Made by a program: the position numbers and the translations under genes. Shown here in pieces: positions 1 to 64,000 of a DNA stretch of 64,000 nt; the stretch's first letter is position 1; every line of letters begins with the position of its first letter. The notes beneath the pieces were generated by a model. That model saw only the letters and a program-made list of their open reading frames with translations. It did no database searches and was not told where the DNA came from. The stretch comes from an uncultured Lachnospiraceae bacterium (GTDB lineage Bacteria; Bacillota; Clostridia; Lachnospirales; Lachnospiraceae): positions 1 to 64,000 of the forward strand of contig CADAOY010000006.1 of assembly GCA_902789665.1 (NCBI GenBank), in the 5' to 3' direction.

Positions 1-15
1 ATGCTCATGTCGCGC

Positions 16-239
16 TGTCGCACTATAAGTCTGCACACGAATATGTCTGTCCGTGAGCAAGCTCCCGACAGCCAATTCGGTGCATCCTTGCACCGCTCGA
101 CATACGCGCCAAGCCGAATTCATAGAATGCTGACGCATTCTATTTCATCCGTCTTGTCGCCCTATAGGCTGATTTCGATATGTGCCGATTTGTGAGCAGG
201 CTCCCATCGGCCCAATCGGAAATCATCCTGCATGGCTCG
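16..239 (+). repeat. two degenerate copies of an 85-base repeat
   Basis: Bases 16-100 and 155-239 align without gaps over about 85 bases. Both start TGTCGC.CTATA and share the core GTGAGCA.GCTCCC followed by an ATCGG- or TTCGG-like segment and a GCTCG end. Copy 1 has a perfect 7-bp hairpin (CGGTGCA, loop TCCT) that is degraded in copy 2. Between them, 122-143 is a perfect hairpin with 9-bp arms (ATAGAATGC) and a TGAC loop. The sequence is more GC-rich than the following genes. The 64-codon reading frame across it has no ribosome binding site and is probably not a gene. The repeat's identity is unknown. Confidence 0.55.
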
Positions 240-331
240 TTATCTCGGAAAATAATATCCAACTCTACTCTGCGTAGGTACAATCATTGGAAAAACTGAT
301 ATATAATCTGTGCATGGAGGTATGAACGAAT

Positions 332-1003
332 ATGAACCAATATGTAACAGGTACAGTTATTAAGGAACTACGTGAAAAGAATAAAATGACGCAACTTCAA
401 CTTGCAGAAAAACTGGGAGTGAGTGATAAATGTGTGTCAAAATGGGAAACACTTAGAGGTCTTCCCGATATTACTTTGTTAGAGCCTATAGCGGAAGCAC
501 TCAGGGTTTCGGTTACGGAACTGATATCTGGCAATACCATTCATAATACAAATGTGTCAGCAAATATGTTGCGCTCGAAGTTTTATGTGTGCCCGATCTG
601 CGGAAACGTGATACATACGATGGGAGAAGCTGCTATTCATTGTCATGGTATCCAGCTTATGCCGTTAGAGGCAGAAGAGACAGATGAACATCATATGATT
701 TTTATCGAGCGTGTTGAGGATGAGTATTATGTTCGGATTGACCACAGCATGACAAAGCAACATTATATTTCGTTTGTGGCGGCGGTTTCATCTGATGATA
801 TGCAGATGGTAAAACTCTATCCGGAAGGAAATGCTGAAGCCCGATTTAAGATTCGGAGAGTTAAAAGGTTATTCTTTTACTGCAACCGTGATGGACTGTT
901 TTCGATTGATCCCATAAAGGGCATCGATGACAAGGAAAGTGGATATGACGATTCACAGGAAAGAAGAGAGTTGGAGAAGGCAGCGGAGTATCTTTTTGGA
1001 TAA
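332..1003 (+). CDS. XRE-family regulator with C-terminal desulfoferrodoxin-like metal domain
   Basis: The 223-residue protein starts with a classic XRE helix-turn-helix at about residues 9-63 (KNKMTQLQLAEKLGVSDKCVSKWE). A C-terminal region from about residue 88 follows, with a CPICGN knuckle, HCHG, a histidine-rich stretch and a YCN.DGLFS ending. This layout is common in Clostridial regulators whose tail resembles the desulfoferrodoxin/neelaredoxin fold, so metal or redox sensing is plausible but inferred. GGAGG at 316-320 precedes the ATG at good spacing. The DNA target is unknown; the gene lies upstream of a hydrolase remnant and a TetR operon. Confidence 0.8.
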   Translation: MNQYVTGTVIKELREKNKMTQLQLAEKLGVSDKCVSKWETLRGLPDITLLEPIAEALRVSVTELISGNTIHNTNVSANMLRSKFYVCPICGNVIHTMGEAAIHCHGIQLMPLEAEETDEHHMIFIERVEDEYYVRIDHSMTKQHYISFVAAVSSDDMQMVKLYPEGNAEARFKIRRVKRLFFYCNRDGLFSIDPIKGIDDKESGYDDSQERRELEKAAEYLFG

Positions 1004-1089
1004 AGGTATCTGGAAAATCATTGCCGGTCTGACGGTCTTTAAAATGTCTCACGTACCTGTGCAAGGAATTTTACAAGAGGATTTTAATT

Positions 1090-1287
1090 ATGATGAAAAA
1101 AGAAGAACTGAAACTTGTAAGCCAGTGGGATAAGACCTTTCCACAAAGTGATAAGGTAAATCACAGCAAGTATACGGATAATAAGGAACTCATGATTATT
1201 CCGGATGCGGTGCATACGGATCTGTATGATAACCTTGATGTGATCCCGTTTGAGTATATCGAAGAATTTATAAGAAAATACATGTGA
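1090..1287 (+). pseudogene. internally deleted remnant of an alpha/beta hydrolase
   Basis: The 65-codon frame joins two pieces recognisable from the ends of a dienelactone-hydrolase-like alpha/beta hydrolase of about 300 residues common in Clostridia. The N-terminus is KKEELKLVSQWDKTFPQSDK; the C-terminus is KELMIIPDAVHTDLYD followed by a .DVIPF..IEEF ending. The junction falls near residue 28, in frame. The central domain with the nucleophile is missing (roughly 240 residues, estimated from memory of the family), while the C-terminal histidine survives. A weak ribosome site (AAGAGG) is present, so a short peptide could still be made. It cannot be an active hydrolase. Confidence 0.75.
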
Positions 1288-1291
1288 TGTA

Positions 1292-1353
1292 TTGACAAAA
1301 AGAATAAAAGAATTTAAAATGAAACAAATTTCATTTAATGAAACTTGTTTCAT
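1292..1353 (+). promoter_or_regulatory. promoter and palindromic operator of the TetR operon
   Basis: TTGACA at 1292-1297, a 17-base spacer and TAAAAT at 1315-1320 form a near-consensus sigma-A promoter. A 35-base palindrome at 1319-1353 (32 of 35 positions symmetric, half-sites ATGAAACAA and TTGTTTCAT, with internal TTTCATT/AATGAAA) overlaps the end of the -10 box and the start point. This is where an autorepressor would bind, and the next gene is a TetR regulator. The regulatory role is inferred from position and symmetry. Confidence 0.8.
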
Positions 1354-1387
1354 TTTTTATTTTTAAAAAGAGAAAGGTGTGGAAAAG

Positions 1388-2056
1388 ATGCCTAAAGTAA
1401 GTCAGGAATATGTTGAAAAGAAGAAACAGATGATTGTGGATGCAGCTTACAGTGTCTGTTTAAGAAAGCCAGTCGATACGGTAACCATCTCGGATGTGAT
1501 TGCCGAGACCGGAATGTCTATGGGAGCCATTTACCGTTACTATGACGGGCTGGATGAAATCCTTGTGGATATGCTTAAAAAAATTCGGGTGGATTACGGT
1601 ACCTATAACCTGTTGGCCGGATTGGCAAAAGAAGAGGATTTGTCTTTAGAAGAAATCATATTTCGTGTTTGTGATATCATGGCGGATGTCATGGAAGAAC
1701 ATCTGATGGATATTCAGAAAATCAATTTTGATTTCGGAGTTATGGCAATCAACAATCCCGATCGTATGAAAAAAATCATGTCGGAGACGGAGGGGCAGGG
1801 GAATATGGAAAATATCGGTACTTATCTTCTGCCGAAACTGGTGGAAGGGGCCGGAAAACTGGGCTACCGGATGCAATGCAGTCCGGAAGAAATGAAGCTT
1901 TTTATGTCTTCCTCGTTTACCGGAATTGAGAAACTTTGTATTTTAAGTGCCTGTTACGGAAGCGGAGTCCCCGGTGTAAAAGTGGAACCGCGCCCGCTTT
2001 TTCATACACTTGCCAAATCCATCATTTTATTGTTAGGAGGAAAAATCGATGAGTAA
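1388..2056 (+). CDS. TetR/AcrR-family transcriptional regulator
   Basis: The N-terminal TetR helix-turn-helix covers about residues 10-55, with the typical pattern of DAAYSVC, TISDVIAETGMSMGAIYRYY and a glycine-aspartate turn. The rest is a helical ligand-binding domain of normal length. A GTG at 1379 also opens the frame, but AAAGG ends one base before it; the ATG at 1388 sits ten bases downstream of that site and gives the usual MPKVS start. The gene overlaps the following hydrolase by eight bases, so the two are cotranscribed. The palindrome over the promoter suggests it represses itself and the hydrolase. The inducing ligand is unknown. Confidence 0.88.
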   Translation: MPKVSQEYVEKKKQMIVDAAYSVCLRKPVDTVTISDVIAETGMSMGAIYRYYDGLDEILVDMLKKIRVDYGTYNLLAGLAKEEDLSLEEIIFRVCDIMADVMEEHLMDIQKINFDFGVMAINNPDRMKKIMSETEGQGNMENIGTYLLPKLVEGAGKLGYRMQCSPEEMKLFMSSSFTGIEKLCILSACYGSGVPGVKVEPRPLFHTLAKSIILLLGGKIDE

Positions 2057-3191
2057 AAAAGAACCCGTTAAACAACCTGTTCCCACAGGAGAATATGCTG
2101 TCGGAACCTTTACTTATACCGTATACAATGACCGTGAAGAGAAGATGTACTGTGCGCCCGGCACCATGCGAAGCATTCCGGTCAGAGTCTATTATCCGGT
2201 AAAAAAAGAGTCCGTGGAAGGACTTCCAAAAGCCAGGTATTTATCGAAGAAAATGACTCTGGCCATGAAGAAGAACTTACATATTCCCCTTAATTACGAA
2301 AAGATGGAGCAGGACGGTTCAAACCGCTCCGAATGCTATGAGAATGCCCCTTTCATCGAAGGTGAGCATTTCCCACTGATACTCTTCAGTTCCGGCTACG
2401 GGTCGTACCGGGAGGCGGATTCTTTCCTCTTAATTGAACTTGCATCCCACGGTTATGTGGTTGCATCCGTCGGTCATCCTTACGAGGGATTGCTGACCGA
2501 ACTGGATGACGGAACTGATTTTCAACTGGCGAAAGGAATTACGTCAAAGTGTTATTCGCCGGTGATTCCCTCACTTCTTGCACTGAAGAAACTGATGAAA
2601 GCAAAAGGAACAAACGAGGAACTCTGGGAAAAATTTGATTCCATTCAGAGAAAACACAATCGTTTTCTTATGGATCGTATTACCGAATGGAAGCTTGATA
2701 CCAAAGCGGCGCTTCGGTATTTAAAAGAAAACCATTCCGATTTGATTGATTTTGAAAAAGGAGTCGGATTAACCGGTCATTCTATGGGTGGTGCGGCGGC
2801 ATTTGCGCTTTGCGAGGATGAACCCGGGACTTTTGTCTGCGGGATTAATCTTGATGGTGGTCTTTTCGGTGAACATGAGGGAAAAACAATCGATGTGCCG
2901 TTTATGCAGATCAATTGCGAGCCGAACAAAACCAGCGTGACGGTTGCTTTTCTTATCAACAAAGCCGTAGCATACCACGCTGTTATGCGGGATATGCAGC
3001 ATGTAGGGTTTACCGATCTGAAATTTGTGATTCCCATGAAATCCTTGGTCGGAGGTTTGGATCCGTATGTCGCATACGATACGGTATGCCGGATTCATCT
3101 CGTATTTTTCGGTACCTATCTGAAGAAGACGAAAGAGATGCCTTCCTTTGAAAGCAATGAATTTGTTTCTTTTAAGGAGTATCAGCCGTAA
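2049..3191 (+). CDS. PAF-acetylhydrolase-like alpha/beta hydrolase
   Basis: The 380-residue protein has the nucleophile elbow GHSMGG with Ser245, Asp269 in GINLDGGLFG, and His318 in DMQHVGF. This order and spacing match the Ser-Asp-His triad of platelet-activating-factor acetylhydrolase isoform II proteins, which cleave short or oxidised acyl chains from phospholipids. No signal peptide is seen, so it is probably cytoplasmic. AGGAGG precedes the ATG, and the start overlaps the end of the TetR gene, implying translational coupling and control by that repressor. The true ester substrate is not known. Confidence 0.82.
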   Translation: MSKKEPVKQPVPTGEYAVGTFTYTVYNDREEKMYCAPGTMRSIPVRVYYPVKKESVEGLPKARYLSKKMTLAMKKNLHIPLNYEKMEQDGSNRSECYENAPFIEGEHFPLILFSSGYGSYREADSFLLIELASHGYVVASVGHPYEGLLTELDDGTDFQLAKGITSKCYSPVIPSLLALKKLMKAKGTNEELWEKFDSIQRKHNRFLMDRITEWKLDTKAALRYLKENHSDLIDFEKGVGLTGHSMGGAAAFALCEDEPGTFVCGINLDGGLFGEHEGKTIDVPFMQINCEPNKTSVTVAFLINKAVAYHAVMRDMQHVGFTDLKFVIPMKSLVGGLDPYVAYDTVCRIHLVFFGTYLKKTKEMPSFESNEFVSFKEYQP

Positions 3192-3310
3192 AATGGTGTA
3201 AAGAGGGGAATTATAATAAAGAACTTCAGCTCAATTAGGAAGGACAACAATCTCAAAATTAATTTCTGGTTTGGCATTTTTTTATGCTTTTAAGTGATGG
3301 GAGCAGGTTA

Positions 3311-3346
3311 TATAATGATAATTAGGAAATGTGTGTGATTATCATT
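3311..3346 (+). promoter_or_regulatory. -10 box and inverted repeat before the GH5 gene
   Basis: TATAAT lies at 3311-3316 with only a weak TTTTAA at 3288-3293 as -35. A perfect 9-bp inverted repeat (AATGATAAT at 3314-3322, ATTATCATT at 3338-3346, 15 bases between) starts inside the -10 box and ends just before the ribosome site at 3349-3355. It may be an operator or a 5' leader hairpin. The regulator is not identified. Confidence 0.45.
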
Positions 3347-3362
3347 TCAGGAGGGTCAGGAT

Positions 3363-4739
3363 ATGAAGAAAAAGGTTTTATCTATTTTGCTGGCAGGTTC
3401 AATGCTGCTGGCTGTTTGTGGATGTAATTCCCCGGAAATCATCGCCGATCAGGGTGGTCCGGAAGAGGAAGTAGTAGAAGAAGTTGTTGAGGAAGAGCCT
3501 GTTGAAGAACTGGTTGAAGAAGCTGTTGAAGAGGTGGATGAACATGCCAACACCATCTCTGACGAGGCCAAAGAGCATGCCAAGGCATTCCCGGCAGTTG
3601 ACGGTGATTTGCCGGAGTGGAGAGGCGTGGCCGTTGTTGATAAAGCAGAGTTTGCATGGCCGTGGGCTTCAACCGTATCAGATCCGGCTCTTGTAAGAGA
3701 TACTAAAGATACAGTTTATAAAGAGGCGGAAGTTATGGAAATATCTGAGGCGGGATACAATTTTGTCAGAGTTTACCTGGATACGAGATATTTCTTTACT
3801 GAAGAGAATAAAGTAAATTTGGACCATGTCGGTTTAGATTTTGTGGGAGATATTGATACTTATAATGAAATACAGTATGAAAATCTCGACAGACTAATCG
3901 AATGGTGCATCATGAATGATATTCATGTATGCCTTGATGTTCATTCAACACCGGGCGGACTGATGATAGGCGGCGATGAGGAAGCATCAAGAGAGGGTCT
4001 CTTTACACCGGGTTCGGAAGATCAGGAAATATTTGTTAAGTTCTGGGAAAATATCGCAAAGAGATATTCTGATATAGACGTTAATGCGCTTAGTTTCAAT
4101 TTATATAATGAACCTCCGTTCTTTGTTTCCGACCATGATAATGTTGTTTATACGGATTATGCGGCAAAGGGAGAAATACCGGATTCAATGACATTTTATG
4201 TAACGGATGACGATAACGATGTTTACGTTAATCTCATGAATGAAGCCATTGATGCTATCGAGGCAGAAACTCCGGACAGGCTGATTTTTGTGGACATGCT
4301 TGGTTACAGCAGATTCGGACTTGAAAATTTGGATCAGTTACATGGAAACAATATGGCAATTTCTTTCCATTTATATCCGGGTGAAACAGCTGATACTGAA
4401 GTTGATTCACTTAATCTTTCGGCATGCAAGAAAGAAGCGGAAAATATTCTTGATGGATATAATGAATTTGCAACAGAGAATAATGTAAGGTGGATGCTTC
4501 AGGAATACGGATGTGCTAATCAGGTTGGTGCAGCTCAGCAGAATGAAATTGTAAAAGCAATTGTTGATAAGTGCAAAGAATACGGAGTCCCTTACGCATA
4601 TCATAGTTTTAATGGAACAAGCTTTGGCATTTGCAACATTGAGAAGTTTACGGAAGATTTTATAACTCCGGGAGCAACATATGAAGAAACATGTGCCGGT
4701 CATAAGATAAATGTGGAACTTAGGGATATTACAAATTAA
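3363..4739 (+). CDS. lipoprotein endoglucanase-like glycoside hydrolase, family GH5
   Basis: The signal peptide ends in a lipobox with Cys21 (AVCGC), so the protein is predicted to be anchored on the outer face of the membrane. A very acidic Glu/Val-rich spacer fills about residues 35-60. The catalytic part is a GH5-type TIM barrel: CLDVHSTPGG, the acid/base Glu250 in FNLYNEPPF, FHLYPG, and the nucleophile Glu381 in WMLQEYGC. The family cleaves beta-glucans or beta-mannans; the exact substrate cannot be read from sequence. It has its own promoter region and a strong terminator, so it is probably monocistronic. Confidence 0.82.
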   Translation: MKKKVLSILLAGSMLLAVCGCNSPEIIADQGGPEEEVVEEVVEEEPVEELVEEAVEEVDEHANTISDEAKEHAKAFPAVDGDLPEWRGVAVVDKAEFAWPWASTVSDPALVRDTKDTVYKEAEVMEISEAGYNFVRVYLDTRYFFTEENKVNLDHVGLDFVGDIDTYNEIQYENLDRLIEWCIMNDIHVCLDVHSTPGGLMIGGDEEASREGLFTPGSEDQEIFVKFWENIAKRYSDIDVNALSFNLYNEPPFFVSDHDNVVYTDYAAKGEIPDSMTFYVTDDDNDVYVNLMNEAIDAIEAETPDRLIFVDMLGYSRFGLENLDQLHGNNMAISFHLYPGETADTEVDSLNLSACKKEAENILDGYNEFATENNVRWMLQEYGCANQVGAAQQNEIVKAIVDKCKEYGVPYAYHSFNGTSFGICNIEKFTEDFITPGATYEETCAGHKINVELRDITN

Positions 4740-4758
4740 AAACATATAAATAGATTAC

Positions 4759-4794
4759 GGCGTCGGAGATAAAAATCCGCGCCTTTTTTTTTTT
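4759..4794 (+). terminator. intrinsic terminator of the GH5 gene
   Basis: The stem GGCG(T)CGGA pairs with TCCGCGCC across a short A-rich loop, with one bulged T, and is followed by eleven T residues. Confidence 0.85.
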
Positions 4795-4799
4795 AATAT

Positions 4800-4852
4800 T
4801 TGCATTACTACACCTAAAGGTGTACAATAATACTACACCTACAGATGTAGTA
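4800..4852 (+). promoter_or_regulatory. promoter with two operators for the DUF3990-XRE pair
   Basis: TTGCAT at 4800-4805, a 17-base spacer and TACAAT at 4823-4828 form the promoter. Two copies of the 16-base palindrome TACACCTAMAGRTGTA lie at 4809-4824 (between -35 and -10) and 4834-4849 (over the start point), 25 bp centre to centre. The first is perfectly symmetric around AA; the second has one mismatch. This fits cooperative autorepression by the XRE protein encoded second in the operon, as is usual in toxin-antitoxin loci. Binding itself is inferred. Confidence 0.75.
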
Positions 4853-4865
4853 ATGGAGGGTATAA

Positions 4866-5528
4866 ATGGATTTATATCATGGTTCTGAATATATAATAGA
4901 GCATCCGAAATATCACGGAGGGAAAGAATATAATGATTACGGCTATGGGTTTTACTGCGCCAAAGAGCCAGATATGGCCGCTGAGTGGAGTGTATCCAGG
5001 GACCATCATGGATATGTTAATCATTATATTATTGATACCAGGGATCTTAAAATGCTTGATTTGAATCAGTATACGATTCTTACATGGCTGGCGATTTTGC
5101 TGGAAAATCGTACTTTTGATACAGAAACAATGCTGGCAAGGGAAGCAAAGAACTATATTATAAAGGAATTCGTGGTGCCTTATGATAAGTATGACATAAT
5201 CAAAGGATACAGGGCGGATGACAGTTATTTTTCATTTGCACAGGATTTTATCAACGGCGCAATATCATATGGTCAGTTATCACGTGCTATGAAGCTTGGT
5301 GAACTTGGAGAACAGATTGTATTAAAAAGTAAAATAACATTTGAGATGATTAAGTGGGTTGAGGCAAACGAAACCAGGAAAGAGATATGGCTTCCAAAGA
5401 AGGAAAGAAGAGATTATCAGGCGAGGGCAGATTATAAGGCAATCAGTCTAGAAGAATATCAAAAAGGTGACTTATATATAACGAAAATTCTTGATGAGGA
5501 GATAAAGAAGGATGATGCACGCTTATGA
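4866..5528 (+). CDS. DUF3990 protein, ADP-ribosyltransferase-like, putative toxin
   Basis: The 220-residue protein has the DUF3990 pattern: LYHGS at residues 3-7, YGYGFYCAK near 28-36, then a central ADDSYFSFAQDFING and a LGEQIVLKS motif. Family knowledge places DUF3990 in the ART (ADP-ribosyltransferase) fold group, with the early His, the central Tyr and the late Gln/Glu region as candidate NAD-contacting positions. There is no signal peptide. GGAGGG stands before the ATG. The gene overlaps its XRE partner by 17 bases and shares the double-operator promoter. Toxicity and the target are inferred and untested. Confidence 0.75.
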   Translation: MDLYHGSEYIIEHPKYHGGKEYNDYGYGFYCAKEPDMAAEWSVSRDHHGYVNHYIIDTRDLKMLDLNQYTILTWLAILLENRTFDTETMLAREAKNYIIKEFVVPYDKYDIIKGYRADDSYFSFAQDFINGAISYGQLSRAMKLGELGEQIVLKSKITFEMIKWVEANETRKEIWLPKKERRDYQARADYKAISLEEYQKGDLYITKILDEEIKKDDARL

Positions 5529-6147
5529 TGAAATGTATTTAAGCCATGCAAGAACCACTCTTGGAAATATGCTCCAGTTTGCAGTTTATGACTTGAAGAT
5601 GGATATTGAGAAATTCTATAAGATGTTTATAAATTCGGGCGTGGCTAAGTGCTTTGGCTTGGGTGAACCCAGGTTTACTGTCGGAATGTCAGGGGTAGAA
5701 CTGGCTTATGAGGTAATTTACAGAACCACGGGAGAGTATTGCAGGGTAAAACCGGAATTCAGACCGGATAAAAGCCCCGAATACTGGTGTGGCTGGGCAC
5801 TTGGCTATTTTCAGTGGGATAAGAATATTCCGTTTGAAGCCATTAATGAAAAAGTTTCAATTAATGAGATTGTTGAAATGTATAATCCGTATCATGAAGC
5901 AGATATAAAGAAGTTTGTTGCTGTATTGGAACTAAAGATGCAGGATGAGGCAGAAGAGTCTGCCCTGGCCAGACTTCGCGCTTATGCAGGACTTACACAG
6001 AAAGCACTTGCTGATAAGTCAGGTGTATCGGTTCGTATGATTGAACAATATGAGCAGGGTAAGAAAAGTTTAAATAAGGCTTCGGTGGGAACTGTGCTAA
6101 ATCTATCCAAAGCGTTGCATTGTGAAATAGAGGATTTGATACAGTAA
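5512..6147 (+). CDS. XRE-family antitoxin-like partner of DUF3990
   Basis: The 211-residue protein has an N-terminal helical region of about 140 residues. Its FAVYDL, FINSGVAKCFGLGEP and GMSGVELAYEVIYRTTG segments look like the dedicated partner domain found with DUF3990 proteins. A C-terminal XRE helix-turn-helix follows at about residues 150-208 (LRAYAGLTQKALADKSGVS). Having the DNA-binding domain at the C-terminus, the overlap with the preceding gene, and paired operators upstream fit an antitoxin-repressor. GAGGAG at 5496-5501 serves the ATG at 5512. A housekeeping regulator is the alternative. Confidence 0.7.
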   Translation: MMHAYDEMYLSHARTTLGNMLQFAVYDLKMDIEKFYKMFINSGVAKCFGLGEPRFTVGMSGVELAYEVIYRTTGEYCRVKPEFRPDKSPEYWCGWALGYFQWDKNIPFEAINEKVSINEIVEMYNPYHEADIKKFVAVLELKMQDEAEESALARLRAYAGLTQKALADKSGVSVRMIEQYEQGKKSLNKASVGTVLNLSKALHCEIEDLIQ

Positions 6148-6217
6148 GAAATATATTGTTAATCAAGGACATAATTTAATATACAAAGTGTTTCCCGGAT
6201 AGACAGCGAAGTGTGCT

Positions 6218-7399
6218 TTAATCGAAGACTTCCATCTGTCCGCTTCCACCACATACATGACATGGGACATCCTCGATTTTGCCTTCACCATTGCATCTTG
6301 GACAGTTATTCTGGCCTTCGCCGTTGCAACCATTGCACATCATCTGTCCGAAATGCCCGAAGCATCTTGGGCAGGTTCGTGAGATTCCTGTACCATTACA
6401 GTGACCACATACACCTGAACCGGCGCAGCCCTTACAGGTTACACCCGTCTGGTAATCACATTCGGCGCAGCCGGCACCACCGCAGTACTTACATATACCT
6501 GTTCCGTTACAACCATTGCAAAGACCATTGCCTTTTACATCAGGCTCTTTACCGGGTACCGCGCAGTCGGTACACATCATATAACCGTTACCATCACAAA
6601 GGTCGCAGGCTAGCCATCCTGTTCCATGGCAGAGTTCGCAACTTGCTATTCCCGTTCCATCACAATTATCACATATGACAGTTTCACGTCCTGTTCCTTC
6701 GCAACTTGTACATGTTTCAAAGTGACTGTGATGCTCCGGCTCCTCTGGTTCGTTCTCCGGTCCCATATTTGGAGTACTTCCGTTGGTGTTGAAATATTCC
6801 ACAAGATTATCATATTCAGGGCTATGGTTGTCATCCATGAAATCGGCCTGGAGCCCATCCCCTGAATTGACTTTGGTAGCGCCAACCTCATTGATAATGC
6901 TGAAACATTCCACGATTTTGGCCAAGCCAGCATCAACTGAAGTATCTTCTATAAGAATATGTTCATAATCGTTTTCTCCCAGAGGTTCCCCGACATTGTA
7001 ATAGGTAATTTTGATATCAAGATGTCTTCCATTTTCATCTTCCGTAACATAACCGGCTCTGTAGAAATTAAAATATAAAGCAGCGTAGGCATCAGCCAAA
7101 GGGATATCTACAAGATTAACCCCTTCAAGCATTTCTTTGGCGTCCATATTATTATAAACAACACCACAGACAGGATAAGAATTCTCTTTATCAACATAAA
7201 AACCAACGCTTGGATTAACATCAAACTGTATATAAAATTCTGGAGTTATATCGGGAGTATTTGTATAAACGATTTCTTTAAAATTTTCATTTTCTGAAAC
7301 TCCGTTTCCGATAGCACTGCTATCCTCGCCCCTGGCGCAGGCAATCATGGAAAGGAGCAGAAGAATTACACATAGTATACTTATAATCTTTTTATTCAT
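6218..7399 (-). CDS. lipoprotein with RsgI-like domain and about twelve DnaJ-type zinc knuckles
   Basis: The lipobox SMIAC gives an acylated Cys21. Residues about 52-165 resemble the middle domain of RsgI-type anti-sigma proteins (IQFDVNPSVGFYVD, then a predicted alpha/beta stretch). An acidic and His-containing linker leads to residues 230-388, with about twelve CxxCxGxG repeats (CTSCEGTG, CDNCDGTG, CELCHGTG, CGHCNGTG and others), the zinc-binding signature of DnaJ. No J domain is present. GAGGGGG lies before the start. The protein should sit outside the membrane with many zinc ions; its role is unknown. It is oriented opposite to both neighbours. Confidence 0.75.
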   Translation of the reverse strand: MNKKIISILCVILLLLSMIACARGEDSSAIGNGVSENENFKEIVYTNTPDITPEFYIQFDVNPSVGFYVDKENSYPVCGVVYNNMDAKEMLEGVNLVDIPLADAYAALYFNFYRAGYVTEDENGRHLDIKITYYNVGEPLGENDYEHILIEDTSVDAGLAKIVECFSIINEVGATKVNSGDGLQADFMDDNHSPEYDNLVEYFNTNGSTPNMGPENEPEEPEHHSHFETCTSCEGTGRETVICDNCDGTGIASCELCHGTGWLACDLCDGNGYMMCTDCAVPGKEPDVKGNGLCNGCNGTGICKYCGGAGCAECDYQTGVTCKGCAGSGVCGHCNGTGISRTCPRCFGHFGQMMCNGCNGEGQNNCPRCNGEGKIEDVPCHVCGGSGQMEVFD

Positions 7400-7566
7400 A
7401 TATGTTTCCCCCTCAACATTTTCAGTCCAAATTATAATTTAATTGTATCATAAATTATCCGCCATAAAGATAAAAAAATAGGATAATGTCTTAACAGGTA
7501 ACCTTTTATTTTGGATTATAAAAAGATATAATTAAAAGGTAGTAAATACAAAGCAAGAGATAAATA

Positions 7567-8181
7567 ATGAAAAAATCCAAACAGGTTAACAGATTAATAC
7601 AGGATTTCGAAACTTCTGAATATGCAAATAATGACAGGAAAAATGTGGGGCTTCGAAGGGCAGAGAACACACTTTATGCAAGTGGGTTTGGTTTAATTAT
7701 GCTTGGAGCATGGCAGTTATTCGAGGTTTTGTTCAGGCTTGTTCTCGATTTTGAGAATACAAAGACACGCTTCATGTCATTTTACGGATTATTCTCAGGC
7801 CCTGAATCAGAGGGGGTCAGCGAAGGATTTATAGTGGGTGTGGTAGTTAGCGCGGTGGTTATTTGGGCACTGCTTAGTCTGATATTTCAGTGTATGGTTG
7901 GAATAATGGCCATGCAGGAAGCAAAAAGAGAAAAGAAAAGATGGTTTTATCTTTTGATGACATTTTTCCTTATATATAGTGCGGCGATAGTTTTTTATGA
8001 AGATGCCAGACAGATGCCTCAGATGTTTAAGAGTTTTGACTTCTTTCAGATTTTCTGCCAGGAGATTAATGATGTGCTTTTGGTTATAACTGCGTTTATT
8101 GTAATGTTTTGCGGAATCGCAGTAAAACTTTACAGGCTGGGAATAAATGGATTAAAAAAAGCCGGAAAGGAGAGCAGATAA
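7567..8181 (+). CDS. membrane protein of unknown function
   Basis: The 204-residue protein is not recognised. After a polar N-terminus of about 35 residues, it has four likely membrane spans near residues 37-60, 85-115, 124-142 and 163-188, with Lys/Arg-rich loops. It is first in a tight operon: its TAA overlaps the next ATG by one base, followed by DUF6765, a DUF308-like protein and hydF. A TATAAT at 7527-7532 with a poor -35 could be the promoter. The context suggests a membrane-associated accessory function, but nothing more specific is supported. Confidence 0.65.
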   Translation: MKKSKQVNRLIQDFETSEYANNDRKNVGLRRAENTLYASGFGLIMLGAWQLFEVLFRLVLDFENTKTRFMSFYGLFSGPESEGVSEGFIVGVVVSAVVIWALLSLIFQCMVGIMAMQEAKREKKRWFYLLMTFFLIYSAAIVFYEDARQMPQMFKSFDFFQIFCQEINDVLLVITAFIVMFCGIAVKLYRLGINGLKKAGKESR

Positions 8182-9350
8182 TGCAGGAAGATTTCCATTA
8201 TTATGCAACATACTGCGCTGCCTTTTTAGCGGGATTTAATCATGAGGAGAGTAAGGCAATCTGCTACAGTGCCCAGTTTGTGGACCTTTGTTCCAGGACT
8301 TTCTTAGATGGCGTGGGCGGTCCGAAGGAGGCAGCCACAACCCAGCTGATGCTGGAGATGCTCGATGCCAAGACGGATCTGATAGGTCTTCAGAATATTA
8401 CGAGGATATGGGCTTCATTTCATTTCCTTCCTTTTGATTTATATAATCCGATTAAGCACAGGAAGAAAAAATATAAGAATAAATATCGCATGATATGTAA
8501 CTCCAACGGCGCTCTTGTGGCAGACACGGTTAATCTTGCAAAGGGCAAGACCCTTCAGGCTGTGGGCCTTGCGATGCATGTTCTTGCAGATACCTGGGCG
8601 CATAAATATTTTGCAGGTACGCCGACTCTGGTTATAAATAATACTACTGATTATTTCTTCGAACTGATTGAAAAAGATGGACGCCTGGAGGAGAGAAAAC
8701 TTCAGTTTACCCACAATCCTAAGGCTAAAGACGACATTGATAACAGTATCTATGTTAATACGATTTATCAGTATGAAGAAAATACGGTTATGAACTTAGG
8801 GCATGGCAGGGTAGGACATCTGCCGGATCTTAGTTTCATCAGATATAAATATATGCCTGCCTGGGGTAATTACAGGGAGATTGTTAAGGATAACCCTGAC
8901 GATTATATGCATGCTTTTGCCCAGATGGTATATGCCATGAGATACCTTCGCGGTCTCGAGGGTGACAGGTTCGAACTTAATAAGTACGCCTGGGATGTTA
9001 TTGAACCATATAAGGACAGGCTTAAATCAATTATTGAGACCAGGCGCCTTGACGCCTCAGAAGACTGGAAAGCCTTTGGTGAAGAATTATCCGGGGCCAA
9101 AATCCCCGCCTTCGACCTCTCTTTATACCAGGAAGAGTACAAGACGGCGGAAAAGGAAAATAAGAATAATACTTTCCTGGGCGGATTTTTCCTGGCAGCT
9201 ATAGCACAAAAGAGTATGGTTACAAAGGCTATTTTCACATCCAAGAATCCTCTTGCGGGAATTGCCCTTGATTATAATGAGAAGGGATTAAGAGGAATTA
9301 AGGATTATCTTAAGTTAATGGAATATTCGGGATTGGATTTAACCAGATGA
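8181..9350 (+). CDS. DUF6765-family protein
   Basis: The protein starts MQEDFHYYATYCAAFLAGF, the usual beginning of DUF6765 proteins, so the ATG at 8181 (after AAAGGAGAG) is chosen over an upstream ATG in the same frame. Characteristic features are the His-rich start, AQFVD near residue 31, and GLAMHVLADTWAHKYFAG near 125-142. The spaced His and Asp residues look like a metal site reminiscent of zinc-dependent phospholipase C/S1-P1 folds. No signal peptide is apparent. The 3' end overlaps the next gene by four bases (ATGA). The substrate and the enzymatic role are unknown. Confidence 0.75.
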   Translation: MQEDFHYYATYCAAFLAGFNHEESKAICYSAQFVDLCSRTFLDGVGGPKEAATTQLMLEMLDAKTDLIGLQNITRIWASFHFLPFDLYNPIKHRKKKYKNKYRMICNSNGALVADTVNLAKGKTLQAVGLAMHVLADTWAHKYFAGTPTLVINNTTDYFFELIEKDGRLEERKLQFTHNPKAKDDIDNSIYVNTIYQYEENTVMNLGHGRVGHLPDLSFIRYKYMPAWGNYREIVKDNPDDYMHAFAQMVYAMRYLRGLEGDRFELNKYAWDVIEPYKDRLKSIIETRRLDASEDWKAFGEELSGAKIPAFDLSLYQEEYKTAEKENKNNTFLGGFFLAAIAQKSMVTKAIFTSKNPLAGIALDYNEKGLRGIKDYLKLMEYSGLDLTR

Positions 9351-9904
9351 GCAGATTTCAAAAGATTAAAAACTTAATAAAGGGACTGATTGTCATCCTT
9401 TTTGGCCTTCTGGTGATAGGGCTTGTGTATTATGAAGGTCCTGACGACGGGCTCGAGGTGATTATTTTTATCCTGGCAGCAGCTCTTATCTTAAGAGGAA
9501 TGGGTGTCCTGCATTTTTATTCCACCATGGCAAGGCATATGGTAGGCGGGCAGCAGGTTCTCTATGTGGGCTTCGTTATTTTCTGCTTTGGACTTTTAAC
9601 CATGAGCATTCATAACCTGCATCCGTCATTTCTTATAGGATATCTTTTTGTTTTATATGCCTTCACGGGAGGCGTGGACGTGGCAGGCGCCCTGTCTGCG
9701 AGAAAGAATGGAGCAAAGCACTGGAGACTTAAACTTGTATTTGGTATTCTCACTATTATCTTTGGCCTTCTTGCGGCAGTGGCAGGCTTTATCTATAAAT
9801 CCACCGGAGTTATTGCATTAATCTATGGTGTAGGCGTTATTATTTCAGGCTGCGCGATGATTAAAAATGTCTTTACCAAGACTGAGGTGGTATATATTCA
9901 GTAG
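9347..9904 (+). CDS. DUF308/HdeD-like membrane protein
   Basis: The 185-residue protein has six predicted membrane helices arranged as three hairpins, with the repeated hydrophobic pattern of the HdeD/DUF308 family. HdeD has been linked to acid resistance in E. coli; that role should not be assumed here. The start overlaps the DUF6765 stop (ATGA), and hydF begins 18 bases later, so it is third in a four-gene operon. Confidence 0.7.
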   Translation: MSRFQKIKNLIKGLIVILFGLLVIGLVYYEGPDDGLEVIIFILAAALILRGMGVLHFYSTMARHMVGGQQVLYVGFVIFCFGLLTMSIHNLHPSFLIGYLFVLYAFTGGVDVAGALSARKNGAKHWRLKLVFGILTIIFGLLAAVAGFIYKSTGVIALIYGVGVIISGCAMIKNVFTKTEVVYIQ

Positions 9905-9922
9905 TATTTAAGGAGAACAAAT

Positions 9923-11155
9923 ATGGCAGCAGAACTTAATCAGACACCATCAGCAAACAGAATACATATAGGATTTTACGGTCTTCGTAATGCGGGTAAA
10001 TCAAGCCTTGTGAATAAGGTGACCAATCAGAACCTCGCTATCGTTTCTGATGTAAAGGGAACGACAACGGATCCGGTGACAAAGGCAATGGAACTTCTGC
10101 CTCTTGGACCTGTGGTTATTATTGATACCCCGGGACTTGATGATGAGGGAGAACTTGGGGCATTAAGAGTTAAGAAGGCATACCAGGCTTTAAATAAAAC
10201 AGATATTGCGGTTCTGGTTGTTGATGCATCAAAAGGTATGAGTGATGAGGATTATGCGATTCTGGGCCAGATCAAAGCCAAAAATATTCCTTATATAATA
10301 GCACTTAACAAAACGGATTTAACCAGCGGAGAAACTCCAGATTTTCGTGAAGGAGAAGGCATAGTTCCGGGAGACAATGTTATAAGGGTAAGTTCACTTA
10401 AGGGAGAAAATATCGATGAATTAAGAAATCTTATCGCCTCCAAGGCTAAAGTGGACTCAGGTAAAAGAATAATAGGTGATAAACTAAAGAAAAGCGACAT
10501 AGTAGTGCTTGTCTGTCCTATAGATGAGTCAGCGCCGAAGGGCAGAATGATACTGCCTCAGGTTCAGACCATAAGGGACATACTTGATGAGCATGCCATG
10601 TGTGTAGTGACTCAGACTGATGAACTTCCAAAGGTTTTGGAAAGTTTTAAGAATCCTCCTAAGCTTGTGGTTACAGACAGCCAGGATTTTGGAAAAGTTA
10701 AAAATATGGTGCCGGATGATATTATGCTGACATCATTCTCGATTCTTATGGCTAATTACAAGGGCATCTTGGAGACTGCGGTTAAGGGGGCAGTATCTGT
10801 AAAGGATTTAAAAGATGGAGATACAGTACTTATTTCGGAGGGCTGTACACATCACAGACAGTGTAAGGATATAGGAACTGTCAAATTACCGGGCTGGATA
10901 GAAAAGTTTACTAATAAGAAGATAAATTTCGAATTTACCCAGGGCGGCGAATATCCTGAAGATTTGAGTAAATATGCGCTGATAGTACACTGCGGTGGCT
11001 GCATGCTTCCTGAGAGGGAGATGATGTACAGGCTTAAGTGCGCAGAGGATGAGGGAGTGGCATTTACAAACTATGGAACACTCATTGCATATATGAACGG
11101 GATTTTGGGTAGAAGTCTCCAAATATTTCCTTCTATAGCTGATAAATGTGTATAA
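9923..11155 (+). CDS. hydF: [FeFe]-hydrogenase H-cluster maturation GTPase HydF
   Basis: The GTPase domain has the P-loop GLRNAGKSS at residues 20-28, G3 DTPGLDD and G4 NKTD. The C-terminus carries the HydF iron-sulfur ligands: Cys308-x-His310, then His356-Cys357-GG-Cys360, matching the family CxH...HCxxC spacing. HydF is the scaffold on which HydE and HydG assemble the 2Fe subcluster before it is passed to the hydrogenase, so the organism should make an [FeFe]-hydrogenase. HydE, HydG and the hydrogenase are not in this window. AAGGAGAA precedes the ATG. It is the last gene of the 7567-11155 operon. Confidence 0.95.
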   Translation: MAAELNQTPSANRIHIGFYGLRNAGKSSLVNKVTNQNLAIVSDVKGTTTDPVTKAMELLPLGPVVIIDTPGLDDEGELGALRVKKAYQALNKTDIAVLVVDASKGMSDEDYAILGQIKAKNIPYIIALNKTDLTSGETPDFREGEGIVPGDNVIRVSSLKGENIDELRNLIASKAKVDSGKRIIGDKLKKSDIVVLVCPIDESAPKGRMILPQVQTIRDILDEHAMCVVTQTDELPKVLESFKNPPKLVVTDSQDFGKVKNMVPDDIMLTSFSILMANYKGILETAVKGAVSVKDLKDGDTVLISEGCTHHRQCKDIGTVKLPGWIEKFTNKKINFEFTQGGEYPEDLSKYALIVHCGGCMLPEREMMYRLKCAEDEGVAFTNYGTLIAYMNGILGRSLQIFPSIADKCV

Positions 11156-11229
11156 TATGCTATCTTGTAATAAGAAGGAAAAAGTGTTATATTGTTGAGT
11201 GTGTGCCCACAGAAATTGGGACCACTTGA

Positions 11230-12078
11230 TTGGAGGAAGTAATGGAAAATCTTGAATTACAAAGATTAGCAAATGAGATTCGTAAAGGTATAATTATCGG
11301 TACTCATGCAGCTAAGTCCGGACATCCGGGTGGATCATTAAGTATAGCTGATGTGTGTGCCTTGTTATATTTTGAAGAGATGAATGTAGCACCGGAGAAG
11401 GCTAACGATCCGGACAGAGACAGATTTGTTCTTTCAAAGGGACATGCAGCTCCTGCTTTATATTCAACTCTGGCTCTGAAGGGATATTTTTCCATGGATG
11501 AGCTGAATAATTTAAGACATCTTGGAGCAATGCTTCAGGGTCATCCGGATATGAAACTTACACCGGGTGTTGATATGTCTACAGGTTCTCTGGGACAGGG
11601 CGTATCTGCTGCAGTAGGTATGGCTCTTGCCGGAAAGATGGATAAGAAAGACTACAGAGTTTATTCAATCCTTGGCGATGGTGAGATTCAGGAAGGTCAG
11701 GTTTGGGAAGCTGCTATGTACGCAGGCTTCAAGAAACTTGATAACCTTTGCATAATGGTTGATAACAATGGTCTTCAGATAGATGGTAATATTGAGGATG
11801 TTTGCTCACCTTATCCAATTGATAAGAAGTTTGAAGCATTCAATTTCCATGTAATTAACGCAGATGCCCATGATTTTGATTCTTTAAGAGCTGCTCTTAA
11901 GGAAGCAAGAGAAACCAAGGGAATGCCAACTGCAATCATTCTTCATTCTGTAAAAGGAAAGGGCGTATCCTTCATGGAGAACAATGCCGGATGGCATGGC
12001 GTAGCACCTAATGATGAAGAATTTGCATCTGCTATGGAAGAACTTAAAAGGGAAGGTGAAGCATTATGTCAGAAGTAA
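11230..12078 (+). CDS. transketolase, N-terminal subunit
   Basis: The 282-residue chain covers the thiamine-diphosphate-binding half of transketolase, with SGHPGGSLSIAD, LSKGHAAPALY, TGSLGQG and the metal/TPP motif GDGEIQEGQVWEA...NN. Clostridia often split transketolase in two, and the C-terminal half follows with a 13-base overlap. The assembled enzyme moves two-carbon ketol units between sugar phosphates in the non-oxidative pentose phosphate pathway. TTGGAGGAAG precedes the start. Confidence 0.93.
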   Translation: MEEVMENLELQRLANEIRKGIIIGTHAAKSGHPGGSLSIADVCALLYFEEMNVAPEKANDPDRDRFVLSKGHAAPALYSTLALKGYFSMDELNNLRHLGAMLQGHPDMKLTPGVDMSTGSLGQGVSAAVGMALAGKMDKKDYRVYSILGDGEIQEGQVWEAAMYAGFKKLDNLCIMVDNNGLQIDGNIEDVCSPYPIDKKFEAFNFHVINADAHDFDSLRAALKEARETKGMPTAIILHSVKGKGVSFMENNAGWHGVAPNDEEFASAMEELKREGEALCQK

Positions 12079-13007
12079 AAAGAATTGCAACCCGTCAGGG
12101 TTATGGTGAAGCCCTCTGCGATCTGGGTGAACAGTATCCTAATCTTGTAGTTATGGATGCAGACCTTGCTGCTTCTACCAAGACAGGCATGTTTGCCAAG
12201 AAATATCCTGAAAGATTCTTTGATGCAGGTATCGCAGAAGCTAATATGGCCAGCATGGCAGCAGGACTTGCTTCAACAGGCAAGGTTGTATTTATTTCTT
12301 CATTTGCCATGTTTGCAACAGGAAGAGCCTATGAGCAGATTCGTAACTCCATAGGTTACCCACATCTTAATGTCAAAATCGCCGCTTCCCACGGTGGTAT
12401 CACAGTTGGTGAAGATGGTGCAACACATCAGTGTATAGAAGATGTTGCTTTAATGCGTAACATTCCGGGTATGGTAGTGTGCGTACCTTCAGATGTTATT
12501 GAAGCCAAGGCAGCAGTTAAGGCAGCAATCGAATATAATGGCCCGGTATTCTTAAGACTTGGAAGAAATGCAGTTCCTGTAATCAATGACAGACCTGATT
12601 ATACTTTCGAGCTTGGTAAGGGTACACTTCTTAAGGAAGGTGAAGATGTGACAATCATTGCATCAGGTATCGTAGTTGAAAGTGCAATGACTGCCGCAGC
12701 AATGCTTAAAGAGAAGGGTATTAATGCCGAGGTTATTAATATTCATACAATTAAACCAATTGACAGCGATATAATCGTTCGCAGTGCCAGGAAGACAGGA
12801 AAAGTTGTTACAGTTGAAGAACATTCTGTTATTGGCGGCTTAGGCAGCGCAGTATGTGAAGTTCTCTCTGAACAGTGTCCTACACCGGTTAAGAGACTTG
12901 GTGTTCCGGATGTATTCGGTACATCTGCGTCCGCATCCGTTCTTATGCATGAATTTAAGTTAGACGGCGAAGGAGTTTGTGAGCAGATTCTTGACTGGAT
13001 GAAATAA
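12066..13007 (+). CDS. transketolase, C-terminal subunit
   Basis: The 313-residue chain contains the pyrimidine-binding and C-terminal domains: ATRQGYGEAL, DADLAASTKT, FDAGIAEANMASMAAGLA (with the catalytic Glu that activates TPP), ASHGGITVGEDGATHQ and the C-terminal VEEHSVIGGLG. It is encoded just after and overlapping the N-terminal half, and together they form a complete transketolase. A terminator follows within 15 bases. Confidence 0.93.
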   Translation: MSEVKRIATRQGYGEALCDLGEQYPNLVVMDADLAASTKTGMFAKKYPERFFDAGIAEANMASMAAGLASTGKVVFISSFAMFATGRAYEQIRNSIGYPHLNVKIAASHGGITVGEDGATHQCIEDVALMRNIPGMVVCVPSDVIEAKAAVKAAIEYNGPVFLRLGRNAVPVINDRPDYTFELGKGTLLKEGEDVTIIASGIVVESAMTAAAMLKEKGINAEVINIHTIKPIDSDIIVRSARKTGKVVTVEEHSVIGGLGSAVCEVLSEQCPTPVKRLGVPDVFGTSASASVLMHEFKLDGEGVCEQILDWMK

Positions 13008-13017
13008 TTAAAAATAT

Positions 13018-13064
13018 AGGCGTCTTCTTGCACATATGATATGTACAAGAAGGCGTATTTTTGT
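13018..13064 (+). terminator. intrinsic terminator after transketolase
   Basis: CTTCTTG pairs with CAAGAAG, continued by ACATAT/ATATGT inside and a G-T-containing GCG/CGT extension outside, followed by a run of five T. It separates the transketolase operon from metG. Confidence 0.8.
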
Positions 13065-13081
13065 TATAAGGAGATGATAAA

Positions 13082-15064
13082 ATGACTAACAAAGGACCTT
13101 ATTATATTACAACGGCAATTGCTTATACATCAGGCAAGCCGCACATTGGCAACAGTTATGAGATTGTTCTTGCTGATGCCATTGCAAGATATAAGAGAAA
13201 AGACGGCTATGATGTATTGTTCCAGACAGGAACTGATGAGCATGGCCAGAAGATTGAACTTAAAGCAGCTGAGGCCGGCGTAACTCCTAAGGAGTTCGTT
13301 GATGGCGTAGCCGGTGAGATTAAGGCTATCTGCGACTGCCTTAATACATCTTATGATAAGTTCATCAGAACTACAGATGATTATCATGAGAAACAGGTGC
13401 AGAAGATCTTCAAGAAAATGTATGAAAAAGGAGACATTTACAAGGGCTCTTATAAGGGAATGTATTGTACTCCTTGTGAATCTTTCTGGACAGAAAGTCA
13501 GCTTGTAAATGGCAAGTGCCCTGACTGTGGCAGAGATGTTCAGCCTGCAGAGGAAGAAGCTTACTTCTTCAAGATGAGCAAATATGCAGATAAGTTAATT
13601 GATTATATTAATACACATCCTGAATTTATCCAGCCTGTATCAAGAAAGAATGAGATGATGAATAACTTCCTTCTTCCGGGCCTTCAGGATTTATGCGTAT
13701 CAAGAACATCTTTCAAATGGGGTATCCCGGTTGATTTTGATGACAAACATGTTGTATATGTATGGCTTGATGCTCTTACCAACTACATCACCGGTGCCGG
13801 ATATGATGCTGATGGAAACAGCAGCGAAACATATAAGAAATACTGGCCTGCAGATCTTCACTTAATCGGTAAGGATATCGTAAGATTCCATACAATTTAC
13901 TGGCCGATTTTCCTGATGAGCTTAGGCGAAGAACTTCCTAAGCAGGTATTTGGTCATCCATGGCTTTTGGCCGGAGATGGCAAAATGAGCAAGTCCATCG
14001 GTAATGTTATTTATGCCGATGACCTGGTTAATTTCTTCGGTGTTGATGCGGTAAGATATTTCCTGATTCACGAGATGCCATACGAGAATGACGGCTCAAT
14101 CAGCTGGAACTTAATGACAGAGCGTATCAATACAGACCTTGCCAATATTCTTGGTAACCTGGTTAACCGTACAATCTCCATGACCAACAAGTATTTTGAT
14201 GGTGTGGTTGAGAATAAGAATATAACTGAGGATGTGGATGCAGACCTTAAGAGAGTTGCAACTTCCACATACGATAAGGTTCATGACAAAATGGACGAAC
14301 TCAGGGTTGCAGATGCAATTACTGAAATATTCAATCTCTTTAAGAGATGCAACAAGTATATTGATGAGACTGAGCCATGGGTTCTTGCAAAGGATGAGGC
14401 TAAGAAGGACAGACTTGCCACAGTACTTTATAACTTGACAGAAAGTATTGTTATCGGTGCTTCACTTCTTTGGCCATATCTTCCTGATACAGCAGAAAAA
14501 ATCGTTAAGAGTCTTAATACTGAATTAAGAGATTATGACAGACTTAATGAGTTTGGTTTATATCCAAGTGGTAACAAGGTAACTGATAAGCCTGAAATTC
14601 TTTTTGCAAGACTTGATATTAATGATGTACTTGCGGAGGCTGCAAGAATTGCAGAGATTCAGAAGGCGGAATTCGCTAAAGAATCAGGTGAACCTGAGGG
14701 CGTTGATAATGAGGCAGTAATAGATATTGAGCCTAAGGCAGAGATTGAGTACGATGATTTTGCAAAAATGCAGTTCAGAGTTGGAAAGATAATCAAGTGT
14801 GAAGAAGTGCCAAAGAGTAAGAAACTTCTGTGCTCACAGGTACAGATAGGCTCTGAGGTTAAGCAGATTGTATCCGGTATCAAGCAGCACTACAGCGCTG
14901 AGGAAATGGTTGGCAAGAGAGTAATGGTACTTTGCAATCTTAAGCCTGCAACCTTAGCCGGCGTTAAGTCTGAAGGAATGCTGCTTTGTGCAGAAGATGC
15001 TGACGGAAATCTTGCTCTGGTAGTACCGGAGAAGGATATGCCTGCAGGCGCAGAGATTTGCTAA
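13082..15064 (+). CDS. metG: methionyl-tRNA synthetase
   Basis: The 660-residue class I synthetase has the HIGH-type signature HIGN at residues 21-24, a zinc knuckle (CTPCESFW...CPDCGRD) near 125-150, and KMSKS at 301-305. The C-terminal 100 residues (from about DFAKMQFRVGKI) are the OB-fold tRNA-binding domain fused to many bacterial MetG proteins, which aids dimerisation and tRNA capture. It charges initiator and elongator tRNA-Met. AAGGAG precedes the ATG. The 3' flank is occupied by the hairpin repeat. Confidence 0.97.
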   Translation: MTNKGPYYITTAIAYTSGKPHIGNSYEIVLADAIARYKRKDGYDVLFQTGTDEHGQKIELKAAEAGVTPKEFVDGVAGEIKAICDCLNTSYDKFIRTTDDYHEKQVQKIFKKMYEKGDIYKGSYKGMYCTPCESFWTESQLVNGKCPDCGRDVQPAEEEAYFFKMSKYADKLIDYINTHPEFIQPVSRKNEMMNNFLLPGLQDLCVSRTSFKWGIPVDFDDKHVVYVWLDALTNYITGAGYDADGNSSETYKKYWPADLHLIGKDIVRFHTIYWPIFLMSLGEELPKQVFGHPWLLAGDGKMSKSIGNVIYADDLVNFFGVDAVRYFLIHEMPYENDGSISWNLMTERINTDLANILGNLVNRTISMTNKYFDGVVENKNITEDVDADLKRVATSTYDKVHDKMDELRVADAITEIFNLFKRCNKYIDETEPWVLAKDEAKKDRLATVLYNLTESIVIGASLLWPYLPDTAEKIVKSLNTELRDYDRLNEFGLYPSGNKVTDKPEILFARLDINDVLAEAARIAEIQKAEFAKESGEPEGVDNEAVIDIEPKAEIEYDDFAKMQFRVGKIIKCEEVPKSKKLLCSQVQIGSEVKQIVSGIKQHYSAEEMVGKRVMVLCNLKPATLAGVKSEGMLLCAEDADGNLALVVPEKDMPAGAEIC

Positions 15065-15085
15065 ATAATAATTCTGCCGAGCTGG

Positions 15086-15233
15086 CTTAAAATGCTCTGA
15101 GAAACGATTTTCACAGATGAAGCGACCCCGAGACAAAAATGCTCTGAGAAGCGATCCTGAAGCTTGCTTCAATGAGCTTCGAAGAGTAGTTTTTGGCGAG
15201 AGGGGAGCGTATAAGCCGAAGAGTAATTTTAAG
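15086..15233 (+). repeat. nested copies of a dispersed hairpin repeat
   Basis: A complete element at 15128-15197 reads CAAAAATGCTCTGAGAAGCG, then a small TGAAGC/GCTTCA hairpin, then GAGCTTCGAAGAGTAG followed by TTTTTG. The two ends pair. An outer, older copy appears split around it: CTTAAAATGCTCT at 15086-15098 pairs with AGAGTAATTTTAAG at 15220-15233. Related copies lie near 27238-27400 and 53683-53789. Bases 15065-15278 hold nothing else recognisable. Confidence 0.75.
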
Positions 15234-15278
15234 TGACGCGAAAGGCAGCAACACAGTATAATATGAAAGGCTGAAAAA

Positions 15279-16409
15279 ATGAGAAGAAAAATGATTGCCC
15301 TTGCAATGGCAATGGCTATTACAACTACATTAATGCCGGTTTCAGTAATGGCTACAGAAACTACTGAGGCTCCGGCAGTTACAACAGAGGCTCCGGCCAC
15401 AACTGAGACTACAACAGAGGCCGCTCCGGCGACTACTGAGGCAGCACCTGCTACAGAGGCTGCTCCAGCAACAACTGAAACAACTGCAACAACTGAAGAA
15501 AAGCCTGCAACCATAGGTGATATATTCACAACAGATGATATGGCCAATAATACCAATAAGCCTTATATCTCTTTAGGTGCTGACCTTTCTGCTGAGCAGA
15601 AGGCTACAGTATTATCAATCATGGGTATTACTGAAGCTGACCTTGCCAATTATACAGTATCGTATGTAACAAATGCTGAAGAGCATGCAGCGCTTGATTC
15701 ATATATTGACAGTTCAGTAATCGGAAGCAAATCCTTATCATCAGTTATGGTTAAGGAAACTGAGTCTGGTACAGGTATCAGAGTTACTACAGTTAATATT
15801 AATTACTGTACAGTTGATATGTATCGTAATGCATTATTAACTTCCGGCGTGGAAAATGCCGATATACTTGTTGCAGGTCCTTTCCCAATTTCAGGAACAG
15901 CTGCACTTCTTGGTGCATGGAATGCTTATGAAGCAATGCATGGCAAGAAACTTGATGAGGATGCCAAGGAAGCTGCATTAAATGAAATCGTTGTAACAGG
16001 AGAACTTAATGATTCTGTTTCAGCTGAGGACAAGGAGAAACTTCAGGACTTACTTGACTATGTTAAGGCAGAGGTTGTAGCCAATGGCTTAACTGATCCT
16101 GACAAGATTAAGGAAGTAGTTCAGGAAGGTATTGAGAAATACGATATAGAACTTACAGAAGATCAGATTAAATCCCTTACAGATTTATATGGTCAGATTG
16201 GTAAACTTGATATTGATCCGGTTAAACTTTTAGAGCAGGCCGGCGATATGTATGATAAATATGGCGAAACAGTTCTGGCAGATGCCAAGGAAATGTTTGA
16301 AACCGTAGTTACTGATGAGGTAAAGGAGAGCCTTGGAGATGCATTCAGCACTATGTTCCAGAATGTATGGAATGCTGTTGTTTCCTTCTTCAAGGGTGGT
16401 AATAAATGA
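15279..16409 (+). CDS. secreted DUF1002-family protein with Thr/Ala/Pro linker
   Basis: A signal peptide covers about residues 1-25, with likely cleavage after VMA. A low-complexity linker of repeated TTEAPA/TEAAPATTE units follows to about residue 75. The DUF1002 (YpuA-like) domain starts near SLGADLSAEQKATVLSIMGI and includes VNINYCTVDMY and AGPFPISGTAALLGAWNAYE. The C-terminal third is helical and charged. The domain's function is unknown; an exported, wall-associated location is predicted. The stop overlaps the next start by four bases. Confidence 0.82.
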   Translation: MRRKMIALAMAMAITTTLMPVSVMATETTEAPAVTTEAPATTETTTEAAPATTEAAPATEAAPATTETTATTEEKPATIGDIFTTDDMANNTNKPYISLGADLSAEQKATVLSIMGITEADLANYTVSYVTNAEEHAALDSYIDSSVIGSKSLSSVMVKETESGTGIRVTTVNINYCTVDMYRNALLTSGVENADILVAGPFPISGTAALLGAWNAYEAMHGKKLDEDAKEAALNEIVVTGELNDSVSAEDKEKLQDLLDYVKAEVVANGLTDPDKIKEVVQEGIEKYDIELTEDQIKSLTDLYGQIGKLDIDPVKLLEQAGDMYDKYGETVLADAKEMFETVVTDEVKESLGDAFSTMFQNVWNAVVSFFKGGNK

Positions 16410-16870
16410 GTGAAATAATTGTTCAAAGGTGCAGACCATGGGAATGGGAAGAAGCCATGGATGTGGCCGAAAGAACTTTTATGGAGTTTGTGGCGCCCGG
16501 GTATGAGCCGGAAGGCATCAAGGGTTTCACAGACCTGGTTACGGATAAAAGAGTAAAGAATTTGTTCCTTGATGGCGACTATGTAGTATTTGTAGCCAAG
16601 GATGGGGATAAAATAGTGGGCGTTATATCCATAAGGTCCGGTAATCATATATCTTTACTTTTTGTTGATAAAGAATATCACAGAATGGGAGTTGCAAGTA
16701 AACTTGTGGCCAATGTTTCCGAATATTTAAGACTTAGGAAATTTGACCATCTTACAGTTAATGCGTCTCCTTACGGCGTCCCGTTTTATCACAGTTACGG
16801 CTTTGAAGATACCGGCGTGGAGAAATGGGACAGGGGTATGTTAACTACCCCGATGAAATTGTTACTGTAG
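16406..16870 (+). CDS. GNAT-family N-acetyltransferase
   Basis: The 154-residue protein has the GNAT core: VVFVAKDGDKIVGVISIR (beta strands 2-4), then LFVDKEYHRMGVASKLVANV, where HRMGVA is the acetyl-CoA pyrophosphate-binding R/Q-x-x-G-x-G/A motif, and a terminal YHSYGFEDTG strand-helix. It transfers an acetyl group to an unknown amine. ATGA overlap with the DUF1002 gene shows they are cotranscribed. Confidence 0.85.
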   Translation: MSEIIVQRCRPWEWEEAMDVAERTFMEFVAPGYEPEGIKGFTDLVTDKRVKNLFLDGDYVVFVAKDGDKIVGVISIRSGNHISLLFVDKEYHRMGVASKLVANVSEYLRLRKFDHLTVNASPYGVPFYHSYGFEDTGVEKWDRGMLTTPMKLLL

Positions 16871-16899
16871 TTTATATTTAACCACAACAGGGGAAATGT

Positions 16900-18174
16900 A
16901 TGGAGTACATCAGAAGTAAAAACATAGTTTTACTGATATGCGATACTTTGAAACTCATTGATCCGCGTCCTATTGAGCATGGAATGAGAACTGCCTATCT
17001 TGTTTACAAGATGCTTAGGAAAAAGGGCGGATACGAGGATTTTGAACTTGCGGACTTCGCCTTTTTGTCATGCCTTCATGATGTTGGTGCTTACAGGAGT
17101 AACAAAATCTTTGAGAAGTTTGAATATGAATTCCGTAATTATATGCCGCACAGCATATATGGCTTTTTATTCCTTAAATATATGACCCCGCTTTCAGACA
17201 AGGCCAAGATGGTGCTCTATCACAGAGTTGCATGCAGCCAGTCGGAAGATGTGGAATTTGATTATAAATTTGAAACCAGAGTTCTTACCCTGGCAGAAGC
17301 TGTGGATAATTACCACTATGCCATGGGAGAGAGTTTCGACCATACTATTTTCAGACGCCAGGAAGACATTATTTATACCAGGGAAGCTCTTGATTTACTT
17401 GATGAAATCATGAAAGAGGGAGATACTCTTGAAAGACTCAGAAACGGCGTCTACATGGATGAACTTGCAGACCTGTTTGACAGCATTCTTTTTACCAATG
17501 AGGACAAGAGAGCATATATGGAAATGCTCATGTATTCCTTGGGACTTAAGTCTGAAGGCCTTGTGGTAGATGCGGCAGTAACCCTTGCAGTTACTGAAGA
17601 ACTCGCTGCCAAAATCGGCATGCAGCAGGAAGATATGGACATCCTTTATTATGCAGCGCTCGTTCATGACCTTGGAATGCTCACCATCCCAAGAGAGATT
17701 CTTGATGTGCGTCGTAAACTTACAAAAGATGAAAGAATGATAGTCAGAACTCATGTGGATGCCACAGAGAATCTGATTAAAAACAGGGTTGCTCCTGATA
17801 TAGTAAAAGTGGCAGTTGCCCACCATGAAAGAATGGATGGTTCCGGTTATCCTAAGGGACTTAAGGAGCATCAGATGACCATGAGTCAGAGTATTCTGCA
17901 GGTAGCTGACACAGTTACAGCCCTTACAGATGAAAGAGTACACCGTCCTCCTCTTAGCAAAGAGAAGATTATTGATGTACTTAAGGAAGAAACCAGAGAT
18001 GGCAGATTCAAGAGCAGGGTAGTTTCCAATTTTATTGACTCCTATGATGAAATCATGGAAGTAGTTAAGGAAAGAACCAATGTCATCCTGGAGAATTATA
18101 AGAAATTACAGGCTAACTACGAAGCCGTCAGCAAGATGCTGACAAACCCAAAAGAAACAGAAGAAACGGAGTAA
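16900..18174 (+). CDS. tandem HD-domain phosphodiesterase with HD-GYP motif
   Basis: The N-terminal half has an HD-like site (His60-Asp61 in CLHDVGAY) and looks like a diverged HD domain. The C-terminal half carries a full HD-GYP signature: His256-Asp257 in VHDLGM, then HHERMDGSGYPKG at 308-320 and QVADTVTALT. HD-GYP enzymes hydrolyse cyclic di-GMP. No membrane segment or receiver domain is visible, so regulation probably goes through the N-terminal half or partners. The YesL-like gene follows four bases after the stop. With the GGDEF protein at 24120, the window encodes both making and breaking of cyclic di-GMP. Confidence 0.87.
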   Translation: MEYIRSKNIVLLICDTLKLIDPRPIEHGMRTAYLVYKMLRKKGGYEDFELADFAFLSCLHDVGAYRSNKIFEKFEYEFRNYMPHSIYGFLFLKYMTPLSDKAKMVLYHRVACSQSEDVEFDYKFETRVLTLAEAVDNYHYAMGESFDHTIFRRQEDIIYTREALDLLDEIMKEGDTLERLRNGVYMDELADLFDSILFTNEDKRAYMEMLMYSLGLKSEGLVVDAAVTLAVTEELAAKIGMQQEDMDILYYAALVHDLGMLTIPREILDVRRKLTKDERMIVRTHVDATENLIKNRVAPDIVKVAVAHHERMDGSGYPKGLKEHQMTMSQSILQVADTVTALTDERVHRPPLSKEKIIDVLKEETRDGRFKSRVVSNFIDSYDEIMEVVKERTNVILENYKKLQANYEAVSKMLTNPKETEETE

Positions 18175-18178
18175 ATAA

Positions 18179-18829
18179 ATGGCTAAAATCGGCGAAGGGG
18201 CCATATCTTCAGGCCTTGGAAGATTTTTCGACATAATTATTATAGGTATTCTTACCTTTGTATGTTCACTTCCTGTTATTACAATGGGAGCAGCCATTAC
18301 AGCTGCATATGATGTTTATATAAGAATGGCGCTTGATAAGGACAGCCATGTGGTAAGTACTTATTTCAGGGCTTTTGGCAAGAACTTTCTTAAAGCAACG
18401 GTTATTCATCTTATTGTTTTGGTGGCGGCAGCTTTTGTAGGGGCGTCAGCTTATCTTTTCTTTTTCGGAGTACTGGAAGTTAGTTCCGGCATGAGAACAG
18501 TAGGTCTTGTGCTTACTATTGTTATGGCTTTGGTAGTTGCCATGACCTTCCTTTATGTATATGCCCTTCAGGCAAGATTTGAAAATTCAGTCGTAAGAAC
18601 AATTATAAATGCTTTCTTTATAGCACTTGCCCAGTTCCCAAAGACATTTGCAATGCTCCTTGCTAACGGCGTATGTGCTGCTCTTTGCGTGCTTTTATAT
18701 GGCCTTGCTCCGCTTTGGCTTATCATAGATTTCTCAATTATTTATTATTTCTCAGCCAAAGGAATGGTTAAGGCTTTCGGTCTTTATGGAGATAAGGAAG
18801 CAGCTGGTGAAGATTTGCACAAAGAATAA
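18179..18829 (+). CDS. DUF624/YesL-family membrane protein
   Basis: The 216-residue protein shows the YesL pattern: an N-terminal GRFFDIIIIGILTFVCSLPVITMGAAITA, a soluble stretch with HVVSTYFRAFGKNFL, then three or four further hydrophobic helices. In Bacillus, YesL is near carbohydrate-uptake genes, and DUF624 proteins are often linked to ABC sugar transporters; an MsmX-type ATPase gene follows here. Its biochemical role is unknown. It starts four bases after the HD-GYP gene. Confidence 0.8.
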   Translation: MAKIGEGAISSGLGRFFDIIIIGILTFVCSLPVITMGAAITAAYDVYIRMALDKDSHVVSTYFRAFGKNFLKATVIHLIVLVAAAFVGASAYLFFFGVLEVSSGMRTVGLVLTIVMALVVAMTFLYVYALQARFENSVVRTIINAFFIALAQFPKTFAMLLANGVCAALCVLLYGLAPLWLIIDFSIIYYFSAKGMVKAFGLYGDKEAAGEDLHKE

Positions 18830-18869
18830 AATTAACCAATGTGCAATCTGTATGCAAAATTGGGTTAAA

Positions 18870-18898
18870 TTGGCAATTTTTACAATGTGAAATAAAAT
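18870..18898 (+). promoter_or_regulatory. promoter of the MsmX-type ATPase gene, flanked by inverted repeats
   Basis: TTGGCA at 18870-18875, a 17-base spacer and TAAAAT at 18893-18898 form a good sigma-A promoter, leaving a leader of about 95 bases. A perfect 10-bp inverted repeat brackets it (AATTAACCAA at 18830-18839 and TTGGTTAATT at 18901-18910), with a partial third copy (GGGTTAAATT) at the -35 box. These could be operator half-sites. Confidence 0.65.
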
Positions 18899-19000
18899 AT
18901 TTGGTTAATTGTGTTATGGCATTTTTGGGCTGTAACCTTTATAATTTTTGATAGTACGGTTGCTATGACCGAAACATTTATTTCTAGGAGGAAAATTAAT

Positions 19001-20113
19001 ATGGCAGGGTTATCTTTGAAGAACATCTGTAAGGTTTATCCTAACGGTTATGAAGCTGTTAAGGATTTCAATCTTGAAATTGCAGATCAGGAATTCATAA
19101 TTTTCGTAGGACCTTCAGGATGTGGTAAGTCTACTACACTTCGTATGATCGCAGGTCTTGAGGACATCAGTTCTGGTGAACTTAGAATCGGTGACAGACT
19201 TATCAATGATGTAGAGCCTAAGGATAGAGATATTGCGATGGTATTCCAGAGCTACGCTCTTTATCCACATATGACAGTATATGAGAACATGGCATTTGGT
19301 CTTAAGTTACGTAAGGTACCTAAAGATGAAATCGATAAGATGGTTAAGGAAGCTGCAAAAATCCTTGACTTAACTCCACTTCTTGATCGTAAGCCAAAGG
19401 CTTTATCAGGTGGACAGAGACAGAGAGTTGCTATGGGACGTGCTATCGTTCGTAATCCTAAGGTATTCCTTATGGACGAGCCTCTTTCAAACCTTGATGC
19501 AAAACTTCGTGTACAGATGAGAATTGAGATCGCTAAGCTTCATCAGAGACTTGGCACAACCATCATTTACGTTACACATGACCAGACAGAGGCTATGACT
19601 CTTGGTACAAGAATCGTAGTTATGAAGGATGGTGTTATCCAGCAGGTTGATACACCTCAGAACCTTTATGATAAGCCATGCAACTTATTCGTTGCTGGTT
19701 TCATGGGATCACCACAGATGAACTTCTTAGACGCTATCGTTGAAGTATCAGGTGAGACAGCTTACCTTAACGTAGCTGGACATCAGATTCCACTTCCACC
19801 AGCTAAATCAAAGAAGCTTATTGATGGCGGTTATGATGGAAGATCCGTAACATTCGGTATCCGTCCTGAAGATGTATATGATTCAGAGATGTATGTTGAA
19901 ACATCACCTATGAGCGTATTCGAATCAACAATTAAGGTTTACGAGCTTCTTGGTGCTGAAGTATTCTTATACTTCGATCTTGAGATGTTCCCAATGACAG
20001 CAAGAGTTGATTCAAGAACAACTGCTAGACCTGGTGATACAATTAAGTTTGCTCTTGATGTTGAGAAGATTCACGTATTCGATAAGGAAACAGAGCAGAT
20101 TATTACAAACTAG
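19001..20113 (+). CDS. ABC sugar-transporter ATPase, MsmX/UgpC type
   Basis: The 370-residue protein has Walker [10 protein letters not shown] at 37-45, the Q-loop FQSYALYPH, signature LSGGQRQR, Walker B VFLMDEP, and a C-terminal TOBE-like regulatory domain with IRPEDVY. This is the MsmX/UgpC subfamily, which energises several carbohydrate importers in Firmicutes. No permease or binding protein is adjacent, so it is probably a shared ATPase. The frame extends upstream to 18911, but TAGGAGG lies just before the ATG at 19001, giving the family start MAGLSLKNI. It has its own promoter and terminator and looks highly expressed from its codon choice. Confidence 0.9.
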
Positions 20114-20138
20114 TTTGTAATGTGGAATGAGACTTAAA

Positions 20139-20167
20139 GGGGTGCACAGTTTGTGCACCCTTTTTTT
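20139..20167 (+). terminator. intrinsic terminator of the MsmX-type gene
   Basis: GGGTGCACA pairs perfectly with TGTGCACCC across a 3-base loop, followed by seven T residues. Confidence 0.92.
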
Positions 20168-20183
20168 CAAAGAATGAAAATAT

Positions 20184-20310
20184 CCCCCTCCGGCCTTCGG
20201 CCGGAGGAGGATGAATGAGAAAAAAGCCATCCACTCCGGCCTTCGGCCGGAGAGGACTGGCAGTAAGGAATGAAGGAAGGAATCGGCCTTCGAGCGAAGC
20301 GGATGGCCTG
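20184..20310 (+). repeat. GC-rich hairpin cluster with CCGGCCTTCGGCCGG cores
   Basis: Two near-identical hairpins (CCTCCGGCC/GGCCGGAGG at 20187-20207; CTCCGGCC/GGCCGGAG at 20234-20252, extended by CC/GG) share a TTC-centred loop. A third, shorter stem (CTTCG/CGAAG at 20288-20299) follows. GCCATCC at 20226-20232 pairs with GGATGGC at 20301-20307, which could fold the second and third into one larger structure. The GC content is far above the surroundings. It sits between the MsmX terminator and the thioesterase start. Confidence 0.65.
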
Positions 20311-20317
20311 TATGTGT

Positions 20318-20710
20318 ATGAAAAGTATTGAAGAAATCAGAGAGTTTTTCGCTAAGGATGCCTTTGCAACCAATGCGGGGGGATATATTGAAGAAGTAGG
20401 TGATAATTATTCAGTATGCTCTATGCCTGTGGATGAAAGACATGTTAATGCTGTTGGAAATGTAATGGGAGGCGTGTATTTCACGCTGGCGGATTTTGCC
20501 TTTGCTGTTGCAACCAACCATGAAAAGCCTAATGTGGTATCACTGGATTCCACCATTAATTTCCTTGGAATTGCAAAGGGAAAGAAAATTTTTGCGAAGG
20601 CTGAGTGCGTTAAGGATGGAAGAACCACCTGCGTATATGTGATCACCATCACAGATGAAGGTGGTAAGGAAGTAGCGAGAGTTACAACTACAGGATATAA
20701 GTTTGTTTAA
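20318..20710 (+). CDS. PaaI-family hotdog thioesterase
   Basis: The hotdog fold is recognisable from HVNAVGNVMGGVYFTLADFAFAVATN, the PaaI-type acyl-CoA thioesterase signature with its conserved Asn and Gly and an active-site Asp. Residues before MKSIEEIREFF come from the hairpin repeat, so I place the start at the ATG at 20318; in-frame ATGs at 20270, 20303 and 20312 are alternatives, and none has a good ribosome site. The protein probably hydrolyses an acyl- or aryl-CoA ester. The methyltransferase gene follows eight bases after the stop. Confidence 0.78.
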   Translation: MKSIEEIREFFAKDAFATNAGGYIEEVGDNYSVCSMPVDERHVNAVGNVMGGVYFTLADFAFAVATNHEKPNVVSLDSTINFLGIAKGKKIFAKAECVKDGRTTCVYVITITDEGGKEVARVTTTGYKFV

Positions 20711-20718
20711 GGATATTC

Positions 20719-22113
20719 ATGAATAGAACGGACCTTCCAATAGAATATGCCAGAAAAATGGAAGAACTCTTAGGGGATGAATATGATGCTTATTTGGCAT
20801 CTCTTGATAAGCCATTACATAAGGGGCTCAGGGTTAATTCCCTTAAGGCGGATAGTGCCTCTGTGATGAAACTTCTTGGCAGGGATTTAAAGCCTGTACC
20901 CTGGGCATCTTTGGGATATTATTATAATGAGGATGAGATTAAGCCCGGGAAAAGTCCTTATTTTGAGGCAGGACTTTATTATATTCAGGAGCCTTCGGCC
21001 ATGTGCGTTGCAGAAATCGCCATGGATGCGATAAAGGAGATTGTGCCTGATAAGAGCGAACTTAAAGTGCTTGATTTATGTGCAGCTCCCGGCGGCAAGA
21101 CTACCTATCTTGCGGCTTTGATGGAGAATAAGGGACTTCTTGTTGCTAATGAAATAAATGCAGGAAGAGCGGCTATTCTTTCGCAGAATGTTGAAAGATG
21201 CGGGATTACCAATACTGTTGTAATTTCGGAAAATCCCGTAAAACTTGCTGACAGGTTTGAGAATTTCTTCGATTTGATTGTAGTTGATGCACCGTGCTCC
21301 GGAGAGGGAATGTTCCGTAAGGAAGAAGATGCTCTTAGTATGTGGAGCCCTGATAATGTTAAGATGTGCGCTGACAGGCAGAAAGAGATAACCCATGCGG
21401 CGTCCAAAATGCTTAAAGGCACCGGAAGAATTGTTTATTCAACCTGTACTTTTGCAATGGAAGAAGATGAGAATCTTATAAAGGATTTCCTGGATACGCA
21501 TGAAGATTTCAAAACAATCCCAAGCCCTTATAAGAAATATTTTAAAGAAGGCTTCGAACCTGTAGGGAACGGAATGAGACTTTTTCCACATTTAATAGAC
21601 GGGGAAGGGCATTTTGCCTGCGTTCTTGGAAGAGATGAAGAAGTGGAAGAGACCAGGCCTTACAAGAAGAAGGGCAATGACAAGAATACACTTGCGATGA
21701 TGCAGGTTGCAAAGAAGTTTTTTAAGGAAAACTTTAGTGAAGGTTTTTGGGAAAGATTTGAAGGCGGGGATTTTATCAGTTTTGGAGATAATTTATATCT
21801 GATGCCGATGGCCATGAATCTTGATAAATTAAAGGTTTTAAGGCCGGGACTGGAACTTGGAACGGTTGTGAAAGAAAGATTTATACCTTCTCACGCACTT
21901 TCTTTGATTATTAGTCCAAAAGATGTTAAAATTAGTTTGAGTATGGCCGAAGATGAGGTGACTAATTATCTGAAAGGTATTACCCTTAATGTGGATGAGC
22001 CGGGTAAGGACGGCTGGGCGCTTATGTGCGTGGACGGATATTCAATTGGCTGGGGGAAAAAGGTCGGAAATACAATAAAGAACCACTATCCTAAGGGACT
22101 TAGGTGGAATTAG
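20719..22113 (+). CDS. RsmF/RsmB-type rRNA (cytosine-5) methyltransferase
   Basis: The 464-residue protein belongs to the NOL1/NOP2/Sun family: YIQEPSAMCVAEI, SAM-binding VLDLCAAPGGKTTYLA, DAPCSGEGMFRK with the releasing Cys, and YSTCTFAMEEDE with the catalytic Cys. The length and the C-terminal PUA-like region (LRPGLELGTVVKERFIPSHAL, then WALMCVDGYSIGWGK) are closest to RsmF-like enzymes that methylate 16S rRNA. The exact cytosine is not predictable. Confidence 0.88.
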   Translation: MNRTDLPIEYARKMEELLGDEYDAYLASLDKPLHKGLRVNSLKADSASVMKLLGRDLKPVPWASLGYYYNEDEIKPGKSPYFEAGLYYIQEPSAMCVAEIAMDAIKEIVPDKSELKVLDLCAAPGGKTTYLAALMENKGLLVANEINAGRAAILSQNVERCGITNTVVISENPVKLADRFENFFDLIVVDAPCSGEGMFRKEEDALSMWSPDNVKMCADRQKEITHAASKMLKGTGRIVYSTCTFAMEEDENLIKDFLDTHEDFKTIPSPYKKYFKEGFEPVGNGMRLFPHLIDGEGHFACVLGRDEEVEETRPYKKKGNDKNTLAMMQVAKKFFKENFSEGFWERFEGGDFISFGDNLYLMPMAMNLDKLKVLRPGLELGTVVKERFIPSHALSLIISPKDVKISLSMAEDEVTNYLKGITLNVDEPGKDGWALMCVDGYSIGWGKKVGNTIKNHYPKGLRWN

Positions 22114-22125
22114 AAAGGTTAATAA

Positions 22126-23076
22126 ATGAAAGTATATATTGATGGCAGTGAAGGCACAACAGGTCTTCGTATTAATGAAAGATTTACGGGAAGGGATGAT
22201 ATCGAGATTTTGAAGATTAATCCGGAACTTCGTAAGGATCCTGAAGAAAGAAGGAAATTCATTAATGCATCTGATGTAACATTCCTTTGTCTGCCGGATG
22301 CAGCTTCCATTGAGGCTGTAACTCTTATAGATAAGGATAATGACCATACAGTAATTATTGATGCTTCGACAGCTCACAGAACTGCTGAGGGCTGGGCTTA
22401 TGGTCTTCCGGAACTTGGAAAGAATTTCCTTGAAAATATAAAGACAAGTAACCGAATTGCCAACCCGGGATGCTATGCAACAGGATTTTTGCTTGATGTA
22501 TATCCGATGATTGCGATGGATTTAATTGGTAAGGATTATCCTGTGTGCGTTAATGCTTTATCCGGTTATTCGGGAGCTGGCAAAAAGGGAATCGCGATGT
22601 ATGAGGCTGAGGATAAGAGAGAGGATTTATATTCTCCAAGAATGTATGCTTTATCCCAGAATCATAAGCATCTTAAGGAAATGCAGGCTGTATCGGGCCT
22701 TTCGAAGACTCCGCTTTTCGTGCCTGTTGTAGATGATTATTACTGCGGAATGATAGTAACATTCCCGGTTTATGCTGACCTTATGAAGAAGAAAATGACT
22801 CCGGCTGAGGTGAGGGATGCGTTCGCCGGGTATTTTGACTCTCAGGAATTCATCCATGTTATGCCTTATGGTTCAGAGGAAGAATATGGTTCATTCCTTG
22901 CAGCCAATATGATGGCGGGAAGAGATGATGCTTTAATATATGTAACCGGTAATGATGACAGAATACTCGTTTCCACAGTTATTGATAACCTTGGTAAAGG
23001 CGCATCAGGCGCCGCCATTGAATGCATGAATATCCGTATGGGCTTACCGGCCGCTACGGGATTAAATATAAAATAA
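22126..23076 (+). CDS. argC: N-acetyl-gamma-glutamyl-phosphate reductase, short type
   Basis: The 316-residue protein is the compact type-2 ArgC: MKVYIDGSEGTTGLRI at the NADP-binding start, FLCLPDAASIEA, and the catalytic Cys116 in NPGCYATGF. It reduces N-acetylglutamyl phosphate to the semialdehyde, step three of arginine synthesis. It stands apart from other arg genes, as type-2 ArgC often does. A short AAAGGT site precedes the ATG; the gene is 12 bases after the methyltransferase and 13 before plsC, so likely part of one transcript. Confidence 0.93.
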   Translation: MKVYIDGSEGTTGLRINERFTGRDDIEILKINPELRKDPEERRKFINASDVTFLCLPDAASIEAVTLIDKDNDHTVIIDASTAHRTAEGWAYGLPELGKNFLENIKTSNRIANPGCYATGFLLDVYPMIAMDLIGKDYPVCVNALSGYSGAGKKGIAMYEAEDKREDLYSPRMYALSQNHKHLKEMQAVSGLSKTPLFVPVVDDYYCGMIVTFPVYADLMKKKMTPAEVRDAFAGYFDSQEFIHVMPYGSEEEYGSFLAANMMAGRDDALIYVTGNDDRILVSTVIDNLGKGASGAAIECMNIRMGLPAATGLNIK

Positions 23077-23089
23077 GGACTTAAGGATA

Positions 23090-23908
23090 ATGATTGAGAT
23101 TATACTAATTGTGTCTGCATTATGCGGCATCGGCATTCCTTTTATTATCTGGGGAATTACGCCGTGGCTTATCCTTTGGATTCCTCTTTTTGGAATAGGC
23201 ATATATGCAGTGCTTCTTGCTTTGTACTTTATTGTGCTGATTATTATGGGGCTGTTTTTTGACAGCAAGAAGGAATTTTATGAGCCCAATGATTTTATCT
23301 ATGCGGTTTTAAGGGATTTAGGACATACTCTTAACAGACTTTCAAGAATCAAAATTCATGTTGAGGGCAAGGAACTGATTCCAAAAGACCAGAAATATCT
23401 GCTTATATCCAATCACATTTCCAATTATGATCCGATTGTAAATGTGGACTGTTTTAAGGATAAGAATGTGGTTTATATTTCCAAGGAAGGAAATTTCAGA
23501 ATTCCGATTGCAGGCAGACTTGCCAAAGGTTCGGGATTCATGGCCATTGACAGGGAAGATGTAAGAAAGGCCATGGGCACAATTAATCAGGCCGCTGAAT
23601 ATATTAAATCAGGCAAGGCCAGCGTGTGCATATATCCTGAAGGCACAAGAAATAAAACAGATGAGAAACTTTTAGAGTTTAGAAACGGCGCTCTCAAAAT
23701 CGCCACCAAGGCTAAGTGCCCTCTGGTTATCATGACGATTCGAGGCACCAAAGATGTAGTTAAGAATTTTCCATTTAAGAGAACTCATGTATATGTGAAG
23801 GTGGGAGAAGTAATTCCAGCAGACAGGGTAGCTTCAATGAAGACAAATGAGCTTTCGGATGAAGCAAGAAAGATTATGCTTGAGTTTTTGAATGAAGATA
23901 TTAAGTAG
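23090..23908 (+). CDS. plsC: 1-acyl-sn-glycerol-3-phosphate acyltransferase
   Basis: The 272-residue protein has two N-terminal membrane helices (about residues 1-25 and 30-58) and the acyltransferase blocks: catalytic NHISNYD with His109 and Asp114, a GSGFMAIDRED block, and CIYPEGTRNKT. It acylates lysophosphatidic acid to phosphatidic acid at the membrane. The gene runs into the small DUF6472 gene with an 8-base gap. Confidence 0.9.
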   Translation: MIEIILIVSALCGIGIPFIIWGITPWLILWIPLFGIGIYAVLLALYFIVLIIMGLFFDSKKEFYEPNDFIYAVLRDLGHTLNRLSRIKIHVEGKELIPKDQKYLLISNHISNYDPIVNVDCFKDKNVVYISKEGNFRIPIAGRLAKGSGFMAIDREDVRKAMGTINQAAEYIKSGKASVCIYPEGTRNKTDEKLLEFRNGALKIATKAKCPLVIMTIRGTKDVVKNFPFKRTHVYVKVGEVIPADRVASMKTNELSDEARKIMLEFLNEDIK

Positions 23909-23916
23909 GTGATAAT

Positions 23917-24099
23917 ATGGGTAGTGCAACTTCCTGTGATACATGTCAGTATTATACATATGATGAGGATATGGAAGAATATGTATGCGACATGGATATG
24001 GATGAGGATGATTACGGCCGTTTGGTGGGCGGTAATTTTAAGGGGTGTCCTTATTATAAAGACGGGGATGAATATAAAGTTGTGAGACATCAAATGTAA
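23917..24099 (+). CDS. DUF6472 small cysteine-containing protein
   Basis: The 60-residue acidic protein has four cysteines (Cys7, Cys10, Cys24, Cys44) and ends CPYYKDGDEYKVVRHQM, the conserved end of the DUF6472 family found in Lachnospiraceae and relatives. The CxxC plus two further Cys suggest a structural metal (inferred). Function is unknown. It sits between plsC and a diguanylate cyclase gene. Confidence 0.82.
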   Translation: MGSATSCDTCQYYTYDEDMEEYVCDMDMDEDDYGRLVGGNFKGCPYYKDGDEYKVVRHQM

Positions 24100-24119
24100 T
24101 TGGGAAGCGGGAGAAGGTT

Positions 24120-25553
24120 ATGAAGTCAGATTTAATCATTAAGGAAAATGAGTTAATTGATCCTAAAGATTATCCGGAAAGTGAAGGGGATTTAATCGAG
24201 GATTTTAACCAAAGGATTAAGAAATGTATGGGTATCATTACGGCCTTAAGTAAGGAATATCACACAATCTGGATTGTGCGTATTTCCGATATGGCCATGA
24301 GCCTTTATCGTACCACGGGTGAGAATACTTCAAGAACCGTGGTGGAACTTGGTCTTAAATATCAGAAATATGACAAGTACATCAAGGAATATATAGACAG
24401 ATATGTGGTTAGCCGCAACGAGACCATGCTTGATGAGGTTGGTCCTGAAACTATTTTGAGCCACATTAATGACGGAAGTCTTTATACCGTGGACTATATG
24501 AGAATGGCTGACGACAGTGAGATTACCTATCATCAGATGGCTTTTGCCTTATCGGGTGCGCCGGGCGAGGCGGATAGTTTTGTATTTGCCTATAAGGATG
24601 TGGATTCTACCATTAAGAAACATATCGCTGACAAGAGATATTTAAGAGATCAGCTTGATATGGTTCAGACTTTAAGCCGCGATTATTATAACGTTTTCAA
24701 GATTGATCCGACCACAGGCGATGTTGTTATCATCAAACTTGATGGCTATGTAACCAAGGGTATGGAAGGCCCTGGTGCCAAGCTTTATCCTTATCCTGTG
24801 CTTTGCAAGCAGTACATTAAGGACAGGGCATACGAGGAAGACCAGCCTTGGCTTTATGATGCCATGAGCCTTGAGACCATTAAGGAGAAACTTAAGACTC
24901 AGGATGAATATGTATCAATTTACAGAGGTGTTGATAAGGGCGAGATTCACTACTATCAGTTCACCTACGTTAATATAAATCCTAATAATAGTGAAAGCGG
25001 TATTCTTGCCGGTTTCAAAAACGCCGACGACATTGTAGAGTCAACCCGTGAGAGAGAGTCTCTTCAGATTCAGGCCAAGATGGATATCATGTCAGGTCTT
25101 CTTAACCGTGGTACCGGTGAGAAGATGGTTATTGAAGCTATCAAGGCTAAGAAAGACGGTATGCTCTGCATCCTGGACATTGATAAGTTTAAAGGTATCA
25201 ATGATAAATTCGGACACCTTGCAGGTGACAGGGTTATCTGTGGAATTGCTGATATTCTTAATGAAGTCTTTACCGGAAACGCTGTTGTATTCAGGCTTGG
25301 TGGCGACGAATATGCGGTATATGCCATGAATGTTGGAGATGAACCTACAGGTACAAAGCTTATTCAGGAAGTATTCGACAAGATTAAGCAGCTTGAGATT
25401 GAAGAAATCGGCGACCTAAGCATCTTCGTCAGCGCAGGCGCAGTTATGGTTAAGAGTGCTGACAGTACTGAATTCGAAGAGTGGTATAAGAAAGCAGATA
25501 CCGGCGTATATGAAAGCAAGAAGCAATATGGTTATGCTTTGACATTTATGTAA
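24120..25553 (+). CDS. GGDEF-domain diguanylate cyclase
   Basis: The C-terminal domain (about residues 310-477) is a GGDEF domain with the active-site loop GGDEY at 394-398, preceded by CILDIDKFKGINDKFGHLAGD. Catalytic residues look intact, so it should make cyclic di-GMP from GTP. No RxxD inhibitory site is seen just upstream of GGDEF. The N-terminal 300 residues are soluble and probably sensory; they contain two similar-looking sections (SREYHTIWIVR... and SRDYYNVFKID...), perhaps two PAS-like domains. The stop overlaps the next start by one base. Confidence 0.88.
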   Translation: MKSDLIIKENELIDPKDYPESEGDLIEDFNQRIKKCMGIITALSKEYHTIWIVRISDMAMSLYRTTGENTSRTVVELGLKYQKYDKYIKEYIDRYVVSRNETMLDEVGPETILSHINDGSLYTVDYMRMADDSEITYHQMAFALSGAPGEADSFVFAYKDVDSTIKKHIADKRYLRDQLDMVQTLSRDYYNVFKIDPTTGDVVIIKLDGYVTKGMEGPGAKLYPYPVLCKQYIKDRAYEEDQPWLYDAMSLETIKEKLKTQDEYVSIYRGVDKGEIHYYQFTYVNINPNNSESGILAGFKNADDIVESTRERESLQIQAKMDIMSGLLNRGTGEKMVIEAIKAKKDGMLCILDIDKFKGINDKFGHLAGDRVICGIADILNEVFTGNAVVFRLGGDEYAVYAMNVGDEPTGTKLIQEVFDKIKQLEIEEIGDLSIFVSAGAVMVKSADSTEFEEWYKKADTGVYESKKQYGYALTFM

Positions 25554-26437
25554 TGGAATATACATCAGTAAACGAATATTTAAAAACCAAATATGGGCAC
25601 AAAATGTACAAAATTGCCGTCGACGCAGGTTTTACCTGTCCTAATCGTGACGGCTCCATTGGGATGGGAGGATGTATCTTCTGCTCAGGGAGAGGGAGCG
25701 GGGATTTTGCCTCCGACAGGTTAATGAGTGTACATAAGCAGATTGAGGAAGGGAAGAAACTCATCCTTAATAAGATGCCCAAAGTTAGAAATGAAGGGCC
25801 TGAATTTATAGCATATTTTCAGGCCTTTACTAATACTTATGCTCCTGTTCCGGTGCTTAGGGAGAAATACATGGAGGCGGTTAATCATCCGGATATCGCA
25901 ATAATCGATATTGCAACAAGGCCGGACTGCCTTGGGGACGAGGTTCTGGATCTGCTTGCTGAGATTAATGAGATTAAGCCTGTGTGGGTGGAACTTGGGC
26001 TTCAGAGTATTCATGAATCGACGGCTAAATATATAAGAAGAGGATATGAACTGCCGGTTTATGATGATGCAGTTGAGGCGCTGGCAGAAACAGGCATTGA
26101 GCAGATTATAACCCATCTAATTCTGGGGCTTCCCGGGGAGACTAAGGAGATGATGCTAAAAAGTGTAGACTATGTGGCAGCGTCAAAGTCTAACGGAATC
26201 AAGCTTCAGCTTCTTCATGTGCTTAAGGGTACGGACCTGGCTTTAGAATATGAGAGCGGGGCTTTCAAGTGCCTTGAGTTTGAAGAATATGTGGAACTGG
26301 TGAAGGAGTGTGTTTCTCATATACCTAAGGACATGGTTGTGCACCGTCTTACTGGTGACGGATCTAAGAAAGATTTGATAGCGCCACTTTGGAGTGGGGA
26401 TAAGAAGAGGGTAATTAATGCATTAAAATCGGTTTAA
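25553..26437 (+). CDS. TIGR01212-family radical SAM protein (YhcC-like)
   Basis: The 294-residue protein matches this family: the N-terminal KYGHKMYKIAVDAGFTCPNR, then GCIFCSGRGSGDF, giving the widely spaced CX14CX2C cluster ligands typical of TIGR01212 rather than the standard CX3CX2C. Further blocks include YFQAFTNTYAP, ATRPDCL, VELGLQSIHEST and HLILGLPGE. The family probably acts in tRNA or sulfur-related modification, but the reaction is not established here. It starts inside the stop codon of the diguanylate cyclase gene (TAATG). Confidence 0.88.
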   Translation: MEYTSVNEYLKTKYGHKMYKIAVDAGFTCPNRDGSIGMGGCIFCSGRGSGDFASDRLMSVHKQIEEGKKLILNKMPKVRNEGPEFIAYFQAFTNTYAPVPVLREKYMEAVNHPDIAIIDIATRPDCLGDEVLDLLAEINEIKPVWVELGLQSIHESTAKYIRRGYELPVYDDAVEALAETGIEQIITHLILGLPGETKEMMLKSVDYVAASKSNGIKLQLLHVLKGTDLALEYESGAFKCLEFEEYVELVKECVSHIPKDMVVHRLTGDGSKKDLIAPLWSGDKKRVINALKSV

Positions 26438-26493
26438 TTTACTCTTGTTAGGTGGTTTAAGTTGAGATAAAGTAATAGTAGGGGGTGATGCAA

Positions 26494-27219
26494 ATGGATG
26501 AAAACATTCAGACTTTAAAAGAGTGGATTGATGGCAGTGACAATATAGTATTTTTCGGGGGCGCGGGTGTGTCAACGGAAAGCGGAATCAAGGATTTCAG
26601 GTCGGTGGACGGACTGTATCATGAGAAATATGATTATCCGCCTGAGACAATCTTAAGCCATACATTCTTTATGAGAAAGACTGAGGATTTCTATAAATTC
26701 TACAGAGACAAGCTTTTGCTTGAAGGCATTAAGCCTAACAAAGCGCATGAGAGGCTGGCTCTTTTGGAACAGCGCGGCAAACTGAAGGCTGTGATTACCC
26801 AGAATATTGATGGTCTTCATCAGATGGCAGGCTCTAAAGAGGTAATGGAACTTCACGGAAGCGTGCTTAGAAATTACTGTATGAAGTGCGGTAAGTTCCA
26901 TGATGTGGAAGATATCAAGGCCCAGAGCGGTGTACCTAAGTGCGAGTGCGGCGGCATCATTAAGCCTGATGTTGTACTTTACGAAGAAGGCCTTGATAAT
27001 ATGACAATTACCAAGTCAATTCAGTATATTTCAAATGCAGATGTACTTATTATAGGAGGAACCTCCCTGGTAGTATATCCGGCAGCAGGACTGATTGATT
27101 ATTACCGCGGCAAGAAACTTGTATTAATTAATATGCAGCCAACTCCTCAGGATGACAGGGCAGACCTGGTTATCAGGGGCAAGATTGGCGAAATAATGAG
27201 CCAGGTGGTTGAGGAGTAG
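26494..27219 (+). CDS. cobB: NAD-dependent protein deacylase, Sir2 family
   Basis: The sirtuin core is complete: FFGGAGVSTESGIKDFRS for NAD binding, TQNIDGLH, catalytic His121 in ELHGS, and a zinc site formed by Cys129, Cys132, Cys150 and Cys152. It removes acyl groups from lysines using NAD. A GTG at 26485 and an ATG at 26488 also open the frame, but GGGGG at 26481-26485 is best spaced for the ATG at 26494. A pair of hairpin repeats begins 18 bases after the stop. Confidence 0.92.
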   Translation: MDENIQTLKEWIDGSDNIVFFGGAGVSTESGIKDFRSVDGLYHEKYDYPPETILSHTFFMRKTEDFYKFYRDKLLLEGIKPNKAHERLALLEQRGKLKAVITQNIDGLHQMAGSKEVMELHGSVLRNYCMKCGKFHDVEDIKAQSGVPKCECGGIIKPDVVLYEEGLDNMTITKSIQYISNADVLIIGGTSLVVYPAAGLIDYYRGKKLVLINMQPTPQDDRADLVIRGKIGEIMSQVVEE

Positions 27220-27237
27220 TCTAAAAACCGCCCCTCA

Positions 27238-27310
27238 CCAAAAACTACTCTTCGAAGCTCATTGCAGCAAGCTGCACAGGATCGCTTCTCAGAGCATTTT
27301 TGTCTCGGGG
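27238..27310 (-). repeat. dispersed hairpin repeat, inverted copy
   Basis: Read on the minus strand, this copy has the same order as the 15128-15197 element: CAAAAATGCTCTGAGAAGCG, a hairpin with GCAGCTTGCTGC in place of GAAGCTTGCTTC, then GAGCTTCGAAGAGTAG and TTTTTGG. The loop-proximal stem has changed on both sides, keeping pairing. Confidence 0.78.
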
Positions 27311-27328
27311 CGTGGGTTGTGAGAGCAA

Positions 27329-27400
27329 GGACAAAATGCTCTCCAAAAAGCGATTTGGTGACTTGCACCACTGAGCTTTTGGGAGAGTAGTTTTGGACGA
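27329..27400 (+). repeat. dispersed hairpin repeat, direct copy of a second subtype
   Basis: This copy begins GGACAAAATGCTCTCC and ends AGTAGTTTTGGACGA. AAAAGC pairs with GCTTTT and GGTG with CACC, where the other subtype has GAAGC/GCTTC and a TGAAGC/GCTTCA inner stem. It lies 18 bases from the inverted copy, so the two point away from a shared centre. It ends 23 bases before the DUF951 gene. Confidence 0.78.
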
Positions 27401-27423
27401 AGCTCGAGCTATGAAAGGGACAA

Positions 27424-27600
27424 ATGTTAGATATAAAAGTAGACGACATAGTTACATTTAAGAAAAAACACCCTTGCGGGGGAAAAGAGTGGAAGGTGCT
27501 GAGGACGGGAGCTGATTATAAGCTTGAGTGCACCACATGTAATCATCAGATTATGATTACGAGAGCCACTCTGGAAAAAAGCCTTGCAAGAAAAGGATGA
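27424..27600 (+). CDS. DUF951-family small protein
   Basis: The 58-residue protein reads MLDIKVDDIVTFKKKHPCGG, then KEWKVLRTGADYKLECTTCN and a short basic end. This is the DUF951 pattern (V.F.K.HPCG..W.VLR.GAD..L.C..C...), with Cys18, Cys36 and Cys39 as possible metal ligands. DUF951 genes commonly lie directly upstream of rpsF in Clostridia and Bacilli, as here. AAAGGGA precedes the ATG. Function is unknown; the fold is likely a small beta barrel. Confidence 0.88.
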   Translation: MLDIKVDDIVTFKKKHPCGGKEWKVLRTGADYKLECTTCNHQIMITRATLEKSLARKG

Positions 27601-27681
27601 ATGTGATATATTTAAAGTCCGTAGTGTAATTTCCTTGCTCGTATTATGTGTACGGGCCAGAGACCAAAAGGAGGTAAACAG
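27584..27681 (+). promoter_or_regulatory. probable promoter and leader of the rpsF operon
   Basis: TTGCAA at 27584-27589 and TATATT at 27608-27613 (18-base spacer) may drive rpsF from the end of the DUF951 gene. The leader contains CCGTA at 27619-27623 pairing with TACGG at 27651-27655, with an inner TAAT/ATTA. Bacterial rpsF leaders often hold an S6:S18 binding element with a CCG bulge; whether this leader does is not clear by eye. Confidence 0.4.
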
Positions 27682-27972
27682 ATGAACAAGTATGAATTAG
27701 CCGTTGTTATTAGCGCTAAGGCTGATGACGAAGCGAGGGCTGCATCTTTAGAGAAGTGTAAAAAACTTATCGAAAGATTCCAGGGTACAATTACTGACGT
27801 AAATGATGCCGGAAAGAAGAAATTAGCTTACGAGATTCAGAAGATGAACGAAGCTTACTATTACTTCATCCAGTTCGAAGCTCCAGCAACAGCTCCAGCT
27901 GAGATTGAGCATCGTGTTCGTATTGTTGAAAATGTCATCAGATTCTTAGTTGTTAAAGCAGACGAAGAATAA
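27682..27972 (+). CDS. rpsF: 30S ribosomal protein S6
   Basis: The 96-residue protein starts MNKYELAVVISAKADDEARA and shows the S6 ferredoxin-like fold, with KKLAYEIQKMNEAYYYFIQF and the RIVENVIRFLVVKAD end. It binds 16S rRNA with S18. The frame extends upstream to 27646, but AAAGGAGGT stands before the ATG at 27682. It is the first of the conserved rpsF-ssb-rpsR trio. Confidence 0.97.
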   Translation: MNKYELAVVISAKADDEARAASLEKCKKLIERFQGTITDVNDAGKKKLAYEIQKMNEAYYYFIQFEAPATAPAEIEHRVRIVENVIRFLVVKADEE

Positions 27973-27986
27973 GAAATGAGGCAATT

Positions 27987-28418
27987 ATGAACAAAGTAAT
28001 TTTAATGGGTCGTCTTACTAAGGACCCAGTTGTAAATAGTTCAGCAAACGGTAGTGTAGTAAGATATACTTTAGCAGTAGACAGGAGATTCACAAAGAAG
28101 GATGATCCTAATGCTCAGACTGCTGATTTTATCGGCATTGTTGCTTTTGGCAAGAGCGCTGAATTTGCTGAAAAGTATTTTCACAAAGGAACTAAAGTAG
28201 TTGTTACCGGACGTATTCAGACCGGTAGCTATCAGAAAGATGGTCAGACCATCTATACAACTGACGTAGTAGCAGAAGATCAGGAATTCGCAGAGAGCAA
28301 GAATGCTCAGGGCGCTTCCGGAGCAGCAGCACCTTCACAGGGCGGCGGCGCACCGGTTGACGATGCAGGATTTATGAATGTTACAGACGGAGCAGTTGAT
28401 GATGTGCCTTTCATCTAA
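27987..28418 (+). CDS. ssb: single-stranded DNA-binding protein
   Basis: The 143-residue protein has the OB fold from MNKVILMGRLTKDPVV to about residue 105, including VRYTLAVDRRF and VVTGRIQTGSYQKDG. A Gly/Ala/Pro-rich linker follows, and a shortened acidic tip ending DDVPFI that contacts partner proteins (family consensus DDDIPF). It lies between rpsF and rpsR as is usual in bacteria. Confidence 0.96.
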   Translation: MNKVILMGRLTKDPVVNSSANGSVVRYTLAVDRRFTKKDDPNAQTADFIGIVAFGKSAEFAEKYFHKGTKVVVTGRIQTGSYQKDGQTIYTTDVVAEDQEFAESKNAQGASGAAAPSQGGGAPVDDAGFMNVTDGAVDDVPFI

Positions 28419-28439
28419 GGATTAATATAGGAGGCAATT

Positions 28440-28703
28440 ATGGCATTCGTTAAAGCAGATAAAGCAGATGCTTCTCAGAGAAGAAGAGGCAATGCACATA
28501 GAAGAAAAAAAGTATGTGTATTCTGCGGTAAAGATAATGTAATTGATTATAAGGATGTAGCTAAGCTTAAAAGATACGTATCAGAGAACGGTAAGATTCT
28601 TCCTAGAAGAGTAACCGGTAACTGTGCTAAGCATCAGAGAGCAATCACAGTAGCTATCAAGAGAGCTCGTCATATCGCTCTTATGCCTTATGTTTGTGAT
28701 TAA
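28440..28703 (+). CDS. rpsR: 30S ribosomal protein S18
   Basis: The 87-residue protein has the basic start, [15 protein letters not shown] and [20 protein letters not shown], ending [11 protein letters not shown]. The CxxC plus a later C..H make it a zinc-binding (C+) form of S18, which hints that the genome may also carry a zinc-free paralogue. TAGGAGG precedes the ATG, and a terminator closes the operon 22 bases after the stop. Confidence 0.97.
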
Positions 28704-28725
28704 TTAATTTGATTAATAGGAATAT

Positions 28726-28759
28726 AGACCATTGCTTTATGCAATGGTCTTATTTTTTT
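28726..28759 (+). terminator. intrinsic terminator of the rpsF operon
   Basis: AGACCATTGC pairs perfectly with GCAATGGTCT across a TTTAT loop, followed by TATTTTTTTA. Confidence 0.92.
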
Positions 28760-28833
28760 ATTAGAGGGTAGAACAATTATAAGAAAAATGCTATAATAAA
28801 TTTGATTTTGTTGTTTTTCTTAAGGAGAAATTA

Positions 28834-30870
28834 ATGGCAAGAAGCAATAAGATAAAAACAAGAATGCATTCTTATATAGTGATATCTGTTTTGCTGGGGA
28901 TTTTGCTTGGTGTAATAGATTTCTGGTTATATGTGCTTGATTACAAGGCCGGAATAATGGTTTCCATCTTTCTGGTGATTTATTTCGTGGCAATTTTATC
29001 ATTCTTTGCATATTCCAAGAAGTTTATCATTAAGGAAATGGTTGATTTTGCCACCCAGTACGGGCAGGTACAGAAGCAGATTCTTAATAAACTGGAACTT
29101 CCGCATGCTTTATTAGACACTACGGGCCGTATACTTTGGATGAATGAGGAATTCCAGAAGATTACAGAGAAACAGGCTTCATATCATAAGAATATAGCGA
29201 CGATTTTCCCTGAGATTAATGAGGATGTGCTTGACAAGGAAAGAAGCAATACAGAAATCGAGTACGAGACTCAGGATTTCAGAATCGTAACACAGCGTAT
29301 TGTGGTTGACGATTATGTGGATAATGAATTTTTGGAAGAGACAGATGATTACAATGTAATTATCGGAATATATCTCTTTAATGAGACAGCTCTTAAAGTT
29401 GCCTTAAGAGAGAATGATAACCAGTCTCTTGCAGTAGGACTTTTATATCTGGATAACTGCGACGAAGTTTTGGAGGGTATTCCGGATGTTAAGCAGAGCC
29501 TGCTTCTTGCTTTGATAGACAGACGTATCAATAAGTGTATTGCAAACCTTGATGGTATTGTAAGAAAACTGGAGAAGGATAAGTATATTATTATTCTTCG
29601 TAAGCAGTCAGTTAATCTCTTGAAAGAGAAGAAGTTTGAGATTTTAGAGGAAGTTAAAACTGTTACTATCGGTAACGAAAGACCGATTACTCTTAGTATT
29701 GGTATTGGACTTGACGGACTTAGTTATGCTCAGAATGCGGAATTCGCAAGAGCGGCTATCGACCTTGCTCTCGGCCGTGGTGGTGACCAGGCGGTTGTTA
29801 AGGTTCCAAATCAGGTTCAGTATTTCGGTGGTAAGAGAGAACAGATGGAGAAGAGTACAAGAGTTAAGGCGAGAGTTAAAGCCCAGGCTCTTGAAGAGAT
29901 TCTTACCAATAAAGATCAGATATTTGTAATGGGACACAGACTTGGTGATGTGGACAGCTTCGGTTCAGCCGTAGGTATTGCATGTATCGCAAGACATATG
30001 CAAAAAGAGATACATATCGTACTTAACGATATCACTCCTTCACTGGCGCCGGTTGTTGATTTATATAAGTCACAGCCTGATTATCTTGAAGGCACAATCA
30101 TGACAAGTCAGCAGGCTTTGGAAGCAGTTGGTTCCAATGCGGTACTGGTTGTTGTGGATATTAATAAGCCGTCCATTACTGAATGTCCGGATCTTTTGAA
30201 GAAATGTAAAGCAATTGTAGTTTTGGATCACCACAGACAGGGAACCGAAGTAATTGATAATGCGACTCTTTCATATATTGAGCCATATGCATCATCAGCC
30301 TGCGAAATGGTATCCGAAATTCTGCAGTATATAGCAAATGGAATCAAAATCAGCGGCATCGAAGCTGACTGTATGTATTCAGGTATCGTAATTGATACCA
30401 ATAATTTCACAACCAAGACCGGTGTAAGAACTTTTGAAGCAGCAGCTTATCTTAGAAGAACCGGTGCAGATGTTACCAGAGTTCGTAAGCTTTTCAGGGA
30501 AGATGCTTCAGAATATATGGCCAAGGCCAGAACCATCAGGGATGCATATATTTACAAGAACGATTATGCCATCTCAATCTGTGATGGAAGCACATGTCAG
30601 AGTCCTACAATTGTTGCGGCTCAGGCAGCAAATGAATTACTTAATATCATTGGCGTTAAGGCAAGTTTCGTATTCGTTGAATACCAGAGCAGGATATACT
30701 TAAGCGCCAGATCAATTGATGAACTTAATGTTCAGGTTATTACAGAAAAACTTGGAGGCGGCGGACACATGAACGTTGCCGGTGCTCAGTTTACAGGTAT
30801 TACCTGTGAAGAAGCAGCAGAAAAATTAAAAGAAGTACTTGATAAAGAAATCGAGAGTGATGAGGTGTAA
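28834..30870 (+). CDS. gdpP: GdpP-like cyclic di-AMP phosphodiesterase
   Basis: The 678-residue protein has two N-terminal membrane helices (about 13-34 and 41-61), a PAS-like domain, a degenerate GGDEF-like domain (about 175-310), then the DHH domain with DVDS at 372-375 and DHH at 465-467, and a DHHA1 domain with GGGGHMNVAG. This is the GdpP/YybT order; such enzymes hydrolyse cyclic di-AMP, which controls osmolyte and potassium balance. Its stop is three bases from rplI, the conserved gdpP-rplI-dnaB arrangement. TAAGGAG precedes the start. Confidence 0.95.
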   Translation: MARSNKIKTRMHSYIVISVLLGILLGVIDFWLYVLDYKAGIMVSIFLVIYFVAILSFFAYSKKFIIKEMVDFATQYGQVQKQILNKLELPHALLDTTGRILWMNEEFQKITEKQASYHKNIATIFPEINEDVLDKERSNTEIEYETQDFRIVTQRIVVDDYVDNEFLEETDDYNVIIGIYLFNETALKVALRENDNQSLAVGLLYLDNCDEVLEGIPDVKQSLLLALIDRRINKCIANLDGIVRKLEKDKYIIILRKQSVNLLKEKKFEILEEVKTVTIGNERPITLSIGIGLDGLSYAQNAEFARAAIDLALGRGGDQAVVKVPNQVQYFGGKREQMEKSTRVKARVKAQALEEILTNKDQIFVMGHRLGDVDSFGSAVGIACIARHMQKEIHIVLNDITPSLAPVVDLYKSQPDYLEGTIMTSQQALEAVGSNAVLVVVDINKPSITECPDLLKKCKAIVVLDHHRQGTEVIDNATLSYIEPYASSACEMVSEILQYIANGIKISGIEADCMYSGIVIDTNNFTTKTGVRTFEAAAYLRRTGADVTRVRKLFREDASEYMAKARTIRDAYIYKNDYAISICDGSTCQSPTIVAAQAANELLNIIGVKASFVFVEYQSRIYLSARSIDELNVQVITEKLGGGGHMNVAGAQFTGITCEEAAEKLKEVLDKEIESDEV

Positions 30871-30873
30871 GTT

Positions 30874-31320
30874 ATGCAGGTTATTTTATTACAGGATGTT
30901 AAATCTTTAGGCAAAAAAGGTGACATGCTTGAAATCAATGACGGATATGCAAGAAATTATATAATTCCAAAGAAACTGGGAGTTCCGGCTAATGAGGCCA
31001 ACAAGAACGACCTTAAACTTCATAAAGCCAACGAGGCCAAAATCGCAAAGGAAAATCTTGAGGCAGCCAAAGAACTTGGTGCAAAGATTGAGAAGGTCAG
31101 CGTAAGCGTTCCGATTAAGGTTGGTGAAAACGGCAGGGCTTTTGGCGCAGTTACAGCTAAGGAAATCAGTGATGCTCTGGATAAACAGTGTGGCATTAAA
31201 GTTGATAAGAAGAAGATTCAGCTTAAAGAAGCAATCAAAGCGGTCAGCGAGGCAGATGTACCTGTTAAGTTACACCCTGAAGTAACTGCCTTACTTAAAG
31301 TTAAGGTAGTGGCAGAATAA
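30874..31320 (+). CDS. rplI: 50S ribosomal protein L9
   Basis: The 148-residue protein has the L9 N-terminus MQVILLQDVKSLGKKGDMLE with DGYARNYIIPK, the long connecting helix, and the C-terminal domain containing GRAFGAVTAKEI. It binds domain V of 23S rRNA near the L1 stalk. The gene lies between gdpP and dnaB. Confidence 0.97.
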   Translation: MQVILLQDVKSLGKKGDMLEINDGYARNYIIPKKLGVPANEANKNDLKLHKANEAKIAKENLEAAKELGAKIEKVSVSVPIKVGENGRAFGAVTAKEISDALDKQCGIKVDKKKIQLKEAIKAVSEADVPVKLHPEVTALLKVKVVAE

Positions 31321-31343
31321 TAACATTTCGGGGGATAAATGAA

Positions 31344-32687
31344 ATGGATGACAATGTAGTAAACAGGGTGATTCCTCACTCTACGGAAGCCGAGCAGAGT
31401 GTAATCGGCGCCATGATGGTTGATAATGAAGTTATCTCTGTGGCAGCAGATCTGATTACGGGAAGCGACTTCTATAATAAACAATATGGAATAATTTTTG
31501 ATACAATAGTTGAGCTGAGTGCCCAGCATACTGATATAGATATAGTAACATTAAGGGAAGCACTGAAAGCCAAACAGCTTCCGGAGGATGTTTGTTCAGT
31601 AGAATATATTAAGGACTTTGTAGTTAATGTACCGACAGCAGTTAATATAAAGTCATATGCCGAAATAGTCAGGGAAAAGAGTGACAGAAGACGTGTTATT
31701 CGTGCGGCTGAGAAGGTAGTCACAAGGGGCTACGAAGATAATGACAGCATCATGGATTATAAGGCAGAGTCCGAGAAGGCTTTATTCGAAGTTTTTCAGG
31801 ACAGGGGCAATGCTGAATTTGAGAGTATAACATCTGTAGTTTCAAGAGCTCTGGATGATATATATAAAAGATATAAGAATGATGGTGAACTTACCGGTCT
31901 TAATACCGGCTTTACCAAACTTAATTCAATGACAGCAGGTCTTCAGAAGTCAGACCTCATTCTTATTGCGGCAAGACCTTCAATGGGTAAAACCGCCTTC
32001 GCTCTTAATATTGCACTTAATGTGGCATTAAGAGAGAGAAAGACGGTTGCATTATTCTCTTTGGAAATGTCCAAGGTTCAGCTGGTTAACCGTCTTATTG
32101 CCATGGAGTCCAAGGTAGATTCCAAGAAGATAAGAGAAGGTTCAATATCAGATGAATCTGAGTGGGCAAAACTGGTTGAAGGTAGTGCTGAGGTTGGAAC
32201 GGCAAAGCTTTTTGTAGATGATACAAGTAGTATCAGTGCTCAGGAAATCAGATCAAAGTGTCGTAAGTTAAAACTTGAACAAGATTTGTCACTGGTAGTA
32301 ATCGACTACTTACAGCTTATGTCAGGTAATGGCAAGTCAGACAGCAGACAGCAGGAAATCTCAGAGATATCAAGATCCCTTAAGTCTTTGGCAAGAGAAC
32401 TGGACATTCCTGTAATTGCACTTTCGCAGCTTAATCGTGCAGTTGACTCGAGAGCTGATCACATTCCTGTACTTGCAGACCTCCGTGAATCCGGTGCCAT
32501 CGAGCAGGATGCGGACGTTGTAATGTTTATTTACAGGGATGATTATTATACAAAAGAAAAGTCAGAAAGACCTAATGTGGCAGATATTATTATAGCTAAA
32601 CAGCGTAACGGCCCGGTAGGAACCGTATCACTGGCATGGCTTCCAAGTTTCACTCAGTTCTGCGATCTGGAAGTTGATAAAAGCTAA
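31344..32687 (+). CDS. dnaB: replicative DNA helicase DnaB
   Basis: The 447-residue protein has the DnaB N-terminal helical domain (IPHSTEAEQSVIGAMM) and the RecA-like C-terminal domain with Walker A ARPSMGKT at 210-217, Walker B LVVIDYLQLM, and the DLRESGAIEQDADVVMFIYR block. It unwinds DNA at the fork as a hexamer. No intein interrupts it. A terminator hairpin follows. Confidence 0.97.
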   Translation: MDDNVVNRVIPHSTEAEQSVIGAMMVDNEVISVAADLITGSDFYNKQYGIIFDTIVELSAQHTDIDIVTLREALKAKQLPEDVCSVEYIKDFVVNVPTAVNIKSYAEIVREKSDRRRVIRAAEKVVTRGYEDNDSIMDYKAESEKALFEVFQDRGNAEFESITSVVSRALDDIYKRYKNDGELTGLNTGFTKLNSMTAGLQKSDLILIAARPSMGKTAFALNIALNVALRERKTVALFSLEMSKVQLVNRLIAMESKVDSKKIREGSISDESEWAKLVEGSAEVGTAKLFVDDTSSISAQEIRSKCRKLKLEQDLSLVVIDYLQLMSGNGKSDSRQQEISEISRSLKSLARELDIPVIALSQLNRAVDSRADHIPVLADLRESGAIEQDADVVMFIYRDDYYTKEKSERPNVADIIIAKQRNGPVGTVSLAWLPSFTQFCDLEVDKS

Positions 32688-32713
32688 TAAAATTTAACAA
32701 ATTTTAAATACAA

Positions 32714-32739
32714 AAAAAGCAGCCTTACGGCTGCTTTTA
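32714..32739 (+). terminator. terminator between dnaB and the ferredoxin gene
   Basis: AAAAGCAGCC pairs with GGCTGCTTTT around TTAC. The A-run on one side and the T-run on the other let it act in both directions, serving dnaB on the plus strand and the convergent ferredoxin gene on the minus strand. Confidence 0.85.
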
Positions 32740-32759
32740 AATTTAACTTTATTAATTAA

Positions 32760-32930
32760 TTATGCTTCTGTGATAGCACCTGCTGGACATCCGTCTGCAC
32801 ATGCGCCACAACCTAAACAAGCGTCTGCATCGATAACGTACTTATCTTCGCCTTCTGAAATAGCTTCTGCAGGACACTGAGCTGCGCAAGCACCACACTG
32901 AATACACTCATCTCCGATTTGATATGCCAT
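32760..32930 (-). CDS. 2[4Fe-4S] ferredoxin
   Basis: The 56-residue protein has two cluster motifs, CIQCGACAAQCP and CLGCGACADGCP, the classic clostridial ferredoxin pattern with eight cysteines. It carries low-potential electrons, for example between pyruvate:ferredoxin oxidoreductase, Rnf and hydrogenases; HydF in this window fits that metabolism. AAGGAGG precedes the start on the minus strand. It is transcribed divergently from the DUF1858 gene. Confidence 0.95.
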   Translation of the reverse strand: MAYQIGDECIQCGACAAQCPAEAISEGEDKYVIDADACLGCGACADGCPAGAITEA

Positions 32931-33009
32931 GGTAAATACCTCCTTATAAAAGTATTATAAATCAACTTCGCCAATCTACGGTTACATAATATATCAAAAG
33001 TTTCGAGTT

Positions 33010-33053
33010 AGTCAACGCTAATTGCTTGACTTATGGCTTTTTTTTCATATAAT
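33010..33053. promoter_or_regulatory. divergent promoters for ferredoxin and DUF1858 genes
   Basis: Plus strand: TTGACT at 33026-33031, a 16-base spacer and TATAAT at 33048-33053. Minus strand: TTGACT (read as AGTCAA at 33010-33015) with TATATT or TATTAT 16-18 bases further on. The two -35 hexamers are mirror images only 10 bases apart, so polymerase or one regulator bound here would affect both genes. Confidence 0.7.
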
Positions 33054-33094
33054 TATTCATTAGGGAATGGGGACTGAGGAAAGGAGATAAAGAC

Positions 33095-33289
33095 ATGATA
33101 TTTACTAAAGATATGACAATCGCTGAAATGATTACTGCAAATCCTGATGTGGTGCCTATTTTACTTAATGCTGGTATGCATTGTATTGGCTGCCCGTCTG
33201 CTATGGGTGAGACAATTGAGGAAGCTGCAATGGTTCACGGACTGGATGCTGATATGCTTCTTGAAGATATAAATGAACTTTTAAAATAA
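33095..33289 (+). CDS. DUF1858 small protein
   Basis: The 64-residue protein starts [20 protein letters not shown] and contains [19 protein letters not shown], the DUF1858 signature with a CxxC that is common in anaerobes and resembles the N-terminal domain of hybrid-cluster and ScdA-like proteins. A redox or metal-linked role is suggested by the CxxC and by divergent transcription from a ferredoxin gene, but is not established. AAAGGAG precedes the ATG. Confidence 0.88.
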
Positions 33290-33311
33290 TAAATCTTTAT
33301 TTATAAATAAA

Positions 33312-33347
33312 AAGAGAGTAGGAAATGATAATCCTACTCTCTTTTAT
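33312..33347. terminator. bidirectional terminator between DUF1858 and mecA
   Basis: AAGAGAGTAGGA pairs perfectly with TCCTACTCTCTT, flanked by A-rich sequence on the left and TTTTAT on the right. The flanking genes converge here. Confidence 0.88.
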
Positions 33348-33367
33348 GTTTCAGGCTTAAGCCTATT

Positions 33368-34408
33368 TTACAACTGGCTTAGGACTTCGAGCGCATTTTC
33401 TTCAATCATTAAAGTATAATTGTTCTTGTTGAAGTTTGCTAATCTGTCCTTGTATGAATATTTGACGGAGCGGGCATTTTTCAAAAATCTTGAAAAATTC
33501 GCATTCTGGTTTAACTGCACTGTAGGGCAGTAAACATCGAGTACGTATAATTTCTCGTTCTCGTCCTTGTAAAGATTGGAACGATAATGTATAACTTCAG
33601 AATTCTTTAACTTGCCGGCTCTGTCGATGAGCTCGCTTAAGATGCCGTATCTGATGGTAACTATCATCTTGTAGTCGCGGCTGTCGTCTAAAAGTACGTT
33701 GGCCTGCTCGCTGGTGGCAGCGTTGGCAACATTATAGGCAGCCTCTAAATTCTCTTTGCTGATGGACTGATTTCTGTCTTCAGCAGGAGGCATGAAATCA
33801 AGTTTTGACGGACGCTTAAGAGCGCTTATGGATTCTGAATCATTATCATCTTCATCATCGTCCTCGAAGTCGTCATCATAATCGTCATCATCTTCATCGT
33901 CTTCGTCATCTTCAAATGGAAGTTTGAAGGACTCGTTCAAAATATTCGCCAGGGTTTCCAATATTGCATTTATGCTTTCTCCGATAAGATTCGGATCCAA
34001 GTTTGATAAATCTCCCGGATTAATTGGAATTGCCTGTTTATTGTTACCATCAAAAAGCTCTATTTTAATATTAGGTATTATTTCGCCTGTTTTTGCTGAA
34101 TTATCGTTAAGATTATTTAAGTTAAGCTTGGTTCTGTTAAGGCATCTCGCCAAATCCGCAGGCGAGTTGATTCTTGTAAATGTAAGCTTAAATGATAATT
34201 CATCCTGAGGTTTCATCTCGATGACCAGGTTGTTGGTGGACATATCTGTTCCGTATTTCTCGCTGGCCTTCTGAAGAATTGTCTTAACCAGGCTCTGAAC
34301 ACCTTCGTTATCCATACTCAGATTGTTAGGAGTAAGCCCGTAATCAGCCAGTTCTTCAATACTAATAATGCATACAACAGTATTGGAATTTTCTAATGAA
34401 ATTTGCAT
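33368..34408 (-). CDS. MecA-like adaptor protein
   Basis: The 346-residue protein starts MQISLENSNTVVCIISIEEL, with DYGLTPNNLSMDNEGVQSLV, the pattern of MecA N-terminal substrate-binding domains. A very acidic stretch of Asp/Glu fills about residues 175-205. The C-terminal half contains VLDVYCPTVQL and FSRFLKNARSVKYSYKDRL, matching the ClpC-binding domain. MecA adaptors hand substrates to ClpC for degradation. The frame runs upstream to 34486, but AAGGAGG sits just before the ATG at 34408. The acidic linker is longer than in Bacillus MecA (218 residues). Confidence 0.78.
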   Translation of the reverse strand: MQISLENSNTVVCIISIEELADYGLTPNNLSMDNEGVQSLVKTILQKASEKYGTDMSTNNLVIEMKPQDELSFKLTFTRINSPADLARCLNRTKLNLNNLNDNSAKTGEIIPNIKIELFDGNNKQAIPINPGDLSNLDPNLIGESINAILETLANILNESFKLPFEDDEDDEDDDDYDDDFEDDDEDDNDSESISALKRPSKLDFMPPAEDRNQSISKENLEAAYNVANAATSEQANVLLDDSRDYKMIVTIRYGILSELIDRAGKLKNSEVIHYRSNLYKDENEKLYVLDVYCPTVQLNQNANFSRFLKNARSVKYSYKDRLANFNKNNYTLMIEENALEVLSQL

Positions 34409-34457
34409 TGGACATCCTCCTTTATTTTTTTTGGTAGTATTTGATATACGCGAGTAC

Positions 34458-34486
34458 ATTTTACCATAAAAAAGGCCTCTAAACAA
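34458..34486 (-). promoter_or_regulatory. mecA promoter
   Basis: On the minus strand, TTGTTT (34481-34486), a 17-base spacer and TAAAAT (34458-34463), preceded by TGG, form a good sigma-A promoter about 50 bases upstream of the mecA start. Confidence 0.65.
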
Positions 34487-35070
34487 TACTATATTTGTTT
34501 TTTAAAGTGCCGGAAAGTCCCGTAAATCAAGGCTTTGAGAGAATGCTTAAAAAAATTGGTAATTTTTACCATAGATTCTAAAAAGTGTAACTGATATATT
34601 GATTATGCAAGGCCTCTGAAATCCATGTGCCGGAAAGGAGGTCGATATTAATCTATTTAAAATTCACAATTTATTAGGTTGTCTTACTAAACTTAAAATA
34701 TAGTAATGCCAATCCTAATACTAATCAACAATTAACTATCATACAAAAATTAACTATCATACAAATCGTTTTTTATATATAATTAATTATTTTATATTAT
34801 TTTTTTGTCTAAATGCGTAAGCATTCATTTTTCAGATTCGATTCAGAATTTGAGATCCCAAATTAAAATTAGCATTCAGAGTCCTTGTGATGTTGTCAAA
34901 AAAGGAAATTTTACTACGAAGTCCTTTTGGTATTTTAAGGCTGCACCAAGAAAACCCTCGAGTTGTGTAGCAGTAAAAAATTAAAAAATAAATATAATGA
35001 CGATATCCTGATTATTTGTTATAATGGGGACGGTTGGTTTTAGACCGGAATTGATAGGAGGAGAATTATA
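34487..35070. other. 584-base AT-rich gap with short repeats
   Basis: I see no credible gene here. Features are GTGCCGGAAA repeated near 34506 and 34629, a direct repeat of AATTAACTATCATACAAA near 34730-34765, an AATGC/GCATT hairpin near 34812-34825, and very short open frames without ribosome sites. A TGTTATAAT box ending at 35025 is a likely extended -10 for the next gene. Confidence 0.5.
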
Positions 35071-36849
35071 ATGGCTAAAGGAAGCAAGGCGGCTCGCAAG
35101 AAAATACGCGCCAGAAAGGCTGCAGCCTTTATGAAAAAACTCATTCCAGTACTGGTTGCAATTGTCCTCATTGTAACTATAGTTGGAATTTTTTATGGTA
35201 AGGATATATACGAAAGATTTACTGAGAGTAAAGAAAGAGCAGATAAATTTGAATATTTTGGCATAGCAGGTGAAGACAGCGTGGCTCTTATAATTAATGA
35301 GGATCACTCTGAATATGTCGGCTATGAATATGAAGGAGAATGTTATCTTCCTTTGGATGTGGTAAGAGAGGCTTTTAACAGTAACTTCTACTATAATGTA
35401 GATGATCAGGTTCTGATTAATACCACAGGCAAAGAGAATATAGTATATAACGTATCTTCTGCTGCAAAAAGCTATGATGTGGACGGCTCCCCCGTTTCCA
35501 CAACTTTCGCTCCTGCAGTTCTGAAGGACGGAGAATTATATGTATCCCTTGAGTATGTTAGTCTTTTTGCGGATATGACTTATACAGAATATGATGACCC
35601 TAACCATGTGGTTATATATACAAAGGGATCAAAGGCTGAGGAAGCATCAGTCATAAAGGATACAGCGGTAAGATACAGAGGCGGTATCAAGAGTCCTATA
35701 CTTGAGGACCTTACTGAGGGCGAGGAAGTATATGTCTTAGAGGAACTTGATGACTGGACCAAGGTTCTTACAGATGAAGGCTATATTGGTTATGTAATGA
35801 GTAAGCGTCTTAATATGAGCGGATCTGCATATACTGTGGACATTAAGAGTGCAACATATACAGTATCAATTGCAAGCCTTACAAAAGAAGAAAAAGAAAA
35901 TGTATTATTCGTTCAGGTTATGAATCAGGCAGCCAATGTTGCAATTGACAGCGTGCTTGAGCAGGATCCGGGAGTTGCTACTTTAACTTCAGGAGTTAAG
36001 ACTATTGCACCAACCTGGTTCAGACTTGTTGATAATGAAGGAAATATTGAGAATATTTCCGATAAGGCATATGTTGACAAAATAAATGCATATGGCATAG
36101 ACGTGTGGGGAGTATGGACTGATGTGGATTATTCCGTAGACCTGGGCGCAATCTTAAGAAATACTTCAAAGAGAAATAAACTTGTGGACAGCATTGTATC
36201 CGATGCCAAGGCAGCAGGCCTTCAGGGTGTAAATATTGACTTTGAGACACTTAAGTCTGATTACGGCCAGGATTTTGTACAGTTTATCAGAGAGTTGTCA
36301 GTTAAGACTCATGATGCAGGTCTGATTCTTTCAGTAGATAACTATGTTCCTGCAGCTTACAATTCATTCTATGGAATAGACCAGCAGGGTGTATTTGCTG
36401 ATTATGTAATTATCATGGGATATGATGAGCATTATGCAGGCTCACAAGAAGCAGGTTCAGTAGCTTCCATAGATTATGTGGAGCAGGGTATTATTCAGGC
36501 AACCAATGTTATGCCGGCTAATAAAGTAATTAATGCAATTCCATTCTATACAAGAGCGTGGACAACAGCAGCAGGCGAGGTATCATCCAAGACCCTTGGT
36601 ATGACTGAGGCGAAAGAATGGGCTAATGCCAACGGCATTGCACTTGAATGGGATAATGAGACATGTCAGCAATATGGTCAGATTGAAAAAGGTGGAACCT
36701 TATATCAGATCTGGCTTGAAGACGCTGAATCCATTCAGGTTAAGTTAAGTGTAATGCAGTCTTATAATGTTGGAGGCGTGGCTGAGTGGAAAGCCGGACT
36801 TGAAAGTAACGATGTATGGCTTTACATCGACAACTTCTGTTATGAATAA
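35071..36849 (+). CDS. membrane-anchored GH18-like hydrolase with SH3 domain
   Basis: The very basic N-terminus (residues 1-23) is followed by one membrane helix (24-43), so the rest lies outside. A region resembling the copper-amine-oxidase N-terminal-like repeat domain covers about 65-180. An SH3-like domain with VRYRGGIKSPIL and YIGYVMSKRLN lies near 195-250. The GH18-type barrel has the motif GVNIDFE with Asp390 and the catalytic Glu392, as in YaaH/SleL wall hydrolases. It probably cleaves peptidoglycan glycan or related polymers. AGGAGG precedes the ATG; tsaC follows after two bases. Confidence 0.85.
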   Translation: MAKGSKAARKKIRARKAAAFMKKLIPVLVAIVLIVTIVGIFYGKDIYERFTESKERADKFEYFGIAGEDSVALIINEDHSEYVGYEYEGECYLPLDVVREAFNSNFYYNVDDQVLINTTGKENIVYNVSSAAKSYDVDGSPVSTTFAPAVLKDGELYVSLEYVSLFADMTYTEYDDPNHVVIYTKGSKAEEASVIKDTAVRYRGGIKSPILEDLTEGEEVYVLEELDDWTKVLTDEGYIGYVMSKRLNMSGSAYTVDIKSATYTVSIASLTKEEKENVLFVQVMNQAANVAIDSVLEQDPGVATLTSGVKTIAPTWFRLVDNEGNIENISDKAYVDKINAYGIDVWGVWTDVDYSVDLGAILRNTSKRNKLVDSIVSDAKAAGLQGVNIDFETLKSDYGQDFVQFIRELSVKTHDAGLILSVDNYVPAAYNSFYGIDQQGVFADYVIIMGYDEHYAGSQEAGSVASIDYVEQGIIQATNVMPANKVINAIPFYTRAWTTAAGEVSSKTLGMTEAKEWANANGIALEWDNETCQQYGQIEKGGTLYQIWLEDAESIQVKLSVMQSYNVGGVAEWKAGLESNDVWLYIDNFCYE

Positions 36850-36851
36850 AT

Positions 36852-37931
36852 ATGAATGCAGAAATATGTGAATTAACTAAAAATAACATAGACAGTGATG
36901 CCATTAAAAGAGCAGGAGAGATTATCAAAAATGGCGGCCTGGTAGTATTTCCGACAGAGACTGTATATGGTCTTGGAGGAGATGGTCTTAATCCTTTATC
37001 AAGTAAGAAGATATATGCTGCCAAAGGCAGACCGTCTGACAATCCTTTAATAGTTCATATAAGTGATATTAAGGATATTGATAAGATTGCCGTAGATATA
37101 CCGAAGACATTTTATGTACTGGCAGAAGAATTCTGGCCGGGACCTCTTACCATGATACTTAAGGCATCTGATAATGTTCCAAGGGAAACCACGGGCGGCC
37201 TTGATACAGTAGCAGTGAGATTCCCGTCTCACCCGATAGCCAAAGCTTTTATAGAGGCGGCGGGCTCTTATATAGCAGCGCCGAGTGCCAATTTATCCGG
37301 AAGACCAAGTCCAACCAAATCATCTCATGTTATTGAAGATTTGTCGGACAGAGTGGATATGATTCTGACCTGTGATGACATTGAAATAGGTCTCGAGTCC
37401 ACAATAGTGGATTTGACAGCTGAAAAACCAATGATATTAAGGCCTGGCTTTATAACAAAGGAAATGCTTGAAGAAGTGCTTGGTGAGGTGCAGGTTGACC
37501 CTACTTTGATGGATGCCAATTGTACGGCCAGACCAAAGGCTCCCGGAATGAGGTACAGACATTATGCTCCAAAGGGAGATATGATTTTATATAAAGGCAG
37601 CGTTCAGTGGGTTAAAGAGGAAATAGTCAAAGCCACGAATAAAGCCATTGGTGAAGGGCATAAATGCGGCATAATGACTGCCCATGAAGACTACGATTAT
37701 TACAGGGATAATCTTCCATTTGATGAGGAAAAACTGGTAATAGTTGATCTTGGCTCCATAAGTAATATGGAGGCAATTGCATCTAACGTATATAAGGCTT
37801 TAAGATATTTTGATACCGTTAAAGCAGATATTATATCTTCAGAATATTTTGACAGACATGGCCTTGGAGAGGCGGTTATGAATCGCTTGCTTAAAGCAGC
37901 AGGTCATCATATAATAGAGGAAGTTTTATAA
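36852..37931 (+). CDS. L-threonylcarbamoyladenylate synthase, Sua5 type
   Basis: The 359-residue protein has the YrdC/TsaC domain: GGLVVFPTETVYGLGGD, KKIYAAKGRPSDNPLIVHI, and APSANLSGRPSPT. The extra C-terminal Sua5 domain begins near PGMRYRHYAPKGDM. It makes threonylcarbamoyl-AMP from threonine, bicarbonate and ATP for the t6A37 tRNA modification. It starts two bases after the GH18-like stop and is followed by rpiB 13 bases later. Confidence 0.94.
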   Translation: MNAEICELTKNNIDSDAIKRAGEIIKNGGLVVFPTETVYGLGGDGLNPLSSKKIYAAKGRPSDNPLIVHISDIKDIDKIAVDIPKTFYVLAEEFWPGPLTMILKASDNVPRETTGGLDTVAVRFPSHPIAKAFIEAAGSYIAAPSANLSGRPSPTKSSHVIEDLSDRVDMILTCDDIEIGLESTIVDLTAEKPMILRPGFITKEMLEEVLGEVQVDPTLMDANCTARPKAPGMRYRHYAPKGDMILYKGSVQWVKEEIVKATNKAIGEGHKCGIMTAHEDYDYYRDNLPFDEEKLVIVDLGSISNMEAIASNVYKALRYFDTVKADIISSEYFDRHGLGEAVMNRLLKAAGHHIIEEVL

Positions 37932-37944
37932 GGAGATTAGTAAA

Positions 37945-38376
37945 ATGAAGATTTCAATTGGATGTGATCACGGCGGATATGATTTAAAGGAAGCTGTTAA
38001 GGCTCATTTAACAGAGGCAGGACATGAAGTAATAGATGTAGGATGCTATGACAAGTCTTCCTGCGATTATCCTGTATTTGGCAAGGCAGCTGCTAAAAAA
38101 GTAGCTGATGGCGAGTGCGACAGAGGCGTTCTTATCTGTACTACAGGAATTGGAATGAGCATGGTAGCCAACAAGGTTAAAGGTGTAAGAGCAGCTCTTT
38201 GTTCTGATTCCTTATCTGCAAGACTTACAAGAGAACATAATAATGCCAACATGCTGGTACTTGGTGCAGGAATTGTGGGAACCAATCTTGCGCTTAATAT
38301 TGTTGATGTGTTTATGGGCACTGATTTTTCCAATGCTGAGAGACATCTTAAGAGAGTAAATATGATAGAAGATTAA
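37945..38376 (+). CDS. rpiB: ribose-5-phosphate isomerase B
   Basis: The 143-residue protein starts MKISIGCDHGGYDLKEAVKA with the phosphate-binding CDHGG, and has the catalytic Cys65 in LICTTGIGMSM and the EHNNANMLVLG block. It interconverts ribose-5-phosphate and ribulose-5-phosphate, linking to transketolase at 11230. AAGGAG precedes the ATG. tsaC-rpiB-deaminase is a common Firmicutes order near the ATP synthase operon. Confidence 0.96.
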   Translation: MKISIGCDHGGYDLKEAVKAHLTEAGHEVIDVGCYDKSSCDYPVFGKAAAKKVADGECDRGVLICTTGIGMSMVANKVKGVRAALCSDSLSARLTREHNNANMLVLGAGIVGTNLALNIVDVFMGTDFSNAERHLKRVNMIED

Positions 38377-38399
38377 TTTGTAAATGGGGGATTAAGGCT

Positions 38400-38885
38400 A
38401 TGATGAAGAAGAGAACGGATTATATTAACTGGGACGAGTATTTTACAGCACTGGCAATTCTGTCAGGACAGCGTTCCAAAGATCCTAATACTCAGGTGGG
38501 AAGCTGTATCGTGGATAAGAATAATCGTATTTTATCTGTAGGATACAATGGACTTCCTAACGGATGTGATGATGATGACTTCCCTTGGGACAGAGAAGGA
38601 GAAGATATCAATACCAAGTATCCATATGTTGCTCATAGCGAACTTAATGCAATTTTGAATTACAGAGGCGGTTCTTTGGAAGGGTCTAAGTTATATGTTT
38701 CCCTGTTCCCTTGCAATGAGTGCGCCAAGGCGATTATTCAGGCGGGTATCAAGGAAGTTGTTTATGATTCCGATAAATATGCTGGAACCCCTATGAATAT
38801 AGCAAGTAAAAGAATGTTTGATGCTGCAGGTGTTAAATATACCAAATATGAACACACCGGGCGAAAGATAACCATAGAATTATAA
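38400..38885 (+). CDS. dCMP deaminase family protein (ComEB-like)
   Basis: The 161-residue zinc enzyme has His79-x-Glu81 in AHSELNAIL and Cys105-x-x-Cys108 in PCNECAK, the deaminase site. The AILSGQRSKDPNTQVGSCIVD start is typical of dCMP deaminases, which supply dUMP for thymidylate synthesis. Both ATGs at 38400 and 38403 are possible; spacing from the GGGGG at 38387-38391 suits either. Confidence 0.92.
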   Translation: MMKKRTDYINWDEYFTALAILSGQRSKDPNTQVGSCIVDKNNRILSVGYNGLPNGCDDDDFPWDREGEDINTKYPYVAHSELNAILNYRGGSLEGSKLYVSLFPCNECAKAIIQAGIKEVVYDSDKYAGTPMNIASKRMFDAAGVKYTKYEHTGRKITIEL

Positions 38886-38900
38886 CAATCTAAAAGGTGT

Positions 38901-40100
38901 ATGAAGAAAGAAAGACTGTTTAAGAATATCATAGTATCCATATTGATTGTGTCTTCCCTGATAAGCGTTACTGTTAAGGCGACAAGCGCTACACAGCAGC
39001 AGATACATCAGGCTGAAGAACATCGCCAGGATCTGGTGGATGAGAAAACAGATATGGAAGATGATAAGACTGACGTACAGAGTCAGCTTTCTTCTTATGC
39101 CACATCACAGGCATCCTATCAGGAACAGTTGAAGCAGTTTACTGCAAGTCTGGAGGATGCAACCAATAATCTTACCTCTCTCGAGGAGCAAATCGTTTCA
39201 AAGGAAAGTGAAATAGAAATAACAGAGGGCGAACTGGAGGAAGCAATAGCCGTAAGAGACGCTCAGTATGAGGCCATGAAGAAGAGGCTTCAGACTTCCT
39301 ATGAGATGAGCCAGAGTGCTTATCTTGAACTCCTTTTGTCCAAGGAAACTCTTGCAGAGATTCTTAATACTGCTGATTATATCAATCAGATGGCAGCTTA
39401 TGATGATAAGAAGATGCAGGAATATATGGATGTAACGAGACAGGTTGAAGAGAAGAAGACCACTCTTCTTGCAGAGAGAGAAGAACTTGAGAATCTTCAT
39501 ACTCAGGCTGAACTTGAAAAGGAGAGAATCTCTGAACTTGTTCAGACGGCTCAGGCCAATGTGGATGCATATAATGCCAAGATAAGTGAGGCCCAGGGAG
39601 AGTTAAATCAGATTAATGCCCAGATATCGGCCAAAGAGGCAGAAATAGCAGCGGCTGAGTCTGACATTGAGGCTCTTAAAAAGAAATATGAAGAAGAACT
39701 TGCTCTTTCAAGACTGGCGGCTCAGTCTGCCCACAGGGATATTTCAGAGGTATCGATAGGAGATGGAGACAGATATCTTCTTGCCAATCTTATATACTGT
39801 GAAGCAGGTGGAGAACCCTATGAAGGAAAACTTGCAGTTGCATCTGTTGTGATGAACAGAGTGCTTTCGTCCTGCTATCCTGATACCATATCAGGCGTTA
39901 TATATCAGAATAAGCAGTTTTCTCCTGTTGCCAGCGGAAGGCTTGCCCTTGCTCTTCAAAGAGGAGATGCAACGGACAGTTGTTATCAGGCAGCAGATGA
40001 AGCCATGAGCGGAGTTAATAATATTGGAACCTGCGTATATTTCAGAACTCCTATAGAAGGCTTAACGGGCACCCAGATTGGAGGACATATTTTTTATTAG
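38901..40100 (+). CDS. secreted coiled-coil protein with SleB-type cell-wall hydrolase domain
   Basis: A signal peptide covers about residues 1-28 (cleavage near VKA-TSA). Residues 30-285 form a long coiled coil with PcsB-like features, such as heptads rich in Glu, Gln and Ala and the conserved [19 protein letters not shown]. The C-terminal domain (about 290-399) matches SleB/Cwl[42 protein letters not shown] and GTCVYFR. The pairing suggests a division-associated wall hydrolase whose coiled coil controls activity, perhaps through FtsEX. No RBS stronger than AAAGGTG is visible. Confidence 0.88.
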
Positions 40101-40124
40101 TGTGTTGCACTTTTGTTTACACCG

Positions 40125-40169
40125 GCGAACTATATTGTATGAGTGATATGCAATTAGTTCGCTTTTTTT
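40125..40169 (+). terminator. intrinsic terminator after the SleB-type gene
   Basis: GCGAACTA pairs with TAGTTCGC, with an inner ATTG/CAAT, followed by seven T. The RBS of the next gene (AAAGGAGG) directly follows the T-run, so the next gene needs its own promoter or read-through. Confidence 0.85.
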
Positions 40170-40186
40170 AAAGGAGGAATCTTCAA

Positions 40187-41635
40187 ATGCCAAAGAAGAA
40201 AAATGGTCTTAATCAGATAATCAGAGAAGATAACGTTAACAGAAATTATATTACCGAGGCTTATTGGAATAGTGTAAAGACTGTCCAGAATACAGCCAAG
40301 ATAAATGTGGCTGCGGAAGCCTACAAGAGTCTTGCAGCTAATAAAGGTTTTGTTGTTAATCTGAAACTTTTTCTTGAGGACTTAAAGAGATTCCATTATG
40401 ACTGCCAAAATAACACCGAACCGCTGGAGCCTATTGTGGCAAATTCGCTGCAGCATACAGATGATTATTTGAGCAAAAGGCGTGCGGTTATAAAGGATGG
40501 CAAGATTACACTTCCGTTTGATCCAAATAATGTGGTGGAAGACGGATTGTGCGAAAAAATAGATGACTTCTTATTTAACCTGGACGAGTTGGGAAATTAT
40601 AAACCTGATAGTAAAGACGGAGAGAAGAAATATAAGGACGTATTCTCTTCACAGTCTAAGGATGGTTTTATCGATATAATGGAAATCATTAAGAAAATGC
40701 AGGCTGATGAAATGGTTCCGGATGCTCTTAGGAAAAAGTGTGCGACTGTTTTAAAAAGTTTTGACAAGATAATTGATAAAGCCTTTGAAGGTCTTCAGCC
40801 AAATACTGAAACTACTTATGTGGCAAGGAATACCGGTGTGTTTAATGTGGGAACAGGCGAACAGCTTATGGATGGTATTGCCAAAACAACCGCTGTATAT
40901 GAGTGGAAGAGAAAAAATGTGCAGCTTGGAGAAAATGCTACTGAATTTAACAAAGAACAGATGGACGCTGATGCAAAAGCCCTGAAGGAAAATCCTATAT
41001 TTAAGACCTTTTACTATAATGAAGTTAACGGCAAACTGAGTCCAAAGACGGGCGAAATGAATACATCCGGAAAGCGTTGCAAGGAGTGGAGAGTTAATAA
41101 CAAAATTGAAAGACCGTTCTACTATGCCGAGAAGAATAAGATGATTGACAGTCTTACAAAGTTGCAGGAATTAGGAAATGCCATTCCGGAACCTCAGGAT
41201 GGTGCAAGTGAAGATTATCATAGATTTAATTTCGTGTTAAAAGATCTTAGCGACAGGAATTTTGCAGAAATGACTCCGGAGAGCATGGGTACTTTGCTTA
41301 ATGATATTTATACTGAAACTGAAAGATACATGAAGGGACGAAAGAGTGAGAGATATAAGAATGTATCAAAGGAACATTTCGAAGAAGCTCTTGATGTTCT
41401 TGCAGTATTAAGCGCACATAATGAATATGGAAAGGCACTGGCTAAGAAACTTGTGGACAGAACCAATGAAGTGCGTACCCACAGATGGCATCATTTGTCG
41501 AGCCAGCCTACAGTTACACTTGAAGGAAGAGGAATTGAGGCAACAAAGGCGAGACTTGAAGACTTAAATGCAGGAAGAAATGTTCAGCACAGGCCGGTTA
41601 TTAAGGAGAAGGCTTCTGCTGTTAAGGGTAAATAA
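40187..41635 (+). CDS. unrecognised 482-residue soluble protein
   Basis: I do not recognise this family. The protein is charged and mostly helical by composition, with a basic start (MPKKKNGLNQIIREDN) and a basic end, no signal peptide, no membrane helix and no cysteine-rich or nucleotide-binding motif. Segments such as FLEDLKRFHYDC, GFIDIMEIIKKMQADEMVP, FKTFYYNEVNG and HRWHHLSSQPTVTLEGRG look structured. AAAGGAGG precedes the ATG. It is flanked by a terminator on each side, so is probably monocistronic. Confidence 0.75.
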   Translation: MPKKKNGLNQIIREDNVNRNYITEAYWNSVKTVQNTAKINVAAEAYKSLAANKGFVVNLKLFLEDLKRFHYDCQNNTEPLEPIVANSLQHTDDYLSKRRAVIKDGKITLPFDPNNVVEDGLCEKIDDFLFNLDELGNYKPDSKDGEKKYKDVFSSQSKDGFIDIMEIIKKMQADEMVPDALRKKCATVLKSFDKIIDKAFEGLQPNTETTYVARNTGVFNVGTGEQLMDGIAKTTAVYEWKRKNVQLGENATEFNKEQMDADAKALKENPIFKTFYYNEVNGKLSPKTGEMNTSGKRCKEWRVNNKIERPFYYAEKNKMIDSLTKLQELGNAIPEPQDGASEDYHRFNFVLKDLSDRNFAEMTPESMGTLLNDIYTETERYMKGRKSERYKNVSKEHFEEALDVLAVLSAHNEYGKALAKKLVDRTNEVRTHRWHHLSSQPTVTLEGRGIEATKARLEDLNAGRNVQHRPVIKEKASAVKGK

Positions 41636-41662
41636 TTATTTGTGTAAAAGATAAATTATAAA

Positions 41663-41697
41663 AGGCCTTAAGAAACAAATCTTAAGGCCTGATTTTT
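41663..41697 (+). terminator. intrinsic terminator after the 482-residue gene
   Basis: AGGCCTTAAGA pairs perfectly with TCTTAAGGCCT, followed by GATTTTTG. The convergent DUF402 gene ends 43 bases further on. Confidence 0.82.
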
Positions 41698-41739
41698 GTC
41701 TGGCTGCGGAGCCTATGCCATCAAATCTTTCCTAAGGGC

Positions 41740-42219
41740 TTACTGTATGTATTTGTCTATGATGACCTGGAATTTATCGAAGTTTTCCTTGATATCTCCG
41801 GATACCAGAATGTTGGTGATCTCAAGTGCTTTATGAAGCTGGTCATCATTTATTAAGCCGGTTTTGTGGGCTTCGGATAACTCGTCTAAGTCCATAACCT
41901 TTACAAAATAGTTGGGATAGACGATTACATCGGCCAGTAAATCGATGGTGGTGACGTTGTTTTGCTCTTTATCAATAACATAATCCACCACATCACAGTA
42001 CCAGTAGAGAAAATCCCCGTTGTTGGAATAGAATTTACTTGCTTTGATGCCCTGGTTCATAAGATATAAAGAAATGCCGGTTCCGATGTCTTTTCGCTTC
42101 TTAAGACTGTGCCATGTGGTAACAATGACATCATTGTCAGCATGCACAATAATATCGTCTTTCAGAAGAATACACTCATCAGGAATCAGCCTTTTGCGAT
42201 ATAAAGTAAGATTATTCAT
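41740..42219 (-). CDS. DUF402-family protein
   Basis: The 159-residue protein has the DUF402 pattern: LYRKRLIPDECILLKDDIIV, GISLYLMNQGIKASKFY, FLYWYCDVVDYV and LLADVIVYPNYFVKVMDLDEL. DUF402 proteins include nucleoside tri/diphosphatases (Ntdp-like), so hydrolysis of a phosphorylated ligand is possible. The frame extends upstream to 42279, but GGGGG lies just before the ATG at 42219. A CCTTAAG/CTTAAGG hairpin at 42241-42259 lies in its leader and may attenuate it. Confidence 0.82.
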   Translation of the reverse strand: MNNLTLYRKRLIPDECILLKDDIIVHADNDVIVTTWHSLKKRKDIGTGISLYLMNQGIKASKFYSNNGDFLYWYCDVVDYVIDKEQNNVTTIDLLADVIVYPNYFVKVMDLDELSEAHKTGLINDDQLHKALEITNILVSGDIKENFDKFQVIIDKYIQ

Positions 42220-42324
42220 AACACCCCCATAGGTAAAACCCCTTAAGTAAATCTTAAGGTTGGGAAGCATAAAAGTCAACGAAAAAACCTAAATAGTAAA
42301 ATGTTTCTAAAATATAGATTTTCC

Positions 42325-42353
42325 TAGACTTTTTGGCAATTTGCTAGTATAAT
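42325..42353 (+). promoter_or_regulatory. probable promoter of the ATP synthase operon
   Basis: TAGACT at 42325-42330, a 17-base spacer and TATAAT at 42348-42353 lie just before the first atp gene. The -35 box matches TTGACA in only part. Confidence 0.55.
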
Positions 42354-42377
42354 TAATGAGATAATGTGGTAAAGATA

Positions 42378-42581
42378 ATGGCCAGGATTTTTAAGTATAT
42401 TGTATATATAACCCAGTTTGCACTACTTATGTTGGTTCCCATATTTTTATGTTTTTTTGGAGGACTGTACATAGATAAGATTTTGGGCACCAGTTTTATA
42501 AGCATAATAATGTTCTTTGTTGGGGCTCTGGCAGGTGGAACTGCTGTATACAGAACGATAAAAAAGAACCATAAGGATTAA
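42378..42581 (+). CDS. atpZ: AtpZ/AtpI-family ATP synthase accessory protein
   Basis: The small protein has two membrane helices (about 7-30 and 38-58 of MARIFKYIVYITQFALLMLV...) with a FGGLYIDKILGTSF connection, the AtpZ pattern. In relatives it forms a channel for Mg or Ca and helps assemble the c ring. A GTG at 42366 opens the same frame; I prefer the ATG at 42378, but neither has a strong RBS. Confidence 0.78.
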   Translation: MARIFKYIVYITQFALLMLVPIFLCFFGGLYIDKILGTSFISIIMFFVGALAGGTAVYRTIKKNHKD

Positions 42582-42583
42582 GT

Positions 42584-43102
42584 ATGAGTATCAAATATGC
42601 AGCACATAAAGAGATGATATTTACTCTCGCCGTATTGGATGTGTGTATGCTCTTAATCGGAATATGGTTTGTGCCAGGTAAAATCGTATGGTGTTTAAGC
42701 ATACTTCTTGGTTTTGTGGCATCTGCCTGTTATGTCAGCGGAATGATGACAGCAATTGAGAAGTCGGTGGCAGTATATGAGAAGGGTGGCAATCCCGATA
42801 AACTCTACAGACTTCATACGGTGCTCAGATATCTGATTATGGCTCTGGTTTTGGTAGTGGCCTGTATATCGGATTACTTAAGTCCAATTGTTGTTTTTGT
42901 CTGCATCATCTTTGTGAAGATTGCCGCATATTTAAATCCGGTAGTGCATCGCATGTTTAATAAGGGCGAAGAACCTTCGGGGGATGTGCCAGATGGCTCT
43001 GGCGCAGGAACTTCTGCGGATGCTGTGGATGATAATGAAGAAATAAGAGGTGTCTTCGGACTTAGAGAAGATCCGAGCGAAGACCCGGCTGAAGATAAAT
43101 AG
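42584..43102 (+). CDS. ATP synthase subunit I-like membrane protein
   Basis: The 172-residue protein has four predicted helices (about 10-27, 32-53, 82-97, 101-118), then an acidic soluble tail of about 45 residues. Its position between atpZ and atpB and its helix pattern match subunit I (AtpI), an assembly factor for the c ring. The acidic tail is longer than usual. It starts two bases after the atpZ stop. Confidence 0.75.
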   Translation: MSIKYAAHKEMIFTLAVLDVCMLLIGIWFVPGKIVWCLSILLGFVASACYVSGMMTAIEKSVAVYEKGGNPDKLYRLHTVLRYLIMALVLVVACISDYLSPIVVFVCIIFVKIAAYLNPVVHRMFNKGEEPSGDVPDGSGAGTSADAVDDNEEIRGVFGLREDPSEDPAEDK

Positions 43103-43121
43103 TTCTTAGGAGGTAATAGTA

Positions 43122-43880
43122 ATGTACGAAGGCTTAATGTTAACAAGCCAAAATGACGTGGATTTCATGATCCATGGATTATTTTCGTATAATTTTTTCG
43201 GACAGGAACTCTGGATTACAACATCTCATGTATATCTTTTAATTGTTGTTATTTCCCTGATTATATTTTTTATAGTAGGCGGACAGGTATTCAGAAAAGC
43301 GGATAAGATTCCGGGAGTATTTCAGAATATTCTTGAATTAATCGTTGAATTTCTTGATGGAATTGTTAAAGGTTCCATGGGAAGAAATGCAGATGGATTT
43401 AAGAATTATATCGGTGTGCTTTTCATATTCATCCTGTTTTCCAATATATCAGGTCTTTTCGGATTGAGACCTCCAACAGCAGATTATGGCGTAACATTGC
43501 CACTTGGTATTATTACATTCATGCTGATTCATATTAATCAGTTCAGATTTAATTCCATTGGCAGTATCTGGAAAGATATGTGTTCACCGCTTCCACCATG
43601 GCTTCCAATCTGGTTGCCAATCAATATCATAAGTGAGATTGCGGTACCTATATCACTTTCCCTTCGTTTGTTTGCCAACGTGCTTTCAGGAACAGTTATG
43701 ATGGCTCTTGTATATGGACTCCTTAAATGGATTGCCGTTATCTGGCCTGCAGCACTTCATGCATATTTCGATTTGTTCTCCGGAGCAATTCAGACATATG
43801 TATTCTGTATGTTAACAATGACGTATATTAATAATGCTATTGGTGAAAGAGAAGATGTAGCCAAGGAAGAAGGCATTTAA
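43122..43880 (+). CDS. atpB: ATP synthase F0 subunit a
   Basis: The 252-residue polytopic protein has the essential Arg182 in SLSLRLFANVLSG, next to the half-channels for the coupling ion, and the NISGLFGLRPPTADY block. It forms the stator side of ion translocation. TAGGAGG precedes the ATG. Confidence 0.95.
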   Translation: MYEGLMLTSQNDVDFMIHGLFSYNFFGQELWITTSHVYLLIVVISLIIFFIVGGQVFRKADKIPGVFQNILELIVEFLDGIVKGSMGRNADGFKNYIGVLFIFILFSNISGLFGLRPPTADYGVTLPLGIITFMLIHINQFRFNSIGSIWKDMCSPLPPWLPIWLPINIISEIAVPISLSLRLFANVLSGTVMMALVYGLLKWIAVIWPAALHAYFDLFSGAIQTYVFCMLTMTYINNAIGEREDVAKEEGI

Positions 43881-43902
43881 GATAAAACAAATAAATTCTT
43901 AA

Positions 43903-44166
<264 letters not shown>

Positions 44167-44200
44167 GATTAAAGGTTATTAAACTACAGGAGGTAGAAAG

Positions 44201-44761
44201 GTGAACATAGCACCACAGATTAATTTGATGCTATCTGGTGATGTGATGACCCGTCTTTTTGACCTGGATTTGCAGCTGTTGCAGGATTCAGTCCTGACGT
44301 TAATCGCTGTCTTTGTACTGTTTTTAGCAGGCTCCTTCTTCTTCTTTAAGCCGGCCAGAAAATTCTTAGAGAATCGTAAAAAAGGCATAGCGGAAGATAT
44401 TGAGAGCGCTAAGAAAGATAAAGAAGAGGCTATGAAGCTTAAAGAAGAGTATGCTTCAAAGCTTAAAGAAGCCGATAAGGAAGTAGAAGCAATTCTTGCA
44501 GACGCCAGAAAGAAAGGTATCGCCAGTGAAGAAAAGATCATTGGAGATGCTAAAGCTGAAGCGGGACGCATTATGGAGAATGCTCATCATGAGGCAGAAC
44601 TTTCCAAGCAGAGAGTTGTTAATGAAGTCAAGGACGAGATTATCGACGTTGCTTCAGTTATGGCAGGTAAAATTGTTAAAGCTGGCGTAGATGACTCAGT
44701 TAAGAAACAGTTACTTGACGAGACACTTAAGGAAATGGGTGATGATACATGGGTAGAGTAG
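44201..44761 (+). CDS. atpF: ATP synthase F0 subunit b
   Basis: One N-terminal membrane helix (about residues 29-50, LTLIAVFVLFLAGSFFFF) is followed by a long charged helical stalk rich in Lys, Glu and Ala, as in subunit b. The start is GTG at 44201, behind AGGAGGTAGAAAGG. The 3' end overlaps atpH by 13 bases. Confidence 0.93.
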   Translation: MNIAPQINLMLSGDVMTRLFDLDLQLLQDSVLTLIAVFVLFLAGSFFFFKPARKFLENRKKGIAEDIESAKKDKEEAMKLKEEYASKLKEADKEVEAILADARKKGIASEEKIIGDAKAEAGRIMENAHHEAELSKQRVVNEVKDEIIDVASVMAGKIVKAGVDDSVKKQLLDETLKEMGDDTWVE

Positions 44762-45297
44762 CGGCAAATGCCTATGGCGAGGCACTTATGGAAGTTGCCA
44801 AAGACAAAGGTAATATGCAGGATATGCTTGATGAGGCAGTAGCCCTTACAGAAGTACTGAAAGCAAATGGTGATTTGGTCACATTGCTTAACAGCCCAAA
44901 AGTGGAAAGTGAAGAAAAGAAGGTAATTCTTAGGAGAATATTTGAAAACAGATGCTCTGATGAAATGTTATCTTTTCTTCTGCTTCTTATAGACAAGAGC
45001 AGATTTGTCTATGTGGAAGAGATTTTGGAGTACTTCATAGCTCAGGCCAGAGAAGGTCTGGGAATTGGTACTGCGTATGTTACTACAGCTGAGACCTTAA
45101 GCCAGGATGATAAGAACAGAATCAAAGCCAGACTTTTGGAAACAACCAAGTACAAGGATATCGATGTTATATATGATATAGATGAGTCTCTTATTGCGGG
45201 AGTTAAAGTGCGCATCAAGGACAGAGTCATAGATAATACTATCAGAAATAAGCTTGATATTATGGAGAAGGGACTCCATGACATTCAGCTTTCATAA
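44749..45297 (+). CDS. atpH: ATP synthase F1 subunit delta
   Basis: The 182-residue protein starts MGRVAANAYGEALMEVAKDK and has the helical delta N-terminal domain, with the C-terminal GVKVRIKDRVIDNTIRNKLD typical of the family. It links F1 to the peripheral stalk. Confidence 0.93.
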   Translation: MGRVAANAYGEALMEVAKDKGNMQDMLDEAVALTEVLKANGDLVTLLNSPKVESEEKKVILRRIFENRCSDEMLSFLLLLIDKSRFVYVEEILEYFIAQAREGLGIGTAYVTTAETLSQDDKNRIKARLLETTKYKDIDVIYDIDESLIAGVKVRIKDRVIDNTIRNKLDIMEKGLHDIQLS

Positions 45298-45326
45298 AGT
45301 TTTAGGAAAGGTACGGACTCTTAGTT

Positions 45327-46832
45327 ATGAATTTAAAACCGGAAGAGATCAGTTCTGTAATTAAAGAACAAATTGAGAGATACGAAGATCGCTTAGAGAT
45401 TTCTAACGTGGGTAACGTAATTCAGGTAGCTGACGGTATTGCCAGAGTTCATGGTCTTGAACAGGCCATGCAGGGCGAACTTCTTCAGTTCCCTGGTGAT
45501 GTATACGGAATGGTTATGAACCTCGAGGAAGACAACGTTGGTGTTGTTCTTCTTGGTGATCATAAGAATATTAACGAGGGCGATGTGGTTAAGACCACCG
45601 GCCGTGTTGTTGAGGTGCCTGTTGGTGACGCTCTTTTAGGAAGAGTTGTTAATGCATTAGGTCAGCCAATCGACGGCAAGGGCGTTATCGTAACAGATAA
45701 GCATCGTCAGATTGAAAGAGTTGCTTCAGGCGTTATTACCAGAAAGAGTGTTGATACTCCTCTTCAGACTGGTATTAAGGCTATCGACTCAATGGTTCCT
45801 ATTGGTAGAGGACAAAGAGAACTTATTATCGGTGACAGACAGACTGGTAAAACAGCCATCGCCATCGATACCATCATCAACCAGAAGGGCCAGGGTGTTA
45901 AATGTATTTATGTAGCAATCGGACAGAAGGCTTCAACAGTTGCTTCAATTGTTAAGACTTTGGATGAGTTCGGTGCTATGGCATATACAACTGTAGTTGC
46001 GGCTACAGCCAGTGAACTTGCACCACTTCAGTACATCGCTCCATATTCAGGATGTGCTATTGGTGAAGAGTGGATGGAAAACGGAGAAGATGTTCTTGTT
46101 ATCTACGATGACTTAACAAAGCATGCAGCAGCATACAGAACACTGTCACTTCTTCTTAGAAGACCACCAGGAAGAGAAGCTTACCCGGGTGATGTTTTCT
46201 ACCTTCATTCAAGACTTTTGGAGAGAGCTGTTCGTATGAGCGAAGAATACGGCGGAGGTTCTCTTACAGCCCTTCCTATCATTGAGACACAGGCAGGCGA
46301 CGTATCAGCATATATTCCTACCAATGTAATTTCTATTACTGATGGTCAGATTTATCTTGAAACAGAAATGTTCAATGCAGGTTTCCGTCCTGCTGTTAAT
46401 GCTGGTTTGTCTGTATCAAGAGTTGGTGGCGCTGCTCAGATTAAGGCTATGAAGAAGATTGCAGCTCCTATCAGAGTTGAGCTGGCACAGTACAGAGAGC
46501 TGGCGGCTTTTGCACAGTTTGGTTCTGAACTTGATGACGATACCAAAGAGAAACTTGCTCAGGGTGAAAGAATCAGAGAGATTCTTAAACAGCCTCAGTA
46601 TAAGCCAATGCCTGTACAGTATCAGGTTATCATTATCTTCGTGGCAACCAAAAAATATCTTCTTGATGTTCCTACATCAGAGATTACAAGATTTGAGAGT
46701 GAATTCTTCGAATTCCTTGATACACAGTATCCTGAATTAGTTACATCAATTGCAGATAATAAGGTTATATCTGAGGATGATGAGGCTAAACTTATCAGAG
46801 CTATTGAAGATTTTAAGAAAGATTTTTCATAA
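45327..46832 (+). CDS. atpA: ATP synthase F1 subunit alpha
   Basis: The 501-residue protein has Walker [10 protein letters not shown] at 169-177, the [29 protein letters not shown] region with the arginine finger domain, and the standard N-terminal beta barrel. It carries the non-catalytic nucleotide sites. Confidence 0.97.
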
Positions 46833-46855
46833 AATTAAGAGACGGGTAAAATAAT

Positions 46856-47722
46856 ATGGCGTCAATGAGAGACATAAAGAGGCGCAGGGCCAGTGTACAA
46901 AGCACAGGTCAGATTACAAAGGCCATGAAGCTTGTTGCAACTGTTAAGCTTCAGAAAGCCAAGAACCGCGCCCTTCAGTCAAAAGAATATTTTAATTGTA
47001 TGTATAAGACGGTGATTTCGCTTTTAGCCAAGTCAGCCAATACCAACAATATATATACGAAAGAGTCCGAGTCCAAGCGTAAGGCTATCGTGGTTATCAC
47101 ATCTAACAGAGGTCTTGCAGGCGGATATAACTCAAATGTTGTAAAGTTAATTACACAAAATGAGGAACTCATTAAGGAAGATCTGGACATATATGCAATT
47201 GGTAAGAAAGGTCAGGAATTCCTGGCAAGACGCGGCTACAATATCGTGGAAGACCGTTCAGAACTCATGGAAGAGTTCACTTATGCAGATGCAATTAAGC
47301 TTTGTAATAAGCTCCTTGCTTCCTATGAGAAGGGAGAAGTTGGGGAAATATATATTGCTTACACCAATTTCAAGAATACAGTAAGTCATATACCAACCCT
47401 GCTTAAATTACTTCCGATTCTGGAAACAGATGATGACTCAATGGATGAAGGCAAGAATGATGATTTAATTATGAATTTTGAGCCGGATGACGAGGAAGCA
47501 TTAAAATTGATTATTCCTAAGTATGTGGCAAGCCTTCTTCACGGTGCTTTAATTGAAGCAACCGCAGCCGAGAACGGCGCGAGAATGCAGGCCATGGATT
47601 CAGCTACCAACAATGCTGAAGAAATGATAGACAAGTTAACCCTTAAGTATAACAGAGCAAGACAGGGCTCTATCACTCAGGAATTAACAGAAATTATTGC
47701 AGGTGCGGAAGCAATTTCATAA
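46856..47722 (+). CDS. atpG: ATP synthase F1 subunit gamma
   Basis: The 288-residue protein has the N-terminal helix SMRDIKRRRASVQSTGQITKAMK and the C-terminal helix with DSATNNAEEMIDKLTLKYNRARQGSITQELTEI (split here only in description), which form the central rotor coiled coil, around an alpha/beta core with ITSNRGLAGGYN. Confidence 0.96.
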   Translation: MASMRDIKRRRASVQSTGQITKAMKLVATVKLQKAKNRALQSKEYFNCMYKTVISLLAKSANTNNIYTKESESKRKAIVVITSNRGLAGGYNSNVVKLITQNEELIKEDLDIYAIGKKGQEFLARRGYNIVEDRSELMEEFTYADAIKLCNKLLASYEKGEVGEIYIAYTNFKNTVSHIPTLLKLLPILETDDDSMDEGKNDDLIMNFEPDDEEALKLIIPKYVASLLHGALIEATAAENGARMQAMDSATNNAEEMIDKLTLKYNRARQGSITQELTEIIAGAEAIS

Positions 47723-47732
47723 GCACCTTTAA

Positions 47733-49157
<1,425 letters not shown>

Positions 49158-49169
49158 TCGGAGTAATAT

Positions 49170-49574
49170 ATGAGTGATAATGATTTATTCGACTTAAGAG
49201 TCGTTACCCCGGAAAGAGTTTTCTACGAGGGTAAGGTTCGAATGGTTGAGTTTAATACAACAGAAGGTGAGATAGGTATTTATAAGAATCATATTCCTCT
49301 CACCTGTATAGTAGATCCGGGTATTCTGACAATTACGGAGCCGGAGGGTCCTAAGAATGCAGCCCTTCATGCAGGTTTCGCCCAGATAATGCCAGACAAG
49401 GTAACTATTCTAGCTGAGATTATAGAGTGGCCGGCAGAAATCGACAGGGAAAGAGCTGAAAAAGCTAAAGAGAGAGCTACCGAAAGACTTGCCAGCAAGT
49501 CACCGGATATTGATGAACTTAGGGCTGAAGTTGCACTTAAAAAAGCTTTATGCCGTTTGAATTCACTTGGTTAA
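49170..49574 (+). CDS. atpC: ATP synthase F1 subunit epsilon
   Basis: The 134-residue protein has the beta-sandwich N-terminal domain (LRVVTPERVFYEGKVRMVEF, TTEGEIGIYKNHIPL) and a C-terminal helical hairpin. It couples rotor and inhibits hydrolysis. It ends the operon, 12 bases downstream of atpD. Confidence 0.95.
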   Translation: MSDNDLFDLRVVTPERVFYEGKVRMVEFNTTEGEIGIYKNHIPLTCIVDPGILTITEPEGPKNAALHAGFAQIMPDKVTILAEIIEWPAEIDRERAEKAKERATERLASKSPDIDELRAEVALKKALCRLNSLG

Positions 49575-49578
49575 ATAT

Positions 49579-49618
49579 ATGGGGATGTATAATCTACATC
49601 CCCATCTTTGACTTTTTC
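49579..49618 (+). terminator. terminator of the ATP synthase operon
   Basis: ATGGGGATGTA pairs perfectly with TACATCCCCAT across a 5-base loop; the T-run is interrupted (CTTTGACTTTTTC). Confidence 0.75.
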
Positions 49619-49641
49619 TTCCTGTTTGAGGACACACCTTT

Positions 49642-52176
49642 ATGAAGATGAAGAGATATATAATCATAAGCCTTAGAGTGCTTCTGGCTATAGTGACTTT
49701 CACAGGTGGGCTGTTATTTTTCGATATGTTATTTAACCATTCACACGTATCGGAATATGCTTATCTTGGGTCACCGACTCTGCCGGTACTTGATTTCGTT
49801 TATGAGGGAATTGACTGCAACAGAGTCCAGGGCTGTAAGAAAAAAATGGATGTATCTTATATGCGTTCATATCTTACACCTATAAATGAAGACAGAACTT
49901 TAAGTGTAAAGATTGATAAAAAAGAACAGAAAATAGCACATATAAGTTATGAGGTAAGGTCATTAGATGGAGAGAGACTTATTGAAGACCATGAAGTGAC
50001 GGAATATTCAGACCTTAATAACCTTGTGACTTTTAATATATTATTTCAGGATCTGTATGAAGAGGGAAAAGAATATTCCCTTATGATAGTATTATCTACA
50101 GTGGATATGGGAGATGTTTACTATTATACGCAGATAACAAAACTCCCTGATAATGGATTTATGGAGAAAGTTAAATTTGCCAACTTCTTCTCAGATACCA
50201 TATATGAAGGAGTTAATAATCCTGAAGATTTAATAGTTTACTTAGAGAGTGATTCTACGGGCGATAATTCAAGTTATGGTTACGTGGACATTCACAGTTC
50301 CTATAATCAGGTAATCATGAAAGATCTGGATGTATTCAGATATCCGGATGTGGTTACCTATATTGAGGATATTAACGGGGATATAGTTAATGTTTCTCTT
50401 GAGTACTTAACAACAATTGGAGAGAGTAAGGATACCAGGTATTTTAAAACAAAGGAGTCCTTTAGAATAAAAACAGGTATCGAAAGATTATATCTTTTGG
50501 ACTATACCAGAATCATGGATGAGATTATTCAGAAGGACAGGGAACTTTATTATGGCAGCACCATAGTAATAGGTATTGAATCCCATACACCGGAACTTAT
50601 TTTATCCGACAATGAAGACATAGTAGCCTTTGTGCATGAGGGCGCGCTCTTTACATGTCACAGTAAAGACAATAATATATCGGAAGTTTTCTCTTTATAT
50701 GATGAAGAGATGGACTTAAGAACCTTAAGGGATGATGTGGATATCAAGGTCCTTCGCCTTGGTGAAAACGGGGACATGATTTTTGCCGTATATGGCTATA
50801 TCCCAAGAGGAGTTCATGAAGGAGAGGTGGGAATAATCCTTTATTCCTATACTGCGGAATATAATGTGGCAGACGAAATCCTATTTATTCCATATAATAA
50901 GTCGCCATCACTTCTTAAAGACAACGTGGGACGCGGCCTGTTTCTTGCAGACAATGAGGAACTCTTCTGTTACATGGACAGAACCATGTACAGCATCAAT
51001 CTTTCAAATCTTGATGTGACAGAACTTATTACCGAGATTGATGACCAGGGCTTCAAAATGTCCGTCGACGGCTCCATGATAAGCTACCTCGTTAAGCCTG
51101 TTAATGGCAAAAGCTCCGAGGTGAAACTCTTAAATCTTCGAACCGGAGGTATCTCTTCCATAAAGGTTAAGGATACGGAAGCAGTTTATCCCCTTGGCTT
51201 TATGGAGAATGACCTGATATACGGAATTGCCAACAGGGCGGAGATTTATACAGACAGTTATGGCAATGAAACTGCTCCGATGTATGCAATCAGAATCAGA
51301 GGAACCGATGGTAAAATCATTAAGAGTTATGAAGAGCCGGGCAAATATGTTACCAATATAGAAATAAATGGTAATATGATTGTACTTGAAAGAGTAGAGA
51401 TGCAGGGCGGGGCTTTTGGCAAAGCTTCTCCTGATACTATTGTAAATAATTATTCCGAAGAGGTAAGTAATAACTTCTTTGAAAAAATTGTTACGGAAAA
51501 CTATGAAACAATAGTTCAGCTTCACCTGGCAAATGAGCTTAATGCCACATCATTAAAGAAGATGACGGCAGAGCATCAGCTCCATGATGGCGTTAAGGCC
51601 ATAAATATAGACTTAAGTTCTGACATTACCAACTACTATGTATATCATGGAGGTCTGGTAAAAGGCGTATATTCAGATATCTCCCAGGCGGTAAGAAAAG
51701 CCTATGAACTGGGTGGCCTGGTGGTTGATGATAAAGGCGCCTACATATGGAGAAAGGGAAATCTTCATAAGTCTAATCAGATAATGGCAATTGAGGCCAA
51801 GTCAGTTAATGATGATGAGGGTGATTTGGAAGTTTGCCTTGAACAGATGCTTGCCCTTGAAGGTTATACGGCTGACATAGGCTATATGATAGACAGGGGT
51901 GACAAGGCAGGAGACATCCTTTCTGAAAAACTTAAGGATGTGACGGTTCTTGATTTAACACTTTGTTCCATGGATATGGTACTTTACTATGTAAATCAGG
52001 ACATTCCTGTACTGGCAGTCGGAGATAATAATCAGTCATTTTTGATTATTGGTTTTAATGAATATAATGTGGTCCTTTTAGATCCGGTTGAGGGCAGCAT
52101 ATATAAAATGGGCATGGGGGATGCAACCGCCATGTTCGTAAGAAACGGCAACAAATTCATGACATACGTTAGATAA
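49642..52176 (+). CDS. membrane-anchored protein with C-terminal degenerate C39-like domain
   Basis: The 844-residue protein has one N-terminal membrane helix (about residues 5-28). A long extracellular part of unknown fold follows, including a region of repeated beta-rich segments (about 330-580) that resembles a propeller. The last 115 residues look like a C39 papain-type peptidase: Cys732 in VCLEQMLALEGY and the Asp of VVLLDPVEG are kept, but the usual His position reads NNQSFLIIGF, with no His. It is thus probably a non-catalytic, binding version. It lies between the ATP synthase operon and pncB. Confidence 0.7.
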   Translation: MKMKRYIIISLRVLLAIVTFTGGLLFFDMLFNHSHVSEYAYLGSPTLPVLDFVYEGIDCNRVQGCKKKMDVSYMRSYLTPINEDRTLSVKIDKKEQKIAHISYEVRSLDGERLIEDHEVTEYSDLNNLVTFNILFQDLYEEGKEYSLMIVLSTVDMGDVYYYTQITKLPDNGFMEKVKFANFFSDTIYEGVNNPEDLIVYLESDSTGDNSSYGYVDIHSSYNQVIMKDLDVFRYPDVVTYIEDINGDIVNVSLEYLTTIGESKDTRYFKTKESFRIKTGIERLYLLDYTRIMDEIIQKDRELYYGSTIVIGIESHTPELILSDNEDIVAFVHEGALFTCHSKDNNISEVFSLYDEEMDLRTLRDDVDIKVLRLGENGDMIFAVYGYIPRGVHEGEVGIILYSYTAEYNVADEILFIPYNKSPSLLKDNVGRGLFLADNEELFCYMDRTMYSINLSNLDVTELITEIDDQGFKMSVDGSMISYLVKPVNGKSSEVKLLNLRTGGISSIKVKDTEAVYPLGFMENDLIYGIANRAEIYTDSYGNETAPMYAIRIRGTDGKIIKSYEEPGKYVTNIEINGNMIVLERVEMQGGAFGKASPDTIVNNYSEEVSNNFFEKIVTENYETIVQLHLANELNATSLKKMTAEHQLHDGVKAINIDLSSDITNYYVYHGGLVKGVYSDISQAVRKAYELGGLVVDDKGAYIWRKGNLHKSNQIMAIEAKSVNDDEGDLEVCLEQMLALEGYTADIGYMIDRGDKAGDILSEKLKDVTVLDLTLCSMDMVLYYVNQDIPVLAVGDNNQSFLIIGFNEYNVVLLDPVEGSIYKMGMGDATAMFVRNGNKFMTYVR

Positions 52177-52194
52177 ATTTAAGGAGGAGAAGAT

Positions 52195-53646
52195 ATGCAA
52201 AGCAATCTTACTTTATTAACAGATTTGTATGAATTAACAATGATGCAGGGTTATTTTAAGCACGAGGAGCAGAATGTGGAGGTTATTTTTGATGCCTTCT
52301 TCAGAACCAACCCGATGGAGAGTGGTTACGCTATTTCTGCAGGTCTTGACCAGGTTATCGAGCTTATTAACAACCTTCACTTCGAAGAAGATGACATTAA
52401 TTATTTAAGGGGGCTGGGGATTTTTGAAGAGGATTTCCTTGATTATTTAAAGGATTTCAAGTTCACCGGCGACATCTATGCTATTGAAGAGGGTTCGGTA
52501 ATGTTCCCAAGAGAGCCGATGATTAAGGTTATTGCACCTATTATGCAGGCTCAGCTTATTGAAACCGCAGTCCTTAATATTATTAACCACCAGAGCCTGA
52601 TTGCCACCAAGGCAAGCCGTGTATGCTATGCAGCTGAGGGCGATGGAATCATGGAATTTGGTTTAAGAAGAGCTCAGGGTCCGGATGCCGGCGTATATGG
52701 CGCAAGGGCAGCAGTTATCGGTGGCTGCATTGGAACATCATGCGTGCTTACAGGCCAGATGTTTGACATTCCGGTTAAGGGCACACATGCTCACAGCTGG
52801 ATTATGAGCTTCCCTGATGAATATACAGCATTCAGGGCATATTCAAAGATTTATCCGAATGCCTGCCTGCTTTTGGTAGATACATATGATACCCTTAAAT
52901 CCGGCGTTCCAAATGCCATCAGGGTATTCAAGGAAATGAGAGAGGAAGGCATCGAACTTAAGAATTACGGTATCAGACTTGACTCCGGCGACCTTGCTTA
53001 TCTTTCCAAGGAAGCAAGAAAGATGCTTGATGCAGAAGGCTTTACAGATGCAATCATCTCAGCATCCAATGACCTTGACGAATTCTTAATTGCATCTCTC
53101 AAGACGCAGGGCTGCAAAATCACCTCCTGGGGTGTTGGTACACATCTTATCACATCCAAGGACTGGCCATCATTTGGCGGTGTATATAAACTTGCAGCAA
53201 TTAAGGGCGAGGACGGAAGATTCATTCCAAAGATTAAGTTATCAGAAAATACAGAGAAGATTACAAACCCTGGCAACAAGACAATCTACAGAATCTACGA
53301 CAAGGAAACCGGCAAAATCAGAGCCGACCTTATCGCACTTGTGGATGAAGTATATGATGAGAGCAAGAACCTGCTTTTGTTTGACCCACAGGAGCCATGG
53401 AAGAAGACAGTGCTTAAGGGTGGCACATATACAATGAGAGAGATGATGGTTCAGGTATTCAAGGGCGGCGAGTGTGTATACAAGACTCCTAAGGTAATGG
53501 ATATCAGAGCATACTGCCAGAGAGAACTTGAAACTTTATGGCCTGAGACCAGACGTCTCGTTAATCCTCATCAGGTACACGTTGACTTATCAGGCAGATT
53601 ATATGATATCAAGATGGCACTGCTTGATGAGATGAGTATGCAATAA
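52195..53646 (+). CDS. pncB: nicotinate phosphoribosyltransferase
   Basis: The 483-residue protein starts with LLTDLYELTMMQGYFKHE and carries the family blocks FDAFFRTNPMESGYAI, FGLRRAQGPDAG, GTHAHSWIMSF, RLDSGDLAYLS and ISASNDLDE. It joins nicotinate to phosphoribosyl pyrophosphate for NAD salvage, which also supplies the cofactor of the sirtuin at 26494. AAGGAGG precedes the ATG. A hairpin repeat starts 37 bases after the stop. Confidence 0.95.
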   Translation: MQSNLTLLTDLYELTMMQGYFKHEEQNVEVIFDAFFRTNPMESGYAISAGLDQVIELINNLHFEEDDINYLRGLGIFEEDFLDYLKDFKFTGDIYAIEEGSVMFPREPMIKVIAPIMQAQLIETAVLNIINHQSLIATKASRVCYAAEGDGIMEFGLRRAQGPDAGVYGARAAVIGGCIGTSCVLTGQMFDIPVKGTHAHSWIMSFPDEYTAFRAYSKIYPNACLLLVDTYDTLKSGVPNAIRVFKEMREEGIELKNYGIRLDSGDLAYLSKEARKMLDAEGFTDAIISASNDLDEFLIASLKTQGCKITSWGVGTHLITSKDWPSFGGVYKLAAIKGEDGRFIPKIKLSENTEKITNPGNKTIYRIYDKETGKIRADLIALVDEVYDESKNLLLFDPQEPWKKTVLKGGTYTMREMMVQVFKGGECVYKTPKVMDIRAYCQRELETLWPETRRLVNPHQVHVDLSGRLYDIKMALLDEMSMQ

Positions 53647-53682
53647 AGAGGCGAGTGCAATACAGCCTGGCTACGAGCGCCA

Positions 53683-53789
53683 GGACAAAATGCTCTTACC
53701 AAAGCGATTTGGTGACTTGCACCACTGAGCTTTGGGAAGAGTAGTTTTGGACGACGCGCGAGTATCGCAGAATGGAGAGCATTTTGTCC
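53683..53789 (+). repeat. dispersed hairpin repeat, full copy plus inverted fragment
   Basis: A full copy of the second subtype lies at 53683-53754: GGACAAAATGCTCT, CCAAAGC pairing with GCTTTGG, GGTG/CACC, AGTAGTTTTGGACGA. Bases 53775-53789 (GAGAGCATTTTGTCC) are the reverse complement of the element's first 15 bases, a truncated inverted copy. The arrangement lies between pncB and the ileS promoter. Confidence 0.78.
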
Positions 53790-53814
53790 TTGCGGTCGTT
53801 TCGTACTGTATCAA

Positions 53815-53843
53815 TTGACATTATCGCAAGATAAAAGTAAAAT
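53815..53843 (+). promoter_or_regulatory. ileS promoter
   Basis: TTGACA at 53815-53820, a 17-base spacer and TAAAAT at 53838-53843 form a near-consensus sigma-A promoter about 45 bases before the ATG. The leader is too short for a T-box, which often controls ileS in Firmicutes. Confidence 0.85.
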
Positions 53844-53888
53844 ATAAAAGGTTTTTTATAAGTTAAGTAGCTTTTTAAGGAAGGTGTA

Positions 53889-56800
53889 ATGATGTATTCT
53901 AAGGTAGAAACGGACCTTAAGTTCGTAGAAAGAGAAAAAGAAATTGAGAAATTCTGGCGGGATAATGATATATTCCGTAAGAGTATGGAAAATAGAAAAG
54001 AGGGCGAGGTTTATACATTCTATGACGGACCTCCAACTGCCAACGGCAAGCCTCATATCGGCCATGTTTTAACAAGAGTTATCAAGGACATGATTCCAAG
54101 ATACCGTACAATGAAGGGCTATATGGTTCCTCGTAAAGCGGGATGGGATACTCATGGACTTCCTGTTGAATTGGAAGTTGAGAAGGCTCTTGGTTTAAAT
54201 GGTAAAGAGCAGATTGAAGAATACGGAATTGAACCTTTCATTAAACAGTGTAAAGAATCTGTATGGAAATATAAGGGAATGTGGGAAGATTTCTCAGGAA
54301 CAGTAGGTTTCTGGGCTGATATGGACGACCCTTATGTAACATATCATGATGATTATATTGAGTCAGAGTGGTGGGCTCTTAAGGAAATCTGGAATAAAGG
54401 CCTTCTTTACAAAGGCTTTAAAATCGTGCCTTACTGCCCTAGATGTGGAACACCTTTATCTTCAGCAGAAGTTTCCCAGGGTTATAAGACTGTTAAGGAA
54501 AGATCTGCAATTGTAAGATTTAAGGTTGTTGGCGAGGATGCTTTCTTCCTTGCATGGACAACAACACCTTGGACATTACCATCCAACGTGGCTCTTTGCG
54601 TTAACCCTTCAGATACATACTGCAAGGTTAAGGCAGCAGACGGATATACATATTATATGGCAAAGGCTCTTCTGGATACTGTTTTGGGTAAACTTAAAAC
54701 AGAGGAAGCTGAAGCTTATGAAATTTTAGAGACATATACAGGTAAGGACCTTGAATATAAGGAATATGAACCACTTTTTGCATGCGCCAAGGCTGTAGCT
54801 GATAAGCAGAACAAGAAGGGCTTCTTCGTAACCTGTGATAACTATGTAACTATGTCAGATGGTACCGGTATCGTACATATTGCACCTGCTTTCGGTGAAG
54901 ATGATGCCAATGTAGGACGTAATTACGACCTTCCATTTGTACAGTTCGTTAACGGCAAGGGTGAGATGACAGAAGAGACACCTTATGCCGGCAAGTTTGT
55001 TAAGGATGCTGATAAGGATGTACTTGTAGACCTTGATAAGGAAGGCAAGTTATATGATGCTCCTAAGTTTGAGCATGAATATCCACACTGCTGGAGATGC
55101 GATACTCCACTTATCTACTATGCAAGAGAGTCATGGTATATTAAGGAAACAGCAGTTAAGGACGACCTTATCCGCAATAATAATACAGTTAACTGGATTC
55201 CTGAATCAATTGGTAAGGGACGTTTCGGTAACTGGCTTGAGAACATTCAGGACTGGGCTATCAGCCGTAACAGATACTGGGGAACTCCTCTTAATATCTG
55301 GGAGTGCGAGTGCGGTAACTTCGAATGTATCGGTTCAAGAGAAGAATTAAAGGAAAAATCAGGTAAGGAAGAGGCTCTCAGCGTAGAACTTCACAGACCT
55401 TATATTGATGAAATAACAATTACATGCCCTAAGTGCGGCAAGACAATGAAGAGAGTACCGGAAGTTATCGACTGCTGGTTTGACTCAGGTGCAATGCCAT
55501 TTGCTCAGCATCATTATCCATTTGAGAATAAGGATTTATTTGAGCAGCAGTTCCCTGCACAGTTCATCTCTGAAGCTGTTGACCAGACAAGAGGCTGGTT
55601 CCATTCACTTATGGCAGAATCGACACTGCTTTTCAACAAGGCTCCTTATGAGAACGTTATCGTTTTAGGTCACGTTCAGGATAAAGACGGCCAGAAGATG
55701 AGTAAGAGTAAGGGCAATGCGGTTGATCCTTTCGAAAGCCTTGAGCAGTACGGCGCTGATGCCATCAGATGGTATTTCTACATTAACTCAGCACCATGGC
55801 TTCCTAACAGATTCCACGGTGACGCAGTAGTTGAGGGACAGCGTAAGTTCATGGGTACTTTATGGAATACATATGCATTCTTCGTACTCTATGCAAATAT
55901 TGATGAATTTGACGCAACCAAATATACACTTGATTACGATAACCTTCCTGTAATGGATAAGTGGTTATTGTCCAAGATGAATACAGTTATTAAGGAAGTA
56001 GATGATAATCTCTTTAATTACAGAATACCGGAAGCAGCAAGAGCACTTCAGGATTTCGTGGATGAGATGAGTAACTGGTATGTTCGTCGTGGCCGTGAGA
56101 GATTCTGGGCTAAGGGCATGGAACAGGACAAAATCAATGCCTACATGACTTTATATACAGCTCTTGTTAATATAGCCAAGATCTCTGCTCCAATGATTCC
56201 ATTCATGGCAGATGAGATTTATCGTAACCTGGTATGCTCTATTGACAAGGATGCTCCTATCAGCGTTCATCTTTGCGACTTCCCTAAGGCAGATGAGACT
56301 AAGGTTGATAAGAAACTTGAAGAGAATATGGAAGCAGTTCTTAAGATGGTTGTACTTGGCAGAGCATGCCGTAATACATCCAATGTTAAGAACCGTCAGC
56401 CTGTAAGCAAGATGTATATTGCATCTGATGTTACATTAGACAGCTTCTATACAGATATAATTAAGGATGAGCTGAATGTTAAGGAGGTGATTTTTACAGA
56501 TGATTTATCTAACCTCACAACATACAGTTTTAAGCCACAGCTTCGTACTGTAGGTCCTAAGTATGGAAAGAGCCTCGGCGGCATTAAGGAATATCTTGCT
56601 AATGTTGATGGCAACAAGGCAATGGCTGAACTTGAGGCTGAAGGCGCACTTAAGTTTGATGTGGCAGGTGAAGCAATTGAACTTACCAAGGATGACCTTC
56701 TTATTGAGATGCAGCAGCAGGAAGGATATCAGGTAGCTTCAGATAATAAGATTACAGTTGCTCTTGATATTAACCTTACAAAGGAACTCATTGAAGAAGG

Positions 56801-57044
56801 TTATGTGCTTGAGATAATCAGTAAGATTCAGACAATGCGTAAGGATTCAGGCTTCGAGGTTATGGACCATATTAAGGTTTATATTACAGGAAGCGATGAA
56901 CTCGCCAAGGTTGTTACAGATAATAAGGACAGCATTTCTGCCAAGGTTCTTGCAGAAGATGTAATCCTGGATTCTAACATTTCGGCAGCAAAAGATTGGA
57001 ATATTAACGGTATTGATGTTCAAATCGGTGTTGAAAAGATATAA
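53889..57044 (+). CDS. ileS: isoleucyl-tRNA synthetase, long type
   Basis: The 1051-residue class I enzyme has HIGH at 56-59 and KMSKS at 603-607, zinc-type CPRCGTPLSS and CPKCGKTM knuckles, and a large CP1 editing insert with TTPWTLPSNVAL. Its length and its C-terminus (CRNTSNVKNRQPVSKMYIA...) fit the eukaryote-like group of IleRS, many of which resist mupirocin. Two ATGs (53889, 53892) are possible; AAGGAAGG lies just upstream. A 25-base gap leads to the phosphorylase gene. Confidence 0.95.
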   Translation: MMYSKVETDLKFVEREKEIEKFWRDNDIFRKSMENRKEGEVYTFYDGPPTANGKPHIGHVLTRVIKDMIPRYRTMKGYMVPRKAGWDTHGLPVELEVEKALGLNGKEQIEEYGIEPFIKQCKESVWKYKGMWEDFSGTVGFWADMDDPYVTYHDDYIESEWWALKEIWNKGLLYKGFKIVPYCPRCGTPLSSAEVSQGYKTVKERSAIVRFKVVGEDAFFLAWTTTPWTLPSNVALCVNPSDTYCKVKAADGYTYYMAKALLDTVLGKLKTEEAEAYEILETYTGKDLEYKEYEPLFACAKAVADKQNKKGFFVTCDNYVTMSDGTGIVHIAPAFGEDDANVGRNYDLPFVQFVNGKGEMTEETPYAGKFVKDADKDVLVDLDKEGKLYDAPKFEHEYPHCWRCDTPLIYYARESWYIKETAVKDDLIRNNNTVNWIPESIGKGRFGNWLENIQDWAISRNRYWGTPLNIWECECGNFECIGSREELKEKSGKEEALSVELHRPYIDEITITCPKCGKTMKRVPEVIDCWFDSGAMPFAQHHYPFENKDLFEQQFPAQFISEAVDQTRGWFHSLMAESTLLFNKAPYENVIVLGHVQDKDGQKMSKSKGNAVDPFESLEQYGADAIRWYFYINSAPWLPNRFHGDAVVEGQRKFMGTLWNTYAFFVLYANIDEFDATKYTLDYDNLPVMDKWLLSKMNTVIKEVDDNLFNYRIPEAARALQDFVDEMSNWYVRRGRERFWAKGMEQDKINAYMTLYTALVNIAKISAPMIPFMADEIYRNLVCSIDKDAPISVHLCDFPKADETKVDKKLEENMEAVLKMVVLGRACRNTSNVKNRQPVSKMYIASDVTLDSFYTDIIKDELNVKEVIFTDDLSNLTTYSFKPQLRTVGPKYGKSLGGIKEYLANVDGNKAMAELEAEGALKFDVAGEAIELTKDDLLIEMQQQEGYQVASDNKITVALDINLTKELIEEGYVLEIISKIQTMRKDSGFEVMDHIKVYITGSDELAKVVTDNKDSISAKVLAEDVILDSNISAAKDWNINGIDVQIGVEKI

Positions 57045-57069
57045 TTTTTAATTTGATGGAGGATTAGTA

Positions 57070-59739
57070 ATGGCAGCAAGTAAAGATGCACCAAAGAAGA
57101 CACAGGCTAAGAGCGCAGCAAAGAAAACTGTAGCAAAGAAGACAACTGCTACAGCTAAGAAGACTGCAACAACAAAGAGCGCAGCAAAGAAGACTACAAC
57201 TGCGAAGAAAGCTGTAACTACAAAGAAGGCTGCAACTGCAAAGAAGACAACAGCTCCTAAGACAAGAAAGAGCCCTGTTGCAAAGCCGGTAAGCACTTTT
57301 GATAAAGAATTATTCAAAAGAAGTGTCTTATATAATGTTAAAACAATTTATCGTAAGGATATTGAAGAGGCTAATCCTCAGCAGATATTCCAGGCAACAG
57401 CTTATGCCATTAAAGATCAGATAATTGACAGATGGCAGAAGACTCAGAAAGAGTATGAAGCTAAAGATCCTAAGACAGTTTACTATCTTTCAATGGAATT
57501 CTTAATGGGTAGAGCTTTAGGTAACTCAATGATTAACCTTTTAGCTTATGATGACGCTAAGGAAGCACTTGAAGAACTCGGTGTTGATCTTAATGTTATT
57601 GAAGATCAGGAGCCGGATGCAGCTTTAGGTAATGGTGGTCTTGGAAGACTTGCAGCATGTTTCCTTGATTCACTTGCAACACTTGGATATTCAGCATATG
57701 GCTGTGGTATCCGTTACCGTTATGGTATGTTCAAGCAGGAAATCAGAGACGGATATCAGGTAGAGGTTCCGGATAACTGGCTTGCAGACGGTAACCCATT
57801 CGAACTCAGAAGACCTGAATATACAAAGGAAGTTAAGTTCGGCGGTTATGTAAGCGTAAGAGTTGATGAAAACGGACGTAATAACTACTATCAGGAAGGA
57901 TATCAGGCAGTTAAGGCTGTTCCTTATGACCTTCCAATCGTAGGTTATGGCAATGGTATCGTTAATACACTTCGTATCTGGGATGCTCAGCCAATCGACT
58001 GCTTCAGACTTGATTCTTTTGACAAGGGTGATTATCAGAAGGCAGTTGAGCAGGAGAACCTTGCACGTAATATCGTAGAAGTTCTTTATCCAAACGATAA
58101 CCACTATGCAGGTAAGGAATTAAGACTTAAACAGCAGTATTTCTTCATCTCAGCTTCAGTACAGGAAGCAATTGAGAAATACATGAGAACACATAATGAT
58201 ATCAGGAAGTTCTATGAGAAGGTTACCTTCCAGCTTAATGATACACATCCAACTGTAGCAGTAGCAGAACTTATGAGAATCCTTATGGATGAATATTATC
58301 TTACATGGGATGAGGCATGGGATGTAACAACCAAGACCTGTGCTTATACTAACCATACAATCATGGCAGAGGCTCTTGAAAAATGGCCAATCGAGTTATT
58401 CTCAAGACTTCTTCCAAGAGTTTATCAGATCGTTGAAGAAATCAACAGAAGATTCATCGCTGAAATCGAGAGAAGATATCCTGGAAATCAGGAGAAGGTT
58501 CGCAAGATGGCAATCATTTATGATGGCCAGGTTAAGATGGCACACCTTGCAATTGCAGCCGGCTACTCAGTAAATGGTGTTGCAAGACTTCATACGGAGA
58601 TTTTGAAAAATCAGGAGCTTAAAGATTTCTACGAGATGATGCCTGAGAAGTTCAATAACAAGACCAATGGTATTACACAGCGTAGATTCCTTCTTCACGG
58701 TAATCCACTTCTTGCAAGCTGGGTAACAGACCATATTGGTGATGACTGGATTGTAGACCTTCCTGCTATTTCAGGACTTAAGGTTTATGCAGATGATGCC
58801 AAGGCTCAGGCTGAGTTCATGAATATTAAATATCAGAACAAGGTAAGACTCGCTAAATATATTAAAGAGCATAACGGAATCGATGTAGATCCTCGTTCAA
58901 TCTTTGATGTACAGGTTAAGAGATTACATGAATACAAGAGACAGCTTCTTAATATCCTTCATGTAATGTACCTTTACAATGACCTTAAGGAGCATCCAAC
59001 CAAGAAGTTCTATCCAAGAACATTTATCTTCGGTGCCAAGGCTGCTGCAGGTTACAGAAATGCAAAACTTACAATTAAGTTAATTAACTCAGTTGCTGAT
59101 GTAATTAATAATGACCCGTCAATCGATGGCAAGATTAAAGTTGTATTTATTGAGAACTACAATGTATCAAATGCAGAGATTATCTTTGCTGCAGCTGACG
59201 TATCTGAACAGATTTCCACAGCAAGTAAGGAAGCCAGCGGTACAGGTAACATGAAGTTCATGCTTAACGGCGCTGTAACAATTGGTACAATGGACGGCGC
59301 AAACGTTGAAATCGTTGAAGAAGTTGGTAAGCAGAACGCATTTATCTTCGGTCTTTCATCAGATGAAGTTATTAATTATGAGAATAATGGCGGATATGAC
59401 CCGATGGAGATTTTTAACTCTGATCCTGACATTCGTAAGGTGCTTATGCAACTTATTAATGGTACATATTCACCGGATGATCCGGAGAGATTCCGTCATC
59501 TTTACAATTCACTTCTTAATACAGAGAGCACATCAAAGGCTGATACATATTTCATCCTTAAGGACTTCAAGTCTTATGCTGAGGCTCAGAAGAAGGTTGA
59601 GAAGGCTTACATGGACGAGAAGAAGTGGGCTAAGATGTCAATGCTCAATGTAGCATGCTCAGGTAAGTTCACATCAGACAGAACAATTCAGCAGTATGTT
59701 GATGAAATCTGGCATTTGGACAAGGTTGTTTTAAAATAA
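57070..59739 (+). CDS. glgP: glycogen phosphorylase with histone-H1-like lysine-rich N-terminal tail
   Basis: Residues about 76-889 are a full glycogen/maltodextrin phosphorylase: YYLSMEFLMGRALGNSMINL, GNGGLGRLAACFLDS, QLNDTHPT, and Lys729 in GTGNMKFMLNG as the PLP lysine. It releases glucose-1-phosphate from alpha-glucans. Residues 1-75 are almost only Lys, Ala and Thr in AKKTT/AAKKT-like repeats, resembling bacterial histone-H1-like tails; phosphorylases do not normally have this. It is in frame, has GGAGG upstream, and no internal start before residue 75 has a comparable site. The tail may bind nucleic acid, polyphosphate or the glycogen surface. Confidence 0.92.
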   Translation: MAASKDAPKKTQAKSAAKKTVAKKTTATAKKTATTKSAAKKTTTAKKAVTTKKAATAKKTTAPKTRKSPVAKPVSTFDKELFKRSVLYNVKTIYRKDIEEANPQQIFQATAYAIKDQIIDRWQKTQKEYEAKDPKTVYYLSMEFLMGRALGNSMINLLAYDDAKEALEELGVDLNVIEDQEPDAALGNGGLGRLAACFLDSLATLGYSAYGCGIRYRYGMFKQEIRDGYQVEVPDNWLADGNPFELRRPEYTKEVKFGGYVSVRVDENGRNNYYQEGYQAVKAVPYDLPIVGYGNGIVNTLRIWDAQPIDCFRLDSFDKGDYQKAVEQENLARNIVEVLYPNDNHYAGKELRLKQQYFFISASVQEAIEKYMRTHNDIRKFYEKVTFQLNDTHPTVAVAELMRILMDEYYLTWDEAWDVTTKTCAYTNHTIMAEALEKWPIELFSRLLPRVYQIVEEINRRFIAEIERRYPGNQEKVRKMAIIYDGQVKMAHLAIAAGYSVNGVARLHTEILKNQELKDFYEMMPEKFNNKTNGITQRRFLLHGNPLLASWVTDHIGDDWIVDLPAISGLKVYADDAKAQAEFMNIKYQNKVRLAKYIKEHNGIDVDPRSIFDVQVKRLHEYKRQLLNILHVMYLYNDLKEHPTKKFYPRTFIFGAKAAAGYRNAKLTIKLINSVADVINNDPSIDGKIKVVFIENYNVSNAEIIFAAADVSEQISTASKEASGTGNMKFMLNGAVTIGTMDGANVEIVEEVGKQNAFIFGLSSDEVINYENNGGYDPMEIFNSDPDIRKVLMQLINGTYSPDDPERFRHLYNSLLNTESTSKADTYFILKDFKSYAEAQKKVEKAYMDEKKWAKMSMLNVACSGKFTSDRTIQQYVDEIWHLDKVVLK

Positions 59740-59756
59740 TTAATTGCAAAATATAT

Positions 59757-59778
59757 GCCCGGAGTGGTTGCTCCGGGC
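59757..59778 (+). other. hairpin between glgP and the hydratase gene
   Basis: GCCCGGAG pairs perfectly with CTCCGGGC across a 6-base loop. No T-run follows, so it is more likely an mRNA-stability hairpin or a partial terminator than a strong stop. Confidence 0.5.
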
Positions 59779-59811
59779 GTAGTGCGTAAATAGACAGTAA
59801 GGAGACAGTAA

Positions 59812-62091
59812 ATGGTAGAGTTATTTGATAATGGCGCTTACCTCATTAAGGGCCAGTTAATTGATGAAAAGAACCAGGCTGAAGTTAATGCAGCTGCAGG
59901 AGTGGAAGTTAATAAGGAAGAGGCTAAGAAGAATACAATCGCTTATGGTATTCTTAATTCTCATAATACTTCAGGTAACATGGACAAGCTTAAAATCAAA
60001 TTCGATAAGCTTACAAGCCATGATATTACTTTCGTAGGTATTATTCAGACAGCAAGAGCATCAGGTCTTGAGAAATTCCCAATCCCTTATGTTCTTACAA
60101 ACTGCCATAACTCTCTTTGCGCAGTAGGTGGAACAATTAATGAAGATGACCACATGTTTGGTCTTACATGTGCCAAGAAATATGGCGGTGTATATGTACC
60201 ACCTCATCAGGCTGTTATTCACCAGTTTGCAAGAGAAATGCTTGCAGGCGGTGGCAAGATGATTTTAGGTTCTGACTCACATACCAGATATGGTGCGCTT
60301 GGTACCATGGCAATGGGTGAGGGTGGCCCTGAACTTGTTAAACAGCTTCTTAATCAGACATATGATATTAATATGCCGGGCGTGGTTGCAGTATATCTTG
60401 AAGGCGAGCCTGTTAAGGGTGTAGGTCCTCAGGACGTTGCCATTGCCATTATCGGAGCAGTATTCAAAAATGGATATGTAAAGAATAAAGTAATGGAATT
60501 CGTAGGCCCTGGTGTTGGTAAACTGTCGGCAGATTTCCGAATCGGTGTTGATGTAATGACAACAGAGACAACCTGTCTTTCATCAATCTGGCAGACAGAT
60601 GAGATAATCGAGGAATTCTACGATATCCACGGAAGAAGAGATGATTATAAATATCTCACACCTGGCGATGTTGCATACTATGATGGCGTAATTAAGATTG
60701 ACTTATCAACCATCAGACCTATGATTGCAATGCCATTCCATCCAAGCAATGCTTATACAATTGAAGAGTTCAATGCAAATATGATGGATATCATTGATAT
60801 TACAGAGAAGAAGGCGCTTGAGAGCCTTGATGGCGCTGTAGAATACAGCTTAAAGGATAAGGTTAGAAACGGTAAGTTCTATGTAGAACAGGGTATTATC
60901 GCAGGCTGTGCAGGCGGTGGATTCGAGAATATCTGTGCTGCGGCGGATATTTTGGAAGGCAATTATATCGGAAGCGATGCCTTTACAATGAGCGTTTATC
61001 CTGCATCAATGCCAATTTACATGGAATTAATCAAAAATGGCACAGCGGCCAAAATCCTTGCTTCAGGTGCTGTGCTTAAGACTGCATTCTGTGGTCCTTG
61101 CTTCGGCGCCGGTGATACACCTGCCAATAATGCATTCAGTATCAGACATTCTACAAGAAACTTCCCTAACAGAGAAGGTTCCAAACTTCAGAATGGTCAG
61201 ATTTCTTCTGTAGCATTAATGGATGCCAGATCAATTGCTGCAACAGCTGCCAATAAGGGCGAACTTACTGCGGCTACTGATTTTGCAGGAGATTTCAAAA
61301 AATATAAATATTACTTTGATTCAAGCATCTATGCTAACAGAGTATATGATTCCAAGGGCGTGGCTCATCCTGAGGTTGAGATTCAGTTTGGTCCAAATAT
61401 CAAGGACTGGCCGGCAATGTCACCACTTCCGGAGAATCTTTTACTTAAGGTTGTTTCAGAGATTCATGACAGCGTAACAACAACTGATGAGCTTATTCCA
61501 TCAGGTGAGACATCTTCATACCGTTCCAATCCTATTGGTCTTGCTGAGTTTGCATTATCAAGAAAAGACCCTGAATATGTAGGCAGGGCAAAAGCTATCC
61601 AGGTAGCTCAGAAGGCGCTTGAAAAGGGCGAGTGTGCAGGTAAGGCTGTACCTGAGGTTGCTGAGGTTATGAAGGTTGTTAAGGAGATGTTCCCTAATGT
61701 GGATCATGATAATCTTGGCATTGGTTCCACAATCTTCGCAGTTAAGCCGGGTGACGGTTCTGCTAGAGAGCAGGCTGCAAGCTGCCAGAAAGTACTGGGC
61801 GGCTGGGCTAATATTGCCAATGAATATGCTACAAAGAGATACCGCTCCAACCTCATTAACTGGGGTATGATTCCATTCTTAATTAAGGAAGGTGAACTTC
61901 CATTTAAGAACCTGGATTTCATCTTTGTACCTGATGTTAAGAACGCAATTCTGGAAAATAGAAGCGAAATTCAAGCATTTGTGGTTAAAGACGGCAAAAT
62001 GAACGAATTTACACTAGGTCTTGGGGAACTCACAAATGAAGAGAGACAGATTATTCTTAAAGGCTGTTTAATTAATTACAACAGAATTTAG
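59812..62091 (+). CDS. aconitase-family hydratase, YbhJ-like
   Basis: The 759-residue protein has aconitase-superfamily features: [31 protein letters not shown] (with two of the expected Cys ligands), and a C-terminal swivel-like domain with [13 protein letters not shown]. The length and layout match the YbhJ group of uncharacterised hydratases rather than AcnA or AcnB. A 4Fe-4S cluster and a hydroxy-acid (de)hydration are expected, but the substrate is unknown. GTAAGGAGACAG precedes the ATG. Confidence 0.82.
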
Positions 62092-62661
62092 AGTTCGTGT
62101 CATAATTTTCTTAATTCGTGTTTATACTATTTTAATATTTTTAAAAAGTGGTATAGTAGTAAATGTAAACAGAACATTGATAATTTAACCAAGATATTTT
62201 TCTTAAGATTTAATTAGAAGAAGTTATTGGATAGAAGGAATAAGTAATATTCTTAGAACGGATTTTGATCTTCCACCCATTCAAATGTTAGTGACCATTC
62301 AAAATTCTGTACCGGAAGAAAGAATGAAGTAATAAGAATAGAACTTAGGAATTCTTGAAGGAATGGATTTTAGTTAAACTTAAGAATGATTTCTAAAGTT
62401 TAAGTTATTAATGTAAATATTTTTAACCGGTGACCTAATCCGTATCGCCGGTTGTAAAAAGGAAACAGCAATAGATCCTTGATGATCATCTCTAGTGCCG
62501 TTTCCTTTTTCCTTTTCACTATTTCTTTGTCAGCCGCCAGCTATCGTCTTACTGGCCCCACGAGATGTCATAAATAAATATTTAAAAATTTCCCCATAAA
62601 TTTTAATATAATATTCGTATATGTAATAGATGATACGAAAAACCTTTGTTTAGGAGGAATT
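62092..62661 (+). other. 570-base untranslated stretch with possible small RNA
   Basis: No credible open frame is present. An extended -10 (TGGTATAGT, box 62152-62157) lies near the start, with inverted AT-rich sequence around it. A CCATTCAAA repeat lies at 62277-62315. AACCGG/CCGGTT (62425-62453) and then a strong terminator (62456-62516) close the region. An untranslated RNA of about 350 bases is therefore possible. The rest, 62517-62661, is probably the serpin promoter and leader. Confidence 0.45.
62456..62516 (+). terminator. intrinsic terminator
   Basis: AAAAAGGAAAC pairs perfectly with GTTTCCTTTTT, extended inside by GCA/TGC and AGAT/ATCT, followed by CCTTTTC. It lies 365 bases after the hydratase stop. 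Confidence 0.85.
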
Positions 62662-64000
62662 ATGAAGAAAAAAATATTAATGGGCATGACAGCAATGATG
62701 GTATTAATGTCACTTACAGGATGCAGGCTTACTCCACCGCAGCCACTTAATCAGCAGTCAAATCAGCAGGCTGTAGTAAATCCGTCTATTGATGATGAAT
62801 TAGATGAAACCGATCTCAGACCTGATGTGCTTACAGATGATGAAGAAAAAATGATGGGTGATGTAGATACTTATCATGATAATGATCCGGATATTAATAA
62901 ATGTCTGTCAAACGCAGCTTTCAGACTTCTTAGTGAGGTGGAGCCAAACGATGCCGGTAATGTGCTGATTTCTCCATATTCAATTGATTCAGCCCTTGGC
63001 ATGACAGAGTTCGGTGCTGAAGGTGAGACAATGAGACAGCTTGAGGCCACTGTTAATGGAAATGCAGATGTTTATGGCATGGCTCAGTCATTAAATATAA
63101 TCAGAGAGAAAATGGAATCCCAGGAAGATGCAAAGTGGAATATTGCAAACTCCATCTGGATGAAAGACAGGGATGATGTAAGTTTAAGAGACGGATTCTT
63201 AAAGGATGTAGATGTATTTTATGGCGCGGAGATTTATACAGAGCCTTTTGACAATAGCACTAAAGATAAAATCAACGGCTGGGTTGATGAACAGACCAAT
63301 CACATGATTCCTCAAATTATTGAGGAGATTAATCCTAATGCAATCAGCTATCTGGTTAATGCAGTTGCTTTCGAGAGCGAATGGTATGAACAGTATGAAG
63401 AAAGCGCAATCAGAGATAATATGGAATTTACCAACGCTGACGGCAGCGTAAGCGATGTTACAATGCTCTATAGTACAGAATCTGACAGCTTTGAATATGC
63501 AGGTTCCCTTGCTTTTGCAAAGCCGTATAAAGGTGGAGATTACTACTTCGTGGGAATAGTACCTGGTAATGACGGATATGAAATTAAAGATGAAAGCGTT
63601 GAGGAATATTTACAGAAAATGGTTGAATGTCCGGATGATTTTACCAGAGCTTTCCTTAACCGTACATCCGATCCACAGGTTGATGTAATGATTCCGGAGT
63701 TCACAATGGATTACGATACAAAGTTGGCTGATACATATAAGGAAATGGGCATGACAGTTCCATTTGACGAAAATCAGGCTAACTTCCGTAACATGTTTGA
63801 TGCAGAGGGTGAGCATTATTTCTGGATTAATGAGATTATCCACAAGACACACATAGAAGTTGACAGACAAGGCACAAAGGCTGCGGCAGCCACAGTAGTT
63901 GAGATGGCTGAATGCTCAGCAGTTTACGAGCCTGTTCAGAATTACAGAGTATATATGGACAGACCTTTCGTTTATGCAATCGTTGACGGCGAAACAGGAA
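62662..64000 (+). CDS. serpin lipoprotein, 3' end outside the window
   Basis: The frame is open for 446 codons to the window end. A lipobox (LTGC) gives acylated Cys21, followed by a Gln/Asn/Asp-rich spacer. The serpin fold starts near residue 80: NVLISPYSIDSALGMTEFGA, the WNIANSIWMKD block, and LVNAVAFESEWYEQY. The reactive-loop hinge GTKAAAAT at 404-411 has the small residues needed for inhibitory insertion. By family numbering, P1-P1' would be Cys418-Ser419. The protein is a likely surface protease inhibitor. Only a short C-terminal part, about 15-20 residues by family length, should be missing. TAGGAGG precedes the ATG. Confidence 0.9.
   Translation, partial: MKKKILMGMTAMMVLMSLTGCRLTPPQPLNQQSNQQAVVNPSIDDELDETDLRPDVLTDDEEKMMGDVDTYHDNDPDINKCLSNAAFRLLSEVEPNDAGNVLISPYSIDSALGMTEFGAEGETMRQLEATVNGNADVYGMAQSLNIIREKMESQEDAKWNIANSIWMKDRDDVSLRDGFLKDVDVFYGAEIYTEPFDNSTKDKINGWVDEQTNHMIPQIIEEINPNAISYLVNAVAFESEWYEQYEESAIRDNMEFTNADGSVSDVTMLYSTESDSFEYAGSLAFAKPYKGGDYYFVGIVPGNDGYEIKDESVEEYLQKMVECPDDFTRAFLNRTSDPQVDVMIPEFTMDYDTKLADTYKEMGMTVPFDENQANFRNMFDAEGEHYFWINEIIHKTHIEVDRQGTKAAAATVVEMAECSAVYEPVQNYRVYMDRPFVYAIVDGETG

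What the first reader, a model, noticed from the sequence alone, without database searches (positions are those of the whole stretch)
15086..53789. A dispersed hairpin repeat family with compensatory base changes
Four full copies (15128-15197, 27238-27310 inverted, 27329-27400, 53683-53754) and fragments (15086-15098 with 15220-15233; 53775-53789) share the ends GACAAAATGCTCT and AGAGTAGTTTTTGG and a GCGAT...GAGC core. The stems vary in step: GAAGC/GCTTC in one subtype becomes AAAGC/GCTTT or AAAAGC/GCTTTT in the other, and the inner stem changes between TGAAGC/GCTTCA, GCAGC/GCTGC and GGTG/CACC. Such paired changes argue that the fold itself is selected or copied. All copies lie between genes. 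The family looks like REP/BIME elements known from Proteobacteria, but I recognise no named equivalent.
Basis: seen in the sequence. Interest (0 to 1): 0.72.

Follow-up and report, generated by a model that had tools for sequence, protein, structure and literature searches.

The report
Mobile RNA-like hairpins between bacterial genes
The window carries copies of an 88-letter folding repeat that has recently inserted itself between genes in two sister species of Lachnospiraceae bacteria, and whose tip resembles that of a known but unexplained family of bacterial structured RNAs that also looks like a jumping repeat in related species.

Summary
A covariance model from the four window copies finds 22 strong copies in this genome and 18 in a sister species (UBA4338), none as strong in the other 59 relatives searched. 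The stems covary. The repeat moves: at nine sites one sister has a 92-200 bp insert with hairpin(s) and the other the empty site. It is not a REP/BIME: no GTAG foot, and the one IS200-like transposase gene found is flanked by a different repeat. New link: the apical core (GCGA-stem-CTTG-stem-AATGAGC) recurs in other Lachnospiraceae genera at the tip of hairpin 1 of Clostridiales-1-type RNAs (RF01699); reciprocal models recover each other only moderately. In congeners Clostridiales-1 is itself a dispersed repeat (up to 21 matches), with near-identical copies flanked by direct repeats and a site empty in relatives. Best reading: a hairpin-only, trans-mobilised relative of Clostridiales-1-like mobile structured elements. 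The mobilising enzyme is unknown.

The parts
15125..15206 (+). full hairpin copy 1 (subtype with CCCCGAGAC...GGCGAGAGGGG ends)
15074..15112 (+). left half of an outer copy interrupted by copy 1
   Evidence: by eye: same compound at G000 C8:44154, intact outer type in L093/L111
15210..15249 (+). right half of the interrupted outer copy
   Evidence: by eye
15067..15258 (.). whole insert (192 bp) absent from sister genome G022 at the orthologous spacer between a methionyl-tRNA synthetase-type gene and a DUF1002 gene
   Evidence: neighbours by Pfam
27228..27311 (-). full hairpin copy 2
27322..27407 (+). full hairpin copy 3 (GGTG-ACTTG-CACC tip)
27220..27424 (.). insert (205 bp against 5 bp in G022) with copies 2 and 3 in opposite orientations, starting just after the stop codon of the Sir2-family gene
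53676..53761 (+). full hairpin copy 4, shared with G022 (L082)
53776..53799 (-). inverted left-half fragment, not in G022
13063..13063 (.). empty site: G022 carries a 128-bp insert with a hairpin here (L081), G000 none

Best explanation
The hairpins are a non-autonomous mobile repeat. Each insert carries an 82-90 nt core that folds, on the strand with the CTTG loop, into one long stem with a fixed interior: AAAA/TTTT stem, an invariant G-U pair, a bulged G, a CTCT/AGAG stem, a variable middle stem closed by GCGA/TGAGC (readable as tandem G-A pairs), and a CTTG loop. A trans-acting enzyme recognises this fold, not fixed end sequences, and pastes copies into spacers, mostly at the 3' ends of genes. 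The apical core is shared with hairpin 1 of Clostridiales-1-type structured elements, which are also dispersed and recently mobile in related species; the window family is most likely a hairpin-only offshoot of that kind. Shown: copy number, covariation, restricted distribution, insertion polymorphism, shared core. Inferred: common descent with Clostridiales-1, recognition of the folded single strand, mobilisation in trans. Unknown: the enzyme and whether the intermediate is DNA or RNA.
For: 22 strong copies in G000, 18 in G022, none as strong in 59 other relatives or in the other 396 genomes of a family sample that did not hold G022 (only 11 candidates per genome scored). Nine filled/empty site pairs, four filled in G000 and five in G022. 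Covariation, 0 of 500 shuffles as high on four of five measures. G-U pair in 38 of 38 distinct copies; the CTTG strand folds better in both copies folded on both strands (-31.5 v -23.8; -38.6 v -29.8 kcal/mol). Core pattern in 20 of 396 family genomes besides G000, reversed control in 0 of 397; of 30 loci printed 22 have it within a hairpin by eye, 8 look like chance. RF01699 matches 7 of 12 such loci at E <= 1, 2 above the gathering score. The window-family model hits 13 of 18 such loci; the reciprocal model has its 8 best hits in 227 kb of G000 stretches on hairpin copies. Clostridiales-1 in congeners: 7 of 31 genomes above cut-off, 21 matches in G018; copies 96-98% identical at different loci; direct repeats (by eye) and empty orthologous sites.
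Against: Eight loci with copies give no RF01699 match even at E <= 10 and G000 has none at E <= 0.1; hairpins 2 and 3 of Clostridiales-1 are not seen by eye; the reciprocal model finds only 1 of 4 window copies, at E 0.85, and 8 of 18 copies outside it. The window model hits only 1 of 21 loci chosen by RF01699 alone and misses 5 of 18 chosen by the core pattern, so the shared core could be convergent. Outside the invariant G-U pair, A-C cells outnumber G-U in helices 2-4 (7 against 3), though 5 of the 7 come from one misaligned inner-stem type. No constant target duplication: above the 95% null at 3 of 9 sites only. Target preference differs: 9 of 11 printed G018 Clostridiales-1 copies follow a T run, 6 of 39 here. 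No mobilising gene found.
Confidence: 0.58

Rival explanations
1. A mobile REP-like or MITE-like palindrome of purely DNA kind, spread by an IS transposase, whose CTTG/tandem-GA tip resembles Clostridiales-1 only by convergence.
For: Long palindromes, both orientations relative to genes (of 39 copies 19 antisense and 8 sense to co-directional genes, 11 convergent, 1 divergent), nested and half copies, no RF01699 score.
Against: No conserved terminal tips (CCCCGAGAC, AGCGCNAGGAC and GCTGCCGAGC types), no fixed target duplication, conserved unpaired positions and an invariant G-U pair, core shared with other genera in the same orientation.
Confidence: 0.25
2. A REP/BIME family mobilised by the resident RAYT-like Y1 transposase.
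For: One Y1_Tnp match each in G000 and G022 (246-aa ORF in G000); the hairpin holds AGTAG in 38 of 39 copies.
Against: The gene in G000 is flanked by another repeat (GGGACGGGG...TGCACATT type) and the nearest hairpin copy is about 15.7 kb away; 15 other congeners have Y1 matches without strong hairpin copies, and G018, G029 and G026 (84-91% complete) have Clostridiales-1 copies without a Y1 match; GTAG lies in the stem, not at the foot.
Confidence: 0.06
3. A cis-acting RNA element (mRNA 3'-end stabiliser, processing site or bidirectional terminator) kept by selection, not a mobile element.
For: Strong fold, sits mostly at 3' ends of genes, 1 of 39 between divergent genes.
Against: Both orientations; absent from the same spacers in a sister species whose flanks are mostly 88-98% identical; no strong copy in 29 other congeners; the terminator scan has one call within a copy, on the reverse strand of copy 3.
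Confidence: 0.09

Closest known systems
Clostridiales-1 RNA (Rfam RF01699; Weinberg et al. 2010, PMC2864571, passages seen)
   Same: Hairpin 1 tip GCGA-stem-CTTG-stem-AATGAGC in relatives such as L167 (135 bits), same orientation; multicopy and dispersed in congeners
   Different: Window copies lack hairpins 2 and 3 and the closing stem (by eye), give no RF01699 match, and do not prefer T tracts
REP / BIME with RAYT (PMC3733652, passages seen)
   Same: Small dispersed palindromic repeats in spacers
   Different: No GTAG foot, longer, fewer copies, no cognate RAYT found
TIRtron/TIRYT elements (PMC3733652, passages seen)
   Same: The resident Y1 gene has this look, with GGGACGGGG-type flanking repeats (by eye)
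   Different: Those repeats are unlike the hairpin family
CGTC-tagged REPs (PMC3733652, passages seen)
   Same: Palindromic repeats without a dedicated transposase; the reverse strand here often has CGTCC
   Different: CGTC is inside the stem-loop and absent from the subtypes with GGCGAG and AAGCGA

Membership tests
REP/BIME (GTAG REP) | GTAG tetranucleotide at the foot of the hairpin | tested here: not met
   AGTAG is in 38 of 39 copies but inside the long stem
REP/BIME (GTAG REP) | cognate RAYT gene flanked by the repeat | tested here: not met
   the one Y1_Tnp match of G000 is flanked by another repeat; the G022 gene's flanks were not read
REP/BIME (GTAG REP) | 20-40 bp unit in high copy number | tested here: not met
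   82-90 nt core, 22 strong copies
MITE | conserved terminal inverted repeat tips | tested here: not met
   three different end types; little conservation beyond the core
MITE | constant-length target-site duplication | tested here: not met
   overlap 12, 7, 6 at three of nine sites, 1 or less at six
MITE | insertion polymorphism between close relatives | tested here: met
   nine filled/empty pairs
MITE | autonomous partner with the same ends | not tested
   none noticed among ORFs listed near copies in L094, L097, L098; not searched genome-wide
Clostridiales-1 RNA (RF01699) | score above the gathering threshold (48 bits) | tested here: not met
   no match at E <= 10 in 8 loci with copies; 0 in G000 at E <= 0.1
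Clostridiales-1 RNA (RF01699) | hairpin 1 apical core as in relatives with full Clostridiales-1 | tested here: met
   core pattern and crossed models; strength moderate
Clostridiales-1 RNA (RF01699) | hairpins 2 and 3 and closing stem | tested here: not met
   not seen by eye in the flanks printed for 39 copies; no Rfam match
Clostridiales-1 RNA (RF01699) | transcribed as an RNA | not testable with these tools
   no expression data

The most novel reading that the evidence does not exclude
Clostridiales-1 RNA is not an ordinary small RNA gene but a family of SINE-like bacterial mobile elements: structured RNAs copied to new sites in trans, with variable target duplications and tandemly repeated 3' tail modules. 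The window hairpins are its most reduced form, a single hairpin that has kept the recognition tip and still moves.
Probability: 0.22. Interest if true: 0.85.

Novelty: new variant of a known kind. Interest (0 to 1): 0.58.

Why it matters
An orphan Rfam family without an assigned function, in what I read, gets a testable nature: a mobile structured element. The hairpin-only family, with filled and empty sites in two sister species, gives natural pairs for measuring what such insertions do to transcripts and for identifying the enzyme that moves them.

Tried and rejected
Rfam on the window: nothing at gathering threshold. A loose DNA pattern with 2 mismatches was wrongly spaced and returned mostly chance. 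Viral contigs with two exact patterns: 0. Plasmids and phages with one Clostridiales-1-like hairpin (from L169): no match at E <= 1e-3. Weak model hits L079 and L080 do not look like the hairpin and L137 is another hairpin (by eye). TSD scoring with lenient penalties was uninformative and was redone with stricter ones. RAYT idea rejected. Literature: five papers in the held library contain RF01699 or Clostridiales-1 (listing); of these I saw passages of PMC2864571 only. In the rows shown I saw nothing on Clostridiales-1 mobility or on this hairpin; most of the longer lists were capped. An earlier count said 13 G018 copies over the cut-off; the listing shows 15, and the entry says about 19 G022 copies where one search lists 18 strong ones.
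Full report
What is there. A covariance model from those four (R1) finds 22 strong places in the window's own genome G000 at E <= 3.6e-17, out of 40 listed at E <= 1; of the other 18, 15 are opposite strands of the same copies and 3 are weak separate places. Over 61 genomes (own, 30 congeners, 30 of the wider family and order) only G000 and one congener, G022, have strong matches; I count 18 in G022. G021 and G049 have one match each at E 0.006-0.008 that does not look like the element. That search used stricter filters that lose weak matches. In 397 genomes of a family sample (R2; G022 not in it, 11 candidates scored per genome) only G000 has strong matches; three others have one match of 31-33 bits.

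Anatomy. 39 copies (22 from G000 and 17 of the 18 from G022; the second of an overlapping tandem pair was not in the alignment) were aligned and modelled (R2). On 38 distinct rows 88.0% of cells pair against 81.1% in shuffles, 12 pairs change on both sides against 8.3, 68 cells against 22.9, covariation score 0.176 against 0.073, none of 500 shuffles as high; the number of further pair types is not above the shuffles (78 of 500). The alignment was fitted to the structure, which favours it, and the outermost helix is only 42% paired in this register. A G-U pair is present in 38 of 38, next to a bulged G. Outside that pair, helices 2-4 hold 3 G-U and 7 A-C cells, 5 of the latter in one pair that the GGTG-type inner stem misaligns, so the case for one working strand rests on the invariant G-U and on folding energies, where the CTTG strand folds better in both copies tested. 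Ends come in three types and inner stems in several, in varied combinations; one copy (C3:207681) joins a left half of one type to a right half of another and folds poorly.

It moves. The compared G000 and G022 flanks are mostly 88-98% identical, with single pieces at 86.7 and 84.3%. Nine sites have a filled and an empty state: window 15067-15258, window 27220-27424, C9:37136 and C3:299851 filled in G000 and empty in G022; window 13063, L084, L088, L090 and L091 filled in G022 and empty in G000. A tenth (C3:294150) is complex, because G022 also lacks the neighbouring 1 kb with a gene, and was left out. Five G000 sites (C3:60126, 197796, 207681, 210849, C8:44154/44311) gave no G022 match with the flanks used and L089 gave no G000 match; G022 is 84% complete. 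Inserts are 92-200 bp and carry variable sequence outside the core. Nested copies occur, by eye, at 15074-15249, C8:44154 and C1:30153. At two shared sites (C9:38284 with L093, C1:374352 with L111) the species carry different subtypes. Target duplication: overlaps 12, 7 and 6 exceed the 95% null at three of nine sites, six have 1 or less. Of 39 copies 1 lies between divergent genes, 11 between convergent genes, 19 antisense and 8 sense to co-directional genes; 5 overlap a mechanical ORF of 90 aa or more (some copies are orthologous, so these are not independent).

What it is related to. Two weak R2 hits in other genera share the apical core GCGA-stem-CTTG-stem-AATGAGC with different outer stems. 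The pattern GCGAN{4,12}CTTGNNNNAATGAGC occurs in 21 of 397 family genomes (G000 and 20 others) and its reversed control in none. Of 30 loci printed, 22 have it within a hairpin by eye, one of them in G000 and some of them near-duplicates, and 8 look like chance. Of 12 such loci given to Rfam, 7 match Clostridiales-1 RNA (RF01699) at E <= 1, two above its gathering score (135 and 109 bits). Eight loci with the hairpins of G000 or G022 do not match RF01699 (E <= 10). Models were then crossed. The window-family model over 39 loci (118 kb) gives 16 matches at E <= 1; it hits 13 of 18 pattern-chosen loci and 1 of 21 loci chosen by RF01699 alone; 15 of the 16 lie on the element or a second copy of the core, and one (L163:1664) I did not resolve. 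The reverse model, from 18 hairpins of other genera (R3), has 10 matches at E <= 10 in 227 kb (16 stretches of G000), and the best 8 (E 0.0009-0.63) are hairpin copies, of 18 copies present; in the window it finds only copy 1, at E 0.85. I take this as moderate evidence of common descent. The core reads as tandem G-A pairs with a CUUG loop, recurrent RNA motifs by recall, so convergence stays possible.

Clostridiales-1 as a mobile repeat. Weinberg et al. 2010 list it as probably an RNA and probably not cis-regulatory (PMC2864571, table passage). In the genus 13 of 31 genomes have a match at E <= 0.1 and 7 of 31 one over the cut-off, with 21 matches in G018 (15 over the cut-off), 7 in G029, 0 in G000 and two weak ones in G022. 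In G014 two copies at different loci are 97.6% identical over 212 nt with sharp ends; by eye they are flanked by direct repeats of 9 (ATGAATATG) and 12 (TTTATATAATAT) bases. At the first site, upstream of a tilS-like gene (named by eye), four of the six other congeners printed (G003, G004, G009, G025) show no such element in the 300 nt shown, G012 none in the roughly 240 nt before its contig end, and G024 has a different hairpin insert; at the second, upstream of a flavodoxin-like gene, six of seven others printed show none, the seventh (G029) being misplaced by my script. Further congeners with a tilS match were not printed. In G018 several copies carry tandem repeats of the last module, and 9 of the 11 copies printed, of 21 matches, follow a run of five T, against 6% of random windows; 6 of 39 window-family copies do. 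Some copies are older: L200, L201 and L212 sit at one orthologous place in three species.

Not a REP. G000 has one Y1 transposase match (246-aa ORF), flanked by a GGGACGGGG...TGCACATT repeat, like the TIR-flanked genes of PMC3733652 (passages). 17 of 31 genus genomes have Y1 matches, 15 of them without strong hairpin copies; G018, G029 and G026 have Clostridiales-1 matches but no Y1 match, within their 84-91% completeness.

Verdict. The family is a lineage-restricted, recently mobile hairpin repeat that behaves like a non-autonomous element but fails the tested defining features of REP and MITE families, and it is probably a hairpin-only relative of Clostridiales-1-type elements. The mobilising enzyme and the nature of the intermediate are open.

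Noticed in passing
L110 (G000 C3:75905-76645) and flanks: A RAYT/TIRYT-like Y1 transposase gene flanked by a separate short repeat (GGGACGGGG / TGCACATT look); a copy of the hairpin at C3:60126 sits among sequences of this second kind.
   Followed up: partly
L186 and L199 (G014): Two near-identical 212-nt Clostridiales-1 copies just behind TATAAT-like boxes, with 9- and 12-base flanking direct repeats.
   Followed up: yes
L215, L217, L219, L220 (G018): Clostridiales-1 copies followed by two or more tandem repeats of their last hairpin or tail module.
   Followed up: no
L231 (G024), spacer before the tilS-like gene: A different hairpin insert with ATGAGC and GCGAAT strands at the spacer where G014 has Clostridiales-1 (by eye).
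   Followed up: no
L197, L207 (G022 C4:57165 and 55677): Two near-identical 130-nt divergent Clostridiales-1-like elements 1.5 kb apart in the sister genome, possible intermediates.
   Followed up: partly
window 27408-27426: The insert abuts the next small gene (by eye MLDIKVDDIV...), which starts with ATG here and TTG in G022; the insert end supplies GAAAGGG before the ATG.
   Followed up: no
window 53815-53843: A strong promoter-like site (TTGACA-17-TAAAAT) lies between copy 4 and the class I tRNA synthetase gene at 53889.
   Followed up: no
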